A DNA stretch of 64,000 nucleotides from positions 62,001 to 126,000 of the forward strand of contig NZ_LIOL01000005.1 of NCBI RefSeq assembly GCF_001418005.1, given 5' to 3'. Shown one piece after another: positions 1-64,000 of this stretch. This stretch comes from Chelatococcus sambhunathii. Lineage in GTDB: Bacteria > Pseudomonadota > Alphaproteobacteria > Rhizobiales > Beijerinckiaceae. A model generated the notes under the pieces. It saw only the letters and a list, made by a program, of their open reading frames with translations, was not told the DNA's origin and ran no database searches. A program made the position numbers and the translations under genes. Every line of letters starts with the position of its first letter. The first letter of the stretch is position 1.

Positions 1-588
1 GCCTCGGAGATGTTCGGCGTGCCGGTGAAGGGCATGGACCCCCTGGTGCGCCGGCGCGCCAAGGCCATCAACTTCGGCATCATTTACGGCATCTCGGCCT
101 TCGGTCTCGCTAACCAGCTCGGCATCCCGCGCGAGGAGGCCTCGGCCTATATCAGGAAATATTTCGAGCGCTTCCCCGGCATCCGCGACTACATGGACGA
201 GACCAAGCGCTTCTGCCGCGAGAACGGCTATGTAACGACGCTGTTCGGCCGCATCTGCCATTATCCGCAGATCAGGTCGTCCAACCCCTCCGAGCGCGCC
301 TTCGTCGAGCGCCAGGCGATCAATGCCCCGATCCAGGGCACTGCCGCCGACATCATCCGTCGCGCCATGGTGCGCATGGACGAGGCGCTCGAGAAGGCGG
401 GCCTCAATGCGCGCATGCTGCTGCAGGTTCACGACGAACTCGTTTTCGAGGTGCCGGAGAGCGAGGTCGACAGGACGCTGCCGGTCATCACCCATGTGAT
501 GCGCGAGGCGCCCAAGCCCGCCGTGGCGCTCGCCGTGCCGCTCGAGGTCGAGGCGAGAGCCGCGAGCAATTGGGAAGAGGCGCATTGA
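1..588 (+). CDS. polA: DNA polymerase I, C-terminal part (5' end outside window)
   Basis: This is the 3' end of polA; the reading frame is open from base 1. DNA polymerase I fills gaps during Okazaki-fragment maturation and excision repair. The visible 195 residues cover the end of the family A polymerase domain. The O-helix motif RRRAKAINFGIIYG is present, with a Phe at the dideoxy-discrimination position as in E. coli, followed further on by the palm motif LQVHDELVFEVPE with the catalytic HDE. The protein ends in a normal family C-terminus (ASNWEEAH). Nothing can be said about its 5'-nuclease or 3'-exonuclease domains, which lie outside the window. It converges on pncA, with a 136-base gap. 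Confidence 0.96.
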   Translation, partial: ASEMFGVPVKGMDPLVRRRAKAINFGIIYGISAFGLANQLGIPREEASAYIRKYFERFPGIRDYMDETKRFCRENGYVTTLFGRICHYPQIRSSNPSERAFVERQAINAPIQGTAADIIRRAMVRMDEALEKAGLNARMLLQVHDELVFEVPESEVDRTLPVITHVMREAPKPAVALAVPLEVEARAASNWEEAH

Positions 589-724
589 ACCGCGGCTGCG
601 GACGCTTCCAGCAGGGCGCCACCATGCCCCGCAGGGCGAGACGGTGGTTTTCGGCTGACAGGCAGAAGCAGGTCAAAAGGGCCGCGCCCGGACAAGCGTG
701 GGCATGACGGGGAGGCCATTCGGC

Positions 725-1360
725 TCAGCGGATATCAGCCACGTCCACCTGGGCGATGCCGAGCGCCGCGAACGCCGCCTCGGTCGCGGCCAGCGACCCG
801 TCGAGATCGATAGCGCGGCAGGCGTCCTCGACGACGGTGACCGCGAAGCCGTGGCCGTGCGCGTCCTCGGCCGAGTAGCGCACGCAGAAGTCGAGCGCGA
901 GGCCGGCGAGGAAGACGCGCCTCAGGCCCCGCTCCTTGAGATAGCCGCCGAGCCCCGTCGGCGTCATGCGGTCGTTCTCGTAGAAGGCCGAGTAGGAATC
1001 GATCGCCGGGTCGAAGCCCTTGCGCAGGATGAGTTCGGCATGGGGCACGTCGAGGTCCGGGTGGAATTCGGCGCCCGGCGTGTCTTCGACGCAATGGTCC
1101 GGCCACAGCACCTGCGGTCCGTAGGACATCTCGACGGTCTCAAAGGGCCTGCGGCCGGGATGGGCCGACGCGAAGGACAGGTGGCCCGGCTTGTGCCAGT
1201 CCTGCGTCAGGATGACGTGGGCGAAGCGCCGCGCCAGCGCATTGACCACCGGCACGATGGCGTTGCCGCCATCGACGGCCAGCGCCCCGCCGGGGCAGAA
1301 GTCGTTCTGCATGTCTACGACGAGGAGGACGTCCGTTTCGTCGACCTTGATACCCGCCAT
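725..1360 (-). CDS. pncA: Nicotinamidase / pyrazinamidase
   Basis: Cytosolic isochorismatase-fold hydrolase converting nicotinamide to nicotinate plus ammonia, the first step of the Preiss-Handler NAD salvage route. The 211-residue length is typical. The catalytic Asp is D16 in VVDMQNDFCPGG. Metal ligands are visible in QDWHKPGH (D54, H56, H60), the catalytic Lys in ILRKGFDP and the nucleophilic Cys in ALDFCVRYSA. WPDHCVEDTPGAEFHPDL is the conserved middle motif. It is divergent from prfC (174-base gap), and pncB, the next enzyme of the same route, lies on the other side of prfC. Its product, nicotinate, is also the substrate of the degradation cluster starting near 9.9 kb. Confidence 0.95.
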   Translation of the reverse strand: MAGIKVDETDVLLVVDMQNDFCPGGALAVDGGNAIVPVVNALARRFAHVILTQDWHKPGHLSFASAHPGRRPFETVEMSYGPQVLWPDHCVEDTPGAEFHPDLDVPHAELILRKGFDPAIDSYSAFYENDRMTPTGLGGYLKERGLRRVFLAGLALDFCVRYSAEDAHGHGFAVTVVEDACRAIDLDGSLAATEAAFAALGIAQVDVADIR

Positions 1361-1534
1361 GACCCGCCCCTGTTCGCGTCCCCAGCATCCGGCGCGCCGG
1401 ACACTCCGTCAATCCCCGCCATTGACACGGCCGCCAATGGCTGGGAAGAACGCGCCAACCGTGGTTCCAGGCTGCCGGAGCCGGCGAGGCCTGTCCTCCC
1501 TGCCATCCGCCGCCGCAAAATTTTTCGATGTCCC

Positions 1535-3133
1535 ATGCATAGCCCCCTCGTCAACGGCGGGCCCGCCGACCCCATCGCGCGGCGGCGCACCTTCGCCATC
1601 ATCTCCCACCCGGATGCGGGCAAGACGACGCTCACCGAGAAGCTGCTGCTCTTCGGCGGCGCCATCCAGCTCGCCGGCGAGGTCAAGGCCAAGCGCAACC
1701 GCGTGCAGACGCGCTCGGACTGGATGGGCATCGAGCGCGAACGCGGCATCTCGGTCGTCACCTCGGTGATGACCTTCGAGTACGGCGGCTGCGTGTTCAA
1801 CCTGCTCGACACGCCGGGTCACGAGGACTTCTCGGAGGACACCTACCGCACGCTCACCGCCGTCGATGCCGCCGTCATGGTCATCGACGCGGCCAAGGGC
1901 ATCGAGGCGCGCACGCGCAAGCTCTTCGAGGTGTGCCGCCTGCGCGACATCCCCATCGTCACTTTCGTCAACAAGCTCGACCGCGAGAGTCGCGACCCCT
2001 TCGACCTGCTCGACGAAATCGAGAAGACGCTGGCGCTCGACACCGCCCCCATCAACTGGCCGATCGGCGCCGGCAAGAGCTTCGCCGGCACCTACACCTT
2101 CGGCACGAAGACGGTGCGGCGTATCGCCGACGATGAGACCATGACGGTCAGCGGCGCCGAGGATTCGGCTGTGGCAGCACTGTTGCCGGCGCACGAGGCC
2201 GGGGCCTGGCAGGAGGAGGCGATGCTCGCCGAGGCCGCGCTGAAGCCCTTCGACCTCGCCGCCTTCCGCGAGGGGCACCTGACGCCCGTCTTCTTCGGCA
2301 GCGCCTTGCGCAACTTCGGCATCCGCGAGCTCATCGATGCCATGGCGGCCTATGCCCCCTCCCCGCGCGGGCAGGAGGCGGACAAGCGCACGGTCGAGGC
2401 CGACGAGCCGAAGATGACTGGCTTCGTCTTCAAGATCCAGGCGAACATGGACCCCAATCACCGCGACCGCATCGCCTTCATGCGCGTGTGCTCCGGACGG
2501 TTGACCCGCGGCATGAAGGCCAAGCTCGTGCGCACCGGCAAGGCTATCAGCCTCAATGCGCCGCAGTTCTTCTTCGCGCAGGATCGCACGGTGGCGGACG
2601 AGGCCTATGCCGGCGACGTGGTTGGCATCCCCAACCACGGCACGCTGCGCATCGGCGACACACTCACCGAGGGCGAGGACATCGTCTTCCGCGGCGTGCC
2701 GAGCTTCGCCCCCGAGATCTTGCGGCGCATCTCCATCAAGGATGCGATGAAAGCAAAGAAGCTGCGCGAGGCGCTCGAGCAGCTCGCCGAGGAGGGCGTC
2801 GTGCAGCTCTTCATCCCCAACGACGGCTCGGGCGCCATCGTCGGCGTTGTCGGCGCGCTGCAGCTCGACGTGCTGATCGAGCGGCTGAAGACGGAATACG
2901 GCCTCGACGCCGCCTACGAGACGACGCGTTTCTCCGTCTGCCGCTGGGTGAGCGCGGACGATAAGGCCGAGCTCGACAAGTTCGCCACGGCGAACAATTC
3001 CGCCATGGCCGCCGACCTCGACGGGGCGCCGGTTTTCATGGCCTCGAGCCCCTTCTCGCTGCGCTACGACGAGGAGCGCTGGCCCACCATCCGCTTCTCG
3101 GACGTGAAGGACTACCAGAAGAAGGCGGCCTGA
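1535..3133 (+). CDS. prfC: Peptide chain release factor 3 (RF3 GTPase)
   Basis: Translational GTPase that removes RF1/RF2 from the ribosome after peptide release. The ATG at 1535 gives 532 residues, matching the usual RF3 length (about 530). The frame stays open upstream to 698, but that stretch is antisense to pncA and does not look like protein. G motifs: P-loop SHPDAGKTTLTEK near residues 20-32, RGISVVTSV switch I, DTPGHEDF switch II and NKLD. RF3 is told from EF-G by the AHPDAGKTT-like P-loop and by its shorter C-terminus. It converges on pncB with only 9 bases between the stop codons and no room for a separate terminator. Confidence 0.95.
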   Translation: MHSPLVNGGPADPIARRRTFAIISHPDAGKTTLTEKLLLFGGAIQLAGEVKAKRNRVQTRSDWMGIERERGISVVTSVMTFEYGGCVFNLLDTPGHEDFSEDTYRTLTAVDAAVMVIDAAKGIEARTRKLFEVCRLRDIPIVTFVNKLDRESRDPFDLLDEIEKTLALDTAPINWPIGAGKSFAGTYTFGTKTVRRIADDETMTVSGAEDSAVAALLPAHEAGAWQEEAMLAEAALKPFDLAAFREGHLTPVFFGSALRNFGIRELIDAMAAYAPSPRGQEADKRTVEADEPKMTGFVFKIQANMDPNHRDRIAFMRVCSGRLTRGMKAKLVRTGKAISLNAPQFFFAQDRTVADEAYAGDVVGIPNHGTLRIGDTLTEGEDIVFRGVPSFAPEILRRISIKDAMKAKKLREALEQLAEEGVVQLFIPNDGSGAIVGVVGALQLDVLIERLKTEYGLDAAYETTRFSVCRWVSADDKAELDKFATANNSAMAADLDGAPVFMASSPFSLRYDEERWPTIRFSDVKDYQKKAA

Positions 3134-3142
3134 GGCCGGCCC

Positions 3143-4435
3143 CTACACGAGCACCGGCCGCTCGGTGCGCTCCTCGAGCTCGAAGACGCGCTTGTAGCGC
3201 TCGACCTCGGCCGCCGGGCCCATGGCCTTGGCGGGATTGTCCGAGAGCTTCACGGCCGGGCGGCCGTTGGCCGAAACCACCTTGCAGACGATCGATATGG
3301 GATCGAGCGCCCCGTCCGGCGCGAAGCCGCGGAAGTCGTTGGTGAGCAGCGTGCCCCAGCCGAAGCCGAAGCGCATGCGCCCGGCGAAGTGATAATGGAT
3401 GCGCTCGATGGCGGTGACGTCGAGCGCATCCGAGAAGATGGCGAGCTTCTTGCGCGGGTCCTCGCCGCGCTCGCGCCACCAGCGGATCGCCTCCTCGCCG
3501 CCCTCGATCGGATCCTTGGAATCGACGCGGATGCCCGTCCAGCTCGACACCCAGTTCGGCGCGGCGGCCAGGAAATGCGTGGTGCCATAGGTGTCGGGCA
3601 GGATGATGAGCAGGTTGCCCTCGTAGTCCTCCTGCCAGTCGCGCAGCACCTGGTAAGGAGCGGCGGCGAGCTCCGCATCGCTGTCGGCGAGCGCCGCATA
3701 GACCATCGGCAGTTCGTGCGCGTTCGTGCCGACGGCCTCGACCTCCCGGCGCATGGCGATGAGGCAGTTCGATGTGCCGGTAAAGGCATCGCCCAGCCCC
3801 TCGATCATCGCTTGCACGCACCAGTCCTGCCACAGGAAGCCATGCCGGCGGCGCGTGCCGAAATCGGCGATCTGCAGACCGGGAAGGACCTTGAGGCGCT
3901 GCACTTTCTCCCATACCCGAGTCATGGCCCGGGCATAGAGCACCTGCAGTTCGAACTTGCCCATGGCGGCGAGTACGGCGCGCGAACGCAGCTCGTTGAG
4001 GATGGCGAGCGCCGGGATTTCCCAGAAGGTCGTCTCCAGCCACGGTCCGTCGAACTCGAGCTCGTACTGGCCGTCGCGCAGCCGCAGGTCGTAGGCCGGC
4101 AGCTGGAAGCCCTCCAGCCATTCGATGAACTCGGGCGCAAACATCTGGCGCTTGCCGTAGAACATGTTGCCGCGCAGCCAGGTCGATTCCCCGCGGGTGA
4201 GCTTCAGGCTGCGGGCATGGTCGAGCTGCTCGCGCAGGGCGCTTTCCTCGACGAGCTCGGCGAGACGGATGTCCTTCGACCGATTGAGGATCGAGAAGGT
4301 GACGCGGGTGTCGCGATGGCGCCGGAAGATGGTCTGCGCCATCAGCAGCTTGTAGAAGTCCGTGTCGAGCAGGGAACGGATGATCGGGTCGATCTTCCAC
4401 TTGTGATTGTAGACACGTGTGGCGATGTCCGTCAT
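3143..4435 (-). CDS. pncB: Nicotinate phosphoribosyltransferase
   Basis: Converts nicotinate, PRPP and ATP to nicotinate mononucleotide, committing nicotinate to NAD. The 430 residues match the bacterial PncB type. Diagnostic segments are [13 protein letters not shown] near residue 22, [14 protein letters not shown] around residue 190 and the region [14 protein letters not shown] carrying the His that is phosphorylated during catalysis. Near the C-terminus, [10 protein letters not shown] and SIVCKVV are the phosphoribosyl and nicotinate binding segments. It is probably transcribed from its own promoter in the 102-base gap to the upstream oxidoreductase gene. Together with pncA it makes this end of the window an NAD-salvage locus. 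Confidence 0.95.
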
Positions 4436-4494
4436 GCTCCGGCTCCGTCGGCCCGTCTCATTCGCTGTTCTCCCGTGCCGAAACTAGGCTTTGC

Positions 4495-4511
4495 CTTGCG
4501 TCGCACGCAAG
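4495..4511 (-). terminator. Short hairpin between FAD oxidoreductase and pncB
   Basis: CTTGCGT and ACGCAAG form a perfect 7-bp stem with a 3-base loop. It lies 26 bases beyond the stop of the upstream minus-strand gene and 59 bases before pncB. There is no clear T-run after it on the minus strand, so it may be a weak terminator or an operator for pncB; the sequence cannot decide. Confidence 0.3.
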
Positions 4512-4537
4512 AACGGCACGCGCATGCCGGCGCCGCG

Positions 4538-5668
4538 TTAGGCGGGTGGCCGTCCTCCCTCGAGGCGCGCCAGAACCTCGTCGGCGATTGCGAGCGAGGC
4601 GGTGAGGCCGGGGCTCTCGATGCCGAGGAGATTGACGAGGCCGGCGATTCCATGGGTTTGGGGCCCGTCGATGCGGAAATCGGCGGCCGGCTCTCCCTCG
4701 CCCACGATCTTGGGGCGGATCCCGCTGTAGCCGGGCGACAGGGCCTCCTCGTCGAGGCCGGGCCAGTAGCGGCGGATGGCCGCGGCGAAGGCCGCCCGGC
4801 GCCCGCCGTCGACCTCGTATCGGATGGCGTCAACCCATTCGGTATCTGGCCCGAAGCGGGCCTGCCCGCCGAGGTCGAGGGTCAGGTGCACGCCAAGGCC
4901 GTGGGCGCTGGGCGCCGGATAGATGAGCCGCGAGAAGGGCGCCCGACCGGCGAGGATGAAATAGCTGCCCTTGCAGAAGTGCGTGCGCGGCACCGCATTC
5001 GATGACAACCCTGCGATGCAATCCGCCACGTCCGATGCGGAAAGGCCGGCAGCATTGACGAGTTCGCGACAGGCAAGGCGCATGGGCTCAACGCCGCCCG
5101 TCCTGACGAGAAACCCTTGGGCAGCAGGCTCGGCCGCGACGAAGGGCGTGTTGAGGGCAACAACGGCGCCAGCGTTCTCGGCGTCGCCCTGTAGCGCCAG
5201 CATGTAGGCGTGGCTGTCGAGGATGCCGGTCTGCGGCGACCACAGGGCAGCGACCGCGGTCAGCTCGGGCTCCATGCGCCGCGCCTCGGCGCCGGAGATC
5301 ATGACGAGGTCCTCGGCGCCGTTGACGCGGCCGCGCTCGGCGATCGTCGCGACGGCGGCGATCTCGTCCTCGCTCGCCGCCACCAGCAGCTTGCCGCAAC
5401 GGCGGTGCGGCACGCCGCGCGCGGCGCAATAGGCATAGAGCGCGCGCCGGCCTTCGACACAAAGGCGCGCCTTCAGGCTTCCGGGTGGATAATAAAGCCC
5501 GGCGTGGATGACCTCACTGTTGCGCGAGGACGTGCCGGTGCCGATGGCACCCTCGCGCTCCAGCACCACGACCGCGCGGCCGGATAGCGCGAGCGCCCGC
5601 GCGACGGCCAGCCCGACCACCCCCGCGCCGACGACGATCGCGTCGACAAAATCATCCGCTTCGCTCAT
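4538..5668 (-). CDS. FAD-dependent oxidoreductase, L-2-hydroxyglutarate oxidase-like (DAO family)
   Basis: A 376-residue flavoprotein of the D-amino-acid-oxidase (DAO) superfamily. The ATG at 5668 is chosen because it sits just before the Rossmann segment [18 protein letters not shown] (residues about 10-27); the frame continues upstream but into sequence opposite the SDR gene. The segment [28 protein letters not shown] is characteristic of the L-2-hydroxyglutarate dehydrogenase/oxidase (LhgO) branch, where it lines the flavin site. C-terminal YSGIRPKI and [17 protein letters not shown] complete the FAD site. It probably oxidises a 2-hydroxy acid at the membrane or in the cytosol. The exact substrate is inferred from the branch only. 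It is divergent from the SDR gene. Confidence 0.8.
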
Positions 5669-5843
5669 CGCCGGCCGAATCTCCCCTGCCCGAGCGCCGT
5701 CCTTGGGCGCGTATCTAGCGGTGGCCGGCGCGCCGCGAAAGGCGCTTCTCGCACGGGCCGCCGGCCCGGGCTTGCCACGCGCCGCACCCGGCTGGCACAA
5801 CGGCGCCGACATGCGGCCGCACCGGCCACGAGGAGATATGGCG

Positions 5844-6629
5844 ATGGATCTTGGACTGAAGGGCAAGCGGGCGCTGGTTCTGGGGGCGAGCCGCGGCCTT
5901 GGGGCGGCGATCGCCCGCACGCTGGCGGAAGAGGGCGCGAGCGTCGTCGCGGCCGCGCGCAGCGAGGAGAAGATCAGGGCCTGGGCCGAGGCCCTGCCGG
6001 CCGAAACCGGCGGGCGCATCACCGCCGCGCGGCTCGACCTCGCCGACCTCGTCAGCGTCGAGGCGCTCGTCGAGCGGCTGATCGCGGAAGGCGGCGTTGA
6101 CATCCTCGTCAACAATTCCGGCGGGCCTCCGCCGGCCGATGCGCGCGAGGCCAAGCGCGCCGACTGGCTGGTCCAGTTCGAGGCGATGGCGGCCAACCTG
6201 TTCCATCTCACCCAGCGCCTCCTGCCCGGCATGCTGGCGAAGAAGTGGGGCCGCATCATCACCATCGCCTCCTCGGGCGTCGAGCAGCCGATTCCCCGCC
6301 TTGCCCTGTCGAACGGCATCCGCTCGGCGGTGGTGGGCTGGTCGAAGACGCTGGCGAGCGAGGTGGCGGGTCAGGGGGTGACGGTGAACGTGGTGCTGCC
6401 CGGGCGCATCGAAACCGAGCGGGTGGAAGAGCTCGACGCGGCCAATGCGCAGCGCCAGGGCAAGACGCCAGAGGAGGTGGCGGAAGCCTCCAAGGCGACG
6501 ATCCCGGCCGGCCGCTACGGCACGCCGCAGGAATTCGCCGATGTGGTCGCCTTTCTCGCGAGCGAGAGAGCCTCCTACGTCACGGGCGCCAAGATCCGCA
6601 TCGACGGCGGCGCGACCCGCGGCATCTGA
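5844..6629 (+). CDS. SDR-family protein with non-canonical active site
   Basis: A 261-residue Rossmann protein annotated by fold as a short-chain dehydrogenase/reductase. The ATG at 5844 is preferred to the in-frame ATG at 5838 because the AGGAG at 5831 lies 8 bases before it and only 2 before the other. The cofactor motif GASRGLG (G14, G18, G20), NNSG (90-93), the structural Asn N118 and Ser143/Ser144 are present. The place of the catalytic YxxxK, however, reads S156-N-G-I-R160: both Tyr and Lys are replaced. The C-terminus ([16 protein letters not shown]) is typical for 3-oxoacyl-ACP-reductase-like members. Substrate and even catalytic ability are unknown. It converges on the saccharopine-dehydrogenase-like gene. 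Confidence 0.85.
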
Positions 6630-6679
6630 GGCGGCAAGGCGAGAAACAACGGTAGCCGGGCTGGCCGCAGCCGTCAGAA

Positions 6680-6705
6680 CCCTTTCCCCGGCTGCAGGGA
6701 GAGGG
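6680..6705. repeat. C-rich palindromic element, likely bidirectional terminator
   Basis: CCCTTTCCC and GGGAGAGGG can pair over 9 positions (one T-G wobble) around an 8-base loop, between two convergent genes. Similar C-rich palindromes occur at about 18502 and 32161, suggesting a degenerate interspersed element that may also act as a terminator here. Confidence 0.4.
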
Positions 6706-6729
6706 AATGACGCACGGTTCGAAGGATGC

Positions 6730-7845
6730 TCACGCCGCAGCGCTGTGGGGCTGCGGCGCCGACTGTCCGTAGGCTCGGCCGAAACGGTTGGCGAGGAAGG
6801 CATCGAGCGCGATGTCCTCCTGTCGCACAAAGCCCCGCCGCGGCAGTTCGCCCGTCGCCAGCATGTCGAGCACCGCGCAGATGCCCGAGGCCGTGGTGAT
6901 CTGGATGGCGCTGCGGATGATACCGTTGACGCGCGCGCTGTAGATCTTGTTGGCGTAGGTCTCCTGCACCAGGCGTCCGCCCCGGCGCCCGCTTACGGTG
7001 ACGAAGATGACGACGACATCCTGCAAGGTCGTCGGCAGCGCGCTTTCGAGAATGTCCTTGAACAGCTCGCGCCGGTGACGCAGGCCGAGGTCATTCAGGA
7101 GCGCCTTCATGATGGCACAGTGGCCGGGATAGCGGATGGTGCGGTAGTTGAGCGTGCGCACCCTGCCCTTCAGCGTTTCGCACAGGGTGCCGAGCCCGCC
7201 CGAGGTGTTGAAGGCCTCGTAGGTGACGCCGTCGAGCGAGAATTCCTCGCGCTCCTCCAGCGCCGGCACTTCGACCCGTTCGCCCTCGACGATGGCCTCG
7301 CACGGCTCGCAATATTCGTTGATGACGCCGTCCGTGCTCCAGGTGAGGTTATAGTTGAGGGCGTTGGACGGATATTGCGGCAGGGCACCGACGCGCATGC
7401 GCACGCTGTCGAGCGTGTCGAAGCGCCGGGCGAGGTCGTGGGCGACGATGGAAATGAAGCCCGGCGCCAGCCCGCACTGGGGAATGAACGCACTCTTCGC
7501 ACTCGCCGCGAGTTCTCTGACGCACCGCGTGCTGGCGACGTCCTCCGTGAGGTCGAGATAGTGCACGCCGGCCTTGGCCGACGCCTGGGCAATGCGCGTC
7601 GTCAGGTGATAGGGCGCGGCGCTGAGTACGGCGAATTTCCCCGGGAGCAGCCGGTCGAGCGCTCCGTCCTCGGCGATGTCGAGCCGGACCCTGGCAACGG
7701 GCAGGGCAGCGTCGAGCGCGTCGAGTTGGGCCTGATCGCGGTCGACGACCGTCACGTCATAATCGCCGGAGCCCGTCAGCAGGTCGGCGATGGTGGCGCC
7801 GATCTTGCCGGCCCCGACGACGAGAATGGCTTTGCGGTCACGCAT
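6730..7845 (-). CDS. Saccharopine dehydrogenase family protein (possible lysine catabolism)
   Basis: A 371-residue protein with an N-terminal Rossmann NAD(P) site (ILVVGAGKIGATIADLL, residues about 7-23, then VDRD) and a C-terminal saccharopine-dehydrogenase-like domain (CGLAPGFISIVAHDL, TSGGLGTLCETL, YRTIRYPGHCAIM). Members oxidise lysine-derived secondary amines or lysine itself, for example lysine 6-dehydrogenase. It is divergent from an Lrp/AsnC regulator with a 125-base gap, a common layout for amino-acid degradation genes, so induction by lysine or a related amino acid is a reasonable inference. No other lysine-pathway gene is adjacent, so the substrate is not settled. Confidence 0.8.
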   Translation of the reverse strand: MRDRKAILVVGAGKIGATIADLLTGSGDYDVTVVDRDQAQLDALDAALPVARVRLDIAEDGALDRLLPGKFAVLSAAPYHLTTRIAQASAKAGVHYLDLTEDVASTRCVRELAASAKSAFIPQCGLAPGFISIVAHDLARRFDTLDSVRMRVGALPQYPSNALNYNLTWSTDGVINEYCEPCEAIVEGERVEVPALEEREEFSLDGVTYEAFNTSGGLGTLCETLKGRVRTLNYRTIRYPGHCAIMKALLNDLGLRHRRELFKDILESALPTTLQDVVVIFVTVSGRRGGRLVQETYANKIYSARVNGIIRSAIQITTASGICAVLDMLATGELPRRGFVRQEDIALDAFLANRFGRAYGQSAPQPHSAAA

Positions 7846-7942
7846 GGCTGTGGTTCCCCATCTGGCAATTGCCCTCAGGATCGCACCTTGGCCGTCGAAT
7901 TGAAGATTCCGCTTCGCCGAAACGCGAAGATCGCTTAGTAAA

Positions 7943-7956
7943 AACGACGATTCGTT
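7943..7956. promoter_or_regulatory. Palindrome in the Lrp-type regulator / dehydrogenase intergenic region
   Basis: AACGACGATTCGTT is a 5-4-5 inverted repeat ending 15 bases before the Lrp-type start codon. The 7-mer CGAAACG occurs on both sides of it (around 7919 and 7960). It is a candidate site for autoregulation and control of the divergent dehydrogenase gene; no experimental consensus is implied. Confidence 0.35.
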
Positions 7957-7970
7957 CCTGCGAAACGTCG

Positions 7971-8396
7971 ATGGACGACACCGACCGCCAGCTCATCGCC
8001 CTCCTGCGCGAGAATGCCCGCACGCCGACGGCCGATCTCGCGCGGCGCCTCAGGCTGTCGCGCACCACGGTGCAGAGCCGCATCGAGCGGCTGGAGCGGC
8101 GCGGCATCGTTGCGGGCTATACGGTGCGCCTGGCGGACGATTACGAGCGCGGCCTCGTGCGCGCGCATGTGCTCATCACGGCGCTGCCCAAGTTCGCCCG
8201 CAAGGTCGAGGAGGCGCTCGCCGGCATCGTGGAGGTGCGCACCCTCCACTCCATCAGCGGCAGCTACGACATGATCGCCGTCGTCGCGGCGCCCTCGATC
8301 GCCGAGCTCGACCAACTCATCGACCACATCGGGGCGCTGGAGGGCGTGGAGCGCACCATGTCCTCGATCATCCTGTCCACACGCATCAGCCGGTAG
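7971..8396 (+). CDS. Lrp/AsnC family transcriptional regulator
   Basis: A 141-residue feast/famine regulator. The N-terminal winged HTH begins MDDTDRQLIALLRENART and contains RLRLSRTTVQSRIERLERRGIV (residues about 22-44). The C-terminal RAM ligand domain carries the SISGSYDMIAVVA segment. The ATG at 7971 is chosen because it gives the standard AsnC N-terminus; the open frame upstream is intergenic. It most likely controls the divergent saccharopine-dehydrogenase-like gene in response to an amino acid. The next gene, a flavoprotein, follows after 6 bases and may be co-transcribed. Confidence 0.92.
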   Translation: MDDTDRQLIALLRENARTPTADLARRLRLSRTTVQSRIERLERRGIVAGYTVRLADDYERGLVRAHVLITALPKFARKVEEALAGIVEVRTLHSISGSYDMIAVVAAPSIAELDQLIDHIGALEGVERTMSSIILSTRISR

Positions 8397-8402
8397 AGCC
8401 TC

Positions 8403-9650
8403 ATGACGGACAACAGGAAAACGGTGGCCGTCATCGGAGCCGGCCCGGCCGGGCTCATGGCGGCGGAAGAGCTGGTGCGGGCCGGCCTTGCCGTCACCGT
8501 CTACGAAGGCATGCCCTCGCCGGCGCGCAAGCTCCTCATGGCCGGGCGCGGCGGCCTCAACCTGACGCACGGGGAAGGGCGTGAGGCCTTCCTCGCCCGC
8601 TACGGCGCCGCCGAGCCGTGGCTCACCCCGATGATCGAGGCCTTTCCGCCGGCCGCGCTGCGCGCCTGGTGCGAGGGGCTCGGCGAAAAGACCTTCGTCG
8701 GCTCGAGCGGGCGCGTCTTCCCGGAGAGCTTCAAGGCCTCGCCGCTCCTGCGCGCCTGGCTACGCCGCCTCGACGGGCTCGGCGTGGCCCTGGCGACGCG
8801 CCACCGCTGGCAGGGCTGGGACGGGGACGGACGCCTCCTCCTCGAGAGGGAGGACGGCGATGCGCTTCACCTCGCGCCCGACGCCACATTGCTGGCGCTC
8901 GGCGGCGCGAGCTGGCCGCGCCTCGGCTCCGACGGGACGTGGACGGAGATTCTTGCCGCACGCGGCGTCGCGCTCACCCCGCTCGCGCCGGCCAACTGCG
9001 GCTTCGAGCATGCGTGGTCGCACCATTTCGCCGAGCGCTTCGCCGGCACGCCGCTGAAGCGCATCGCCATCGGCTTCGACGGCATGAGCGTCATGGGCGA
9101 GGCGGTCATCACGCGCGAGGGGCTGGAGGGCGGCGCCATCTATGCCCTGTCGGGGCGGTTGCGGGAGGCCATCGCCGCGCACGGCCCGCAGACGGTGACG
9201 CTCGACCTCAGGCCCGATCTCAGCCCGTCGCATCTTGCCGCCCGCCTCGCGCGGCCGCGCGGCAAGCAATCCACCGCCTCCTTTCTGCGCAAGGCGGGCG
9301 GCCTGATGCCCGTTGCCGTCAATCTCCTCAGGGAGGTCCTGGGCGAGTTGCCGGCCGAGCCTGCGGCGCTGGCGAAGGCGGCGAAGGCCCTGCCGCTCAC
9401 CCTCACCGCGCCGCGGCCGATCGCCCGCGCCATCTCCAGCGCCGGCGGCATCCGCCGCGAGGCACTCGACGACAACCTCATGCTGCAGGCCCTGCCCGGC
9501 GTCTTCGCCGCCGGCGAGATGCTGGACTGGGAGGCGCCGACCGGCGGCTACCTGCTGCAGGCCACCTTCGCGACCGGGGTGGCCGCTGCCCAGGGCATCC
9601 AGCGATGGCTCGGCGTAGAGCAAGCGTCGGGCGAAGCGGGGCCGAAATAG
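8403..9650 (+). CDS. TIGR03862 / HI0933-family flavoprotein
   Basis: A 415-residue FAD-binding protein of the HI0933-like (BaiN-type) family. The N-terminal dinucleotide motif VIGAGPAGLMAAEEL occupies residues about 9-23, followed by the family signature ARKLLMAGRGGLNLTH (about 41-56). The C-terminal GVFAAGEMLDWEAPTGGYLLQATFATG forms the second FAD contact. The family function is not established; proteins of this group are assumed to be flavin-dependent reductases or dehydrogenases. It lies 6 bases behind the Lrp-type gene and is the last gene before the nicotinate island. Confidence 0.88.
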   Translation: MTDNRKTVAVIGAGPAGLMAAEELVRAGLAVTVYEGMPSPARKLLMAGRGGLNLTHGEGREAFLARYGAAEPWLTPMIEAFPPAALRAWCEGLGEKTFVGSSGRVFPESFKASPLLRAWLRRLDGLGVALATRHRWQGWDGDGRLLLEREDGDALHLAPDATLLALGGASWPRLGSDGTWTEILAARGVALTPLAPANCGFEHAWSHHFAERFAGTPLKRIAIGFDGMSVMGEAVITREGLEGGAIYALSGRLREAIAAHGPQTVTLDLRPDLSPSHLAARLARPRGKQSTASFLRKAGGLMPVAVNLLREVLGELPAEPAALAKAAKALPLTLTAPRPIARAISSAGGIRREALDDNLMLQALPGVFAAGEMLDWEAPTGGYLLQATFATGVAAAQGIQRWLGVEQASGEAGPK

Positions 9651-9802
9651 CCCTCCGCATAGACCTTGGCGCCGCGATCGGAAATCCTTTCTTCATCAGG
9701 CACAGCGACGTGCAGGGGGCCCCAGGCCGCGCCTGCCGCGCTTTTGGGCAGTTGCCATGCGACACGCCTCGCCCTTGCCCGAAAAAGCGGGACGGCTGCC
9801 GC

Positions 9803-9849
9803 TTGACAGTGCCGCTCATCCAGTTGCAGATTATTTGTATACCAACAAA
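9803..9849 (+). promoter_or_regulatory. Promoter/operator of the nicotinate-dehydrogenase operon
   Basis: A perfect TTGACA box lies at 9803-9808. It is followed by the pseudo-palindrome TTTGTATACCAACAAA at 9834-9849 (TTTGT, six bases, ACAAA). With the preceding AGATTA the motif spans 22 bp (9828-9849). Its reverse complement recurs at 23843-23864 with two differences. The site ends 58 bases before the first gene of the operon, a position suitable for repression. The rest of the 257-base gap (9651-9907) shows no gene. Confidence 0.65.
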
Positions 9850-9907
9850 AAACTGATCGGCATTGCTGATGCCGTCAGAGGGTGAACATCAGTTTCGGGA
9901 GGCATCG

Positions 9908-10759
9908 ATGTACCTCCGTCCGCGGACCCTCGACGAAGCGCTCGGCGCGCTCGCGACAACGGGCGCGCAAGTCCTGGCCGGCGGCACGGATGTCTTTCCG
10001 GCCCTCGGCGACCGGCCGCAGGCGCGCCCCTTCCTCGACATCTCGGCGCTGCCGGAGCTGCGCGGCATCGGCATGGGGCCGGACCATGTGCGCATCGGCG
10101 CCGCAACCACCTGGACCGAGGTCGCGAGGGCAGACCTGCCGCGCGGCTTCGACGCCCTGAAGGCCGCTGCACGCGAGGTCGGCTCCATCCAGATCCAGAA
10201 CCGCGGCACGATCGCCGGCAATCTCTGCAACGCCTCGCCCGCCGCCGACGGCGTGCCGCCGCTGATCGCGCTCGATGCCGAGGTCGAGCTCGCCTCCCGC
10301 GCCGGCATCCGCCGCCTGCCGCTCGCCGCCTTCATCTCGGGCTATCGCCGCACGGAGCGGCGCGAGGACGAGATCGTCACGGCGGTGCTCGTGCCCCATG
10401 CCATGACGGATGCCCGCTCCGTCTTCCTCAAGCTCGGCGCGCGGCGCTATCTCGTCATCTCCATCGTCATGGTCGCGGCCATGCTGCGCACCGACGAGAC
10501 GGGCCGCATCGACGCGGCGCGCGTCGCGGTGGGTTCCTGCTCGGCCGTGGCCCAGCGCCTGCCGGCGCTGGAAGCGGCGCTCATCGGCAAGCCGGCCGCG
10601 GCCGGTATCGGCACGGCCGTCGCGGCCGCGCATCTTGCCCCCCTTTCCCCCATTGACGACGTGCGCGCCACCGGTGCCTACCGCGCGGATGCGGCCGAGA
10701 CGCTCGTCGCCCGCGCGCTCGAAGCCTGCGTGCGCGATGCGGCCAAGGAGGCCGCCTGA
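9908..10759 (+). CDS. Molybdenum hydroxylase FAD subunit (probable nicotinate dehydrogenase)
   Basis: The 283-residue medium subunit of a xanthine-dehydrogenase-family enzyme. It carries FAD and passes electrons from the iron-sulfur subunit to the final acceptor. The ATG at 9908 is preceded by GGGAGG and gives the standard start MYLRPRTLDEAL. FAD motifs are LAGGTDVFP (about 31-39), IGAATTW, the conserved QIQNRGTIAGNLCNASPAADGVPPL around residues 97-121 and LKLGARRYL further on. It heads the operon and ends one base before the start codon of the fused Fe-S/Mo subunit. The substrate assignment (nicotinate) comes from the 6-hydroxynicotinate reductase and enamidase homologues nearby, not from this subunit. 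Confidence 0.85.
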   Translation: MYLRPRTLDEALGALATTGAQVLAGGTDVFPALGDRPQARPFLDISALPELRGIGMGPDHVRIGAATTWTEVARADLPRGFDALKAAAREVGSIQIQNRGTIAGNLCNASPAADGVPPLIALDAEVELASRAGIRRLPLAAFISGYRRTERREDEIVTAVLVPHAMTDARSVFLKLGARRYLVISIVMVAAMLRTDETGRIDAARVAVGSCSAVAQRLPALEAALIGKPAAAGIGTAVAAAHLAPLSPIDDVRATGAYRADAAETLVARALEACVRDAAKEAA

Positions 10760-10760
10760 C

Positions 10761-13550
10761 ATGCTCGACCGGGTTGCCGCAACCGAGAGCCACGCCGGCC
10801 TCGCCCTCACCGTGAACGGCCGGACGGTCGAGGTCACCGCCTCGCCCGCCGCGCGCCTCTCCAGGGTGCTGCGCGACGACCTCGGCCTCACGGGCACCAA
10901 GGTCGGCTGCGACGCCGGCGACTGCGGCGCCTGCTCCGTGCTCGTCGACGGCGAGGCCGTCTGCTCCTGTCTCGTCGCCGCCGGGCAGGTCGAGGGCTGC
11001 AGCGTCACTACTGTCGAAGGCCTGCCGACCGACCACCCCGTCGCCGGGCGCCTCGAGGAAGCCTTTCTACGCCACGGCGCCGCCCAGTGCGGCATCTGCA
11101 CGCCGGGCATGCTGGTCGCCGCCGTCGCGCTGCTCGCCCGCAACGAACGGCCGGGCGAGGTCGAGGTGCTCGACGCCATCGGTGGCGTGCTCTGCCGCTG
11201 CACCGGCTATCGCAAGATCGTCGCCGCCATCCTCGACGTGGCGGCCGAGGCGCGGGCCGAAGTGCTGCCGGAGGGCGGCGAGGCCGTCGGCGCCCGCATC
11301 CGCCGTCTCGACGGGCTGAAAAAGGTGCGCGGCACCGACATCTTCGGCGCCGACGAGGCGCCGGCCGATGCGCTCGTCCTCCGGGCCGTGCGCAGCCCCT
11401 ACCACCGCGCCGCTTTCACCTTCGGCGACATCGACGCCTTCCTCGCCCGCCATCCCGGCATCGTGCGCGTCTTCACGGCGAAGGACGTGCCGGGCGAGAA
11501 CTGCTACGGCGTCATCCCGCCCTTCGCCGACCAGCCGGTCTTCGCCGAGACGGAGGCGCGCTTCCGCGGCGAGGCTGTGGCGGCCATCGTCGGCGAGGCC
11601 GCGGCCATGGCCGCGCTCGACCTGTCCGACTTCCCCGTCACCTGGCAGGAGCTGCCGGCCAATACGACGATCGATGCGGCGCTCGCGGAAGACGCGCCGC
11701 TCGTGCACACGGGCCGCGCGGGCAACATCCTCGTCGGCGGCCGCGTCGTCAGGGGCGATGTCGAGGCCGCGCTCGAGAAGGCCGACGTGGTTGTCGACGG
11801 CGAATTCGAAACCGGCTTCGTCGAGCACGCCTATATCGAGCCGGAGGCCGGCTTTGCCCGCCGCGTCGGCGAGCGCATCGAGGTGCAGGCCTGCACCCAG
11901 GCGCCCTACATGGACCGCGACGACGTCGCCAAGGTGCTCGGCATCGCGCCCGAGGCCGTGCGCATCATACCGACCGCCGTCGGCGGCGGCTTCGGCTCCA
12001 AGCTCGACCTCTCGGTGCAGCCCTTCGTCGCCGTCGCCGCGTGGCACCTCGACCGGCCGGTGCGCATGACCTACACGCGCCCCGAGTCGATCATGACGAC
12101 CACGAAGCGCCACCCGGCGCGTATACGGGCACGGGCCGGCGCGATGAAGGACGGCAGGCTCGTCGGACTCGATTTCCACGGCGACTTCAACACCGGCGCT
12201 TATTCCTCCTGGGGCCCGACGGTGGCAAACCGCGTGCCGGTGCACGCCTCCGGTCCCTATTACGTGCCGCATTACCGGGCGTTGACGCGCGCCGTGCACA
12301 CGCACCTGGTGCCCGCCGGCGCGTTCCGCGGCTTCGGCGTGCCGCAGGCGAGCATCGCGCAGGAGCAACTCTACGACGAGCTCGCCGACAGGATCGGCAT
12401 GGACCGGCTGGAATTTCGCCTGCGCAACGCGCTGCGCGCCGACCAGCCGACCGTGACCGGCCAGGTGCTCGGCGAAGGCGTCGGCATCCGCGCCTGTTTC
12501 GAAGCCCTCGTGCCGCACTGGCAGCGCGCGCGGGCCGAGGCGGCCGCCTTCAATGCGACGAGCGAGCGCAAGGACGACGGCCGGCTGCGCCGCGGCGTCG
12601 GCGTCGCCGGCATGTGGTACGGCTGCGGCAACACCTCGTTGCCCAACCCCTCCACCATCCGCGTCGGCCTCAAGCGCGACGGGCGCATCGGGCTGCATCA
12701 GGGCGCGGTCGACATCGGCCAGGGCTCCAACACCGTCATCACCCAGATCTGCGCCGACGCGCTCGGCGCGCCGATTGCCCGCTTCGACCTCGTCTCGGCC
12801 GACACGGATCTGACGCCCGACTGCGGCAAGACCTCCGCCTCGCGCCAGACCTTCGTGACCGGCAAGGCCGCCGAACTCGCGGGCCGCGCGCTGCGCGCCG
12901 CCATCCTGCGCCTCGCCAATGCCGGCGAGGGCGCGACGGTCACTTTCGCCGACGATACGGTCACCGTGCGCGACGGCGGCCACGAGCGCGCCATCGCCCT
13001 GGCCGATCTGCCGGCCGACGAGCACGGCTACCTGCTGACCGGCGAAGCCACCTTCGACCCGCCGACGAGCCCGCTCGATGCCGACGGCCAGGGCGTCCCC
13101 TACGCCGTCTACGGCTTCGGCGCCCATATGGTGGAGGTCGAGGTTGACACCGCGCTCGGCACGGTGAAGGCCCTCAAGATCACCGCGGCGCACGACGTCG
13201 GCCGCGCCATCAACCCGACCCTCGTCGAGGGACAGATCGAGGGCGGCGCCGCGCAGGGCCTCGGCCTCGCCCTCATGGAGGAGTTCTTCCCTGGCAAGGG
13301 GGAGAACCTGCACGACTATCTCGTCCCCTCGGCCGGGGACATGCCGCCGGTCGAGTCCATTCTCATCGAGGATGCCTCGCCCATCGGTCCCTTCGGCGCC
13401 AAGGGCATCGGCGAACAGGCGCTGATCCCGACCGCCCCGGCCATCCTCAACGCCATTCACGACGCCGCCGGTGTGCGCATCCGCCGCGTGCCGGCAACGC
13501 CCGACCGGGTGCGCGCCGCGATTCTCGCCGCCAGAAGCGTACGAGGCTGA
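10761..13550 (+). CDS. Fused 2Fe-2S / molybdopterin subunit of molybdenum hydroxylase (probable nicotinate dehydrogenase)
   Basis: A 929-residue fusion of the small and large subunits found separately in many relatives. Residues 1-160 hold two 2Fe-2S clusters: C50, C55, C58, C70, then C110, C113, C145, C147. From about 175 the molybdopterin domain follows with GGGFGSK, the AFRGFGVPQ segment and, near the C-terminus, KGIGEQALIPTAP with the Glu expected to be the catalytic base. With the FAD subunit it would hydroxylate nicotinate at C6 to 6-hydroxynicotinate using water. Generic annotation would be xanthine dehydrogenase; context argues against purines. Maturation factors for the Mo cofactor are not in the window. 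The next gene starts one base after its stop. Confidence 0.85.
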   Translation: MLDRVAATESHAGLALTVNGRTVEVTASPAARLSRVLRDDLGLTGTKVGCDAGDCGACSVLVDGEAVCSCLVAAGQVEGCSVTTVEGLPTDHPVAGRLEEAFLRHGAAQCGICTPGMLVAAVALLARNERPGEVEVLDAIGGVLCRCTGYRKIVAAILDVAAEARAEVLPEGGEAVGARIRRLDGLKKVRGTDIFGADEAPADALVLRAVRSPYHRAAFTFGDIDAFLARHPGIVRVFTAKDVPGENCYGVIPPFADQPVFAETEARFRGEAVAAIVGEAAAMAALDLSDFPVTWQELPANTTIDAALAEDAPLVHTGRAGNILVGGRVVRGDVEAALEKADVVVDGEFETGFVEHAYIEPEAGFARRVGERIEVQACTQAPYMDRDDVAKVLGIAPEAVRIIPTAVGGGFGSKLDLSVQPFVAVAAWHLDRPVRMTYTRPESIMTTTKRHPARIRARAGAMKDGRLVGLDFHGDFNTGAYSSWGPTVANRVPVHASGPYYVPHYRALTRAVHTHLVPAGAFRGFGVPQASIAQEQLYDELADRIGMDRLEFRLRNALRADQPTVTGQVLGEGVGIRACFEALVPHWQRARAEAAAFNATSERKDDGRLRRGVGVAGMWYGCGNTSLPNPSTIRVGLKRDGRIGLHQGAVDIGQGSNTVITQICADALGAPIARFDLVSADTDLTPDCGKTSASRQTFVTGKAAELAGRALRAAILRLANAGEGATVTFADDTVTVRDGGHERAIALADLPADEHGYLLTGEATFDPPTSPLDADGQGVPYAVYGFGAHMVEVEVDTALGTVKALKITAAHDVGRAINPTLVEGQIEGGAAQGLGLALMEEFFPGKGENLHDYLVPSAGDMPPVESILIEDASPIGPFGAKGIGEQALIPTAPAILNAIHDAAGVRIRRVPATPDRVRAAILAARSVRG

Positions 13551-13551
13551 C

Positions 13552-15045
13552 ATGCAGAACGACCAGGCGGCCGCCCCGGGCGCGGCCAGGGACGACAAGA
13601 TCCGCTGTGATGCCTGCCCCGTGATGTGCTACATCAAGCCGGGCATGACCGGTGCCTGCGACCGCTACGCCAACCACGAGGGCGAGTTGGTCCGCGTCGA
13701 CCCGCACGTCGTGCTGGAGCGTACGCTCGCCCAGGGCGGCAACGTGGTGCCCTTCAACAGGGGCGAATGGGACGGCACCATCGTCCAGGGGGAGGAGACC
13801 TTCGTTACCGCCATCGGCGCCGGCACCACCTATCCCGACTACAAGCCCGCGCCCTTCATCGTCTCGTCCGAGGTGGACGGAGTGGACATGGTGACGGTCG
13901 TCACCGAAGGCATCTTCAGCTATTGCGGCGTCAAGGTGAAGATCGACACCGACCGCCACCTCGGCCCGGAGCAGGCGACCGTGCGCGTCGAGGGTGAGGC
14001 CGTCGGCCACGTCACCACCGGCGAATACGGCTCGCAGATGCTGTCGCTCGGCGGCGTGCATCACCTGACCGGCGGCTCGAAGAAGGAGGGCCGCGTCACC
14101 TGCGACGCGCTGCTCGACCTGTGTAACGGCAAGGCGGTGGAAATGACCATCGACGACGGCGCCACCGTCGTCGTTCAGGCCGGCAAGCCGCCGATCGTCA
14201 ACGGCGTCGCTGAGGAGCGCATGCGCGTCGGCTGCGGCTCGGCCACCATCGGCATGTTCGCCAAGCAGTGGCACGGCAAGGTCGACGAGGTGGTGGTAGT
14301 CGACGATCACATCACCGGCGTTCTCTCCGAGCACCAGGCCGGCAAGCTGCTCGACATCCCCGAGACCGGCATCAAGATGAAGGGCCGGCGCTCGACCCCG
14401 GGCCGCTACTTCCAGGTGGCGGAGCCGGGCACGGGCTGGGGCGGCACCAACATCTCCGATCCCCTGTCGATCCTCGGCCCCTTCGATCCCGAGGTGGCGC
14501 GACCGGGCCTCCGGCTCCTCATGGTCTCCACCACCGGCGAGCACCATGCCTATTACGAGCTCGACGAGGCGCTCACGCCGGTCGAGCGCGCGCTGCCCGA
14601 GGCGCTCAGCCAGTCGGTCGAGCGCATCAAGGAGAACTGCGAGCCCGCCCTGTGCACCGTGCTCTTCATGGGCGGGGCCGGCGGCTCGCTGCGCGCCGGC
14701 GTCACCGAGAACCCAGTTCGCCTCACCCTCTCCGTCAAGGACGCGCTCACCTATGTCACCTGCGGCGGCGCTCCGGTCTATGTCTGGCCTGGCGGCGGCA
14801 TCACCTTCATGGTGGACGTGACGCGCGTGCCGGAGAACGCCTTCGGCTACGTGCCGACACCGGCCCTCGTCGCGCCCATCGAGTTCACCATGCGGCTGAG
14901 CGACTACGAGGCGCTCGGCGGCCATATGGGCGAGGTCCGTCCGGTTTCGTCGCTCGAGCCGGGCGAGGCGCGCCGGCAGGTGCCGCACCGCCTGGACAAT
15001 CCCTGGCCGCTGTCGCCGCAGAAGGCGAAAAGGTCGCACGGATGA
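13552..15045 (+). CDS. hnr: 6-hydroxynicotinate reductase homologue
   Basis: A 497-residue protein resembling the 6-hydroxynicotinate reductase of the Eubacterium barkeri nicotinate pathway, which reduces 6-hydroxynicotinate to 1,4,5,6-tetrahydro-6-oxonicotinate with reduced ferredoxin. The N-terminus carries C19-x2-C22-x3-C26-x9-C36, suited to an iron-sulfur cluster. The middle part (TEGIFSYCGVKVKIDTD, EYGSQMLSLGGVHHLTGG) recalls flavin-containing oxidoreductases of the coenzyme F420 hydrogenase beta type, an uncertain resemblance. The start at 13552 follows the previous stop by one base; the longer open frame upstream overlaps that gene. The next gene overlaps by ATGA. A ferredoxin gene under the same predicted operator (23897) is the likely electron donor. 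Confidence 0.82.
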   Translation: MQNDQAAAPGAARDDKIRCDACPVMCYIKPGMTGACDRYANHEGELVRVDPHVVLERTLAQGGNVVPFNRGEWDGTIVQGEETFVTAIGAGTTYPDYKPAPFIVSSEVDGVDMVTVVTEGIFSYCGVKVKIDTDRHLGPEQATVRVEGEAVGHVTTGEYGSQMLSLGGVHHLTGGSKKEGRVTCDALLDLCNGKAVEMTIDDGATVVVQAGKPPIVNGVAEERMRVGCGSATIGMFAKQWHGKVDEVVVVDDHITGVLSEHQAGKLLDIPETGIKMKGRRSTPGRYFQVAEPGTGWGGTNISDPLSILGPFDPEVARPGLRLLMVSTTGEHHAYYELDEALTPVERALPEALSQSVERIKENCEPALCTVLFMGGAGGSLRAGVTENPVRLTLSVKDALTYVTCGGAPVYVWPGGGITFMVDVTRVPENAFGYVPTPALVAPIEFTMRLSDYEALGGHMGEVRPVSSLEPGEARRQVPHRLDNPWPLSPQKAKRSHG

Positions 15046-15962
15046 GGGACGCCGCCACCGCCCGCATGCTGCCCGACGGGCGCCGGCTGCACCTGCAGCA
15101 CGGCCCGATCGACCTCGTCATCGAGGCCTTCGGCGAAGCGGGCGAGGTGGCGCGCGCCTACGAGGCGGCCGCGCGGCGCTTCGCGACCCTGCTCGACGAG
15201 CTGTGCGCCGAACTGCCGGCCCTGCGGCGGCAGGCGCGCCCCGGCGATCCGCCGCTCGCCGGCACCGTCGCGCGGCGCATGCAGGGAGCCGTCATGCCCT
15301 ATGCGGGGGCTGGCTTCATCACGCCCATGGCGGCCGTTGCCGGCGCCGATGCGGACGAGGTCCTCGCCGCCATGCTCACCGTGGCACGGCTCGACAAGGC
15401 CTATGTCAACAACGGCGGCGACATCGCGCTCCATCTTAGCGCGGGCAGCACCTTCTCCATCGGCATGGTCGACAGACCGGACGAGCCGGGCCTCTTCGGC
15501 ACCCTCAGCCTCACCGCTGCGCACGGCGTCGGCGGCATCGCGACGAGCGGCCGGCACGGGCGCAGCTTCTCGCTGGGCATCGCCGACGCGGTCACCGTGC
15601 TCGCCCGCGACGCGGCGGCGGCGGATGCGGCCGCAACCATGATCGCCAACGCCGTCGACCTGCCGGGCCATCCCGCCGTCATGCGCGTGCCCGCCTCGGC
15701 CCTCGCGCCGGAGAGCGACCTCGGCGAGCGCCCGGTGACGCGCGCCGTGCGCTGCCTCGACGCCATCGACATCGCGGCGGCGCTCGACGCCGGCTGCGGC
15801 TTCGCGCAGGCGCTTCTCCACCGCGGACTGATCGTTGCCGCGGCATTGCATTTGCAAGGTCACACGCGAACGGTAGGCTCGCTGCCGGCCGCACCCACCG
15901 TCGCGGCGCCCGCGCCGCGGCTGGCTGACACTTTCCGGGAGACGGGTCCGATCCATGCCTGA
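15042..15962 (+). CDS. UPF0280 family protein
   Basis: A 306-residue protein of uncharacterised family UPF0280. The start codon overlaps the upstream stop (ATGA). Recognisable segments are HGPIDLVIEAFGE near residue 20, MQGAVMPYAGAGFITPMAAVAGADADEV (about 80-107) and YVNNGGDIALHL, where the NNGGDIA motif resembles that of ApbE-type FMN transferases, to which the family is thought to be structurally related. No signal peptide is visible, so it is probably cytosolic. Its place between 6-hydroxynicotinate reductase and two PF06684 genes, with overlapping ends, argues for a role in the same pathway, for example flavin attachment to, or activation of, a pathway enzyme, or a step after ring opening. 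None of this is proven. Confidence 0.78.
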   Translation: MRDAATARMLPDGRRLHLQHGPIDLVIEAFGEAGEVARAYEAAARRFATLLDELCAELPALRRQARPGDPPLAGTVARRMQGAVMPYAGAGFITPMAAVAGADADEVLAAMLTVARLDKAYVNNGGDIALHLSAGSTFSIGMVDRPDEPGLFGTLSLTAAHGVGGIATSGRHGRSFSLGIADAVTVLARDAAAADAAATMIANAVDLPGHPAVMRVPASALAPESDLGERPVTRAVRCLDAIDIAAALDAGCGFAQALLHRGLIVAAALHLQGHTRTVGSLPAAPTVAAPAPRLADTFRETGPIHA

Positions 15963-16539
15963 CGTCGATGTCCGCAAGCGCCTGATCACGGTGGAGGAGA
16001 TCTTCCACGAGGGCGGCCGGCCGGCCGCAAGGCCCCTCAAGCGCGGCGCCATCGTCGCCGTGATCGCCAATCCCTTCGCCGGCCGCCATGTCGAGGACAT
16101 CGCCGGCTTCATGGACGACCTGAAGCCCCTCGGCCTCGCCATGGCGCGGGACCTCATCGCCGCCCTCGGCGGCGACGTCGCGGCGATCGAGGGCTACGGC
16201 AAGGGCGCCATCGTCGGCGCCGCGGGCGAATTGGAGCACGGCGCGCTGTGGCACGTGCCCGGCGGCTATGCCATGCGCGAGGCTCTGGGCGATGCCAAGG
16301 CCATCGTGCCCTCGACAAAGAAGGTCGGCGGGCCGGGCGCGCGCCTCGACGTGCCGGTCACGCACATCAACGCTTCCTACGTGCGCAGCCATTTCGACGC
16401 CATGGAGGTGGGCATCCCCGATTCCCCGCGCGCCGACGAGATGGCGGTCATTCTCGTCATGACGACGGGGCCGCGCATCCACGCCCGTGTCGGCGGGCTG
16501 AAGGCGAGCGAGATCAAGGGAGAGGACGGCCTGAGATGA
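15955..16539 (+). CDS. PF06684 (DUF1185) 'amino acid synthesis' family protein, copy 1
   Basis: A 194-residue protein of PF06684. Solved members have a variant of the Bacillus chorismate mutase fold; the biochemical role is unknown. Landmarks are ANPFAGRHVEDI (about 38-49), GYGKGAIVGAAGELEHGALW (about 80-99), STKKVGGPGARLDVP and the end VGGLKASEIKGEDGLR. The gene overlaps the UPF0280 gene by 8 bases and the next copy by 4, so translation is probably coupled. Copy 2 is the same length and keeps every one of these motifs, so the pair arose by duplication and may form a hetero-oligomer. Context suggests a job in nicotinate breakdown, possibly on the 2-formylglutarate branch; this is inference. 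Confidence 0.8.
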   Translation: MPDVDVRKRLITVEEIFHEGGRPAARPLKRGAIVAVIANPFAGRHVEDIAGFMDDLKPLGLAMARDLIAALGGDVAAIEGYGKGAIVGAAGELEHGALWHVPGGYAMREALGDAKAIVPSTKKVGGPGARLDVPVTHINASYVRSHFDAMEVGIPDSPRADEMAVILVMTTGPRIHARVGGLKASEIKGEDGLR

Positions 16540-17120
16540 AGGCGAAGATCCGCAAGATCGCGACATTCGTCGAGGAAACCCACACCGAGATGGGCCGGCT
16601 GGTGAGCCCGCCGACCCGAAAGGCCGCGGCTGTCGCCGTGATCGAGAACCCCTTTGCCGGGCGCTATGTCGAGGACCTCGGCGAGCTCATGGACATCGGC
16701 GAGGAGCTCGGCGGTCTCCTGGCGGAGAAGGCCGTCGCGGCGCTGGGCATCGAGGGGACTGCGGCCGAGAGCTACGGTAAGGCCGCTCTCGTCGGCGAGA
16801 ACGGGGAACTGGAGCACGCCGCCGCCATCCTGCACCCGCGCATGGGCACACCCGTGCGCAAGGTGCTGGGCAAGGGTGCGGCCCTCATTCCTTCGTCGAA
16901 GAAGCGAGGCGGGCCGGGCGCGGTGCTCGACATCCCGCTCGGCCACAAGGATGCCGCCTATGTGCGCAGCCACTTCGACGGCATGGAGGTGAGCCTCAAT
17001 GACGCGCCGCGGGCCGGCGAAATCCTGGTGGCGGTCGCCGTCACCGATTCCGGCCGACCGCTGCCGCGCGTCGGCGGGCTGACGAAACAAGAGATCAAGG
17101 GTGAGGACGGCTTGCGCTGA
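16536..17120 (+). CDS. PF06684 (DUF1185) 'amino acid synthesis' family protein, copy 2
   Basis: A 194-residue paralogue of the preceding gene, starting within its stop codon (ATGA). It repeats the landmarks IENPFAGRYVEDLGELMD, SYGKAALVGENGELEHAAA, SSKKRGGPGAVLDIP, YVRSHFDGMEV and the end KQEIKGEDGLR. Differences are concentrated in the N-terminal 30 residues and around residues 95-110. Both copies retain the Lys of YGK, Glu-His of GELEH and the STKK/SSKK pair, so neither is obviously dead. The following substrate-binding-protein gene starts 48 bases downstream, after which the operon becomes transport genes. Confidence 0.8.
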   Translation: MKAKIRKIATFVEETHTEMGRLVSPPTRKAAAVAVIENPFAGRYVEDLGELMDIGEELGGLLAEKAVAALGIEGTAAESYGKAALVGENGELEHAAAILHPRMGTPVRKVLGKGAALIPSSKKRGGPGAVLDIPLGHKDAAYVRSHFDGMEVSLNDAPRAGEILVAVAVTDSGRPLPRVGGLTKQEIKGEDGLR

Positions 17121-17168
17121 CGGTCCAGACCAGAGGGGACGGGCGCGGACGACAACGGGAGAGAGCAC

Positions 17169-18374
17169 ATGCGGACGAGATTGCGAAAATCGGTAGCCTT
17201 TGCAGCCCTGGCCATTGTCGCGGCCACCGGCGTCGCCCGAGCCCAGGGCGAGATCAAGATCGGCGAGATCAACAGCTATTCGGCCCTGCCGGCCTTCACC
17301 GAGCCCTACCGCAAGGGCTGGCAGCTCGCCATCGAGGAGATCAATGCCAAGGGCGGCGTCGACGGCAAGAAGCTCGTCGTCATTTCCAAGGACGACGCCG
17401 GCAAGCCGGCCGAGGCCGTGACGGCTGCCAACGAGCTCGTCTCGCGCGAGGGCGTGGCGCTCATCACCGGCACCTTCTTCTCGCACATCGGCCTGGCCGT
17501 GGCCGATTTCGCCAAGCAGAAGCAGGTGTTCTTCATGGCGGCCGAGCCGCTGACGGACGCCATCACCTGGTCCAAGGGCAACGACTACACCTTCCGCCTG
17601 CGTCCCTCCAACTACATGCAGGCGGCGATGCTGGCCGAAGAGGCGGCCAAGCTGCCGGCCAAGCGCTGGGCGACGGTGGCGCCGAACTACGAATACGGCC
17701 AGTCGGCCGTCGCCGTGTTCAAGGAGCTTCTCTCGAAGGCCCGCCCGGACATCGAATGGGTGGACGAGCAGTGGCCGCCGCAAGGCAAGATCGACGCCGG
17801 CGCGGTGGCGCAGGCCCTGCTCGCGTCGAAACCCGAAGCCATCCTCAACGTCACTTTCGGCGCCGACCTGGTGAAATTCGTGCGCGAGGGTAACACCCGC
17901 GGTCTCTTCAAGGACCGTTCGGTCGTCAGCTTCCTCACCGGCGAACCGGAATATCTCGACCCGCTCAAGGACGAGACTCCCAAGGGCTGGATCGTCACCG
18001 GCTACCCCTGGTACGACATCAAGACGCCGGAACACGACGCCTTCCTCAAGGCCTACCAGGCGAAGTTCAACGATTATCCACGCCTTGGCTCCATCGTCGG
18101 CTACGGCACGATGAAGGCGGTCGCGGCCGTCCTCGCCAAGGCCGGCTCGACGGAGACCGACAAGCTCGTCGCCGCCGCCAAGGGCGTCGAGGTCGACACG
18201 CCCTTCGGCAAGATCGTCTTCCGGGCGACCGACCACCAGTCGACGCTCGGCGCCTATGTCGGCAAGACCGATGTGCGCGACGGCAAGGGCGTGATGGTCG
18301 ATTCCGTCTATCGCGACGGCGCGAACTACCTGCCGTCCGAAGAGGACGTGAAGCGGCTCCGGCCGCAGGGATGA
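17169..18374 (+). CDS. ABC transporter periplasmic substrate-binding protein (Leu/Ile/Val-type)
   Basis: A 401-residue type I periplasmic binding protein of the hydrophobic/branched-chain amino acid transporter group (HAAT). A Sec signal peptide spans about residues 1-25 (positively charged start, hydrophobic stretch, cleavage after GVARA). The mature protein starts with GEIKIGEINSYSALPAFTEPYRKG. Members of this group also carry aromatic carboxylates, so nicotinate or a hydroxylated form is a plausible cargo given its place in the nicotinate operon. Two strong hairpins lie in the 250-base gap before the permease gene and could raise the amount of this transcript segment relative to the membrane genes. 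Confidence 0.9.
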   Translation: MRTRLRKSVAFAALAIVAATGVARAQGEIKIGEINSYSALPAFTEPYRKGWQLAIEEINAKGGVDGKKLVVISKDDAGKPAEAVTAANELVSREGVALITGTFFSHIGLAVADFAKQKQVFFMAAEPLTDAITWSKGNDYTFRLRPSNYMQAAMLAEEAAKLPAKRWATVAPNYEYGQSAVAVFKELLSKARPDIEWVDEQWPPQGKIDAGAVAQALLASKPEAILNVTFGADLVKFVREGNTRGLFKDRSVVSFLTGEPEYLDPLKDETPKGWIVTGYPWYDIKTPEHDAFLKAYQAKFNDYPRLGSIVGYGTMKAVAAVLAKAGSTETDKLVAAAKGVEVDTPFGKIVFRATDHQSTLGAYVGKTDVRDGKGVMVDSVYRDGANYLPSEEDVKRLRPQG

Positions 18375-18445
18375 AGTTGCGGCTGAGGCCTCGGGGAGCG
18401 CCGCTGCCGTAACGAGAGCGGCTGTTCCCCTCGCGCTCGGGGGCA

Positions 18446-18535
18446 GGGGCGGAGGGCGGTACGACCGACGCTCCGCCCCGGGCAGCAGCCCTTGCAGCGC
18501 ACCCTTTCCCGCCCTCCCACACAGGGCGGCGAGGG
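18446..18535 (+). repeat. Two tandem hairpins between binding-protein and permease genes
   Basis: Hairpin 1: GGGGCGGAG (18446-18454) pairs perfectly with CTCCGCCCC (18471-18479). Hairpin 2: a C-rich palindrome at 18502-18535 with an inner 6-bp stem CGCCCT/AGGGCG and an outer CCCT/AGGG. The second resembles the elements at 6680 and 32161. As in other binding-protein operons, such structures may protect the upstream message or reduce read-through. Confidence 0.45.
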
Positions 18536-18624
18536 ACCGGGGCACTGTCGCTCACGTTCGTGCAAGCTACCGCCCGAACCTGGCGCATGACGCCGGGGCT
18601 GACCAGAACCAGAGGGTCGCGTCC

Positions 18625-20586
18625 GTGGAATTCATCGTCGTCCAGTTCCTGACAGGCCTCGCCAGCGCGGCCTCCCTGTTCCTCGTCGCGTCCGGCCTGT
18701 CGATCATCTTCGGCGTCACGCGCATCGTGAACTTCGCCCACGGCGCCTTCTACATGCTCGGCGCCTATGTGGCCTATACGCTCACGGAGCGCTTCGAGGG
18801 CTTCTTCGGCTTCTGGGGCGGCATCGTCGCCGCGGCCCTCGTCGTCGCGGCCGTCGGCGCGCTGCTGGAGATCGTGCTGCTGCGCCGCATCTATCGCGCG
18901 CCGGAGCTGTTCCAGCTGCTCGCCACCTTCGGCGTGACGCTGATGGTGCAGGACCTCGTCGTCATGATCTGGGGGCCGGAGGACCTCGTAGGCCCGCGGG
19001 CGCCGGGCCTGCGCGGCGCCGTCGATATCCTCGGTCTCGCGGTGCCCACCTACGACCTCTTCCTCATCGTGCTCGGCCCGCTCGTTCTCGGCGGCCTGTG
19101 GATCCTCTTCCACCGCACGCGCTGGGGCGTGCTCGTGCGCGCGGCGACACAGGACCGCGACATGGTGGCGGCCCTCGGTGTCAACCAGACCTGGCTGTTC
19201 ACCTCGGTCTTCGCGCTCGGGATCTTCCTCGCCGGCCTCGGCGGCGCGCTGCAGATCCCGCGCAACGCCGTCACCCATCTCATGGACCTTTCGATCATCG
19301 TCGAGGTCTTCGTCGTCGTCGTCATCGGCGGCCTCGGCAGCGTGCTCGGCGCCTTCATCGCCGCCGTGCTCGTCTCGGAACTCAACGCCTTCGGCATCCT
19401 GATCTTCCCCAAGATCTCGATCGTCCTCGTCTTCCTTGTCATGGCCTGCGTGCTCATCGTGCGGCCATGGGGCCTGCTCGGGCGCCCCGAAGGGCCGGCG
19501 CGCCAGCCGGCCGGGCTCAGCATCCGCCCGTGGCAGCCGATGAGCCAGAACCAGCGCCTCGTCATGCTCGCCGTCGTCGTCGCCGCGGGTTTTGCGCCCT
19601 TCGTCACCGGCGACTACGCGCTGACGGTGCTGGCCGAGATCGCCGTCTTCGCCCTCTTCGCGGCGAGCCTGCACTTCCTGATGACGGTCGGCGGCCTCGC
19701 CTCCTTCGGCCATGCGGCCTATTTCGGCCTCGGCGCCTATGGCGCGGCCTTCGCCACCACCATGTTCGGCATGCCGATGATCGGCTCGCTCCTGCTCGGG
19801 CCGCTGCTCGGGGTGGCCGGCGCCATCCTCTTCGGCTGGTTCTGCGTGCGCCTGTCGGGTGTCTATTTTGCCATGCTGACGCTCGCCTTCGCGCAGATCG
19901 CATGGTCCGTCGCCTTCCAGTGGGTCGAGGTCACCGGCGGCGACAACGGCATCCTCGGCGTGTGGCCGGCGAGCTGGGCCGCTAGCCCCGCCGCCTTCTA
20001 CTGGCTCGCCCTCGCCGTCTCCGTCGCCGGCATCGTGGCGCTGCGCGTACTCGTCTTCTCGCCCTTCGGCTACGCGCTCAGGGCAACGCGCGATTCCGCC
20101 CTGCGCTCGGAGGCGATCGGCATCGACCGCTCGCGCGTGCAGTGGGCCGCCTTCGTCATCGCCGGAACGTTCGCGGGCATCGCTGGGGCGCTCTTCGCCT
20201 TCCTGAAGGGCAGCGTCTTCCCGGACAACCTCGCCATCCCGATGTCGGTCGACGGCCTCGTCATGGTGCTGCTCGGCGGCATCGAGACGGTGTCGGGGGC
20301 CGTCGTCGGCGCCATCGTCTACAAGGCGCTCGCCATCTGGCTCGTCAGCCAGACGGACCTGTCGAAGCTCGTGCTCGGCGCCATCATCGTGCTGCTCGTC
20401 GTCGCCTTCCCCAAGGGCATCGTCGGCTTCGCGGAGGACCTCCTGGCCCGCCGCCGCGCCAAGGCCGACGACGGCGGCGCCGCGGCGCGGACCACACCCG
20501 CCAAGGCACCCGCCAAGGCGCCCGCTGCGACCTCCGGCAGCGGCGCCGCCCCGATCGCCGCCCCCAAGATGGAGGCCGCACGATGA
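18625..20586 (+). CDS. ABC transporter permease, fused LivH-LivM type
   Basis: A 653-residue inner-membrane protein joining the two permeases that are usually separate. The N-terminal half (about 1-290) is LivH-like (VASGLSIIFGVTRIVNFAHGAFYMLGAY). The C-terminal half (about 315-615) is LivM-like (LHFLMTVGGLASFGHAAYFGLGAYGAA, ALRATRDSALRSEAIGID). Both halves have several hydrophobic helices. The last 40 residues are an Ala/Lys/Pro-rich cytoplasmic tail that does not belong to either family. Translation starts with GTG. The stop overlaps the first ATPase gene (ATGA). One fused chain could supply both halves of the translocation channel. Confidence 0.92.
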   Translation: MEFIVVQFLTGLASAASLFLVASGLSIIFGVTRIVNFAHGAFYMLGAYVAYTLTERFEGFFGFWGGIVAAALVVAAVGALLEIVLLRRIYRAPELFQLLATFGVTLMVQDLVVMIWGPEDLVGPRAPGLRGAVDILGLAVPTYDLFLIVLGPLVLGGLWILFHRTRWGVLVRAATQDRDMVAALGVNQTWLFTSVFALGIFLAGLGGALQIPRNAVTHLMDLSIIVEVFVVVVIGGLGSVLGAFIAAVLVSELNAFGILIFPKISIVLVFLVMACVLIVRPWGLLGRPEGPARQPAGLSIRPWQPMSQNQRLVMLAVVVAAGFAPFVTGDYALTVLAEIAVFALFAASLHFLMTVGGLASFGHAAYFGLGAYGAAFATTMFGMPMIGSLLLGPLLGVAGAILFGWFCVRLSGVYFAMLTLAFAQIAWSVAFQWVEVTGGDNGILGVWPASWAASPAAFYWLALAVSVAGIVALRVLVFSPFGYALRATRDSALRSEAIGIDRSRVQWAAFVIAGTFAGIAGALFAFLKGSVFPDNLAIPMSVDGLVMVLLGGIETVSGAVVGAIVYKALAIWLVSQTDLSKLVLGAIIVLLVVAFPKGIVGFAEDLLARRRAKADDGGAAARTTPAKAPAKAPAATSGSGAAPIAAPKMEAAR

Positions 20587-21356
20587 GCGCGCCCATCCTC
20601 GAAGTCGAGAAGCTGTCGAAGTCCTATGGCGGCGTGCATGCGGTCAGAGGCGTTTCCTTCACCCTCGCCGCCGGCGAGATCCTCGCCCTCATCGGCCCCA
20701 ACGGCGCCGGCAAGAGCACGTGCTTCAACATGCTCAACGGCCAGATCGGCCGCGATACGGGCTCGGTGAAGATCCTTGGCCGCGACACGACGGGCCTGCG
20801 TCCGCGCGAGATCTGGCGCCTCGGCGTCGGCCGCACCTTCCAGATCACCGCCACCTATCCCTCGATGACCGTGCGCGAGAACGTGCAGGTCGCGCTGCTC
20901 TCGCACCACCGCGAGCTCGGTCGCCTGTTCGGCTTTGCTGGCGCGCGCCACCGCGCCGAGGCCGACCGGCTGCTCGGACTCGTCGGCATGCGCGACCTCG
21001 CGGAGCGACCGTGCGGCGAGCTCGCCTATGGCGACCTGAAGCGCCTCGAACTCGCCATCGCCCTCGTGAATGAGCCGAAGCTCCTCCTGATGGACGAGCC
21101 AACGGCCGGCATGGCACCGAGGGAGCGGGTCGCGCTGATGCGCCTTACCGCGACGATCGCGCGCGAGCAGTCGATCGGCGTGCTCTTCACCGAGCACGAC
21201 ATGGACGTGGTCTTCGAGCATGCCGACCGGATCATGGTGCTGAACCGCGGCAGCCTCATTGCGGGCGGCACGCCGGCGGAGGTGCGCAACAACCCGGACG
21301 TCAAGGCCGTGTATCTCGGCGAAGGCAGCGTCTACGGCGGAGAGGCCGCGGCATGA
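20583..21356 (+). CDS. ABC transporter ATP-binding protein, LivG type
   Basis: A 257-residue ATPase energising the importer. Walker A is GPNGAGKST (about 36-44). The signature region is unusual: the family's LSxGxxR reads LAYGDLKRLELA. Walker B is LLLMDEPTAGMAP, and the switch His is in FTEHDMDVVF. The C-terminal extension (LIAGGTPAEVRNNPDVKAVYLGEG) is typical of LivG. The start ATG overlaps the permease stop and the stop overlaps the next ATPase start, so all membrane and motor subunits are translationally coupled. Confidence 0.93.
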   Translation: MSAPILEVEKLSKSYGGVHAVRGVSFTLAAGEILALIGPNGAGKSTCFNMLNGQIGRDTGSVKILGRDTTGLRPREIWRLGVGRTFQITATYPSMTVRENVQVALLSHHRELGRLFGFAGARHRAEADRLLGLVGMRDLAERPCGELAYGDLKRLELAIALVNEPKLLLMDEPTAGMAPRERVALMRLTATIAREQSIGVLFTEHDMDVVFEHADRIMVLNRGSLIAGGTPAEVRNNPDVKAVYLGEGSVYGGEAAA

Positions 21357-22057
21357 AACTCGAAGTCCACCAGCTCAACAGCTTCTACGGGCCCGCCCAT
21401 ATCCTCTTCGACGTCGACATCAATGTCGGCGCCGGAGAGGTGGTGGCTCTGCTCGGCCGCAACGGTGCCGGAAAGTCCACCACCTTCCGCTCCATCGTCG
21501 GGCTCGTCGCCCGGCGCGAGGGGCGCATCCTCTTCGAGGGCGAGGACATCACGGCGCGCCCGACGCACGAGATCGTGCGCCGCGGCCTCGGCTACGTGCC
21601 CGAGGACCGGCGCATCTTCACCGAGCTGACGGTCGAGGAGAACCTCATGGTCGGCGAGCAGCCGGAGCGGACGGGCGCCCCCCGCTGGACGCCGGAGAAG
21701 CTCTATGCGCTCTTTCCCAATCTCGGCGAGATGCGGGGGCGCCTTGGCGGACGCATGAGCGGCGGCGAGCAGCAGATGCTGACCATCGCCCGCACGCTCA
21801 TGGGCAACCCTTCCCTCGTCCTCCTCGACGAGCCGTCGGAGGGGCTCGCCCCCAAGATCGTCGAAGAGATGGCGAACGCCATCCTCGCCATGAAGAACGA
21901 GGGCCTCAGCATCGTCCTGTCGGAGCAGAACCTGCATTTCGCGCGGCTGATCTCGGACAGGGCCTATATCATCGAAAGCGGGCGCATCCGCTTCGGCGGC
22001 ACGATTCGCGAGCTCGAGGAGAGCCCCGACATTCGTGACGCTTATCTTGCAGTGTGA
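21353..22057 (+). CDS. ABC transporter ATP-binding protein, LivF type
   Basis: A 234-residue second ATPase of the importer. Walker A GRNGAGKST sits around residues 35-43, the signature MSGGEQQML around 137-145, and Walker B LVLLDEPSEGLAP shortly after. The opening (NSFYGPAHILFDVDINVGAGEVVALLGRNG) and the end (IRELEESPDIRDAYLAV) are the standard LivF form. It starts inside the stop codon of the LivG-type gene. The MarR regulator follows 37 bases downstream and is probably the last gene of the operon. Confidence 0.93.
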   Translation: MKLEVHQLNSFYGPAHILFDVDINVGAGEVVALLGRNGAGKSTTFRSIVGLVARREGRILFEGEDITARPTHEIVRRGLGYVPEDRRIFTELTVEENLMVGEQPERTGAPRWTPEKLYALFPNLGEMRGRLGGRMSGGEQQMLTIARTLMGNPSLVLLDEPSEGLAPKIVEEMANAILAMKNEGLSIVLSEQNLHFARLISDRAYIIESGRIRFGGTIRELEESPDIRDAYLAV

Positions 22058-22094
22058 TAGGCGGCGAGAGATCGCCGCCCGGACCGGAGTATCG

Positions 22095-22526
22095 ATGACC
22101 TCAGCCGTTTCGATGCCAGCCTATGTTCTCGACGAGCAGATCGGCTTCATCCTGCGCCAGGTGAGCCAGCGCCACACGACCATCTTCATGACCATGATGG
22201 GCGAGGACCTGACTCCGACCCAATGGGCTGCGCTCGCCAAGCTCCACCAGGCCGGCCCGCTGTCGCAGAACCTCCTCGGCCGGCAGACGGCCATGGACGC
22301 CGCCACCATCAAGGGCGTCGTCGACCGGCTGACGAAGCGCGGCCTGACCGGGACGAGCCCCGACCCCGACGATGGCCGGCGCCTGCTCGTGGCCCTGACG
22401 CCGGAGGGCGAGGCGACCGTCGCACGCTGCCTGCCCCGGGCCGCCGCCATCTCCGAGGAAACGCTGAAGGAACTGAGCGCCGCGGAACGCGCGACGCTGA
22501 TCGCCCTGCTGCAGAAGATGCTCTGA
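22095..22526 (+). CDS. MarR family regulator, candidate nicotinate-pathway repressor
   Basis: A 143-residue winged-helix regulator. The ATG at 22095 is chosen because of the GGAG 5 bases before it; the frame is open upstream to 22035 but those codons overlap the ATPase gene. The DNA-binding part reads LTPTQWAALAKLHQAG ... LLGRQTAMDAATIKGVVDRLTKRGL (about 46-92) and the wing DPDDGRRLLVALTPEG. NicR of Pseudomonas putida, which responds to 6-hydroxynicotinate, is also a MarR protein. This one, last in the dehydrogenase/transport operon, is the obvious candidate to bind the two shared palindromes at 9828-9849 and 23843-23864. Its ligand is not known. Confidence 0.88.
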   Translation: MTSAVSMPAYVLDEQIGFILRQVSQRHTTIFMTMMGEDLTPTQWAALAKLHQAGPLSQNLLGRQTAMDAATIKGVVDRLTKRGLTGTSPDPDDGRRLLVALTPEGEATVARCLPRAAAISEETLKELSAAERATLIALLQKML

Positions 22527-22556
22527 CGCGCTTCCGGCCCCGCGGCCGGAAACGCG
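22527..22556. terminator. Bidirectional hairpin between convergent MarR and enamidase genes
   Basis: CGCG-C-TTCCGGCC pairs with GGCCGGAA-A-CGCG around a 4-base loop: 12 base pairs with one mismatch. It fills nearly the whole 36-base gap between the two convergent stop codons, so it can serve both directions, although there is no long T-run. Confidence 0.6.
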
Positions 22557-22562
22557 TGCGCC

Positions 22563-23759
22563 CTATCGCGCCACGATCTCCGGCATGCGCGTCGCCGGCG
22601 GGGTGTTGCGGCTGCGCTGCGTGCGCACGATCCCGTCGATGATGGTCATGCCGATGCCCGGCAGGTCGCCGAGGCGCACGGACTCGAGCAGGTCCTTGCC
22701 CGCCGAGTGCTGGGCCTTGTCCATCAGCACGAAATCGGCCGCGCGGCCGACCTCGACCAGGCCGCAGTCGAGCTGGCGCATGCGCGCCGTGTTGCCGGTG
22801 GCGAAGCAGAAGGCCACCTCTGCCGGCACGTCGCCGAGCGAGGAGAGCAGCGAGACCATGCGCAGGATGCCGAGCGGCTGCACGCCGGAGCCTGCCGGCG
22901 CATCCGTCCCGAGGATGACGCGGTTGAGGTCGCCCATCTCGCGCGCGATGCGCAGGGTGTAGAGCGCGGCCCGCTCGTTGCCGTTGTGCACCAGCTCGAG
23001 GCCGCGCTTGCAGCCCTCGCAGATGCAGCGGATCTGGTCGTCCGGCAGGGCCGTGTGGCCGCCGTTGATGTGGCCGACGACATCCGTGTCCGCCTCCAGC
23101 ACCACGTCCTTGTCGATGAGGCCGGAGCCGGGGATGGACGGCCCGCCGGTGTGGATGGTCGACTGGATGCCGTACTTGCGCGCCCAGGCCACCATCTTGC
23201 GCGCCGTCGGCCCGTCCTTGACGCCGCCGAGGCCAACCTCGCCGAGCAGCTTGACGCCCGCGTCGGCCAGGTCCTTGAAATCCTGTTCCGTCATGTCCGG
23301 CTCGATGCAGGGTGCGCCGGCGTGGATCTTCACGCCGCTCGGGCGGAAGGCGGAGAAGGTGCGCTGGGCGTAGATCGCCATGGCCTTGAGCCCGACGACG
23401 TCGCGCGGTCGGCCCGGCGTGTGCACCTCGCCGGCCGAGATCATGGTGGTGACGCCGCCGTGCAGATTGCTGTCGATCCAGTTGAGCTGCTGCTGGCGCG
23501 GCGTCCAGTCGCCGGCGACGGGATGGACGTGGCTGTCGATGAGGCCCGGTGTCAGCACCGTGCCGTTGGCGTCGATGACCTCGCTCGCGCCGTCGGTGTC
23601 GACGTCCTTCTCGCGGCCGACGGCGGCGATCCGGCCGTCGATCGCGACCACCGTGTCGCCGTCGAGGATCGGCCGCTCGAGATCGCCGCTCAGAATCAGG
23701 CCGATGTTGCGAATGACGAGCTTGCCCTTCCCGCCCTGCTGTACCGCATCGTGCGCCAT
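22563..23759 (-). CDS. ena: Enamidase (amidohydrolase) homologue
   Basis: A 398-residue amidohydrolase closely resembling the enamidase of Eubacterium barkeri, which opens the ring of 1,4,5,6-tetrahydro-6-oxonicotinate to give 2-formylglutarate and ammonia. Metal-site residues are in place: H77 and H79 (LIDSHVHP), E174 (GEVGLGG), H203 (HTGGPSIPG), H230 (GHINGG) and D286 (LGTDAPAG). Shared segments include RNIGLILSGD at the start, LHGGVTTMISAG, PGRPRD and the end SRNTPPATR. Imidazolonepropionase or dihydroorotase are less likely because these specific segments would differ. It is transcribed toward the MarR gene, separated from it by a hairpin, and is divergent from the ferredoxin across the shared operator. 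Confidence 0.88.
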   Translation of the reverse strand: MAHDAVQQGGKGKLVIRNIGLILSGDLERPILDGDTVVAIDGRIAAVGREKDVDTDGASEVIDANGTVLTPGLIDSHVHPVAGDWTPRQQQLNWIDSNLHGGVTTMISAGEVHTPGRPRDVVGLKAMAIYAQRTFSAFRPSGVKIHAGAPCIEPDMTEQDFKDLADAGVKLLGEVGLGGVKDGPTARKMVAWARKYGIQSTIHTGGPSIPGSGLIDKDVVLEADTDVVGHINGGHTALPDDQIRCICEGCKRGLELVHNGNERAALYTLRIAREMGDLNRVILGTDAPAGSGVQPLGILRMVSLLSSLGDVPAEVAFCFATGNTARMRQLDCGLVEVGRAADFVLMDKAQHSAGKDLLESVRLGDLPGIGMTIIDGIVRTQRSRNTPPATRMPEIVAR

Positions 23760-23816
23760 AGGTTCCCTCTCTCCCGTTGCTTCGACCAGCCTCTCGCCGC
23801 CCGCGTCACGACCCGA

Positions 23817-23864
23817 TTGACAAGCCGGATCAGATGCGGTAATTTGTTAGTATACAAACAATCT
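23817..23864. promoter_or_regulatory. Divergent promoter/operator: enamidase (-) and ferredoxin (+)
   Basis: On the plus strand TTGACA at 23817-23822 is followed 17 bases later by TAATTT, which overlaps the pseudo-palindrome TTTGTTAGTATACAAA (23843-23858). Extended by CAATCT the motif spans 23843-23864. Read on the minus strand it matches the site before the dehydrogenase operon at 20 of 22 positions. On the minus strand TATACT inside the site, with TTGCTC 16 bases upstream, is a possible enamidase promoter. A protein bound here would block both directions. Confidence 0.68.
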
Positions 23865-23896
23865 AGAGGCGAGCAAGAGCCCTTCCGGAGGTTCGC

Positions 23897-24226
23897 ATGA
23901 CCTATGTCGTGACCGATGGCTGCATCCGTTGCAAGTACCAGGATTGCGTGGAGGTGTGCCCGGTCGACTGCTTCTACGAGGGGGAGACGATGCTCGTCAT
24001 CCATCCGGACGAATGCATCGACTGCGGCGTGTGTGAGCCGGAATGTCCGGCCGACGCGATCGTCTCCGACACTGACCCGCGCGCCGACCGCTGGCTGCCC
24101 GTCAATGCGAAATATGCCGCGATCTGGCCCAACATCACCGATAAGGGACCGGTCCCGGACGATGCGGACGCGTGGAAAGACGTCCCCGACAAGGAGAAAT
24201 TTCTATTTAGTACGGAAAAAATGTAA
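23897..24226 (+). CDS. fdxA: 7Fe ferredoxin (FdxA type), probable donor to 6-hydroxynicotinate reductase
   Basis: A 109-residue soluble ferredoxin with one 3Fe-4S and one 4Fe-4S cluster. Cysteines C9, C17 and C50 fit the 3Fe site, and C21, C40, C43, C46 the 4Fe site; C12 and C25 are additional. A strong GGAGG lies 6 bases before the ATG. The first 95 residues match the FdxA family closely; the last dozen ([11 protein letters not shown]) are encoded by unusually AT-rich DNA and end differently from common members. FdxA is often a housekeeping gene, but here it is divergent from enamidase, shares the predicted nicotinate operator and is followed by a ferredoxin-NADP reductase. A pathway role is therefore likely. 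Confidence 0.93.
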
Positions 24227-24244
24227 ATACTTGCAATTCCGTAC
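24210..24244 (+). promoter_or_regulatory. Inverted repeat across the ferredoxin stop, upstream of fpr
   Basis: GTACGGAA (24210-24217) and TTCCGTAC (24237-24244) form a perfect 8-bp inverted repeat with a 19-base AT-rich spacer containing the ferredoxin stop codon. It lies 125 bases before fpr. It could be a terminator-like structure or an operator for fpr; the absence of a T-run favours the second. Confidence 0.4.
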
Positions 24245-24368
24245 GAGATCGTGCAAATAGAAGCTGGTTACCCCTTTTCCCCCGCGCGGCGCCCCGCTAT
24301 GTGAAGGCGCGGCACTCAACCCCGCGGCACCGGCCGCGACGCAGATCCGGGAGCATGGACGAGAAGCC

Positions 24369-25142
24369 ATGAGCAACTTCAACCAAGAGCGCGTTCTGAG
24401 CGTGCATCACTGGACGGACACGCTGTTCTCCTTCACGACGACGCGCGACCCCGGCTTCCGCTTCAAGAACGGCCAGTTCACGATGATCGGCATCGAGGTG
24501 GAGGGAAAACCCCTCCTGCGGGCCTACAGCGTCGTGAGCCCCAACTACGACGAGAAGCTGGAGTTCTTCTCCATCAAGGTGCCGGACGGGCCGCTGACCT
24601 CCCGCCTGCAGCACCTGAAGGAAGGTGATCCCATCATCGTCGGCCGCAAGGCCACCGGCACCCTCGTGCTCGACAACCTGATGCATGGCCGCAACCTCTA
24701 CCTGCTCGGCACCGGCACCGGCCTTGCCCCCTTCCTCAGCCTCATCCGCGATCCGGAGACCTACGAGCGCTTCGAGAAGGTCGTCCTCCTGCACGGCTGC
24801 CGCCAGGTGTCCGAGCTCGCCTATGGCGAGATGATCACCCGCGACCTGCCGGAGGACGAATTCCTCGGCGAGGAGATCCGCTCGAAGCTGATCTACTATC
24901 CGACCGTGACGCGCGAGCCCTTCCGCAACCGCGGCCGCATCACCGATCTCATCACGACCAGCAAGCTCTTCGGCGACATCGGCCTGCCGCCGATCGACGC
25001 CGAGAACGACCGCCTGATGCTCTGCGGCAGCCCGCAGATGATCCGCGACCTCAAGATCATCCTCGAGGAGCGCGGCTTCAACGAAGGCAACCACGGCGAG
25101 CCAGGCCATTTCGTCATCGAGAAGGCCTTCGCCGAGCGCTGA
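24369..25142 (+). CDS. fpr: Ferredoxin-NADP(+) reductase
   Basis: A 257-residue cytosolic FAD enzyme moving electrons between NADPH and ferredoxin or flavodoxin. Flavin motif [12 protein letters not shown] (about 55-66), the NADP-binding [24 protein letters not shown] (about 115-138) and [19 protein letters not shown] and the C-terminal VIEKAFAER are the bacterial subclass I form. It follows the ferredoxin gene in the same direction after 142 bases. In the nicotinate context it could recharge the ferredoxin used by 6-hydroxynicotinate reductase. It may equally be the cell's general, stress-related FPR, since there is room for its own promoter. A strong terminator follows. Confidence 0.94.
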
Positions 25143-25169
25143 GCCCGGTTCAGCTTTCTCCCCTGCCTG

Positions 25170-25207
25170 AGGCGCGGCCGGCGCGAACCCGCCGCGCCTT
25201 TTCTCTT
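25170..25207 (+). terminator. Rho-independent terminator after fpr
   Basis: AGGCGCGGC (25170-25178) pairs with GCCGCGCCT (25191-25199) around a 12-base loop and runs into TTTTCTCTT. It closes the ferredoxin/fpr unit and isolates the nicotinate island from argH. Confidence 0.85.
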
Positions 25208-25297
25208 GCGCCCCCTCCCCACGCCTTGCCCCCCGCCCGCTGCTGGCCTATGACGCGCCGATGGCGAAGGGGCGCCAGACGAAGCGAGCGAGGCGAC

Positions 25298-26707
25298 ATG
25301 AGCGGCAAGCCGGCAAACGGGCAGGACAAGAACGCCAATGCGATGTGGGGCGGGCGCTTCGCCTCCTCGCCGAGCGCACTCATGGAGGCCATCAACGTCT
25401 CCATCGGCTTCGACAGACGCCTCGCCGCGCAGGACATCCGCGGCTCCGTCGCCCATGCCGACATGCTGGCGAAGCAGGGCATCATCTCGGAAGAGGACCG
25501 CGACGCCATCCACGACGGGCTGAAGCGCATCCTCGAGGAGATCGAGGGCGGCCACTTCACCTTCTCGACGGCGCTCGAAGACATCCACATGAACGTCGAG
25601 GGCCGCCTGCGCGACCTCATCGGCCCGGCCGCCGGGCGCCTGCACACGGCCCGCAGCCGCAACGACCAGGTGGCGACGGACGTGCGCCTGTGGGTGCGCG
25701 AGGCGCATGACCGGGCCGACGCCCAGATCACCAACCTGATGGACACGCTGCTCACCCAGGCGGCCGCCCATGCGGAGACGGTGATGCCCGGCTTCACCCA
25801 CCTGCAGAGCGCCCAGCCCGTCACCTTCGGCCACCACCTCATGGCCTATGTCGAGATGCTGGGGCGCGACCGCTCGCGCATCCGCGACTCGCGCAAGCGC
25901 CTCAACGAATGCCCGCTCGGCGCCGCCGCCCTCGCCGGCACCTCCTTCCCCATCGACCGGCACGCAACGGCCGAAGCGCTCGGCTTCGACGGGCCGACGC
26001 GCAACTCGCTCGATTCCGTCTCCGACCGCGATTTCATCCTCGAATATCTGTCGATCGCCTCGATCTCGGCCATGCACCTCTCGCGCCTCGCGGAGGAGAT
26101 CGTGATCTGGATGACGCCGCAGTTCGGCTTCGTGCGCCTGTCGGACCAGTGGACGACCGGCTCCAGCATCATGCCGCAGAAGAAGAATCCGGACGCGGCC
26201 GAGCTGGTGCGCGCCAAGCCGGGCCGCATCATCGGCTCGCTGGTGGCGCTGCTCACGGTGATGAAGGGCCTACCGCTCACCTATTCCAAGGACATGCAGG
26301 AGGACAAGGAGCGCCTCTTCGACGCCGCCGACACCTACGAGCTCGTGCTCGCCGCCGTCTCCGGCATGATCGCGGACCTGAAGCCCGTGTCCGAGCGGAT
26401 GGCGGCCGCCGCCGGCGCCGGCTTCGCCACGGCGACCGATCTCGCCGACTGGCTGGTGCGCGCGCTCGAAATGCCGTTCCGCGACGCCCACCATGTCACC
26501 GGGCGCCTCGTCGCCGAAGCCGAGCAGCGCGGCTGCGGCCTGGAAGACCTGTCGCTCGACGTGATGCAGGCGGTGGAGCCGCGCATCACGGACGCGGTCT
26601 ACGGCGTCCTCGGCGTCGAGAACTCCGTGCGCTCGCGCATGAGCTTCGGCGGCACGGCCCCCGACAACGTGCGCGCCCAGATCGCCTGGTGGCGCGCCCG
26701 GCTTTGA
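25298..26707 (+). CDS. argH: Argininosuccinate lyase
   Basis: Last enzyme of arginine synthesis; it splits argininosuccinate into arginine and fumarate. The ATG at 25298 gives 469 residues, the normal length; the frame is open further upstream but without family-like sequence. [11 protein letters not shown] begins the conserved part near residue 13, [12 protein letters not shown] and [12 protein letters not shown] follow, and the superfamily signature [16 protein letters not shown] lies around residues 288-303, with the catalytic Ser in its flexible loop. It stands alone, with a strong hairpin downstream that overlaps the ribosome-binding site of the next gene. Confidence 0.96.
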
Positions 26708-26752
26708 ACGCCTAGACGCACGACGAACCCCTTGGCCCCATGGCGTAAACGG

Positions 26753-26790
26753 TCCGCTTCATGCTTTGCTGTGACAAAGCATGAAGCGGA
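26753..26790 (+). promoter_or_regulatory. Perfect 16-bp hairpin reaching into the ribosome-binding site of the M50 protease gene
   Basis: TCCGCTTCATGCTTTG (26753-26768) and its exact complement (26775-26790) flank the loop CTGTGA. The Shine-Dalgarno GCGGAGG of the next gene (26786-26792) begins inside the right arm, 10 bases before the ATG. The structure could end argH transcription or hide the ribosome-binding site. No T-run follows. Confidence 0.7.
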
Positions 26791-26802
26791 GGCTCAACCC
26801 CC

Positions 26803-27912
26803 ATGCCCTGGTCCATTCACGTCGGCACCATCGCCGGCACCGCGGTGCGCATCCACGTCACCTTCCTGCTCTTCCTGGCGTGGATCGGCTTCGCGCAATA
26901 CCGCCTCGGCGGACCCGCCGCCGCCGCTGACAGCGTCCTCTTCATCGCGCTCCTCTTCCTGTGCGTGCTGCTCCACGAGTTCGGCCACGTGCTCGCCGCC
27001 CGGCGCTACGGCGTGCGCACGCCGCACATCACGCTCTTCCCGATCGGCGGCGTCGCGAGCCTCGAGCGCATCCCGGAAAAGCCGGGCGAGGAACTGGTCG
27101 TCGCCGTCGCGGGGCCCGCGGTCAATGTCGTCATCGCCCTCGTGCTCGTCATCATCCTCGGCGCGACGGTCGATCTGACGGACATGGCGCGCCTCGAGGA
27201 TCCACGCGTCAGCTTGCTCGCGCGCCTCGCCGGGGCCAACATCATCCTCGTCCTCTTCAACATGATTCCGGCCTTTCCCATGGACGGCGGCCGGGTGCTG
27301 CGGGCGATCCTCGCCATGCGGGTCGGCTTCTCGCGGGCGACGCAGCTTGCCGCCACCATCGGCCAGGGCTTCGCCTTCCTCCTCGGCTTCGCCGGCCTCT
27401 TCCTCAACCCGCTCCTCATCTTCATCGCCATCTTCGTCTATCTCGCCGCCTCCTCGGAGGCCGAGCACGTCGCCTTCCGCGACGTCACCCGCGGCCTGCC
27501 GGTCGGCGAGGCGATGATCACGCAGTTCGAGGTGCTCGGCCCGCAGAGCTCGCTCGACGATGCCGTCGAGACCATGATCCGCACGTCCCAGAAGGAATTC
27601 CCGGTCGTCGACGGCGGCGGGCACCTGCGCGGCATCCTGACGCGCGACGCCCTTGTCATGGCGCTCAGGAACCACGGCGCCGCATCGCCGGTCATCGAGG
27701 TCATGAATGCCGAGGTGCCGACGATCCACTACCGCCAGCCGCTCGAGGCCGCCTTTCGCAAGCTCAACGAGGCCAAGGCCCCGGCCCTCGGCGTGCTCGA
27801 CGGAAACGATCGTCTCGTCGGCCTCCTCACGGCGGAGAACATCGGCGAGATGATGCTGGTGCGCTCCGTGCAGCCGGAATGGCGCTTCGGCCACCGCAAC
27901 CCGCGCGCCTGA
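26803..27912 (+). CDS. Site-2 protease family (M50) membrane metalloprotease with CBS pair
   Basis: A 369-residue inner-membrane protease of the Rip1/SpoIVFB-like group that cuts transmembrane substrates. Zinc ligands are in HEFGH (about 58-62), within the helix LLFLCVLLHEFGHVLAARRYGV, and in NMIPAFPMDGGRVLRA (about 157-172), the NPxPxxDGG-type motif. About five hydrophobic helices fill residues 10-220. The cytoplasmic C-terminus holds two CBS repeats (about 240-350: GEAMITQFEVLGP, VIEVMNAEVPTIHY), which in related proteins bind adenine nucleotides and adjust activity. The substrate is unknown; no anti-sigma factor is adjacent. The start is preceded by a strong hairpin that may control translation. 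It converges on an MFS exporter gene. Confidence 0.9.
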   Translation: MPWSIHVGTIAGTAVRIHVTFLLFLAWIGFAQYRLGGPAAAADSVLFIALLFLCVLLHEFGHVLAARRYGVRTPHITLFPIGGVASLERIPEKPGEELVVAVAGPAVNVVIALVLVIILGATVDLTDMARLEDPRVSLLARLAGANIILVLFNMIPAFPMDGGRVLRAILAMRVGFSRATQLAATIGQGFAFLLGFAGLFLNPLLIFIAIFVYLAASSEAEHVAFRDVTRGLPVGEAMITQFEVLGPQSSLDDAVETMIRTSQKEFPVVDGGGHLRGILTRDALVMALRNHGAASPVIEVMNAEVPTIHYRQPLEAAFRKLNEAKAPALGVLDGNDRLVGLLTAENIGEMMLVRSVQPEWRFGHRNPRA

Positions 27913-27916
27913 CCGA

Positions 27917-29260
27917 TCAGGTGCGGGCGTCCTCCCGCGCCGTCCGGGGTTCGCGCGGGCGCGCCTCCTCCAGCAGCATGGCCTCCTCCGCGCCCGTGCC
28001 GACGATGCCTGCGGGGTCGGCAGCCGCCATCAGATCCTCGGCTGCGGGAGGGGCTGCGCGCAGCGGGCGCGGCGCGAGGCCGGTATGGGCGGCAACCGCC
28101 AGGACACCCATCAGCGGCAAGACCGTCGTCATGGCGACGAAGGGATCGCTGAAGAAGGCCGCGCCGACCGCCGAGCCGACGAGCCCACCGCCGATCTGCA
28201 TGAATCCCGTCATGGCTGCCGCGGCGCCGGCGATATGCGGAAAACCGGCGAGCGCATTGGTCGTGACGCCAGGCATGACGAGGGCGATGCCGAAAGCCCA
28301 CAGCGCAACCGGCACCATGACGGTGGCAAAGCCCGGCGGCAGCAGCCTCAGGCCCACCGCGAACCAGAGGGCGGCCGAGAGCGAGAAGACGAGACCGGCC
28401 GAGATGAGGCGGCTCGCCTCGAAGCGGCGCAGCAGCCGCCCGGCGATCACCGTGCCGATGGTATAGGCTCCGGTCTGGCAAAGCATCGACAGGCCGAAAC
28501 CCGTCGGCGTCAGGCCCACCCGGTCGATCATGACGAAGGGCAGCATGGAGGCGAGGGTGTAGAGCCCGCCGGTGGTGAGGCCGAGCACGAGGCCCGCACG
28601 CAGGAAGCGCCGATCGTACAGGAGAACGCCGTAGCTCGTCAGCATGCGGGCCGGACGCGCCAGCGCCCTGTCGGGCGCAAGGTTCGTCTCGCGCGTCGCG
28701 AGGGCGAGCGTGAGGACCACGGCGAGGCCGTAGACGACCATGATGACGAACAGGGCGTGCCAGCCGAAGGCGCTCGCCGTCATGCCGCCGAGCGTCGGCG
28801 AGACGGCCGGGCCGACGGCCAGCATCAGGCCGATCAGGTTCATGATGCGGGCCAAAGTCTGGCCCGTGAACTGGTCGCGCACGATGGCGCGCGAGATGGC
28901 GACGCCGGCCGCCGCGCCGACGCCCTGCAGCGCCCGGCCGGCGAGCAGCCAGCCGATGCTCGGCGACCAGGCGGCGACGAGACTGCCGGCCAGGTAGATG
29001 GAGAAGAAGCCGATGGCCACAGGCCGCCGTCCAAAGGCGTCCGAAAGCGGACCGCAGACGAGCTGGGCGAAGGCGAAGCCGAAGAAATAAACCGTCAGCG
29101 TCAGGTTGATCGCCGCCGGCGTCGTGTTGAAGGCTCCGACCAGCGCCGGCATAGCTGGGGTGTAGAGCGCCAGGCTCACCGGCCCGAGCGCCACGATGAA
29201 GGCGCCGATGACGGCGGTGCGCATCTCGCTCATCATCGGCGTGGCGGCGGACGGCTTCAT
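27917..29260 (-). CDS. MFS drug exporter, Bcr/CflA type
   Basis: A 447-residue inner-membrane transporter with about 12 hydrophobic segments. The N-terminal YTPAMPALVGAFNTTPAAINLTLTVYFFGFAFAQLVCGPLSDAFGRRPV contains the D-x-x-GRRP motif A of the major facilitator superfamily and the periplasmic start typical of the Bcr/CflA branch; RALQGVGAAAGVAISRAIVRD is motif B/C-like. The hydrophilic C-terminal 45 residues are an extra tail. The start codon overlaps the stop of the MarR gene, so the two are one operon. This is a classical regulator/efflux pair. The exported compound cannot be told from the sequence. Confidence 0.92.
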   Translation of the reverse strand: MKPSAATPMMSEMRTAVIGAFIVALGPVSLALYTPAMPALVGAFNTTPAAINLTLTVYFFGFAFAQLVCGPLSDAFGRRPVAIGFFSIYLAGSLVAAWSPSIGWLLAGRALQGVGAAAGVAISRAIVRDQFTGQTLARIMNLIGLMLAVGPAVSPTLGGMTASAFGWHALFVIMVVYGLAVVLTLALATRETNLAPDRALARPARMLTSYGVLLYDRRFLRAGLVLGLTTGGLYTLASMLPFVMIDRVGLTPTGFGLSMLCQTGAYTIGTVIAGRLLRRFEASRLISAGLVFSLSAALWFAVGLRLLPPGFATVMVPVALWAFGIALVMPGVTTNALAGFPHIAGAAAAMTGFMQIGGGLVGSAVGAAFFSDPFVAMTTVLPLMGVLAVAAHTGLAPRPLRAAPPAAEDLMAAADPAGIVGTGAEEAMLLEEARPREPRTAREDART

Positions 29261-29709
29261 GCTCCCTCCCCGCCGCTGCGGCTGCAGAGATTGCTGCGCA
29301 TGCGGTCGAGCAGCCGGCGCATGGTTTCGATCTCCTCCTGCGAGAAGTCGCGCGTCGCGTCCTCGCGGGCCCGCGTCAGCACGATCTTGATCTCCTCGAC
29401 GAGCGGCAGGGCCGCCGGCGTGAGCTGCACCGTCTTGGCGCGCCGATCCTCCGGGTCCGGCATACGTTCAACGAGCCCGCGTGCCTCCAGCCGGTCGATG
29501 AAGCCGACGAGCGTCATCGGTTCCACGCTCATGCGCTCGGCAAGGTGGCTCTGGCGGATCGGAGCGAAATGGCTGACGAAGACGAGGGCGCGCGCCTCGC
29601 CCGGCGTGAGGCCGAGCCCCGCCTCCTCCATGGCGCGGTCAAAGCGCGCGCGCAGGAGGCGCGCTGCATCCGTCAAGAGGAAACCGAAGGTGGCTGGACC
29701 GGATTTCAT
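29257..29709 (-). CDS. MarR family regulator of the adjacent exporter
   Basis: A 150-residue winged-helix protein. The DNA-binding section runs from LTPGEARALVFVSHFAPIRQSHLAERMSVEPMTLVGFIDRLEARGLV to the wing DPEDRRAKTVQLTPAA (about 34-100). The C-terminus forms the dimerisation helices (MRRLLDRMRSNL). It is first in a two-gene operon with the exporter, and the palindrome ATAAGTACACCTTAT lies 14 bases before its start codon. Autorepression relieved by an exported toxic compound is the usual logic for such pairs and is inferred here. Confidence 0.92.
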   Translation of the reverse strand: MKSGPATFGFLLTDAARLLRARFDRAMEEAGLGLTPGEARALVFVSHFAPIRQSHLAERMSVEPMTLVGFIDRLEARGLVERMPDPEDRRAKTVQLTPAALPLVEEIKIVLTRAREDATRDFSQEEIETMRRLLDRMRSNLCSRSGGEGA

Positions 29710-29722
29710 CGCTCGCCTTAAT

Positions 29723-29737
29723 ATAAGTACACCTTAT
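29723..29737 (-). promoter_or_regulatory. Probable MarR operator
   Basis: ATAAGTACACCTTAT is a perfect 5-5-5 inverted repeat (ATAAG/CTTAT) in an AT-rich patch directly before the MarR start. It is likely the binding site for the encoded repressor. It does not resemble the two nicotinate palindromes, so the two MarR proteins should have separate targets. Confidence 0.6.
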
Positions 29738-29913
29738 GAAATCAATGGCGAAGGTCAAGGGGCTGCTGCGCCGCAACAGACTTTCCGTTGCCGTTTGACG
29801 CACATCGGATTATAGGAACCGCGTGCCAGGGCGCGTAGGCAGCGCGCGCTGTCCCATCCGCTTTGCCATTTCGTGTCATGAGCCGGGCCCCATCCGCCGC
29901 GGCAGGAGTTTTC

Positions 29914-31743
<1,830 letters not shown>

Positions 31744-31757
31744 CGCCGGGCCAAATG

Positions 31758-31782
31758 AAAGGGCGCCGAAGGCGCCCTTTTT
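31758..31782 (+). terminator. Rho-independent terminator after typA
   Basis: AAAGGGCGCC (31758-31767), loop GAA, GGCGCCCTTT (31771-31780), then further T residues: a 10-bp stem with a short loop, 14 bases after the typA stop. Confidence 0.92.
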
Positions 31783-31803
31783 CATGTCCCGCTTGGGCGA
31801 CGC

Positions 31804-31965
31804 TCACATGTCCGGACCGATGCTCACGTCCGTTTCTGAGACGATCGCAACATGCTCGCCAGCCCGGCGCAGCAAGCTCACCGCCGAGCGCGGCAGCCGG
31901 TCCTGCGTCGCATAGGCCGCGGCGAAGAACACGAACATCGAGAGAAGTGCGAGGCGGCGGTACAT
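31804..31965 (-). CDS. Small hypothetical protein with N-terminal hydrophobic segment
   Basis: A possible 53-residue protein beginning MYRRLALLSMFVFFAAAYATQDR, which looks like a short positively charged start plus a membrane anchor or signal peptide. About 30 mostly polar residues follow. The ATG at 31965 has GGGGAG 7 bases before it; an in-frame ATG at 32016 would add 17 Arg/Pro-rich residues and is less likely. I do not recognise a family. It lies between typA (convergent, separated by the terminator) and cysK (same strand, 229 bases away). It could be a chance reading frame; the hydrophobic pattern and Shine-Dalgarno are the only support. Confidence 0.45.
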   Translation of the reverse strand: MYRRLALLSMFVFFAAAYATQDRLPRSAVSLLRRAGEHVAIVSETDVSIGPDM

Positions 31966-32160
31966 GGTTCGGCTCCCCGGTGCCCGGCGCCGCATCGGCG
32001 CGTCAGGCAGGGACAAAATGCGCCGAACCGGAACGGGCCGGCGTGCGCCCCCGCACGCGGCGGGGCCCGCCGAAGCCGGACAAGCAAAAGGGCGGCCACA
32101 TGGCCGCCCCTGCGCTTCGCAAACCAGTTGAGCAAAAGCCTCCTGAAGGAGCGTCGACGT

Positions 32161-32188
32161 TCCCTCTCCCCACTCGCGGAAAGAGGGA
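32161..32188. repeat. C-rich palindrome just downstream of cysK
   Basis: TCCCTCT and AGAGGGA form a 7-bp stem with a 14-base loop, ending 6 bases after the cysK stop. Together with the elements at 6680 and 18502 it shares the CCCTyTCCC ... AGGG pattern. It may act as the cysK terminator. Confidence 0.35.
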
Positions 32189-32194
32189 TGAAGA

Positions 32195-33181
<987 letters not shown>

Positions 33182-33279
33182 GATCTCGTCTCCACCCTGC
33201 TGCCGGCCTGCCACAGAAATGAAAGGCAGGCCAGGTGATTGAACCTCAGCCCCGATAGCATATTTACACAAAGACTGTC

Positions 33280-33297
33280 GATAATATTCCTATAATC
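33280..33297 (-). promoter_or_regulatory. AT-rich dyad upstream of cysK, candidate Rrf2 site
   Basis: On the minus strand GATTATAGGAATATTATC is an imperfect palindrome (six of nine positions pair). It sits in a strikingly AT-rich stretch between the Rrf2 gene and cysK, about 100 bases before the cysK start. Rrf2 proteins bind AT-rich dyads of this kind; the assignment is tentative. Confidence 0.4.
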
Positions 33298-33302
33298 ACA
33301 TT

Positions 33303-33755
33303 CTATATCGTAAAATCGACCGACGACGGCACGAGCCCGAAGACCGCGGCCTCCTCGGCGCGTCGGCACAGGTCTTCGACCGTCGATTCATCGAGGATCC
33401 TGAGAAAGGCCTCCCCGGCATCGCGCACTACCGGCCCGACGACGAGGTCGACGAGGGCGGATTCCGGCACGGGCGGCAGCGATTCCTCCGTTGAGGTCGC
33501 CATCGCCGCCCGCACGATCTCGCCGGCCGTGATGCGGCGGCGCTCACGCGCGAGTTCATAGCCGCCGCGCGGTCCCCGAACTCCCTTGAGGATGCCGGCC
33601 CGCACGAGTTGCTGCAGCACCGTCTCAAGATGACGCGGCGGCAGGTTGTGACGGGCCGCGAGCAGTTTCGCCGCCACCGGGCTCGGCCGTGCGTGGATGG
33701 CCACGTCGACGACAGCGGCAATGGCGAGAAGGCTGCGCCGGGAGAGCAGGATCAT
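33303..33755 (-). CDS. Rrf2 family transcriptional regulator
   Basis: A 150-residue winged-helix regulator. The recognition part ARHNLPPRHLETVLQQLVRAGILKGVRGPRGGYELAR (about 34-70) is the hallmark of the family. The three clustered cysteines that hold the iron-sulfur cluster in IscR and NsrR are missing: only one Cys is present, near residue 128. It is therefore more like CymR, the cysteine regulator of Firmicutes that works with CysK. Its position immediately upstream of cysK on the same strand fits a role in cysteine metabolism. The dut gene lies on its other side, 33 bases beyond its start. Confidence 0.9.
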   Translation of the reverse strand: MILLSRRSLLAIAAVVDVAIHARPSPVAAKLLAARHNLPPRHLETVLQQLVRAGILKGVRGPRGGYELARERRRITAGEIVRAAMATSTEESLPPVPESALVDLVVGPVVRDAGEAFLRILDESTVEDLCRRAEEAAVFGLVPSSVDFTI

Positions 33756-33788
33756 TGTCGTCGTTCCTCTTCGTCTGCTTCTCGCGGG

Positions 33789-34259
33789 TCACATGCCGGT
33801 CGACCCGAAACCGCCGGCGCCGCGTTCCGTCGCGCCCAGCCGGTCGACTTCCGCCAACCGGACCTGCCGCACGGGCGCGACGACCAGCTGTGCAATGCGC
33901 ATACCGCGGCTCACCGTAAAATCCGCTGCACCCGTGTTGATCAGAATAACACCGATCTCGCCGCGGTAATCCGCATCCACAGTCCCCGGCGCGTTGAGAA
34001 CGGTCACGCCGTGCTTCAGGGCGAGACCGGAGCGTGGCCGCACCTGCGCCTCATAGCCGGGAGGCAGCGCCATCGCGAAACCGGTGGGCACGAGCGCGCG
34101 GCCGCCGGGCGGCAGCGTCACCGGCCCATCGGCGGGCACGGCCGCCATCAGATCGAGCCCGGCGGCATGCGCGCTCTCGTAGCGCGGCAGCGGCAGGTCA
34201 CCCGCATGCGGCAGGCGCACGACCTCCACGTGCGGTTCGGCAGGCGGCGTCGGTGTCAT
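33789..34259 (-). CDS. dut: dUTP diphosphatase
   Basis: A 156-residue trimeric dUTPase. It keeps dUTP low and supplies dUMP for thymidylate. All five motifs are visible: [10 protein letters not shown] (1), [11 protein letters not shown] (2), [21 protein letters not shown] (3), [10 protein letters not shown] (4) and the C-terminal arm [11 protein letters not shown] (5). The start codon overlaps the stop of coaBC by ATGA. The coaBC-dut pair is widely conserved in proteobacteria. Confidence 0.97.
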
Positions 34260-35464
34260 GCGGATCCCTTCGGCATGGCGGCGGCGATGCGGGCCACGAG
34301 CCGGCGCGCCACCTCGTCCTTGTCCATGGTCGGCCAGTCCTCGACGCCCTCGCCGGTGACGAGATGCACCGTGTTGCGCGTGCCGCCCATCACCCCCGTG
34401 CCGGGGCCGACGTCATTGGCGACGATCCAGTCGCAGCCCTTGCGCAGACGCTTCTGGCGGGCATGCTCCACCACCTTCTCCGTCTCGGCCGCGAAGCCGA
34501 CGACGATGCCGGGCCGCTGCTCGGCACGATGCGCGATGGTGGCGAGGATGTCGGGGTTCTCGACGAGGGTGAGCCTGGGCGCCCCCTTGCCGTTCTTCTT
34601 CATCTTCTGAGCGGCTTCGCCCGCCGTGCGCCAGTCCGCCACCGCCGCGGCGAAGACTGCGGCATCGGCCGGTAGCGCCGCCTCGACCGCCGCCAGCATC
34701 TCGCGGGCGGTCTCGACGGCCACCGTCGTCACCCCCGCGGGTGGGGCGATGGCGACCGGCCCGGACACGAGCGTCACCCGCGCCCCGGCGGCGGCCGCGG
34801 CGGCCGCGATGGCGTGCCCCTGGCGCCCGGAGGAGCGGTTGGCGATGTAGCGCACGGGATCGATCGGCTCGTGCGTCGGGCCCGACGTGACGAGAACGTG
34901 GCGGCCGGCGAGCGGCAGGTCCGCACCGCCGAGAAGCCGCTCGACGGCGGCGAGAATCTCCATCGGCTCGGCCATGCGTCCGGGGCCGAACTCGCCGCGC
35001 TCGGCCATGGCCCCCTCGTTCGGTCCGACGACGGTAACGCCGTCGGCCTGGAGGAGCGCCATGTTGCGGCGCGTCGCGGGGTGCTGCCACATGCGCGGGT
35101 TCATCGCCGGGGCGACGAGGACCGGCTTGTCGGTGGCAAGAAGCGCCGTCGAGGCGAGATCATCGGCATGGCCGCCGGCCATCTTCGCGAGCAGGTCGGC
35201 CGTCGCCGGCGCGACGACGAGGAGGTCCGCCGAGCGCGACAGTTCGATGTGGCCGATGTCCGCCTCATCCGTCAGCGAGAAGAGGTCGGTAAATGCGCGC
35301 TCGCGCGACAGGCTGGCGACGGAGAGCGGCGTGATGAATTCGGCGCCGCCCTTCGTCAGGATCACACGCACCTCATGGCCGCGCTCCTTCAAGCGGCGGA
35401 TGAGATCGAGCGACTTGTAGGCCGCGATTCCGCCACCGATGATGAGAAGGATACGCTTGGTCAC
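34256..35464 (-). CDS. coaBC: Bifunctional phosphopantothenoylcysteine synthetase/decarboxylase
   Basis: A 402-residue fusion for two steps of coenzyme A synthesis. The N-terminal CoaC half is an FMN decarboxylase: [18 protein letters not shown] at the start, the active-site His in [11 protein letters not shown] near residue 72, and APAMNPRMW, the substrate clamp. The C-terminal CoaB half (from about 190) joins 4'-phosphopantothenate to cysteine with [34 protein letters not shown], the flexible Lys segment QKMKKNGKG and VMGGTRN. It overlaps dut and is 173 bases downstream of ubiB in the same direction. Confidence 0.96.
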
Positions 35465-35637
35465 GCGCCGCTCCCGTCGAGGATCGATCCGGCGCCGGGC
35501 GCTTTCGGCGAGCGAGGCCGGCGCGGCGCGACGCGCAAACTAGCGCGTCGTGCACAGCGCGCAAACAGTTCAGCGCTCCAAGGATGCCTTCGAAGCGGAA
35601 ATGAAGAATCAACCTTAACGTGCAGAGCGGCGGATTT

Positions 35638-37206
35638 TCAGCCGCCGAGCCACATGGCGGCCAGGATGGCGGCGATAGCCCATAGCGCCAGATTGCCCCA
35701 ACGGGCGCGGCGGGCCTCGGCGCGGCCGATGTCGGCAACGCTTTCCGGCGCGAGCAGGAAGCCGCGCTCGCCGGCGATCTCGAGCTGCTCGACGATGCGC
35801 TCGCCGCGGTTGAGGATCGACGGCAGGTGCCCGGCGAAGCCCGCGATCGACAAAGCGCCGCGCCCGGCCTCCTCCAGCCGGCCGACGGGGCCGAGGTTGC
35901 GCTCGATCCACTGGCGCACGACCGGGTCGGCCGTCGACCACATGTCGAGGCGCGGGTCGAGGGAGCGCGCCACGCCCTCGACCACCACCATGGTCTTCTG
36001 CAGCATCACGAGCTCGGTGCGCGTGTTCATGTCGAACAGCGCCGTGATCTCGAAGAGCAGCGTCAGGAGCTTCGCCATCGAGATTTCGTCGGCGCGCCGG
36101 TCGTGGATCGGCTCGCCGATGGCGCGGATGGCCTGGGCGAAATCCGCGATGCTGTGGTGGCGCGGCACGTAGCCCGCCTCGAAATGCACCTCCGCCACCC
36201 GGCGGTAGTTGCGCGTGATGAAGCCGAGGAGGATCTCGGCGAGAAAGCGCCGTTCCTTGTGGCCGAGCCGGCCCATGATGCCGCAGTCGACCGCGACGAG
36301 CCGCCCCTCGGGATCGACGAAGAGATTGCCGGGGTGCATGTCGGCATGGAAGAAGCCGTCGCGCAGCGCCTGGCGCAGGAAGGACTGGATGACCGTGCGC
36401 GCCAGCACCACGCGGTCGTGGCCGGCGGCGACCAGCGCCGCCATGTCTGACAGCGGCGTGCCGTCCACCCACTCGCTCGTCATGACGTCGCGAGCGGTCA
36501 GGTCCCACTTCACCTGAGGTACGCGGAAGTCGACGTCGTCGCGGGTGTTCTCGCCGAGCTCCGAGAGCGCCGCTGCCTCGAGCCTCAGGTCCATCTCCAT
36601 GGCGACGGAGCGCGCCAGCGTCTCCACCACCTCGATGGGCCTGAGGCGCCGCATGGACGGGAACAGGCGCTCCGCCATGGCGGCGGCAAAGCGCATGGAG
36701 GCGAGATCGCGCGCGAAGCGCTCGCGCACCCCCGGCCGCAGCACCTTGACCGCGACCGTCAGCGCTCCCTCACCCTCGCCGATGCGTGCCCTGTGCACCT
36801 GGGCGATGGAGGCTGCGGCGAGCGCCGGGCCGAAGTCGCTGAAGAGCCTTTCGATCGGCACATCGAAGGATTCCTCGATGGTGCGCACCGCCTCCTCGCG
36901 CGGAAAGGGCGGCAGCCGGTCCTGCAGGCTCTCGAGATCGGCCGCCGCGCGCACGCCGACGACGTCGGGCCGCGTCGCCAGGAACTGGCCGAACTTGACG
37001 TAGGAGGGCCCGAGCCGCGTCATCGCCGCCGCAAGGCGCGATCCGCTCTCGCGCGCGCCGCGCCGCTCGACGGTGCGACCGAGCGAGATCATGAGGCGCA
37101 TCGCCGGCGGCAGCGGGGCGACGTCGGTCAGGGAGAGCGCCCCTTCGCGCGCCAGCACGAAGCCGACGCGGGCGAGCCTGAAGCAGTGGACGAGCGCTGA
37201 GATCAC
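35638..37206 (-). CDS. ubiB: UbiB, ubiquinone biosynthesis ATPase/kinase-like protein
   Basis: A 522-residue protein of the ADCK/ABC1 atypical kinase group needed for ubiquinone synthesis, possibly by extracting intermediates from the membrane. GTG at 37206 is preferred: it lies 7 bases after the ubiE stop, has GAGG 6 bases upstream, and gives the usual start (VISALVHCFRLARVGFVLAREG). The ATG at 37242 would overlap ubiE. The KxGQ motif is in YVKFGQFLATRPD (about 87-99). The Ala-rich nucleotide loop is ALAAASIAQVHRA, and HADMHPGNLFV and VDCGIMGRL are the catalytic-loop and metal segments. The C-terminal 20 residues are a hydrophobic anchor. Confidence 0.95.
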   Translation of the reverse strand: MISALVHCFRLARVGFVLAREGALSLTDVAPLPPAMRLMISLGRTVERRGARESGSRLAAAMTRLGPSYVKFGQFLATRPDVVGVRAAADLESLQDRLPPFPREEAVRTIEESFDVPIERLFSDFGPALAAASIAQVHRARIGEGEGALTVAVKVLRPGVRERFARDLASMRFAAAMAERLFPSMRRLRPIEVVETLARSVAMEMDLRLEAAALSELGENTRDDVDFRVPQVKWDLTARDVMTSEWVDGTPLSDMAALVAAGHDRVVLARTVIQSFLRQALRDGFFHADMHPGNLFVDPEGRLVAVDCGIMGRLGHKERRFLAEILLGFITRNYRRVAEVHFEAGYVPRHHSIADFAQAIRAIGEPIHDRRADEISMAKLLTLLFEITALFDMNTRTELVMLQKTMVVVEGVARSLDPRLDMWSTADPVVRQWIERNLGPVGRLEEAGRGALSIAGFAGHLPSILNRGERIVEQLEIAGERGFLLAPESVADIGRAEARRARWGNLALWAIAAILAAMWLGG

Positions 37207-37213
37207 GAGCGCC

Positions 37214-37972
37214 TCAGATCTTCCAGCCGGAATGCAGGGCAACGATGCCGCCCGTCATCGGCCGGGCGGTGACACGCACGAAGCCTGCTTCCTCGATCAT
37301 GCCGGCAAAGGCGCGGGCCTTGGGGAACTTGCGGATCGATTCGACGAGATAGCGATACGGCTCGCCGTCACCCGTCACCATGCGGCCCATCGCCGGGATG
37401 ACATTGAAGGAATAGGCGTCGTAGATCGCATCGAGCACCGGCACGTCGACCCGGCTGAACTCGAGGCACAGGAAGCGGCCGCCGCGCTTCAGCACGCGGT
37501 GCGCCTCCTTCAGGGCAAGTTCGATGCGCGGCACGTTGCGGATGCCGAAGGCGATCGTATAGGCATCGAAGCTGCGGTCCGGAAAGGGCAGGCTCTCGGC
37601 ATTGCCCTGCACGAACTCGATGTCGTGCGCATGGCGCGCCGCCGCCCGGGCGCGCCCGACAGCGAGCATCTCGCCGTTGATGTCAAGCACCGTGACCTTG
37701 GTATCCGGCCCGCCGGCGTCGCTCACGCGGAAGGCGATGTCACCGGTGCCGCCGGCGACGTCGAGATGGTGAAAGGGCCGGTGCCGCGGCGGTCGCAGTG
37801 TGGAGACGAGGGCATCCTTCCACGCCCGGTGCAGGCCGCCCGACATGAGGTCGTTCATCAGGTCGTAACGGCTGGCGACCTTGTGAAAGACATCGTCGAC
37901 GAGGCGCTGCTTGTCCGTGAGCCTCACGTTCGAGAAGCCGAAATGCGTGTCTTCGTCGCGCGCTGCCGTCAT
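37214..37972 (-). CDS. ubiE: UbiE C-methyltransferase of ubiquinone/menaquinone synthesis
   Basis: A 252-residue SAM-dependent methylase acting on the polyprenyl-benzoquinol ring. The family start [34 protein letters not shown] (about 11-44), SAM motif [14 protein letters not shown] (about 70-83), [25 protein letters not shown] and [21 protein letters not shown] are all present. The ubiE-ubiB order with 7 bases between them indicates co-transcription. Upstream lies lysyl-tRNA synthetase, 115 bases away on the same strand. Confidence 0.96.
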
Positions 37973-38087
37973 CGTCCCACCTCATCGAACGCCGGGACCA
38001 TAGCCCGGCAGGCGCGGTCGCGCCATGGCACGGCACGTTGCGCCCCCCGGGGCCGTCCGGAAACGGCGCGCCGCACCTTGGGCCGGC

Positions 38088-39791
38088 TCAACGCGCCGCG
38101 AGGAAAGCCTCGTGCTCAGCCAGGAGCGCGCCGGACAGTGCCTTCTCGATCAGCGCCCGGGTCTCCGCGACGCCATAGAGGGCGATGAAGGAACCGAAGC
38201 GCGGCCCGCGTTCCTCGCCGAGCAGCACCTGGTAGACGCTCGAGAACCACTGCTGCGAGACGCCCGGACGCCCGTCCGGACTCTTCGTCTTGCCGCTGAG
38301 ATCGGGGAAGTGCCGGCGACCGACCTCGTAGACGACCGCCTGAAGGGCATCGGCGTCGCTCGATCCTTCGAACGCCGCAAGCTCGTTGTCGAGATCGGCG
38401 AGCGCCTCCCGCTCCGCCTCGCTCGCCGCCCGGAACGTCTTGGCCGGGCGCACGAAGTCCCGGAAGTAGTTGACGGCATGGCCGACGAGCTTGTCGAGGC
38501 GCGGATGCGTCTCAGGCGACGCGCCAGGCGCATAGCGCCGGATGAAGCCCCACAGCACCGCCGGATCCTCGGTATTGGCGACGCCGGCAAGGTTGAGCAG
38601 CATGCCGAAGGTAAGTTGCGTCGACGTCCCGTTGGCGCCGGCCGCCTCAATCGTCTCGGGCGCCGGCGGCTCGCCGGCATGGATGTGCCAGGCCGGATTG
38701 CCGAGCCGGTGCTTCCACTCCTGCCGGCCGTATGCGTTGAGGAAGCCGAGATAATCGTCGACGTGGCGCGGGATGACGTCGAAGAACAGGCGCTTGGCCT
38801 CGCGCGGCTTGTTGTACATGAAGAGGGCGAGGCTTTCGGGCGTGCCGTAGCGCAGCCACTCCTCGATGGTCAGGCCGTTGCCCTTCGACTTCGAGATCTT
38901 CTGACCGTTCTCGTCGAGGAAAAGCTCGTAGTTGAAACCCTCGGGCGGCGGCGCACCGAGCGCGCGGGCAATCTGGCCCGACAGACGCACGGAATCGATG
39001 AGGTCCTTGCCCGCCATCTCGTAGTCGACTCCGAGCGCCACCCAGCGCATGGCCCAGTCCGGCTTCCATTGCAGCTTGGCATGGCCGCCAGTGACCGGTG
39101 TCTCGAAGCGCTCGCCCGTCGCGGGATCGCGCCAGACGATGGTGGCGCTGTCCTTCCTCACCTCCTCGATCGGTACCTGCATCACGATGCCGGTCTTCGG
39201 ATGGACGGGCAGGAAGGGCGAATAGCTCTGCGCCCGCTCTGCCCTCAGGCTCGGCAGCATGATCGCCATCACCTCGTCATAGCGCTCGACGACGAGGCGC
39301 AGCGTGGCGTCGAAGCGGCCCGAGGTGTAGCACTCGGTCGCCGACATGAAGGTGTAGTCGAAGCCGAAGGCGTCGAGGAAGGCGCGCAGGCGCGCGTTGT
39401 TGTGGTGGCCGAAACTCTCGTGCGTGCCGAAGGGATCGGGCACCCGCGTCAGCGGCTTGCCGATATGCGCGGCGAGCATCTCGCGGTTCGGCACGTTGTC
39501 CGGCACCTTGCGCAGCCCGTCCATGTCGTCCGAGAAGGCGACGAGCCGCGTCGGGATGCGGTCTTCCGTCAGCACGCGGAAGGCGTGACGCACCATGGAG
39601 GTGCGCGCCACCTCGCCGAAGGTGCCGATGTGCGGCAGGCCCGAGGGGCCGTATCCCGTCTCGAACAGCGCCTCTTTCTTGCCCGACCGCTCCAGGCGCG
39701 CAACGAGTTTGCGCGCTTCCTCGAACGGCCAGGCGGCCGAGGCGCGGGCGGCCTCGACGAGCGCGGGATCGAGATGGAGCGGATGCGTCAT
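38088..39791 (-). CDS. lysS: Lysyl-tRNA synthetase, class I
   Basis: A 567-residue class I LysRS (LysK type), the form common in archaea and alphaproteobacteria and unrelated to the class II enzyme of most bacteria. The HIGH-like motif is in [15 protein letters not shown] (about 46-60), and the KMSKS-like motif reads [16 protein letters not shown] around residue 305. WMALGVDYE-like segment [18 protein letters not shown] binds lysine. The C-terminal helical domain is complete. It seems to be a single-gene unit; the divergent direction has only the minus-strand binding protein gene ending 123 bases away. Confidence 0.96.
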
Positions 39792-39913
39792 GATACAGGT
39801 CTCTTCAAGAATGAGGGGCCGGCCGCCGATCTGGGCCGAGGCCAGGGCGGGCGGACACTAGGTAGGGCACCCCCGCGCGTCAACGCGGCATTTCCCGCCA
39901 AATTCCGGAAAGG

Positions 39914-40753
39914 TCAATAGAAGCCGACCGGGAAATGGCGCAGGTAGAGCTCGGCATAGGTGCCGTTGTCCCAAAGGCGCTGCAGCGCGTAGTCGAATGC
40001 GCGCCTCAGCACCTTGTCGTCCTTACGCAGCACGAAGCCCACACCCTCGCCGAAATAGCGGCTCTCGAGATAGGGGCCGCCGACGAAGCGGCAGCAATCG
40101 TCGGCCACACGCCCGTTGAGCCACAGGGCAAGGCTCATGCCGTCGCCGAACAGGTAATCGACTTCGCCCGCCCTCAACGCCTCACGCGCCGCGATCAGAT
40201 TCGCATAGGGCTTCGCCTCGGTCTCGGGGAAATAGGCTTTCAGGAAGGCTTCGTGCGCGCTGCCGGCAATCACCGCGATGGAGCGGCCGGCGAGCACCTC
40301 GGGCGTAAGTCTGTCCGGCGCCTTCTCACGGCGCACGACGAAGCGCGCCGGCATGCGGTGGAAGGGGGCCGTGACGGCAAAGCCCTCCCTCAGAGATGCG
40401 GTGATGGCAATGCCGGCAGCCACCACGTCGCCGTGGCCGGCTTCAAGCGCCGGCAGCAGCGTGTCGAATCGGCGCGCCTGGATGGTGCAGGCAACCGACA
40501 GCACCTCACAGGCGGCGCGCGCAAGCTCGACCGCGAAGCCAGTAGGCACACCGTCGGGACCCGCGAAATGCAGCGGCGGAAACTCATCGTCCGTCATCAC
40601 CCGCACGACCCGGACCCAGGACAGGTCCGGCTTCTCGATGCGCGTCCGCGTGTCCCAGAAATTGGGCACGATGGGACCGTCCGCCTCGGCCGCAAGGACA
40701 GGTCCGCCGAGGAACACGAGGACGAGCAATCGAAGCAGCGATGCCTTGAACAC
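39914..40753 (-). CDS. Periplasmic amino-acid-type substrate-binding protein (SBP family 3)
   Basis: A 279-residue secreted binding protein. The GTG at 40753 is chosen: it has AAGGAGG shortly upstream and begins a signal peptide (VFKASLLRLLVLVFLGGPVLAAEADG, cleaved after about residue 22). The open frame upstream of it is poor in family features. The mature part shows VRVMTDDEFPPLHFAGPDGVPTGFAVELARAACEVL, AGRSIAVIAGSAHEAFL and the Cys pair DDCCRFVGG. No permease or ATPase genes are adjacent, so it may serve a distant transporter or a sensory role. It is divergent from the glycosyltransferase at 40924 across an AT-rich gap. Confidence 0.85.
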   Translation of the reverse strand: MFKASLLRLLVLVFLGGPVLAAEADGPIVPNFWDTRTRIEKPDLSWVRVVRVMTDDEFPPLHFAGPDGVPTGFAVELARAACEVLSVACTIQARRFDTLLPALEAGHGDVVAAGIAITASLREGFAVTAPFHRMPARFVVRREKAPDRLTPEVLAGRSIAVIAGSAHEAFLKAYFPETEAKPYANLIAAREALRAGEVDYLFGDGMSLALWLNGRVADDCCRFVGGPYLESRYFGEGVGFVLRKDDKVLRRAFDYALQRLWDNGTYAELYLRHFPVGFY

Positions 40754-40923
40754 TCCGCCTCCTTGAGAACCTGCCGGCTGATATCTGCAGTTGTGCGCCA
40801 AGGGCGCCCGTGCCGGCAAGGGGGTCGCGGCGCTACCGAGCACCGAGCCCGGCTCTTCGAAACAAACAAATTTACAAAATTCCGCCTGTGGATAATCTGT
40901 CTGCGGGTTACGGGGCATAACAG

Positions 40924-42888
40924 ATGAAGAGTGAAATTCTCTCCTCCGAAGCCGTCGGGGGAAATCAATGGCATTTAGATCAACAAAGCGAAGATGTCTA
41001 TTTGAACTATACAAGTTTTGATTGCGGGGCAGACACGGACGAAATCGGTTTTCTGCTGCAGCACGGCGTGTCGGGACAGGCTCTCGCCGAGGCCCGCCGA
41101 CGTGCATACCTATGGCGGGTCTCACCCTTCGAAGCACTTCTCGCGTGCGGCGCCATCGACGAGGAGAGGCTCTATGCCGCCGTCGCCGAGGCCGTTGGCA
41201 TGCCGTTCCTGCGCCGCAACATGCGCATTGGCACCGGCGCACGTTTCCCCGAATGTCTGACCGCCGGGGTTGTGCCGCTGCACCCTGACGAGCAGGGCCT
41301 GCGCTTCGCCATCGCGCCGGGCGTGCGTCATCTCGGCCGGTTCATGGAGCAGCACGCCCGCTGGCACGATGCCGGCGTGGCGCTCACGACGCCGCGTCTG
41401 CTGACGAGGCTGGCGATGCGTGCCTTTCCCCGACACATCGCCCATCTTGCCGCCAATGGTCTTGCCGATGCGGCCGCCGCGCTCTCCTACCGCGGTCAGA
41501 TGAGCGGCCCGCAAATCGGCCTGCTCGCGCTCGCCGTGGGCGTCATGAGCTTCTTCCTCGTCCGGGCGCCGGCGGCAGCCTTCGGCCTGTTCGCCTCGCT
41601 GTGCGGCCTCGTCTTCATCGCCATGGTGACGGTGCGCCTCGCCTGCTGCCTGGAGCCGCCCCGGCACCCGCCGCGGCGCAGCCCGGAGGATCACGCGCTG
41701 CCGACCTATACCGTCATCGTACCCCTGCACAGGGAAGAGCGCGTCCTGCCGCAGCTCCTCACCGCCCTTGAGGATCTCGATTATCCGCCGGCCAAGCTCG
41801 ATATCAAGCTCGTCGTCGAGAGCGACGACGCGACGACCGCCGTGGCGCTGCGCCGTCAGACGCTGCCGCCCTGGTTCGAGGTCGTCGTCGCGCCACCGGG
41901 CCTGCCGCGCACCAAGCCCCGCGCGCTCAACTTGGCGCTGCAACTGGCACGCGGCGAATATACGGTCGTCTACGATGCCGAGGACGTGCCTGAGCCGCAG
42001 CAGTTGCGCCTAGCGGCCGCGCATCTGGCCGCCGCGCCCGCGCATGTCGCCTGCCTGCAAGCGCACCTCGCCATCGACAATGTCGACGACAGCCTGCTGA
42101 CGCGCCTGTTCGCCATCGAATATGCGGTGCTGTTCGATGTCATCAATCCGGGCCTTGCCACCTTCGGTTTCCCTGTGCCGCTCGGCGGCACGTCCAATCA
42201 TTTCCGGACGGCGGTGTTGCGCAGGGTCCATGCCTGGGATGCCTGGAATGTCACCGAGGATGCCGACCTCGGCCTCAGGCTGGCGCGGCTCGGCTACGCG
42301 GTCGAGGACCTGCCGTCAACGACGCGGGAGGAGGCGCCGGCCCGGCTGCGCGCCTGGCTCGCCCAGCGTGCGCGATGGATGAAGGGATGGCTCCAGGTCT
42401 GCGTCACGCATACGCGCGAACCGCGAACCGCGCTGCGGCAGCTGGGCCCCGCCGGCACTCTGGGCGCCTTCGCAACGGTGGCCGGGACCGTGTTGACGGC
42501 GCTGTTCTTCCCCATCTTCCTCATCGCATCGGTGCGCATGCTCGCCGACGGCAGCCTGCTCGCCGCCGACGAGCCGGTTCGCCGCGCCGTCGCCGCCATC
42601 GGCCTCACACTCTTCGCGGCGGGCGGCCTTGCCATGCTCGTACCCGCCTGCATCGGCCTGCGTCGCCGGAAGCTGCAGCGGCTCGCGCCCTATGTCGCGC
42701 TCATGCCGCTCTATTTCGTGCTGATTTCCTTCGCCGCCTGGCTGGGTGCGATCGAACTCATCTGCAGCCCGTTCCGCTGGAACAAGACGGAACACGGGCT
42801 AGCGCGCACATCCGAAGCGGCGCGGCGCCGCACGGCTTCCGCCGAAGCGATCATTCATCCCGTCAGAAGCAACCGGCGATCGCCGTGA
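40924..42888 (+). CDS. Processive-type family 2 glycosyltransferase with N-terminal GspE/MshEN-like domain
   Basis: A 654-residue inner-membrane enzyme. Residues about 38-150 (DEIGFLLQHGVSGQALAEARRRAYLWRVSPFEALLACGAIDEE...) resemble the N-terminal domain of type II secretion ATPases, which in MshE binds cyclic di-GMP. Two hydrophobic helices follow (about 195-240). The GT2 domain has VESDD (about 297), DAED (about 349), TEDAD (about 444) and QRARWMKG (about 481), the D, DxD, TED and QxxRW elements of cellulose-synthase-like processive enzymes. Three to four C-terminal helices come last. It probably makes an exported polysaccharide; the sugar is unknown. The 3' end overlaps a small antisense membrane gene by 26 bases. 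Confidence 0.85.
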   Translation: MKSEILSSEAVGGNQWHLDQQSEDVYLNYTSFDCGADTDEIGFLLQHGVSGQALAEARRRAYLWRVSPFEALLACGAIDEERLYAAVAEAVGMPFLRRNMRIGTGARFPECLTAGVVPLHPDEQGLRFAIAPGVRHLGRFMEQHARWHDAGVALTTPRLLTRLAMRAFPRHIAHLAANGLADAAAALSYRGQMSGPQIGLLALAVGVMSFFLVRAPAAAFGLFASLCGLVFIAMVTVRLACCLEPPRHPPRRSPEDHALPTYTVIVPLHREERVLPQLLTALEDLDYPPAKLDIKLVVESDDATTAVALRRQTLPPWFEVVVAPPGLPRTKPRALNLALQLARGEYTVVYDAEDVPEPQQLRLAAAHLAAAPAHVACLQAHLAIDNVDDSLLTRLFAIEYAVLFDVINPGLATFGFPVPLGGTSNHFRTAVLRRVHAWDAWNVTEDADLGLRLARLGYAVEDLPSTTREEAPARLRAWLAQRARWMKGWLQVCVTHTREPRTALRQLGPAGTLGAFATVAGTVLTALFFPIFLIASVRMLADGSLLAADEPVRRAVAAIGLTLFAAGGLAMLVPACIGLRRRKLQRLAPYVALMPLYFVLISFAAWLGAIELICSPFRWNKTEHGLARTSEAARRRTASAEAIIHPVRSNRRSP

Positions 42889-43060
42889 GCAGCCAGTCGG
42901 CGAAAACGGCCTGGGACGACTGGCTCCAGAAGAAGAGCCCCGCCGCCATGAGCGCGACGCCGAAAACGGCCGAGACGGCAAGCAGGAGCAGCCGCTGCCC
43001 GCTCGTCAGCGCGACCTCATCCGAGGTCCGTACTCCGCCGCTCAGCTTCGTGCCATCCAC
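42863..43060 (-). CDS. Small hypothetical membrane protein
   Basis: A 65-residue reading frame with a polar N-terminus (MDGTKLSGGVRTSDEVALTS) and one long hydrophobic segment (about 22-46, LLLLAVSAVFGVALMAAGLFFW), then a short C-terminal stretch ending in a Cys. It overlaps the end of the glycosyltransferase gene by 26 bases on the opposite strand and lies 161 bases from the other glycosyltransferase. I do not recognise a family. The clean single membrane helix supports a real protein, but it is short and could be spurious. Confidence 0.5.
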   Translation of the reverse strand: MDGTKLSGGVRTSDEVALTSGQRLLLLAVSAVFGVALMAAGLFFWSQSSQAVFADWLLTAIAGCF

Positions 43061-43221
43061 AGCACACCTCGTCTCGACCCTGTGACGTCGACAGGATAGC
43101 AGGTCGCGGCCGGACGCCCAACCGTCTCGTCCCGCAGGTTTCGCGCCGCTGCGGCTCTCTCGGCCCCCCTGCCAAGCCCCGCGTTCGAGGTCAGATCCGG
43201 TCCGAGCCGGTCACGATCACT

Positions 43222-46014
43222 CTAGGGCAGAAGCTCGAGGATCGTATTGTTGATCCTCCAGCCGTTGTAATGCAGCGGAACCAGCTTGTGGCCGTGTAAT
43301 CCGCGGATCCGTCGCGCCGCGGCGCCGACGTCGAACACGATGATCGGCCGCGCCGCGCGCAATGCCAGCGAGAGGGTGTAGGAATAGGTTTCCGGCCAGA
43401 CGGAAGGCAGGAAGATGACGTCGATATCGAGGGCATCGATGGTTTCGAGAACGGTCGCATTGTCGTAGGGTCCGGTTATCGTGATCCCGGCCTGCGCCGC
43501 CCTGTCGTCGTTCTCGGTATAGCCGATGACGACGAACTCGACGGGCAGACCGCGCAGCCGGGCGTCAGTCGCGCAGTCGATGAGTTTCTCGAAACCCTTG
43601 ATGGCGGAGATGGCGCCGAGAACGCCGACGCGCAGGATGCGGGAACCGGGACGCGGTCGCTTGAGCAGCGGCATCGGCATGACATCGTCGTGCGGCCGGA
43701 TCTGGAAGCCGATATCGGGAAAGTAGCCGCGCAGTCGCCTGGCCACGTCCTCATCGGGTACGACCACGGCCTGCGCTCCGGCGAGCAGTTCATGGTAATC
43801 GGCCCGCCACGCCCGGATGTCGGGCACGCCGAACTCGGTCGGACTGGCCTGCAAACAGGTTTGGCAGGCAGAGTCACCCGGCTCCCCGCAGTAGATGCCC
43901 TTGGTGTCGATGAGGTTCACACGCGGGCAGATGCCGAAATAGTCGTGCACGACGACGCGCCACGGCCGCTGCAGGTGTCTGAGGAGATTTGTCACGCTCG
44001 AGGCCGGACGAGCGCCGAAATCCATGATGTGGTGGACGTGGACCTCCGTGATCGCCAGATCGTCCGCCAGGTGTTGCAGCAGCTGCAGGTCGAGCCCGGT
44101 GTGGAGCGCCGAAAGCATCGGCATCTTCGCGACATGCGCGCCGACGATATCGAAACGGTCATGGAACCTCGGATCGGCCACGGCACGGAAGACGCCATAT
44201 CCTGCCGCCTCCAGGCGGCGCATCTCCTCGCGCACGTGCTGCTCCGTACCGCCTCCGCGAATATGGCTGACGAGCAGCACGTTCTGGGCGCGGCACGCAC
44301 GTCGCAAGCGCTCCCGGTCGATCTGCTCGCGCGCGTTTCGCAGTGGATCCGCCTTGAGGAAGGCCTGCACCTCGGTCTGATAGTGCGGATGCCGCTCGTC
44401 GATGACCCGCATGGCGTGCTCGATCCGCTCCCGCCGCTCTTCGCGGAACGACGTCGCACCGAGGTGCCGGACGAAGACATTCGGGGCGGCGACGTTCTTC
44501 CAACCAGCATCGATCGCGCGCAGCGAAAAGTCGTTCTCCTCGCCGTAACCTGTCCCGAATGCCTCCGCATCGAAATAGCCTATCCTGTCGATGAGCTCCC
44601 GCTTGATGTACATGCAGAAGCCGATGGCGGTCGGCAGCTCGATAGGCTCTCCCGCATTCACTGAGGCGGCGATGCGGTCGATCTCCGCGTAGGGAACCTC
44701 GAGCGGCCGGTCGTTGTCTTCGTTGAAGAAGGGATAAGAGCAGACCGTCCCGTTGTTCGTCAGGGGCGTCACGGTGCCGAAGCGCGCATCCGCCTGCGCG
44801 GCCTTCCGCAAGCGGTCGATCCAGTCGCCGAACACTTCCGTGTCGGAGTTCAGCAGGATGACGTCACGGGCCGGGTGAAGCTGCATCGCCTTGTTGACGG
44901 ACCTGACGAAGCCTTCGTTCACAGGGTTCCTGATCAGCCGGATGTAGCCCTTCTTGGCGAGGAGCTTGAGGATGTCCGACAGATCCTCTTCCGGTGAGCA
45001 ATCGTCGACAACGACGACGCAGGAGGCCGTCCCGTTGGCGGCCGAGAGCACGCGGTAGAGACAGGTGATGGTCTCGCACTTGCCGCGATAAACGGGGATG
45101 ATGACATCGACGGCCGCGCGTGCGGTCCAGCCGAAGAGGTGCTGCATCGCGCCGGGGCGTGGCAGAGCCAGGATCTTGCGCAGGTAGTGGTCGGCATCGT
45201 GGTCGCTGCCGGCAAAACGGGGCTCTTCGGGCCCCGGCGGCAGGGGCACGCCGCGCCGCCGCTCCACCTGGCCATAGCATACGAAATGCTCCAGCGCCGG
45301 CATGCCGCCAGCCGCCACGTCCGGATTGGCAGCGAGATAGCCGGCCGGATTGAACATGTCGCTGGCGCTGCGGCCCTCCCGGAGCCCGAAGGTGACGAAA
45401 TGTCGGAAAGGCTCGCCTCCCCAGCCCGCGATATCCGGGTTCTTCCTGAGGTAGACGGGATAAGAGAACCACGGCGTCGGGCTCATACGCCGCCAGCGGC
45501 CGACGAGCAGGAAATGCAGCAGAGCCTCCATCGTGATGAGGGATCGGCCGGGGAAATGCTGCTGGTAATAGGCCGGATCGAAGAACTGGATCGGCACCAC
45601 GGTCACATTGCCGCGCAGCAGGTCCTGCATTCCGGAAAGCCGTCCGGCCCGATCGGGCGCCCGATGGAAGTGGACGCTGCAGAGCCAGCGGCCATATTTC
45701 TCGAGGATGAGCCCGCTGAGCGTGATCGCGATGCCGTGTCCGACGACCGGCACACGGTGCAGGAGATTGACGGACAGGAAAGCGCCGTAGCCGAGGGCAC
45801 CCACGAGTTTCCGCCGGATAAGGAGGTAGGCCCATTGCGCCCCGTATTGTCCGGCTCGAAAGAAGAGAACCCGGAAGGCATGCGCCAGATAGAGGCATGC
45901 GGCGTTGATTTTTGTCGCACAGGCCAAGATGAGACTGTCCAGATCCGAGGCAAATCCGTTTCTGCCCGTCTGTTGGCGAACGCCATGTGTCAGCCTGGAA
46001 ACAATCTGCTGCAT
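43222..46014 (-). CDS. Large multidomain glycosyltransferase (GT2 plus C-terminal GT4-like)
   Basis: A 930-residue cytosolic or membrane-associated protein. Residues 144-254 contain three related units of about 35 residues (FFDPAYYQQHFPG; FSYPVYLRKNPDI ... GLREGR; FNPAGYLAANPDV ... GQVERRR), a repeat often seen in large polysaccharide glycosyltransferases. A family 2 domain follows at about 302-545: VIIPVYRG, VVVVDDCSPEEDL, LLNSDTEVFGDW (DxD-like) and YGEENDFSLRA. From about 593 a GT4-like part begins with VLLVSHIRGGGTEQHV and ends with SVWPETYSYTLSLALRAARPIIVFDVGA. It may assemble surface glycan. It faces the other glycosyltransferase tail to tail, with the small membrane gene between. Confidence 0.87.
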   Translation of the reverse strand: MQQIVSRLTHGVRQQTGRNGFASDLDSLILACATKINAACLYLAHAFRVLFFRAGQYGAQWAYLLIRRKLVGALGYGAFLSVNLLHRVPVVGHGIAITLSGLILEKYGRWLCSVHFHRAPDRAGRLSGMQDLLRGNVTVVPIQFFDPAYYQQHFPGRSLITMEALLHFLLVGRWRRMSPTPWFSYPVYLRKNPDIAGWGGEPFRHFVTFGLREGRSASDMFNPAGYLAANPDVAAGGMPALEHFVCYGQVERRRGVPLPPGPEEPRFAGSDHDADHYLRKILALPRPGAMQHLFGWTARAAVDVIIPVYRGKCETITCLYRVLSAANGTASCVVVVDDCSPEEDLSDILKLLAKKGYIRLIRNPVNEGFVRSVNKAMQLHPARDVILLNSDTEVFGDWIDRLRKAAQADARFGTVTPLTNNGTVCSYPFFNEDNDRPLEVPYAEIDRIAASVNAGEPIELPTAIGFCMYIKRELIDRIGYFDAEAFGTGYGEENDFSLRAIDAGWKNVAAPNVFVRHLGATSFREERRERIEHAMRVIDERHPHYQTEVQAFLKADPLRNAREQIDRERLRRACRAQNVLLVSHIRGGGTEQHVREEMRRLEAAGYGVFRAVADPRFHDRFDIVGAHVAKMPMLSALHTGLDLQLLQHLADDLAITEVHVHHIMDFGARPASSVTNLLRHLQRPWRVVVHDYFGICPRVNLIDTKGIYCGEPGDSACQTCLQASPTEFGVPDIRAWRADYHELLAGAQAVVVPDEDVARRLRGYFPDIGFQIRPHDDVMPMPLLKRPRPGSRILRVGVLGAISAIKGFEKLIDCATDARLRGLPVEFVVIGYTENDDRAAQAGITITGPYDNATVLETIDALDIDVIFLPSVWPETYSYTLSLALRAARPIIVFDVGAAARRIRGLHGHKLVPLHYNGWRINNTILELLP

Positions 46015-46348
46015 CTGAAAATTCCACCGTGATTAAAGAAAAAGACGCAATGCATGAAAGGAAAGAGGGTGTTGGGCACGCGGAGAAAGCCTCTCCCTGC
46101 AGCGATTCCTTGCCGCCGAACGGGCGCTGGGGCCGACGGCATGCGGTTGCGGCCGACACCAACCTGATGGTATGCGCGCCGGGGGCAAATTCGACTCACC
46201 AGCGACTGGCGAACCCGGCCAAGAGGCTGACATATCACGCAGGAGCGGCGGCTTTGGGCAGGAAGGATGGGGAGGCGGGAGCTTGCGCCGCCGCCGCCAT
46301 GGCGCATGATGTCCGCTCCATGGGAGCGGCTGCGACGGAGGCACGACA
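46015..46348. other. Intergenic region between divergent glycosyltransferase and HTH-like gene
   Basis: These 334 bases hold the upstream regions of two divergent genes. The first 50 bases next to the glycosyltransferase are AT-richer (ATTAAAGAAAAAGACG). No convincing promoter pair, terminator or RNA gene is visible; short reading frames here are Arg/Ala-rich and unlike proteins. Confidence 0.5.
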
Positions 46349-46705
46349 ATGGCACCGCGCCTGCCCGACCTTGCCAAGCGATCGCTGAAAACGGCCCTCG
46401 ACGACCTCGGCCATGTCATGGAACGCGTTCATACCCATGCGCTCAAGCAGCGCATGAGCCCGGACGCGTTCCGTGCGACCGTGGCCGGACTCGGCTTCTC
46501 CTCCATGCGTGAGTTCTGCGACCGCACAGGCTTGCCGGAGAGCACCATCGAGAGCTGGCTGCGCTTCGGCCTGTCCCACGATGCGGCCCAGCTCCTCAAC
46601 GCCATGATGAGCTACCGTAACCGCGTCAAGGAAGCGATCGAGGCCGCCGACAGTGCGACGAACGCCGGCATTGCCGATTTCTTCGAGGAACGGCGGCTGC
46701 CCTGA
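46349..46705 (+). CDS. Hypothetical protein, possible HTH DNA-binding protein
   Basis: A 118-residue protein preceded by GGAGG 8 bases before the ATG, the best start signal in this stretch. It has a basic N-terminal helix region (PDLAKRSLKTALDDLGHVMERVHTHALKQRMSP), then a segment resembling a helix-turn-helix (MREFCDRTGLPESTIESWLRFGLS, about 53-76), where 'ESTIESW' would be the recognition helix. A helical C-terminus follows. I do not recognise a family. It stands alone between a glycosyltransferase (divergent) and the mrp operon, 314 bases away in the same direction, so it could be a local regulator of either. Opposite-strand frames are shadows. Confidence 0.6.
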   Translation: MAPRLPDLAKRSLKTALDDLGHVMERVHTHALKQRMSPDAFRATVAGLGFSSMREFCDRTGLPESTIESWLRFGLSHDAAQLLNAMMSYRNRVKEAIEAADSATNAGIADFFEERRLP

Positions 46706-47019
46706 AGTCTTTGCTGCGCTGCACAAAACGACCGGCGCAGCGCCTGAAAGTCTTGACCCGCGCGCAACGGGGATGGCACATCCCCCCGTCGGCATCTTTC
46801 CGCTGCCCTTCGCGGGCTTCCGGCTGGATGACGACCGGGCCGGATGAGAAGGGCGCCCGTCGGCAACGACGTCGCCGGCTCCCGTCCCGGCAGCGGGAGT
46901 CCTCCCGCATGCCGGCCCGAGAGGGACTCACGACCTTGTGAACGGCCCTGTCCGGCGCGCTGGCACGCCGGGAGGGGTGGCCGGATGCGGTCAATCGAAG
47001 GTGGGAACGACGCACTCGC
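46706..47019. other. Intergenic region upstream of the mrp operon
   Basis: These 314 bases contain no credible gene; short frames are Arg-rich. The part nearest mrpA should carry its promoter, but no clear -35/-10 pair or dyad is visible. Confidence 0.5.
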
Positions 47020-49890
47020 ATGAAACTGGCGCTCATCACCCTGCTACCGTTTCTCGGAGCCGTCTTCCCCGTCTTCTCCATTCGATCCGGCCGTAATGCA
47101 TGCGCCAGTCTCGCGGGGGCGTTCACGCTCGCCGCGCTCGTGCTGCTCCTGACCGAGGTGCCCGCCGTCTACCGGGGCGAGGTACCGGCCTGGAGCGTCG
47201 AGTGGCTGGCGCCGGTCGGTCTGCGCTTCTCCTTCTTCGTCGACGGCCTCGGCCTGTTCTTCGCCGCGCTCATCCTCGGCATCGGCCTGCTCATCATCCT
47301 CTACGCCCGCTTCTATCTCGACCGCCGGGATCCGATGGGCGTGTTCTATACCTATCTCCTGCTGTTCCAGGGCGCCATGGTCGGCATCGCCTTGTCGAAC
47401 AACATCCTGATGATGCTTGTGTTCTGGGAGCTCACCTCGCTCTCGTCGTTCCTGCTCATCGGCTACTGGCGGCACTTGCCCGAAGCGCGCCAGGGCGCCC
47501 GCATGGCGCTGGCGGTGACCGGCGGCGGCGGGCTATGCCTCATCGCCGGCATGCTCATCCTCGGCCAGATCGCCGGCAGCTACGAGCTCACGGAGATCCT
47601 CGCGCGCGGCGAGATCATCAAGGCATCTCCGCTCTACGGCCCGGCGTTGGTGCTGATCCTCCTCGGCGCCTTCACGAAGTCGGCACAGTTTCCCTTCCAT
47701 TTCTGGCTGCCCCACGCCATGGCGGCGCCGACGCCGGTCTCCGCCTACCTGCACTCGGCCACCATGGTGAAGGCGGGCGTCTTCCTGCTGGCGCGCCTGT
47801 GGCCGGCGCTCGCCGGCACCGACATGTGGTTCCTCACAGTCACGTCGGCGGGCCTCGTCACCATGATCGTCGGAGCCTGGATCGCCATCTTCAAGGACGA
47901 TCTCAAGGCCCTGCTTGCTTTCTCCACCGTCAGCCACCTCGGCCTCATGGTGATGCTGCTCGGCTTCGGCACACCCATGGCAGCCATCGCCTGCGCCTTC
48001 CACATCCTCAACCATGCCACCTTCAAGGCGCCGCTTTTCATGAGCGCCGGCATTGTCGACCACGAGGCGCACACACGCGACATCCGTCGCCTCGGCGGTC
48101 TCATGACGCTGATGCCGATCACCGCTACGCTCGCCCTCGTCGCCGCCGCGTCCATGGCGGGCATCCCGCTCCTCAACGGCTTCCTGTCAAAGGAGATGAT
48201 GCTGGAGGAGGCGTCGCACACCGCCTACGCCGGCACGGCCTGGCTCGTCCCCGCGCTGGCCACGCTCGGCGCGCTCCTTTCGGTCGCCTATTCGGCCCGC
48301 TTCGCCATCCGCACCTTCCTCGGCCCCGTCCGGGACGACTATCCGCACCACCCGCACGATCCGCCCTTCGGCATGTGGCTGCCGGTCGCCGTGCTCGTCG
48401 TCCCGGTCGTCGCCATCGGCCTTCTGCCGGCCATCGCCGAGCCCGTCGTCATCCGCACGGCGACGGCGATCGTCGGCGGGCCGCTGCCGGAGTTCCACCT
48501 TGCCCTCTGGCACGGCCTGACGCCCGCGCTCTTCATGAGCCTTGTCGCGATCGCCGGCGGCGCGGCACTCTTCGCGGCTTTCGACGCCGCCAACAGCCTG
48601 CGCCTCTCGCTGCCGCGGCCGGAAGCCAAGCGCCTGTTCGACAGGACGATCGGCGCGCTCGTCCTCGCCTCGCGCCGCTTCATCGACGCCTCGCACGCCG
48701 GGTCGCTGCAAGCCTATGCGGGCGCCACCATCGTCGCTGTCGTCACCGTTGGCCTCGTCGCCTTCTTCGATGCGCCGCACGGCGCCGGCGAGCGAGTGCC
48801 CATGGCGGTCAACCTGCCGGCCGTCATCGCCTGGGCCGTCCTTCTCGGGGCGGCGCTCGCCATCGTCCTGCGCCATGCGGACCGGCTGCTGACGCTCGTC
48901 CTCACCAGCGTCATCGGCCTCATCGTTTCGCTTGCCTTCCTGCAGTTCTCGGCACCCGATCTCGCCCTGACGCAGATCTCCGTCGAGGTGGTGACCACGA
49001 TCCTGCTGCTGCTCGCGCTCAACCTCCTGCCGAAGGAAACGGTGCTCGAGAAGGGCCTCGGCGTGCACCTGCGCGACGGGGCAATCGCCCTCGTCGCCGG
49101 ACTTGGCATCGCCGGCATCGCCTATGCCGTGATGACGCGGGACTTCACCACCATCTCCGATTTTCACATCGCCCAGTCGAAGCCCGGTGGCGGCGGCACG
49201 AACGTGGTGAACGTGACACTGGTCGACTTCCGCGGCTTCGACACTTTCGGTGAGATCATCGTGCTCGGCATCGCCGCCCTGACGATCTTCGCCCTGCTCG
49301 ACAACGCGCTGCGCGGAGCGGCGGCCCGCCGCCTCGATGCCATGCGGCAGGGCGAAGAAGGCAAGGACGCGCACCCGCTCATCCTCGTCGTCGCCACGCG
49401 CGTGCTGCTGCCGCTCGCCCTCACCGTCGCCGCTTACATATTCCTGCGCGGTCACAACCAGCCCGGCGGCGGCTTCATCGCCGGCCTGATCGTCGCCATC
49501 GCCTATATCATGCAGTACATCGCCAGCGGCTACACCTTCGCGGCCGACCGCGCCCGGGTGGACGCCCAGGCCATGATCGGCGCCGGCATCATCGTCGCCG
49601 GCCTTACCGGCATCGGCGCGTGGCTCTTCGGCGCGCCTTTCCTCACGAGCACCTTCGGCTATGTGCACCTGCCCGTCGTCGGCGAGTTCGAGCTTGCCTC
49701 CGCCATGGGCTTCGACACCGGCGTCTTCCTCACCGTGGTCGGCGCCGTGATGCTGTCGCTCGCGCAGATCTCCCGCGTCGAGCAGCGGGCCGAGCGCGAG
49801 CCGGTGCCGGAGGGGCCCATGGACATCAAGCTGAAGCCGGAGGAGATGCCTCTGCCGGTGCCGGCCGCCACGGAAGGAGCGGGCGAATGA
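47020..49890 (+). CDS. mrpA: Mrp/Pha monovalent cation/H+ antiporter subunit A fused to subunit B
   Basis: A 956-residue, highly hydrophobic protein. Mrp complexes exchange Na+ or K+ for H+ and support salt and alkaline tolerance. Residues about 1-500 are the NuoL/complex-I-like proton channel: FWELTSLSSFLLIGYW, HFWLPHAMAAPTPVSAYLHSATMVKAGVFLLARLWP and FSTVSHLGLMVMLLG. The MrpA-specific C-terminal part follows, and from about 790 an MrpB-type domain (VATRVLLPLALTVAAYIFLRGHNQPGGGFIAGLIVAIAY). The MrpA-MrpB fusion is the form seen in rhizobial pha operons. There is no separate mrpB gene, in agreement. It overlaps mrpC by ATGA. Confidence 0.95.
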   Translation: MKLALITLLPFLGAVFPVFSIRSGRNACASLAGAFTLAALVLLLTEVPAVYRGEVPAWSVEWLAPVGLRFSFFVDGLGLFFAALILGIGLLIILYARFYLDRRDPMGVFYTYLLLFQGAMVGIALSNNILMMLVFWELTSLSSFLLIGYWRHLPEARQGARMALAVTGGGGLCLIAGMLILGQIAGSYELTEILARGEIIKASPLYGPALVLILLGAFTKSAQFPFHFWLPHAMAAPTPVSAYLHSATMVKAGVFLLARLWPALAGTDMWFLTVTSAGLVTMIVGAWIAIFKDDLKALLAFSTVSHLGLMVMLLGFGTPMAAIACAFHILNHATFKAPLFMSAGIVDHEAHTRDIRRLGGLMTLMPITATLALVAAASMAGIPLLNGFLSKEMMLEEASHTAYAGTAWLVPALATLGALLSVAYSARFAIRTFLGPVRDDYPHHPHDPPFGMWLPVAVLVVPVVAIGLLPAIAEPVVIRTATAIVGGPLPEFHLALWHGLTPALFMSLVAIAGGAALFAAFDAANSLRLSLPRPEAKRLFDRTIGALVLASRRFIDASHAGSLQAYAGATIVAVVTVGLVAFFDAPHGAGERVPMAVNLPAVIAWAVLLGAALAIVLRHADRLLTLVLTSVIGLIVSLAFLQFSAPDLALTQISVEVVTTILLLLALNLLPKETVLEKGLGVHLRDGAIALVAGLGIAGIAYAVMTRDFTTISDFHIAQSKPGGGGTNVVNVTLVDFRGFDTFGEIIVLGIAALTIFALLDNALRGAAARRLDAMRQGEEGKDAHPLILVVATRVLLPLALTVAAYIFLRGHNQPGGGFIAGLIVAIAYIMQYIASGYTFAADRARVDAQAMIGAGIIVAGLTGIGAWLFGAPFLTSTFGYVHLPVVGEFELASAMGFDTGVFLTVVGAVMLSLAQISRVEQRAEREPVPEGPMDIKLKPEEMPLPVPAATEGAGE

Positions 49891-50264
49891 GCATGGAATT
49901 TCTCCTCGCCAGCGCCATCGGCACGCTCACGGCGGCGGGCGTCTACATGACTCTCAGGGCGCGCACCTTCCCGGTCATCATCGGGCTCGCTCTCCTCTCC
50001 TATGCGGTGAACCTCTTTCTCTTCGCGATGGGCCGGCTCGTGGTGGACAAGCCGCCGATCATCCACCCCCTCGCCACCACCTATACGGATCCGTTGCCGC
50101 AGGCGCTGGTGCTGACCGCCATCGTCATCTCCTTCGGTATGACGGCGCTCATTGTCGTCCTGGCCTTGCGCAGCTTCCTCGAGACGGGATCGGACAACGT
50201 CGCCATGCGAGAGATGAACGAAGGCGCGAATATCGAATCCCGTGGCGGGGAGGCGTCCCGATGA
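49887..50264 (+). CDS. mrpC: Mrp antiporter subunit C
   Basis: A 125-residue membrane protein homologous to NuoK. Three hydrophobic helices are visible: FLLASAIGTLTAAGVYMTL, VIIGLALLSYAVNLFLFAMG and ALVLTAIVISFGMTALIVVLAL. DPLPQALVLTAIVI is the family signature. The start overlaps the mrpA stop and the stop overlaps the mrpD start, so it is translated in step with both. The polar 25-residue C-terminal tail is common in MrpC. Confidence 0.95.
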   Translation: MSMEFLLASAIGTLTAAGVYMTLRARTFPVIIGLALLSYAVNLFLFAMGRLVVDKPPIIHPLATTYTDPLPQALVLTAIVISFGMTALIVVLALRSFLETGSDNVAMREMNEGANIESRGGEASR

Positions 50265-51796
50265 GCCACTGGATCGTCGCCCCCACCCTGCTGCCGGCGT
50301 TGACCGCCGCCTATCTCATCCTGTTCGCGCGCAACGACATCTTCCACCAGCGCATTGTCTCGATCGCCGCGACGCTAATGCTCGTCCTCCTCACCTTCGG
50401 CCTCTACCAGCTGGCCGGCGATGGCGAATCGCGTGCCTATCTGCTCGGCAATTGGCCGGCACCCTTCGGCATCGTGCAAGTGCTCGACAGGCTGTCGGCC
50501 ATGATGCTCCTGCTGACGGCCTGTCTCGCCTTCATCGTCGTCGTCTACGCCATTCACGGCTGGGATCGCCGCGGCCGCTATTTTCACGCCCTCTTCCAGT
50601 TTCAGCTGCTCGGCATCAACGGCGCCTTCCTGACCGGCGACTTCTTCAACCTCTTCGTCTTCTTCGAAGTGATGCTGATCGCCTCCTACGGCCTCATGCT
50701 GCACGGCGGCGGGCCGCGCCGGCTCAAGGCCGGCTTCCAGTACGTCACCATCAACCTCATCGGCTCGACGCTCTTCCTCTTCGCCGTCGGCATCATTTAT
50801 TCGGTCACCGGCACGCTCAACATGGCGGATCTGGCCGTGAAGGCCGGCCAAGTTGCCGCGGGAGACATCGCGCTTCTTCGCACTGGCGCGCTCCTGCTGT
50901 TCATGGTCTTCGCCATCAAGGCGGCACTGGTGCCGCTGCACTGGTGGCTGCCGACGACCTATGCCGCCGCCTCGGCGCCGGTCGCCGCGCTCTTCGCCAT
51001 CATGACCAAGGTCGGCGCCTATTCCGTCCTGCGCATGTACGGCCTCGTCTTCGGTACCGATGCCGGGCCGTTGGCTCTCGTCGCGGCACCTTGGGTTATT
51101 CCCGCCGCCATCGTCACCCTGGCCATCGGCGCCATCGGCGTCCTCGCCAGCCGCACGCTTCTCGACCTCGTCTGCTTTGCCGTCGTCGCCTCGATGGGCA
51201 CGCTGTTGATCGCCGTCGGCCTCTTCGACCAGGTCGGCGTCGCCGCCGCCCTCTACTATCTCCTGCACAGCACCCTCGCCGGCGCGGCGCTCTTCCTCCT
51301 TGTTGATCTCATCGCCGTCCGGCGCGGCCGGGCGCGCGACCGGCTGAATGCCGCTCCCCCCTTCCCGCGCGACTCCGTCTATGGCGGGCTGTTCTTCCTC
51401 GCGGCCATAGCCATGGTCGGCCTGCCGCCCCTGTCGGGCTTTCTCGGCAAGCTGCTCATCCTCGACGCGACGCGCGAGACCGCCCATGCTGGCCTGATCT
51501 GGACCATCGTGCTCGGTAGTAGCTTCATCATGCTCGTCGGCTTCGCCCGGGCCGGCAGCGTGCTCTTTTGGAAGAGCGCCGCCCAGCCGCCGCAGGAGCA
51601 AGAGGATGAGCCGAAGCGCCGGGCGCTGCCGACGATGGCCGCCGGCGCCCTCGTCGCCGGCATGATCCTGCTGTCGGTCTTCGCCGCGCCCGTCTCGCGT
51701 GCCGTCACGGAGACGGCGCAGCAGGCACTCGACACGCGCGCCTATGTCGAGGCGGTGCTCGGCACCATCAAGACCGCCCGCGCGACGGGACTTTGA
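50261..51796 (+). CDS. mrpD: Mrp antiporter subunit D
   Basis: A 511-residue NuoN/NuoM-like proton channel subunit with about 14 hydrophobic helices. Segments include GINGAFLTGDFFNLFVFFEVMLIASYGLMLHG (with the helix-5 Glu), AALVPLHWWLPTTYAAASAPVAALFAIMTKVGAYSVLRMYGLVFG and PPLSGFLGKLLILDA. A polar loop near residue 445 (QPPQEQEDEPKRRA) faces the cytoplasm. It lies between mrpC (ATGA overlap) and mrpE (3 bases). Confidence 0.95.
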   Translation: MSHWIVAPTLLPALTAAYLILFARNDIFHQRIVSIAATLMLVLLTFGLYQLAGDGESRAYLLGNWPAPFGIVQVLDRLSAMMLLLTACLAFIVVVYAIHGWDRRGRYFHALFQFQLLGINGAFLTGDFFNLFVFFEVMLIASYGLMLHGGGPRRLKAGFQYVTINLIGSTLFLFAVGIIYSVTGTLNMADLAVKAGQVAAGDIALLRTGALLLFMVFAIKAALVPLHWWLPTTYAAASAPVAALFAIMTKVGAYSVLRMYGLVFGTDAGPLALVAAPWVIPAAIVTLAIGAIGVLASRTLLDLVCFAVVASMGTLLIAVGLFDQVGVAAALYYLLHSTLAGAALFLLVDLIAVRRGRARDRLNAAPPFPRDSVYGGLFFLAAIAMVGLPPLSGFLGKLLILDATRETAHAGLIWTIVLGSSFIMLVGFARAGSVLFWKSAAQPPQEQEDEPKRRALPTMAAGALVAGMILLSVFAAPVSRAVTETAQQALDTRAYVEAVLGTIKTARATGL

Positions 51797-51799
51797 GCC

Positions 51800-52291
51800 A
51801 TGCGCAAGATCCTCGTCCCCCATCCCATCCTGACCTTGTTCATCACGCTCGTCTGGCTGCTGCTCGCCAATGACTTCTCGGCCGGCCACGTGGTGCTCGG
51901 GCTGATTCTCGGCATCGGCATTCCCCAGATCACCAGCGTCTACTGGCCGGAGCGACCGAAGATCGGCGCGCCGCTCGTGATCGTCGAATACGTGCTGGTC
52001 GTGCTGTGGGATATCATCGTCTCCAATGTGCAGGTCGCCCGGCTCGTCCTCTTCCACCGGGGCGACGCCCTGCGCTCCACCTTCATAACCGTTCCGCTCG
52101 AGCTCACGGCACCAGAGGCGATCACAACGCTCGCCGGCACCATCACCATGACGCCGGGCACGGTCAGTACCGACCTGTCCGCCGACGGGCGGGCGCTGCT
52201 CGTCCACTGCCTCGATGTCGACGACCCGGCCGGCACCGTGGCCCAGATCAAGGCCCGCTACGAGGCCCGGCTGAAGAGGATCTTCGAATGA
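51800..52291 (+). CDS. mrpE: Mrp antiporter subunit E
   Basis: A 163-residue subunit with two or three N-terminal hydrophobic helices (HPILTLFITLVWLLLANDFSAGHVVLGLILGIGIPQI) and a cytoplasmic domain containing the family segment TLAGTITMTPGTVSTDLSADGRALLVHCLDVDD. It starts 3 bases after mrpD and overlaps mrpF by ATGA. Confidence 0.94.
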   Translation: MRKILVPHPILTLFITLVWLLLANDFSAGHVVLGLILGIGIPQITSVYWPERPKIGAPLVIVEYVLVVLWDIIVSNVQVARLVLFHRGDALRSTFITVPLELTAPEAITTLAGTITMTPGTVSTDLSADGRALLVHCLDVDDPAGTVAQIKARYEARLKRIFE

Positions 52292-52557
52292 TCACGCTCG
52301 CCTGCCAGATCGCGCTCGTCGCCATCGGGCTTTCGGTGGTGCTCAACGTCTACCGCATCGTCGCAGGGCCCGACGTGCTCGACCGCATCCTCGCCCTCGA
52401 CACCATGGTGATCAACGCCATCGCGCTCATCGTCGTCATCGCCATGCTGTTCGAGGCGCCGACCTATTTCGAGGCAGCGCTGCTCTTCGCCATGGTCGGC
52501 TTTCTCACGACGGTGTCGTTCTGCAAGTACCTGCTGCGCGGCAACGTGATCGAATGA
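52288..52557 (+). CDS. mrpF: Mrp antiporter subunit F
   Basis: An 89-residue membrane subunit with three helices. VYRIVAGPDVLDRILALDTMVINAIALIVV is the MrpF signature. Its start codon overlaps the mrpE stop; mrpG begins 21 bases after its stop. Confidence 0.94.
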   Translation: MITLACQIALVAIGLSVVLNVYRIVAGPDVLDRILALDTMVINAIALIVVIAMLFEAPTYFEAALLFAMVGFLTTVSFCKYLLRGNVIE

Positions 52558-52578
52558 CCCCCGGCAAGGGACGGACCG

Positions 52579-52974
52579 ATGCCCATCGTCGCTGAATTCC
52601 TCATCGCCGCCCTCATCGTCGTCGGCGCCTTCTTCCTGCTCGTCGGTTCCTTCGCGCTCGCCAAGCTGCCGGACATGATGCGCCGCCTGCACGGCCCCAC
52701 CAAGGCGACGACTCTCGGCGTCGGCTCCATCCTCATCGCCTCGATGGCCTATGCGGCGGTGGTGCGCGGCACCCTGTCCATTCACGAACTGCTCATCACG
52801 CTCTTCCTCTTCCTGACGGCACCGGTGACAGCCTTCATGGTCGCCAAGGCGCATATCCTGCGGGACAGGCGCGAGCGCGCAAAGCTGCCGCCCACCGGCA
52901 GCGAGAAGGGGTGGGCGACACTCGACCCCTCCCCGGGCTCGACGGACGAGCTAGCTGGCTTCGAGCGCAAGTAA
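52579..52974 (+). CDS. mrpG: Mrp antiporter subunit G
   Basis: The 131-residue last subunit. Three hydrophobic helices surround the signature ALAKLPDMMRRLHGPTKATTLGVG (about 26-49) and LITLFLFLTAPVTAFMVAKAHI. The C-terminal 35 residues are polar and variable. The operon is thus complete as A(B)-C-D-E-F-G. No regulator is attached. Confidence 0.94.
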   Translation: MPIVAEFLIAALIVVGAFFLLVGSFALAKLPDMMRRLHGPTKATTLGVGSILIASMAYAAVVRGTLSIHELLITLFLFLTAPVTAFMVAKAHILRDRRERAKLPPTGSEKGWATLDPSPGSTDELAGFERK

Positions 52975-52987
52975 GGACAACCACGGG

Positions 52988-53006
52988 CCATCTCTTTCAT
53001 AGATGG
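52988..53006. terminator. Short hairpin after mrpG
   Basis: CCATCT and AGATGG form a 6-bp stem with a 7-base loop, 14 bases after the mrpG stop. The following CATTTTTCC lies too far off for a standard terminator. It may be a weak end of the mrp operon. Confidence 0.3.
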
Positions 53007-53087
53007 CAGGGATCGTCGAAAACCATTTTTCCTGATGGATGGCATGGCGCTATCGTTCGTCCATTCCCGAGTGAACGGACCGATATC

Positions 53088-54146
53088 ATGCAGCGCCTCC
53101 ACCTCCCGCACCCTGTCATCCAGGCCCCGATGGCGGGCGGCGGCGACACGCCCGCCCTCGTCGCGGCAGTAAGCGAGGCCGGCGGCCTCGGCACGATCGG
53201 CGCCGCCTATCTGTCGCCGCAGCAAATCCTCGATGCGGCCGCCGCCGTGCGTGCGGCGACGACGCGTCCCTTCGGCATCAACCTGTTCGCGCCCCTGCCT
53301 GCGCCGCAGACCCCAGCCGAGGCGGAAGCAGCGGTTGCCGCCGTCGCTCCCTTCTGTGAGGAACTGGCGCTGCCCGCGCCCGCGATGCCGAACGCTCCCG
53401 GCAAGACCTTTGCCGAGCAGGTGGAGGCGGTGCTGGAAAGCGGCGCGGGTCTCTTCAGCGTCACCTTTGGCCTGCCCGGCGCGGATGTTGTGGCGGCCGT
53501 CAAGGCGAAGGGCATGCTCTTTGCGGCGACGGCGACGACTGTCGAGGAGGCTCTGGCCGTTGAGGCCGCCGGCGCCGATATCGTCGTCGCCCAGGGCAGC
53601 GAGGCCGGCGGCCATCGCGGCACCTTCGCCGCGCCTTTCGAGCGCGCCATGATCGGCACCATGGCGCTCGTACCGCAGGTGGCCGACGCAGTGTCGATCC
53701 CTGTCGTCGCCTCCGGCGGCATCATGGACGGGCGCGGCATCGCGGCGGCCCTGGCGCTCGGGGCCAGCGCCGTGCAGATGGGAACCGCCTTCCTGACCTG
53801 CGCCGAGGCCGGGATCCCCGAGGCCTATCGCGAGGCCATTCTCTCGGCGAAGGAGGATGCCACAAGGGTGACCCGCGCCTTCTCTGGCCGGCCGGCCCGC
53901 GGCATCGCCAACCGGTTCATGGAGACGATCGACGCCAAGGGTGCGATCCTCCCCTTCCCGCTGCAGAACGCCCTGACACGGCCGATGCGCACCGCCGCCG
54001 CCAAGGCGGGGCGCTCCGAATACCTCTCGCTCTGGGCGGGCCAGGGCGTGCGCCTCGCCCGCCGCCAGGGCGCGGCGGAGCTCATGGCCCGGCTGGCCGC
54101 CGAGACAGCCGAGGCCATCGCGAGGCTCTCCAGCCGCAAGGCCTGA
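53088..54146 (+). CDS. Nitronate monooxygenase (2-nitropropane dioxygenase family)
   Basis: A 352-residue FMN-dependent TIM-barrel enzyme that oxidises alkyl nitronates such as propionate 3-nitronate. The ATG at 53088 starts the conserved HPVIQAPMAGGGDTPALVAAVSEAGGLGTIGAAY (about 8-41). The catalytic His is in VVAQGSEAGGHRG (about 172-184); phosphate-binding VVASGGIMDGRGIAAALALGASAVQMGTAFL follows. The open frame upstream overlaps the mrpG 3' end and is not family-like. Its stop directly abuts the stop of the guanine deaminase gene on the other strand, with no base between them. Confidence 0.93.
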   Translation: MQRLHLPHPVIQAPMAGGGDTPALVAAVSEAGGLGTIGAAYLSPQQILDAAAAVRAATTRPFGINLFAPLPAPQTPAEAEAAVAAVAPFCEELALPAPAMPNAPGKTFAEQVEAVLESGAGLFSVTFGLPGADVVAAVKAKGMLFAATATTVEEALAVEAAGADIVVAQGSEAGGHRGTFAAPFERAMIGTMALVPQVADAVSIPVVASGGIMDGRGIAAALALGASAVQMGTAFLTCAEAGIPEAYREAILSAKEDATRVTRAFSGRPARGIANRFMETIDAKGAILPFPLQNALTRPMRTAAAKAGRSEYLSLWAGQGVRLARRQGAAELMARLAAETAEAIARLSSRKA

Positions 54147-55463
54147 TCAGGACGCGGCGTGGATGAGCCGGCCGGCTGCATAGGTGGCGCGGACGGCCCG
54201 ATCGTCGCCAAGCGTCATGAGCACGAACAGCTCCTGCTCGAGGTTGCCGTCGATGCGGGCCATGCGGTTCGCCATCACCGGCGTCGCGTGTGCATCGAGC
54301 ACCACCAGATCGGCGAAGGCCCCTGGCTCCAGCGTGCCGATCTCGCCGGCGAGGCCGAGTGCCGCCGCATTGCCGGCGGTCGCGAGGTGGAAGGCTTCCA
54401 GCGCGCTCCAGTTGCGGCCGAGGAGCTGCTGTACCTTGTAGCCCTCGGCGAGGGTGCGCAGCATGGAGAAGCTCGTGCCGCCACCGACATCGGTCGCCAC
54501 CGCGACCCGCATGGCCGGCGCCTCGCGCGCCTGTCCCATGTCGAAGAGGCCGCTGCCGATGAAGAGGTTGGATGTCGGGCAGAAGACGGCGACCGAGCCG
54601 GTCTCGGCCATGCGCCGCCGCTCGGCCTCGGTGAGATGGATGCAGTGGCCGAAGAGGCTGCGCTCACCGGTGAGACCGAAACGATCGTAGACGTCGAGAT
54701 AGCCGGCGGCCTCGGGAAAGAGCAGGCGCACCGTCTCGATCTCGGCGCGGTTCTCCGACAGATGCGTCTGCACGAGAAGATCGGGGTGCTCCCGCTTCAG
54801 CGTCCCGGCGGCCGCGAGCTGCTCCGGCGTCGAGGTGATAGCGAAGCGCGGCGTGATGGCGACGCGCTGGCGGCCGCGCCCATGCCAGCGCTCGATCAGC
54901 ACCTTCGTCTCGTCATATCCGCTTTGCGCCGTATCCGTGAGCGCCGGCGGCGCATTGCGATCCATCATCACCTTGCCGCCGAGCATGCCCATGCCGCGCC
55001 GCTCGGCCTCGGTGAAATAGGCGTCCGCTGAAACGGGATGCACCGAGCAGAAGGCGAGCGCCGTCGTCGTGCCGTTGCGGGCGAGTTCGTCGAAGAAGAA
55101 CGCCGCCTGCTCGGCCGCATGCGCGGCATCGGCGAAACGCTGCTCCTCGACGAAAGTGTATTTCTGAAGCCATTCGAGCAGTTGCGCACCGTAGGAGGCG
55201 ATGACCTGCGTCTGCGGGAAATGGATGTGCGGATCGATGAACCCGGGCAGGACGAGCCCGTCCGGGTAATGATCGACCGGCGTATCGGCCGGCAGCGTCG
55301 CGAGAAGCGGGCTCGCCTCGCCGACGGCTGCAATGCGGCCGTCCCGCGCCAGCACCAGGCCATCGGCGAGATAGCGATAGCTCGCCCCGTCCGCCGCCCC
55401 GAGCGGCGGCGCAAGGAAAGTGAGGACGCGACCGCGCACGGCGCGCCAGGCGGGATCGGCCAT
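54147..55463 (-). CDS. guaD: Guanine deaminase
   Basis: A 438-residue amidohydrolase turning guanine into xanthine. The ATG at 55463 has GGAG 9 bases upstream; an in-frame ATG at 55478 has no such signal. Zinc site: HIH in PGFIDPHIHFPQT (about 76-88), the His of QTHLSENRAE, HCIHLTEAE and the Asp of VATDVGGGTSFSML. The segment SYGAQLLEWLQKYTFVEEQRF is particular to guanine deaminases. It is not part of the molybdenum-hydroxylase operon 40 kb away. Purine genes are otherwise absent from this part of the window. Confidence 0.93.
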   Translation of the reverse strand: MADPAWRAVRGRVLTFLAPPLGAADGASYRYLADGLVLARDGRIAAVGEASPLLATLPADTPVDHYPDGLVLPGFIDPHIHFPQTQVIASYGAQLLEWLQKYTFVEEQRFADAAHAAEQAAFFFDELARNGTTTALAFCSVHPVSADAYFTEAERRGMGMLGGKVMMDRNAPPALTDTAQSGYDETKVLIERWHGRGRQRVAITPRFAITSTPEQLAAAGTLKREHPDLLVQTHLSENRAEIETVRLLFPEAAGYLDVYDRFGLTGERSLFGHCIHLTEAERRRMAETGSVAVFCPTSNLFIGSGLFDMGQAREAPAMRVAVATDVGGGTSFSMLRTLAEGYKVQQLLGRNWSALEAFHLATAGNAAALGLAGEIGTLEPGAFADLVVLDAHATPVMANRMARIDGNLEQELFVLMTLGDDRAVRATYAAGRLIHAAS

Positions 55464-55495
55464 GGCCGGAAGCTCCATTGTTCGTGCCGATCAGA

Positions 55496-55521
55496 TTGAC
55501 GCCGGCCGCTACCGGCGTCAA
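55496..55521 (-). terminator. Perfect 10-bp hairpin between DUF1178 and guanine deaminase genes
   Basis: TTGACGCCGG and CCGGCGTCAA flank a 6-base loop, 20 bases after the DUF1178 stop and 33 before the guanine deaminase start. No T-run follows, so it is a probable but not classical terminator. Confidence 0.55.
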
Positions 55522-55540
55522 AGCCGTTCACGGGGGCGGA

Positions 55541-56008
55541 TCAGTTGCCTTCTTCGGGCAGGCGCGGCAGCGGCAGCACCTCGATACCCTCCTCGTGAAG
55601 GGAACGCACTTCCTCGAGCGAGGCATCGCCGTAGATGGCGCGCTCCTCCGTCTCGCCCGCATGGATGCGCCGGGCCTCGTCGGGGAAGCGTTCGCCGACG
55701 TTCTCGGCGTTCTCCACGACGTGACGGCGCACCGCGCGCAGGAACGCGCGCATCTGCTGCTCCTTTTCCGACAGGAGCGCAACGGGCGCCGGGCCGGGCG
55801 GGCCGGCCGCCGGGGCCGGCGGAGGCGCCGTCCGGCCCTTGTCGGTGCGCTTCACAGCCGGCGCCATGATCGCCTTCGCCACCTTCGTGGAGCCGCAGTG
55901 CGGGCAGGCGACAAACCCGCCGGCGAGAAGCTTCTCGTAGGCCGCGCTGTCGGGGAACCAGCTGTCGAAGGCATGGTCCTTGTCGCAGACGAGGTCGTAG
56001 CGGATCAT
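55541..56008 (-). CDS. DUF1178 family protein
   Basis: A 155-residue cytosolic protein of unknown function common in alphaproteobacteria. The N-terminus MIRYDLVCDKDHAFDSWF with C8 and H12, and CPHCGS (C35, C38), suggest a small zinc ribbon. A Pro/Ala-rich linker (about 58-76) leads to the conserved C-terminal part LRAVRRHVVENAENVGERFPDEARRIHAGETEERAIYGDAS. It follows grxC on the same strand after 33 bases; this pairing is widespread. Confidence 0.9.
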   Translation of the reverse strand: MIRYDLVCDKDHAFDSWFPDSAAYEKLLAGGFVACPHCGSTKVAKAIMAPAVKRTDKGRTAPPPAPAAGPPGPAPVALLSEKEQQMRAFLRAVRRHVVENAENVGERFPDEARRIHAGETEERAIYGDASLEEVRSLHEEGIEVLPLPRLPEEGN

Positions 56009-56041
56009 TTCACGCTCACTCCGGCGTCCGGACCGCGCGCT

Positions 56042-56299
56042 TCACGCCACGAGTAGCGGGTCGAGCCCGCCGCGGGCGTCGAGCGCATAGAGGTCGTCGC
56101 AGCCGCCGATATGCTGCTCGCCGATGAAGATCTGCGGCACGGTGGTGCGCCCGTCCGCCCGCTCGATCATCTCCTCGCGCAGCTCGCTGCGGCCGGTGAT
56201 CTCGATCTCCTCGAACGGCAGCCCCTTGCGCTGCAGCAGATCTTTGGCGGCGCTGCAATAGGGACACCAGGACTTGGTATAGATGACGATGGGAGCCAT
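56042..56299 (-). CDS. grxC: Glutaredoxin 3
   Basis: An 85-residue glutathione-dependent disulfide reductase. The active site CPYC is at residues 12-15, the cis-Pro in TVPQIF (about 53-58) and the GSH-binding GGCDDLYALDARG near residue 65. It lies 57 bases downstream of the comF remnant and just upstream of DUF1178, probably one transcript. Confidence 0.95.
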   Translation of the reverse strand: MAPIVIYTKSWCPYCSAAKDLLQRKGLPFEEIEITGRSELREEMIERADGRTTVPQIFIGEQHIGGCDDLYALDARGGLDPLLVA

Positions 56300-56356
56300 A
56301 CTCCTGCCTTACCTTCACGCGCGCCGGCCCGCGGCGCCTTTCCTGTCATATAGGGG

Positions 56357-57132
56357 TCATTCCCCGCCGACGACAACTCGCGCGAAGGCGAGCACGTCGA
56401 CCCGCCGCGCTCCGGCACGCAGCAGCGCGCGGCTCGCCGCATTGGCCGTGGCCCCCGTGGTCAGCACGTCGTCGACGAGGACCACCGACCGGCCTTCGAC
56501 CGCCACGCGCCGCTCCGGCGGCACCGCGAAGGCGCCCTGCAGGTTGCCCGCCCGCTGCGGCCGCGTGAGGCCCGCCTGCGGCCGCGTACGCTTGACGCGG
56601 CGCAGCGCCTCGGCCTCCCACGGCACGCCGGCGTGGTGGGAGACCACGCGGGCGAGCGCCGCCGCCTGGTTGAACCGTCGCGAGAAGAGCCGCGTGCGGT
56701 GCAGCGGCACGGGCAGAAGAACCTCTGCCCCGGCCAGGATCTCGCCACCCGCCGCACCATCATGCGGCCCATGGCTTCGGCGAGGTCCATCCGGTCGCCG
56801 TATTTCAGCCGGTGCACCATCTCACGCGCCGCGCCGTCGAACCGGGCGACCGCCCGCGCCCGGCCGAAGACGGGCGGGTCGGCAATGGCCGCCGGCGACA
56901 GGAGCGGGCCGCCAATGTCCACGGCGAAGGGCGTGCCGAGCCGCTCGCAGAACGGCCGCTCGATGAAGGCGAGGCCGCCCCAGCAGCGGGAACAGAGCGC
57001 GTGCGCCTCGGCCGTCGCCGCCCCGCAGGCGACACAGCGCGGCGGATAGAGGAGGTCCGCCAGCATCGTCCCGACCCGCCGGACGGAGCGCCGCAGGCGG
57101 ACCGCGAGGGGCGAGCCAGCGATCTGGCTCAT
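56357..57132 (-). pseudogene. comF: ComF family phosphoribosyltransferase-like protein, frameshifted
   Basis: ComF proteins combine a zinc finger with a phosphoribosyltransferase fold and are linked to DNA uptake or nucleotide salvage. The N-terminal part is in one frame (57132 to about 56750): LLYPPRCVACGAATAEAHALCSRCW with two Cys pairs, then VHRLKYGDRMDLAEAMGRMMVR. The C-terminal part is in another (ending 56357): GGEILAGAEVLLPVPLHRTRLFSRRFNQ, then VVLVDDVLTTGATANA, the PRPP site. Adding one G in the GGCGGG run near 56746-56755 would restore a 258-residue protein reading MMVRAGGEILAG, typical of the family. Everything else is intact, so this is a recent mutation or a sequencing error. Confidence 0.85.
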
Positions 57133-57204
57133 GGACGAACGGCCGGCGGAAAGCTTTGACCTTGCCGGCACAACGGCCCATAAGGCCGCAACGGATCACG
57201 CGCC

Positions 57205-58110
57205 ATGACAAAGCCCCCCCAGATCTTCGACCGCCGGCAGCAGCGGCTGCGCCTGACGCGCGCCGAGCGCCTCGGCTATGCCGATTTCCTGCTGGCGCAG
57301 GTCTGCGACGAGCTTGCCGAACGGCTCGCGGCCGTCAAGCGCAGCTTTTCGCGCGCCCTCGACCTCGGCTCCCCGCACTGCGGCGCCGTCGCGACGCTCG
57401 CGGCAAGCGGCCAGGTCGAGCACGTCCTGCGCGCCGCCCCGGTTTTGTATCTTTCCCGCCCCGCCCTCTCCGGCGCGGCCGCGGTGGTGGCGGACGAGGA
57501 ACTCGTCCCCTTCGCGCCGAAGAGCTTCGACCTCGTCGTCTCGCTGCTTGCGCTGCACGGCGTCAACGACCTGCCCGGCACGCTCGCACAGATCCGCCGC
57601 TGCCTCGTCGACGACGGGCTGTTCATCGGCTGCCTGTTCGGCGGCGGCACGCTGAGCGAGCTGCGCGCCGCCTTCGCGACGGCCGAGGCGGAGATCGAGG
57701 GCGGCGTCAGTCCGCGCGTCGCCCCCTTCGCCGATTTGCGCGATGTCGGCGCGCTCCTGCAGCGTGCCGGCCTTGCCCTACCGGTGACGGATGTCGACAC
57801 GCTCACCGTGCGCTACGACAACGCTTTCGCGCTGATGCGCGACCTCCGGGCCATGGGCCTCACCAATACGCTGGCCGAGCGGCGTCGCACGCCCCTGCGG
57901 CGGGCGACCCTGATGCGCGCCGCTGCCATCTATGCCGAGCGTTTCGCCATGGCTGACGGGCGCATCCCGGCGACCTTCGACATCGTCTGGCTATCGGGCT
58001 GGGCGCCTCACGAGAGCCAGCAGAAGCCGCTGCGGCCCGGCTCGGCGAAGATGCGCCTCGCCGACGCGCTCAAGGGGCTGGAGCCGCCCGGAGAAGGCAA
58101 GGACGACTGA
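57205..58110 (+). CDS. SAM-dependent methyltransferase-fold protein, NDUFAF5-like
   Basis: A 301-residue protein resembling the alphaproteobacterial relatives of NDUFAF5, a complex I assembly factor that hydroxylates an Arg in a NADH dehydrogenase subunit. The N-terminus IFDRRQQRLRLTRAER and the methyltransferase-like core ALDLGSPHCGAVATLAA (about 51-67), FDLVVSLLALHGVNDLPGTLAQIRRCLVDDGLFIG and the later VRYDNAFALMRDLRAMGLTN match that group. SAM motif I is degenerate. It is divergent from comF with 72 bases between, a neighbourhood seen across the order. Confidence 0.85.
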   Translation: MTKPPQIFDRRQQRLRLTRAERLGYADFLLAQVCDELAERLAAVKRSFSRALDLGSPHCGAVATLAASGQVEHVLRAAPVLYLSRPALSGAAAVVADEELVPFAPKSFDLVVSLLALHGVNDLPGTLAQIRRCLVDDGLFIGCLFGGGTLSELRAAFATAEAEIEGGVSPRVAPFADLRDVGALLQRAGLALPVTDVDTLTVRYDNAFALMRDLRAMGLTNTLAERRRTPLRRATLMRAAAIYAERFAMADGRIPATFDIVWLSGWAPHESQQKPLRPGSAKMRLADALKGLEPPGEGKDD

Positions 58111-58230
58111 GCTCCCCGTGAAGCGGCGCATATGTCTAGCAGCAAGGGTCTTGCCAACGGCCGGCGGCTCACGTCTCATTCCCAGGAAACCGGCTTCGGA
58201 ACGAGTTCCCGCCCGGGACGGGAGGAGGCG

Positions 58231-59388
58231 ATGCACCCCTTCACCTTCAGCACGGCGAAAACGGTCGTCTTCGGGGCCGGCAGCATTGCCCAGATCGGCG
58301 ACATCGTCCGCGACCAGCTCGGCGCGCGCGTCATTCTCGTCACCGACCGAGGCATCGTCGACGCGAAGCTGCACGAAGGTGCGCTCGCGTCCCTGGCGGC
58401 GGCGGGCATCGCCGTGACCATCTTCGACGGTGTGATGGCCGACCCGCCCGAGAAGGTGGTGCTCGCTGCGGCCGAACAGGCGCGGCGCGAAGGGGTGCAA
58501 GGGGTCATCGGCTTCGGCGGCGGCTCGTCCATGGACGTCGCCAAACTCGTGGCGCTGCTCGCCCGCGGCGAGGAGGAGCTCTCCTCGATCTACGGCGTCG
58601 GCCAGGTCAGGGGGCCGCGCCTGCCGCTGATGCTGGTACCGACGACGGCGGGCACTGGCTCCGAGGTGACGCCGATCTCCATCGTCACCACCGGCGAAGC
58701 GGAGAAGAAGGGCGTCGTCTCGCCCGTCCTCCTGCCGGACATCGCCCTGCTCGACCCGGAGCTCACCTATGCGCTGCCGCATCACGTGACGGCGGCGACG
58801 GGGATCGATGCCATGGTGCACGCCATCGAGGCCTATACCTCGGCGAGCGCCAACAACAATCCCGTCTCGCGCCTGCTCGCCAAGGAGGCGCTGAGGCTCC
58901 TCGGCGGCGACATCCGCTCGGCCGTGCGCGAGGGCACGCATGTGGAGGCGCGCGCCAACATGCTGCTCGGCGCCATGTTCGCCGGCCAGGCCTTTGCCAA
59001 TTCGCCGGTCGCAGCCGTGCACGCCCTCGCCTATCCGGTCGGCGGCCATTACCATGTGCCGCACGGCCTCTCGAATGCGCTGGTGCTGCCGCACGTGCTG
59101 CGCTTCAACGCCGAGACCTGCGGCCGCGCCTATGCCGAGATCGCCCCATGCGCCTTTCCCTGGCTCGCCGAGGTGCCCGTGGCACGGCGGGCCGAGGCCT
59201 TCGTCGAGGCACTCACGCACCTGTGCGAGGAGGTCGGCCTCGCCCAACGCCTGCGCGACGTCGGCATCCCGCGGGAGGATCTCGCCCGGCTGGCGCATGA
59301 CGCGATGAAGCAGACCCGCCTGCTCGTCAACAACCCGCGTCCCCTCAGCGAGGCCGACGCCCTCTCCATCTACGAGGCCGCCTGGTGA
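58231..59388 (+). CDS. Iron-containing alcohol dehydrogenase
   Basis: A 385-residue group III NAD(P)-dependent dehydrogenase. The ATG at 58231 follows GGAGGAGG closely. The cofactor site is GFGGGSSMDVAK (about 93-104) and PTTAGTGSEVTP. Metal ligands are the Asp and His of GIDAMVHAIEAY (about 192-203), the His of AAVHALAYPVGG and the His of VPHGLSNAL. The substrate is not evident: relatives act on 1,3-propanediol, lactaldehyde, maleylacetate or 4-hydroxybutyrate. The stop overlaps the GTG start of the thioesterase gene, so the two are translated together. Confidence 0.92.
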   Translation: MHPFTFSTAKTVVFGAGSIAQIGDIVRDQLGARVILVTDRGIVDAKLHEGALASLAAAGIAVTIFDGVMADPPEKVVLAAAEQARREGVQGVIGFGGGSSMDVAKLVALLARGEEELSSIYGVGQVRGPRLPLMLVPTTAGTGSEVTPISIVTTGEAEKKGVVSPVLLPDIALLDPELTYALPHHVTAATGIDAMVHAIEAYTSASANNNPVSRLLAKEALRLLGGDIRSAVREGTHVEARANMLLGAMFAGQAFANSPVAAVHALAYPVGGHYHVPHGLSNALVLPHVLRFNAETCGRAYAEIAPCAFPWLAEVPVARRAEAFVEALTHLCEEVGLAQRLRDVGIPREDLARLAHDAMKQTRLLVNNPRPLSEADALSIYEAAW

Positions 59389-59849
59389 ACCATTATCCGC
59401 CCGCGCCGGCCAAGGCCCGGCGGACGCGGCCCGGCCGCGCGGCCTATCGCCACTTCCACCCCATCGAGACGCGCTGGCACGACAACGACGCCTACGGCCA
59501 CGTCAACAACGTGGTCTACTACGGCTATCTCGACACGGCGGTGAACCGCTTCCTCATCGAGAACGGCCTCATCGACATCGCCACGAGCCCGCACGTCTTC
59601 CTCGTCGCGGAAACCGGCCTCACCTATTTCGCGAGCACCGCCTATCCTGACACGCTCGAGGTCGGACTCGCGGTCTCCCGCCTCGGCCGCTCGTCCGTCA
59701 CTTACGACGTCGCCGTGTTCCGCGCCGGCGCGGACGAGGCCGTGGCGCGCGGCCACTTCGTCCATGTCTATGTGGAACGAGACAGCCAGAGGCCTGTGGA
59801 AATCTCGGACAAGATCAGGATGGCGCTGCAGAAATTAGCCAGCCATTAA
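59385..59849 (+). CDS. Hot-dog fold acyl-CoA thioesterase
   Basis: A 154-residue thioesterase of the YbgC/4-hydroxybenzoyl-CoA type. The catalytic stretch is TRWHDNDAYGHVNNVVYYGYLDTAVNRFL (about 28-56), with the Asp of HDND. Translation begins with GTG inside the stop of the alcohol dehydrogenase gene. It hydrolyses some acyl-CoA; the pairing with a dehydrogenase suggests a small degradation or detoxification unit, but the substrate cannot be told. A strong terminator follows. Confidence 0.9.
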   Translation: MNHYPPAPAKARRTRPGRAAYRHFHPIETRWHDNDAYGHVNNVVYYGYLDTAVNRFLIENGLIDIATSPHVFLVAETGLTYFASTAYPDTLEVGLAVSRLGRSSVTYDVAVFRAGADEAVARGHFVHVYVERDSQRPVEISDKIRMALQKLASH

Positions 59850-59871
59850 ACAGCGACTAACATTTAGACGC

Positions 59872-59901
59872 GGATGGGCGGCAATAGCCGCCCATCCTTT
59901 C
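59872..59901. terminator. Rho-independent terminator
   Basis: GGATGGGCGGC (59872-59882), loop AATA, GCCGCCCATCC (59887-59897), then TTTCT: a perfect 11-bp stem. It ends the dehydrogenase/thioesterase unit and may also serve the small convergent gene that stops at 59908. Confidence 0.92.
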
Positions 59902-59907
59902 TAATGT

Positions 59908-60114
59908 TCAGGCTGCACGGTGACTGCCGTAGCGCTGTCGCGCAACATCGGCACTTCCAGGATGCAACTTGCCGGTATTTACTTCAGAAATCCGACCGCC
60001 ATTGACGTCGTAATCAGCGGCGATTCGACTTTGCAATTCACCTGCCTGAATTCGCAGATGGATTTGAACTGCGTCTTCAAACGTTAACTTATAACTGGGC
60101 CTACGTGCCGTCAT
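59908..60114 (-). CDS. Small hypothetical HTH-like protein
   Basis: A 68-residue protein starting MTARRPSYKLTFEDAVQIHLRIQAGELQSRIAADYDVNGGRISEVNTGKLHPGS. The order 'qsrIAADYDVNGGRISEV' reads like a helix-turn-helix of the type used to recognise DNA in resolvases and small phage or plasmid regulators. The start at 60114 has AGGACAGG just upstream; an ATG at 60222 would add a stretch without protein character. On the minus strand CTGTCA, 17 bases, TATAAG precede the start, but so closely that a leaderless message would result. It sits in a patch less GC-rich than the neighbouring genes. Function unknown. Confidence 0.65.
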   Translation of the reverse strand: MTARRPSYKLTFEDAVQIHLRIQAGELQSRIAADYDVNGGRISEVNTGKLHPGSADVARQRYGSHRAA

Positions 60115-60220
60115 ATAGCCTGTCCTTATATGAGGCCCATAGGGGGTTGACAGCGAACGCGAACACACGCAGTGTGCGTACGTGATCACATCAAGTTGCC
60201 CCAACAGGGCCGCTTCATTC

Positions 60221-60257
60221 AAGGCTCGCTCCGTTGCAGCGGAGCGAGCCTTCCCTT
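60221..60257 (+). terminator. Perfect 13-bp hairpin with pyrimidine tail
   Basis: AAGGCTCGCTCCG (60221-60233), loop TTGCAG, CGGAGCGAGCCTT (60240-60252), then CCCTTTTC. It looks like a terminator on the plus strand, yet no plus-strand gene ends upstream within 370 bases. A short non-coding RNA starting after 60115 is one explanation; see findings. Confidence 0.7.
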
Positions 60258-60570
60258 TTCGCGATATGGAATCGCTCTGATAATAATCAGATCGACTCGG
60301 AAACCTGTCAAGGTTCCGCTCGACTTTCCCGTTCTGGGAAAGTTCTCATCGCAATACCTTGGTAGGCTGGTTGCACTTCGATTGAGCGCTTTCGTTCATA
60401 AGAACGCGGCTAGGGTGTTGGATTAGAAGCGCATTTTTGCGCAGAGCCCTCAACGCATTCGCTCGCAAAAAGCAAAATGTGCAGATTGTGGATAGATTGG
60501 ATAATCCAAAATCCGCTTGTAGCTTTTGAGACACATCGCCGAAAACTATAGCCGGCAAATCTAAGCGCGC
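60258..60570. other. Intergenic patch, AT-richer than its surroundings, with small hairpins
   Basis: These 313 bases contain no credible gene; frames of 60-85 codons exist on both strands but lack start signals and protein-like composition. Two compact inverted repeats are visible: CTTTCCC-GTTCT-GGGAAAG (about 60325-60343) and TTGGAT-A-ATCCAA (about 60497-60509). Base composition is visibly less GC-rich than in the neighbouring genes. Confidence 0.55.
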
Positions 60571-60969
60571 TCACATTAGCGCAATCAGATGCGGGATCAG
60601 CGGTTCGTCGGCCGGGGGCATGGGGTAGTCGCGCAAGCGGTTCGGCATCACCCATTTGAGCGCCTGCCCCTCGCGCGACATGGGCGTGCCCTCCCAGCGC
60701 CGGCAGACGTAGAGCGGCATCAGGAGATGAAAGCTCTCGTAGGCGTGGCTCGCGAAGGTGAGCGGGGCGAGGCACGGCTCCGCGACGGTGATGCCGAGTT
60801 CCTCGTGAAGCTCGCGGATCAGCGTCTCCTCCGGCCGCTCGCCGGGCTCCACCTTGCCGCCGGGGAACTCCCACAGGCCGGCGAGTTGCTTGCCCTCGGG
60901 CCGCTGGGCGATGAGCACGCGCCCGTCCACGTCGAGAAGGGCGCAGGCGGCGACGAGGACGAGCTTCAT
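60571..60969 (-). CDS. mutT: MutT-type Nudix hydrolase, 8-oxo-dGTP diphosphatase
   Basis: A 132-residue Nudix enzyme that removes oxidised GTP/dGTP. The Nudix box GGKVEPGERPEETLIRELHEELGI (about 37-60) is complete (Gx5Ex7REUxEExGU). The ATG at 60969 has GAGGCGGGG directly before it and gives the standard MKLVLVAACALLD start; a longer frame upstream overlaps argJ. It begins 8 bases after the argJ stop and is probably co-transcribed with it, an arrangement usual in the order. Confidence 0.94.
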   Translation of the reverse strand: MKLVLVAACALLDVDGRVLIAQRPEGKQLAGLWEFPGGKVEPGERPEETLIRELHEELGITVAEPCLAPLTFASHAYESFHLLMPLYVCRRWEGTPMSREGQALKWVMPNRLRDYPMPPADEPLIPHLIALM

Positions 60970-60977
60970 GCCCCGCC

Positions 60978-62219
60978 TCACGAGCGGTAGTCGCCGTTGA
61001 TGGCGACATAGTCCTTCGTCAGGTCGCAGGTCCACACCGTCGCCTTGCCGCGGCCGAGGCCGAGATCGACCCGGATGGCGATCTCCTCGCCCTGCATGTA
61101 GGCGGAGGTGGCGGCCTCGTCATAGGCGGGATCGCGCGCCCCTTCATGCGCCACGCGGATGTTGCCGAAGAAGATGGCGAGCCTATCGCGCTCGGCCGGC
61201 TCGCCGGCCTTGCCCACGGCCATGACGATACGGCCCCAGTTGGCGTCCTCGCCGGCCACCGCCGTCTTCACCAGCGGCGAATTGGCGATTGAGAAGGCGA
61301 TGCGCCGGGCCGAGGCGGCGCTGACCGCCCCCTCGACGGTGACGGCGACGAACTTGCGCGCGCCCTCGCCGTCCCGCGCCACCTGCTGGGCGAGATCGAG
61401 CAGGAGCTCGCCGAGCGCCTTGCGGAAGGCGGCGAGCCTGCGATCACCTGCCTCGTTGATGCGGGGCGCGCCGCGCTTCGCCGCCGCGCCGGTGGCGAAC
61501 AGCATCAAGGTGTCGGAGGTCGAGGTGTCACCGTCCACCGTCACCGCGTTGAAGGTGCCTTCGACACCGCGCGCCAGGAGGCGCTGCAGGACGGGCGCGG
61601 CGATCGGTGCATCGGTGACGACGAAGGACAGCATGGTCGCCATATCCGGCGCGATCATGCCCGCCCCCTTGGCGATGCCGTTGATGGTCACCGGCACGCC
61701 ACCGAGATTGACCGTGCGCGTCGCCACCTTCGGAAAGGTGTCCGTGGTCATGATGGCGCAGGCCGCCTCGATCCACGGCCCGCCCGCGGCACGTTTCACG
61801 CAGTCGGCCAGCACGCCCTCGAACTTCGTCGCATCGAGCGGTTCGCCGATGACACCGGTGGAGGCGAGAAACACCTCCTCCGGACGGCAACCGGCGGCAG
61901 CGGCGGCGATCTTCGCCGTCAGAGCCACCGCGTCGCGCCCTTTCATGCCGGTGAAGGCATTGGCATTGCCGGAATTGACTACGAGGGCCCGCGCCGTACC
62001 GGCAGCCAGGTGCTCCCGGCACCAGTCGACCGCGGCCGACGGGCATTTGGAGCGGGTGAAGACGCCCGCCGCCGTCGTACCCTCGTCGAACACCGCCATC
62101 AGCACATCGGTGCGGTTCTTGTAGCGGATGCCGGCCGCGGCGGTCGCGAAGCGCACGCCCTCGACGGCGGGCATGTCAGGCACGGATTTCGGAGCAAGCG
62201 GGGAGACGGTAGTGGACAT
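60978..62219 (-). CDS. argJ: Bifunctional glutamate N-acetyltransferase / N-acetylglutamate synthase
   Basis: A 413-residue precursor that cuts itself into two chains and moves the acetyl group from N-acetylornithine to glutamate in arginine synthesis. The autocleavage motif is ATML in [17 protein letters not shown] (about 190-206); the Thr becomes the N-terminal nucleophile. [32 protein letters not shown] and the C-terminal [12 protein letters not shown] are family hallmarks. The start at 62219 gives the usual N-terminus; upstream codons are not family-like. argH, the last arginine gene, is 35 kb away, so the pathway is not clustered. Confidence 0.96.
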
Positions 62220-62322
62220 CGGATGCCTCGGGATGCCCTTGTGCGGTGCCCTCTCGGGCGGCGGAACCTCGCGCGCCGGGCCCGGACGGGCCGGCCCGCG
62301 AGGAAGGTGCCTCGGTTCCTGC

Positions 62323-63246
62323 TCAGTTCTTCTTCGGCTCGGCGGGCGTCGCGCCCTCGGCCGGTTTCTCGCCGGGCTTTGCACCGTCGGCCTTGTCGAG
62401 GCGCTCGATCTTGGCGTCCTTGCGCAGGGCGAGGATGAGGTCCTGCTGCGCCTTGCGGGCGAGATAGGCCTCGACCTGCTCCTTGACCTCGTCGAAGGTC
62501 GGCAGCGGCTTCTCGCGCTTGTCCTCGACCTTGATGACGTGCCAGCCGAACTGCGACTTGACCGGTGCCGAGACCTTGCCGGGCGCGAGCGCGAAGGCGG
62601 CCTCGGCGAATTCCTTCACCATCCGGTCCTTCGTGAAATAGCCGAGATCGCCGCCCTCCCTGGCCGAGCCGGGATCCTTCGACATCTCGCCGGCGACCTT
62701 GGCGAAGTCCTCGCCCGCCTCGATGCGTGCGACGACCTTCTTGGCATCTTCCTCGTTCTCGACGAGGATATGCCGGGCACGCACCTCGTCCTCCGGCTTC
62801 AGGTTCTTCATCGTCTCGTCGTAGAGCGCCTTGGCGGCCTCCGGCGTGACGGCCTGCTCGACCTGCCTCTGCAGGTATTCGTCGAGCAGCACCTTGTCGC
62901 GGTAATAGGCCAAGCGACGCTCGAAGTCGGGCGCGGCATCGACCTTCGCGGCCCTTGCGGCCTTGGCGCCGAGCCTGAGGTCGATAACATAGCCGATGAG
63001 ATAGTCCTGCCGCTGGGCGTCGGCCATGGCCGGCAGCCGGTCGCCGAGATCCTGCGCCGCGATCTCGAGATCGAGGGCGGTGATGGGCTCGCCGTCGACA
63101 CGGGCGAGCACCTTCGCCTCATCCGCTGCCTGGCTCTGCGCGGGTGCCGGCTGCGCCGGCGCCGACGTCTGGGCCGTGGCCGCCGCACCTGCGAGGAAAG
63201 CGGCACCGGTCAGCAGGACGAGGGCATGCGGGCGAAATCGTTTCAT
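62323..63246 (-). CDS. Periplasmic parvulin-type peptidyl-prolyl isomerase (PpiC/SurA-like)
   Basis: A 307-residue exported foldase. A Sec signal peptide covers about residues 1-26 ([26 protein letters not shown]). A helical N-terminal chaperone part follows, and the rotamase domain lies around 160-255: [50 protein letters not shown] and [18 protein letters not shown]. The Lys/Pro-rich tail is low complexity. It helps fold outer-membrane or secreted proteins. It is upstream of argJ and divergent from secA, a layout common in this order that couples export and folding genes by position. Confidence 0.93.
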
Positions 63247-63623
63247 GGATCGGTCCGGCGCGAGCAGCATGGGACATGGGCCGACGGGCCGCTCGCGCTG
63301 GGCCGGCCGGCATCATGGTCGGCATGAGTGGCCGAAGCGTCGGCGCTTTGCAAGGGACAAATCGTCCGGGACGCGCCCCTCCCGCTGTTGAAAGCGTTGA
63401 CATTGCGGTGGCTCGATCCCATGTGGCGCGAGGGTCTCGCCCGCCCGACGGCATCCCGGCGGACCAGCGACGCGCAACCTTCAGAGCTTGTGCTGGACCG
63501 GCGCGCCCGCGCCGGGTAATTGTCGCGCGACGATAGGAGTTCCGCCCGCTCGGCGGCTCCTCGGGCGCATGACCCGCGCGCAAGATAGTACCGCAAGATC
63601 TGTACCGTCCGGAAAGGCCATCG
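63247..63623. other. Divergent intergenic region between the parvulin gene and secA
   Basis: These 377 bases must contain promoters for both directions. A TTGACA occurs at 63397 without a good -10 partner. A short direct repeat with period 13 (AAGATAGTACCG, then AAGATCTGTACCG; 63582-63607) ends 16 bases before the secA start codon. No gene is credible here. Confidence 0.5.
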
Positions 63624-64000
63624 ATGTTCGGCGCTCTCGCAAAAAAAATCTTCGGCTCGGCCAACGATCGCCGTCTCAAGGCGTACAAGCCGAAGGTTGC
63701 GGCCATCAACGCGCTCGAGCCCGAGCTTGCGGCGCTGAGCGACGAGGCGCTGCGCGCCCGCACCGAGGAGTTCAGGCGCCAGGTCGCGGCCGGGCGCAGC
63801 CTCGACGACCTTCTGGTGCCCGCCTTCGCCACCGTGCGCGAGGCGGCCAAGCGCGTGCTCGGCCAGCGCCACTTCGACGTCCAGCTCCTCGGCGGCATGG
63901 TGCTGCACGAGAGCGGCATCGCCGAGATGCGTACCGGTGAGGGCAAGACGCTCGTCGCCACCCTGCCGACCTATCTCAACGCGCTCTCCGGCAAGGGCGT
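63624..64000 (+). CDS. secA: Preprotein translocase ATPase SecA, N-terminal part (3' end outside window)
   Basis: The motor of the Sec export pathway. The frame runs from ATG 63624 (GGAAAGG 5-6 bases upstream) to the window end, about 125 codons. [45 protein letters not shown] and [52 protein letters not shown] contain the conserved start and the Walker A region of the first nucleotide-binding fold (MRTGEGKT). The gene is complete as far as it can be read. Confidence 0.97.

Follow-up and report, generated by a model that had tools for sequence, protein, structure and literature searches.

A probable island for nicotinate import and reductive ring opening in Chelatococcus sambhunathii, with UPF0280 and PF06684 proteins as recurrent companions

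Does a block of genes in Chelatococcus sambhunathii encode the uptake of nicotinate and its degradation by ring reduction, and what might the uncharacterised proteins encoded within it contribute? The block spans positions 9803-25142 of the window (the whole 64,000-nt stretch of contig NZ_LIOL01000005.1 that was analysed). A preliminary description had listed a molybdenum hydroxylase, a 6-hydroxynicotinate reductase homologue (HNR), an enamidase homologue, an ABC importer, a MarR regulator, a ferredoxin and a ferredoxin reductase, and every one of these elements is present. Judging from sequence comparison, the island very probably encodes nicotinate import and reductive ring opening.

Gene content and conservation of the island

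Gene identities were taken from Pfam, NCBIfam and PDB searches, with the permease and the two ATPases of the importer named by eye from sequence. An operon on the forward strand (9908-22526) is followed by an amidohydrolase gene on the reverse strand (22563-23759) and then by the ferredoxin and ferredoxin reductase genes, again on the forward strand (23897-25142). From the FAD subunit through AAS2, consecutive genes overlap or have 1 bp between them. A UPF0280 gene and two PF06684 genes (AAS1 and AAS2), absent from the preliminary description, sit between the reductase and the importer.

9908..10759, +, FAD subunit of a molybdenum hydroxylase (nicotinate dehydrogenase, NdhF-like); PF00941 (E 1.5e-44), PF03450
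10761..13550, +, fused [2Fe-2S] and Mo-cofactor subunit, 929 aa; PF00111, PF01799, PF01315, PF02738, PF20256
13552..15045, +, HNR, 6-hydroxynicotinate reductase homologue; match to the E. barkeri locus, annotation in plasmid records
15042..15962, +, UPF0280/COG2122 protein, ApbE flavin-transferase fold; NF003322 394 bits (cut-off 290)
15955..16539, +, PF06684 protein AAS1 ("amino acid synthesis" in other annotations); PF06684 241 bits (cut-off 27), AAS1 clade in the tree
16536..17120, +, PF06684 protein AAS2; PF06684 248 bits (cut-off 27), PDB 2qtp (SPO0826) E 5e-93
17169..18374, +, substrate-binding protein of an ABC importer; PF13458 E 4e-71
18625..20586, +, fused LivH-LivM-type permease; by eye, Sulfitobacter homologue annotated ABC transporter permease
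20583..21356, +, LivG-type ATPase; by eye, Sulfitobacter homologue (64%) annotated ABC ATPase
21353..22057, +, LivF-type ATPase; by eye, Sulfitobacter homologue (60%) annotated ABC ATPase
22095..22526, +, MarR-family regulator; PF01047
22563..23759, -, enamidase (amidohydrolase superfamily); PDB 2VUN 372 bits, 46% to the E. barkeri locus
23897..24226, +, FdxA-type ferredoxin; Fer4 and DUF3470
24369..25142, +, ferredoxin-NADP reductase; NF008178 174 bits (below the cut-off of 390)

HNR was found in 38 of 397 genomes, six of an initial 44 having been dropped (E 3.8e-4 to 8.4e-4, 32% across roughly 63 residues). A detailed set of 33 genomes comprised 21 of these 38 (C. sambhunathii included) and 12 more, and covered 29 genera. 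Gene order is identical in three genomes of the same genus and the UPF0280 gene adjoins HNR, or lies one gene away, in 33/33 HNR loci, which excludes chance as the origin of the arrangement; the same-genus order, together with recurrence of the core set in Pseudomonadota and Bacillota, also rules out misread open reading frames. A MarR homologue was present in 24 of the 33 loci. No HNR was found in 32 candidate stretches from viral contigs. The HNR of G016, split over two frames, was left out of the HNR tree and of the target-motif count given below, and two loci were left out of the Bacillota/delta counts, one with HNR cut by a contig end (L083) and one with a 25% match to enamidase and no HNR (L089).

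The proposed nicotinate route, its ring-opening step and its electron supply

The reference for the core enzymes is the nicotinate fermentation cluster of Eubacterium barkeri VPI 5359, reportedly described by Alhapel in 2006. The FAD subunit of the hydroxylase is a separate protein, 35% to its homologue in that cluster, and its partner is a single chain with fused [2Fe-2S] and Mo domains; the family is clear from Pfam, but none of the NCBIfam equivalog models scored above its cut-off. HNR and the homologue adjacent to the E. barkeri enamidase share 42% identity across 93% of the HNR length, and HNR homologues in plasmid records are annotated as 6-hydroxynicotinate reductase. Cysteines 19, 22, 26, 36, 228 and 363 are unchanged wherever aligned. 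HNR matched no Pfam family above cut-off, and an AF2 model built from nine sequences (mean pLDDT 65) had no PDB match at E <= 0.001. A weak hint of a GcvT C-terminal barrel was seen in seven of nine members (best Pfam E 0.0066).

For the amidohydrolase, the best PDB match is the E. barkeri enamidase 2VUN (E 4e-110, 372 bits, residues 13-395), the next sequence being at 7e-7. The alignment is free of gaps at the HVH, GEVGLG, HTGG, HINGG and (T/N)DAP segments, which presumably hold the metal ligands of enamidase. The reductive route put forward in the preliminary description thereby gains support, HNR and the amidohydrolase both matching their counterparts in E. barkeri.

In many relatives, however, a predicted non-homologous ring-opening hydrolase stands in place of enamidase. 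Enamidase was found in 19 of the 33 genomes and an ATP-dependent caprolactamase-like hydrolase (HyuAB) in 14, with no genome carrying both. The one HyuAB-type pair that was scanned (from L058) scored 488 and 297 bits against CapAB NCBIfam cut-offs of 1000 each, and is assigned by sequence to the caprolactamase superfamily, not to the caprolactam enzyme itself. The survey thus indicates an ATP-dependent variant of the lactam-opening step, of which we found no description in the literature searched.

In the pathway that we propose, the Liv-type importer would take up nicotinate as its presumed substrate, and the FAD subunit with the fused FeS/Mo chain would convert it to 6-hydroxynicotinate. HNR would reduce this to 1,4,5,6-tetrahydro-6-oxonicotinate, a lactam that enamidase would open to 2-formylglutarate and ammonia. 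Electrons for HNR may flow from NADPH through the adjacent ferredoxin reductase to ferredoxin. The E. barkeri HNR carries a fused ferredoxin domain, whereas HNR here is without it, and the ferredoxin and its reductase may replace that domain. We infer all of these reactions for this organism, along with the roles of UPF0280, AAS1 and AAS2 discussed below. For Azorhizobium, Kitts reportedly described in 1992 ring reduction, deamination, decarboxylation and the formation of glutarate. Glutarate CoA-transferase was considered as a cluster marker and rejected: a CaiB-type homologue was seen close to HNR in 5 of 33 loci, its representative falls below the NCBIfam cut-off, and this representative matches 17 of the 33 genomes, C. 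sambhunathii not among them (E <= 1e-110).

Two other explanations bear on this pathway. The island might degrade another N-heterocycle, for instance isonicotinate, another pyridine carboxylate, or a nicotinate bearing chlorine or some other substituent, using enzymes of the same types. Substrates could differ given that 14 of the 33 genomes combine a member of the HNR family with a ring-opening enzyme that is not homologous to enamidase; molybdenum hydroxylases and Liv importers each form a broad family, and the hydroxylase, as noted, exceeds no equivalog threshold. We nevertheless consider this very unlikely, as the best match of the enamidase is an enzyme of nicotinate degradation and as a nicotinamidase-family gene clusters with HNR inside the same 20-kb locus in 6 of 33 loci, among them both ring-opening types (the one representative scanned exceeds its cut-off). 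Annotations as nicB, hnr, hyuA and hyuB also occur within a single 19-kb Neorhizobium stretch, and strain SG-6C, which has such a cluster, degrades nicotinate (excerpts of PMC3511419).

The ferredoxin and its reductase, for their part, could be housekeeping genes that lie beside the island by accident. Consistent with this, 26 of the 33 genomes have a single ferredoxin reductase (E <= 1e-20), 5 of the 19 enamidase genomes have this gene and enamidase on different contigs, and just 2 of the 14 HyuAB genomes have it no more than 1 kb from HyuA. Yet 14 of the 19 have it no more than 1 kb from enamidase, a proximity that holds even where enamidase and HNR are on separate contigs (G405, G419), and three genomes (G233, G383, G387) have two ferredoxin reductases, one of them at the cluster. 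FdxA here is an extra copy, with a second FdxA (69%) elsewhere in the genome; such an extra FdxA occurs in 6 of 33 clusters, each in a genome with a second copy elsewhere. An accidental neighbourhood is therefore improbable in our view, and the dedicated electron supply suggested in the preliminary description has been strengthened.

UPF0280 as a candidate cofactor factor for the reductase

The genomes in which UPF0280 scores above its family cut-off are the very 38 of 397 in which HNR was found (two of 40 genomes, below cut-off, were dropped). In all 38 it lies downstream of HNR on the same strand, the matched stretches being no more than 477 bp apart, and it also adjoins HNR in E. barkeri. 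A model of the protein matched ApbE-family proteins with VIA Z of 14.7-16.4 (next unrelated fold 7.8) over residues 11-290, with 204-225 residues aligned at an rmsd of 3.0-3.8, and ApbE-like TSG and ADA.AT segments are retained. UPF0280 is shortened in the stretch where ApbE has its catalytic histidine (His257 in Vibrio cholerae), and lacks this part. Against Pfam PF02424 the protein scored 20.1 bits, under the cut-off of 25.6, and none of 40 HNR sequences contained D-x-x-[ST]-G-A-[ST], the motif of ApbE targets.

The HNR of E. barkeri reportedly contains covalent flavin and Fe-S clusters (Alhapel, 2006). UPF0280 may supply the cofactor of HNR, in the likeliest case by attaching flavin covalently, and on its being the flavin-attachment factor we are close to evenly divided. 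T92 of HNR, which is Ser or Thr in 39 of 39 sequences reaching that position, is a speculative candidate for the attachment site. A role as a sulfur, persulfide or Fe-S maturation factor for HNR, instead of a flavin transferase, is a serious possibility about which we are somewhat more doubtful. It has precedent in proposals for COG2122 in methanogen and Desulfovibrio homocysteine synthesis. In Methanosarcina, a part in sulfur trafficking has been ascribed to MA1715. COG2122, whose similarity to ApbE reportedly does not extend to the flavin-binding region, is required together with DUF39 and NIL/ferredoxin proteins, and homocysteine synthesis in Desulfovibrio depends on it. The shortened histidine segment, and an HNR with six unchanged cysteines and without the target motif, would fit such a role. 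The ApbE-family fold of the model, the retained segments and the covalent flavin reported for E. barkeri HNR speak against it and for flavin attachment. A result from the nicotinate reductase could also inform the role of COG2122 in Desulfovibrio.

PF06684 proteins in predicted ring-opening loci

PF06684 was earlier tied to amino-acid metabolism through its fold and gene context. Despite their "amino acid synthesis" label, AAS1 and AAS2 belong to a catabolic nicotinate cluster, which suggests a catabolic role for the family. PF06684 occurs in 37 of 38 HNR genomes and in 37 of 359 others (Fisher test, not corrected for phylogeny). AAS2 falls in a clade with the single PF06684 protein of the E. 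barkeri cluster, which is thus of AAS2 type. It was found in 17 of 19 enamidase loci (missing from G405 and G410) and in 1 of 14 HyuAB-type loci, the AAS counts for the Fisher test being compiled by hand with Bacillota/delta rows entered as enamidase type; AAS2 lies beside hyuA genes in G332 and Neorhizobium. AAS1 is missing from the HNR loci of G233, G405, G410, G134 and G428, and G444 has a single AAS, entered in the AAS tree with two alternative starts and counted as AAS1. Twenty HNR-free PF06684 loci, drawn from 19 of 37 such genomes, were mostly clusters resembling those for trigonelline degradation.

We propose that both proteins act on 2-(aminomethylene)- or 2-formyl-dicarboxylate products, AAS2 in ring opening or enamine hydrolysis and AAS1 in a later aerobic step, for example a decarboxylation leading to glutarate semialdehyde, though these exact roles are rather unlikely to be right as they stand. 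The E. barkeri route is not known to include a decarboxylation at the 2-formylglutarate step, so that the presence of AAS2 there makes PF06684 unlikely as one 2-formylglutarate decarboxylase in all organisms; that idea was kept for AAS1 only.

These observations can be read jointly, and we hold the following combination tentatively. UPF0280/COG2122 would be a distinct cofactor transferase of ApbE fold, with another catalytic apparatus, that attaches flavin to HNR; the lactam would be opened either by enamidase, which depends on metal, or at the cost of ATP by a caprolactamase-like enzyme, the two having been exchanged several times; and PF06684 would process aminomethylene or formyl dicarboxylates common to nicotinate-type routes and trigonelline degradation. 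With a partner and a substrate class named, UPF0280/COG2122 and PF06684 become testable enzymes.

Comparison with known systems

The island and the E. barkeri locus have hydroxylase subunits, HNR, UPF0280, enamidase and an AAS2-type PF06684 protein in common. The E. barkeri locus differs in having the [2Fe-2S]/Mo part of the hydroxylase as three separate chains, and the Liv importer, MarR, extra FdxA, ferredoxin reductase and AAS1 are additions here. Trigonelline is opened by a luciferase-like monooxygenase and a flavin reductase. Unlike the island, the sampled trigonelline look-alike loci come from genomes without HNR and UPF0280. A PF06684 protein, TgnF, takes part in the degradation of this pyridine carboxylate by trigonelline (tgn) clusters (PMC7913881).

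The Neorhizobium sp. NCHU2750 plasmid shares with the island nicB, fpr, a Liv-type importer, MarR, hnr (74%), UPF0280, AAS1 and AAS2, the gene annotated nicB there being about 8 kb upstream of hnr. Unlike here, hyuA and hyuB (ATP-dependent caprolactamase/oxoprolinase superfamily) adjoin, and no enamidase was matched in its 19-kb stretch. On the Sulfitobacter pontiacus plasmid, whose record annotates the cluster genes as the same families, we find enamidase (73%), ferredoxin reductase, the FAD and MoFeS subunits, HNR, UPF0280, AAS1, AAS2, MarR and the importer; there, the genes for enamidase and ferredoxin reductase are placed upstream, the cluster has an inserted gene for a ring-hydroxylating dioxygenase, and FdxA had no match in the stretch.

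Such a nicotinate cluster was already described in 2012 for Azorhizobium, Bradyrhizobium and Rhodopseudomonas, and for SG-6C, which shares with Azorhizobium a conserved cluster that includes an HNR homologue and which in growth tests degraded nicotinate and 6-hydroxynicotinate, the latter being seen transiently; in the excerpts available, that text names neither UPF0280 nor PF06684 in these clusters (PMC3511419). In itself the island adds another nicotinate cluster to those of a route already known, and its comparison with the others shows uncharacterised proteins accompanying that route in distant bacteria.

Island layout and the partner of HNR

The alphaproteobacterial host genome (35 contigs, 4.37 Mb) carries all the elements that the preliminary description had named in the 68% GC window: hydroxylase, 6-hydroxynicotinate reductase homologue (HNR), enamidase, importer, MarR regulator, ferredoxin and ferredoxin reductase. 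Successive genes from the FAD subunit to AAS2 overlap or are separated by 1 bp.

Genes of the island
9908-22526, plus strand: eleven genes, FAD subunit through MarR regulator
gene 1, plus: FAD subunit
gene 2, plus: fused FeS/Mo hydroxylase subunit
gene 3, plus: HNR
gene 4, plus: UPF0280
genes 5-6, plus: AAS1 and AAS2 (PF06684 proteins)
after AAS2, plus: Liv-type importer (binding protein, fused permease, two ATPases)
last gene of the run, plus: MarR regulator
22563-23759, minus: enamidase, 3' of the eleven-gene run
beyond the enamidase, plus: ferredoxin, then ferredoxin reductase

Next to the island, on the minus strand (27917-29709), are a transporter gene of MFS type and an accompanying MarR-family gene, both recognised by eye and apparently unrelated to the island.

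HNR was found in 38 of 397 Pseudomonadota genomes, a count that leaves out six whose hits had E above 3e-4. UPF0280 (NF003322) exceeded its cut-off in 38 of the same 397, and the two sets are identical. The UPF0280 match always lies downstream of the HNR match on the same strand, within 477 bp in 38/38 genomes and within 118 bp in 36, so that our co-occurrence survey identifies it as a constant partner of HNR. Since these genomes represent 20 genera, the raw probability of the pairing says little. UPF0280 is likewise present in all 33 HNR loci studied in detail, a few with a MarR gene between the two. In one genome (G016, L052:8725-10274) HNR is split into two overlapping frames, through sequencing error or gene decay, and the adjoining UPF0280 frame is open.

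The pairing extends into Bacillota. A scan with the sequence of the Eubacterium barkeri enamidase structure 2VUN returned eleven loci, one of them that of E. barkeri VPI 5359. L083 is cut by a contig end and L089 lacks HNR; in all nine others (eight Bacillota, one delta) the contig continues past HNR, UPF0280 lies 3' of it and an AAS gene is present. No paper linking the two proteins was found among those on 6-hydroxynicotinate reductase or among the COG2122, MA1715 or UPF0280 matches listed.

Possible roles of UPF0280 and the PF06684 proteins

An AF2 model of UPF0280 (10 sequences, pLDDT 81, pTM 0.82) matched DVU1097 with Z 19.6 and ApbE/Ftp/FmnB proteins with Z 14.7-16.4, the next fold scoring 7.8, and the family profile reached Vibrio cholerae ApbE at E 0.0011. 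A covalent flavin in the E. barkeri HNR was reportedly described by Alhapel in 2006. Together with the UPF0280 data, this leads us to favour an altered ApbE-type enzyme that would attach flavin to HNR. The ApbE target motif was found in none of 40 HNR sequences, and UPF0280 is shortened in the segment carrying His257, the catalytic residue of V. cholerae ApbE (PMC12052999). The rival reading is a sulfur or Fe-S maturation factor. Two sources bear on it: Desulfovibrio needs both COG2122 and DUF39 to make homocysteine, COG2122 being held there a distant ApbE relative without the ApbE flavin-binding region (PMC5764234), and the COG2122 protein of Methanosarcina is described as one that traffics sulfur (PMC12068725). 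Flavin attachment remains our first choice.

PF06684 proteins occur in 37 of the 38 HNR genomes versus 37 of the 359 others. Window AAS2 matches SPO0826 (2qtp) at E 5e-93; the structures of SPO0826 and BB2672 suggested a role in amino-acid metabolism, and the available main text of that report has no word beginning with 'nicotin' (PMC2954203). We sampled 20 PF06684 loci (L090-L109) in 19 of the 37 HNR-free genomes that have this family, finding aldehyde dehydrogenase in 16, luciferase-like monooxygenase in 14, alpha/beta hydrolase in 13 and flavin reductase in 12. TgnF of the trigonelline route is described as a PF06684 homologue (PMC7913881, in part), and we infer that the cluster conserved across most of these loci is a tgn-like trigonelline cluster. 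In one locus (L094:4080-5910, G235) the gene directly after PF06684 encodes an enamidase-like protein (42%) and a Liv-type permease gene comes further on; this arrangement possibly represents another lactam or enamide pathway.

In the AAS tree, AAS2 groups with Bacillota and delta proteins and AAS1 forms a separate clade. With each genome represented by a single locus of at most 20 kb, AAS2 is present in 17/19 enamidase loci versus 1/14 loci of the HyuA type treated below, and AAS1 in 16/19 and 12/14. With low confidence, AAS2 might act at the ring-opening or enamine step and AAS1 at an aerobic follow-up step. An additional HyuAB-type record, a Neorhizobium plasmid, has both AAS genes, which argues against a strict rule; the absence of AAS1 from the G233 locus and of any AAS from the G134 and G428 loci argues against a strict need for AAS.

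Probable alternative ring opening, and electron supply

Enamidase orthologues (at least 59% identity) occur in 19 of the 33 HNR genomes, including the window bacterium. None was found at that identity in the other 14, where G428 and G444 have a 41-42% homologue and the rest weak or partial matches or none. Exactly these 14 encode a HyuA-type protein (at least 60% to HyuA of locus L058), the best match in the 19 enamidase genomes being 48%. In 12 of these genomes no more than 8 kb separates HyuA from HNR, and HyuB was called in eight of the loci. For the L058 HyuA/HyuB pair the nearest NCBIfam families, below cut-off, are caprolactamase CapA/CapB; lactam hydrolysis, also of six-membered valerolactams, is known from ATP-dependent members of this superfamily (PMC8453981, PMC11033972). 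Both types interleave on an HNR tree (40 rows, G016 excluded). A FastTree tree requires at least 4 switches, compared to 11.2 on average and never fewer than 7 in 500 shuffled labellings, which we read as a few exchanges of enamidase and ATP-dependent lactamase.

Window HNR has no counterpart to the two-[4Fe-4S] ferredoxin-type domain at the start of the E. barkeri HNR frame. The island encodes an FdxA ferredoxin, with a second copy (69%) elsewhere in the genome, and such an extra cluster copy occurs in 6/33 genomes. Ferredoxin reductase lies within 1 kb of enamidase in 14/19 enamidase genomes and of HyuA in 2/14 HyuA genomes. The missing domain, the extra FdxA and the reductase near enamidase support, without proving, a split chain in which electrons would pass from NADPH through ferredoxin reductase and ferredoxin to HNR. 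The extra FdxA and the position of the reductase also lend support to the dedicated electron supply proposed earlier.

Comparison with known nicotinate systems

The island amidohydrolase matches 2VUN at E 4e-110 (runner-up sequence 7e-7), and the E. barkeri locus resembles the window in HNR (42%), enamidase (46%) and hydroxylase subunits, so that both key proteins match a nicotinate cluster, and the reductive reading of the preliminary description is supported. That locus also encodes UPF0280 (33%) and AAS (51% to AAS2). By clustering, 6/33 Pseudomonadota HNR loci contain a nicotinamidase-family gene, one representative exceeding the NCBIfam cut-off, and the Neorhizobium plasmid holds nicB, fpr, importer, MarR and hnr inside 19 kb. 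PMC3511419 describes an HNR cluster that SG-6C shares with Azorhizobium and others, and demonstrates nicotinate degradation by SG-6C with 6-hydroxynicotinate as a transient intermediate. From these matches and neighbours the nicotinate assignment is strong, and not new.

Azorhizobium nicotinate breakdown was reportedly studied by Kitts in 1992. Three HNR loci (L047, L048, L057) without a close match to the window FeS/Mo fusion instead encode a one-family protein of 1179-1296 aa, similar in size to Neorhizobium nicB; Mo hydroxylase profiles recognise the protein of L057, and the first pathway enzyme may be exchangeable too. In a Sulfitobacter pontiacus plasmid cluster a gene for a ring-hydroxylating dioxygenase separates MarR from the importer (L111:13058-14125), unlike in the window island. 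The island itself is of a known kind; the novelty is in the partner proteins and the putative alternative ring-opening enzyme.
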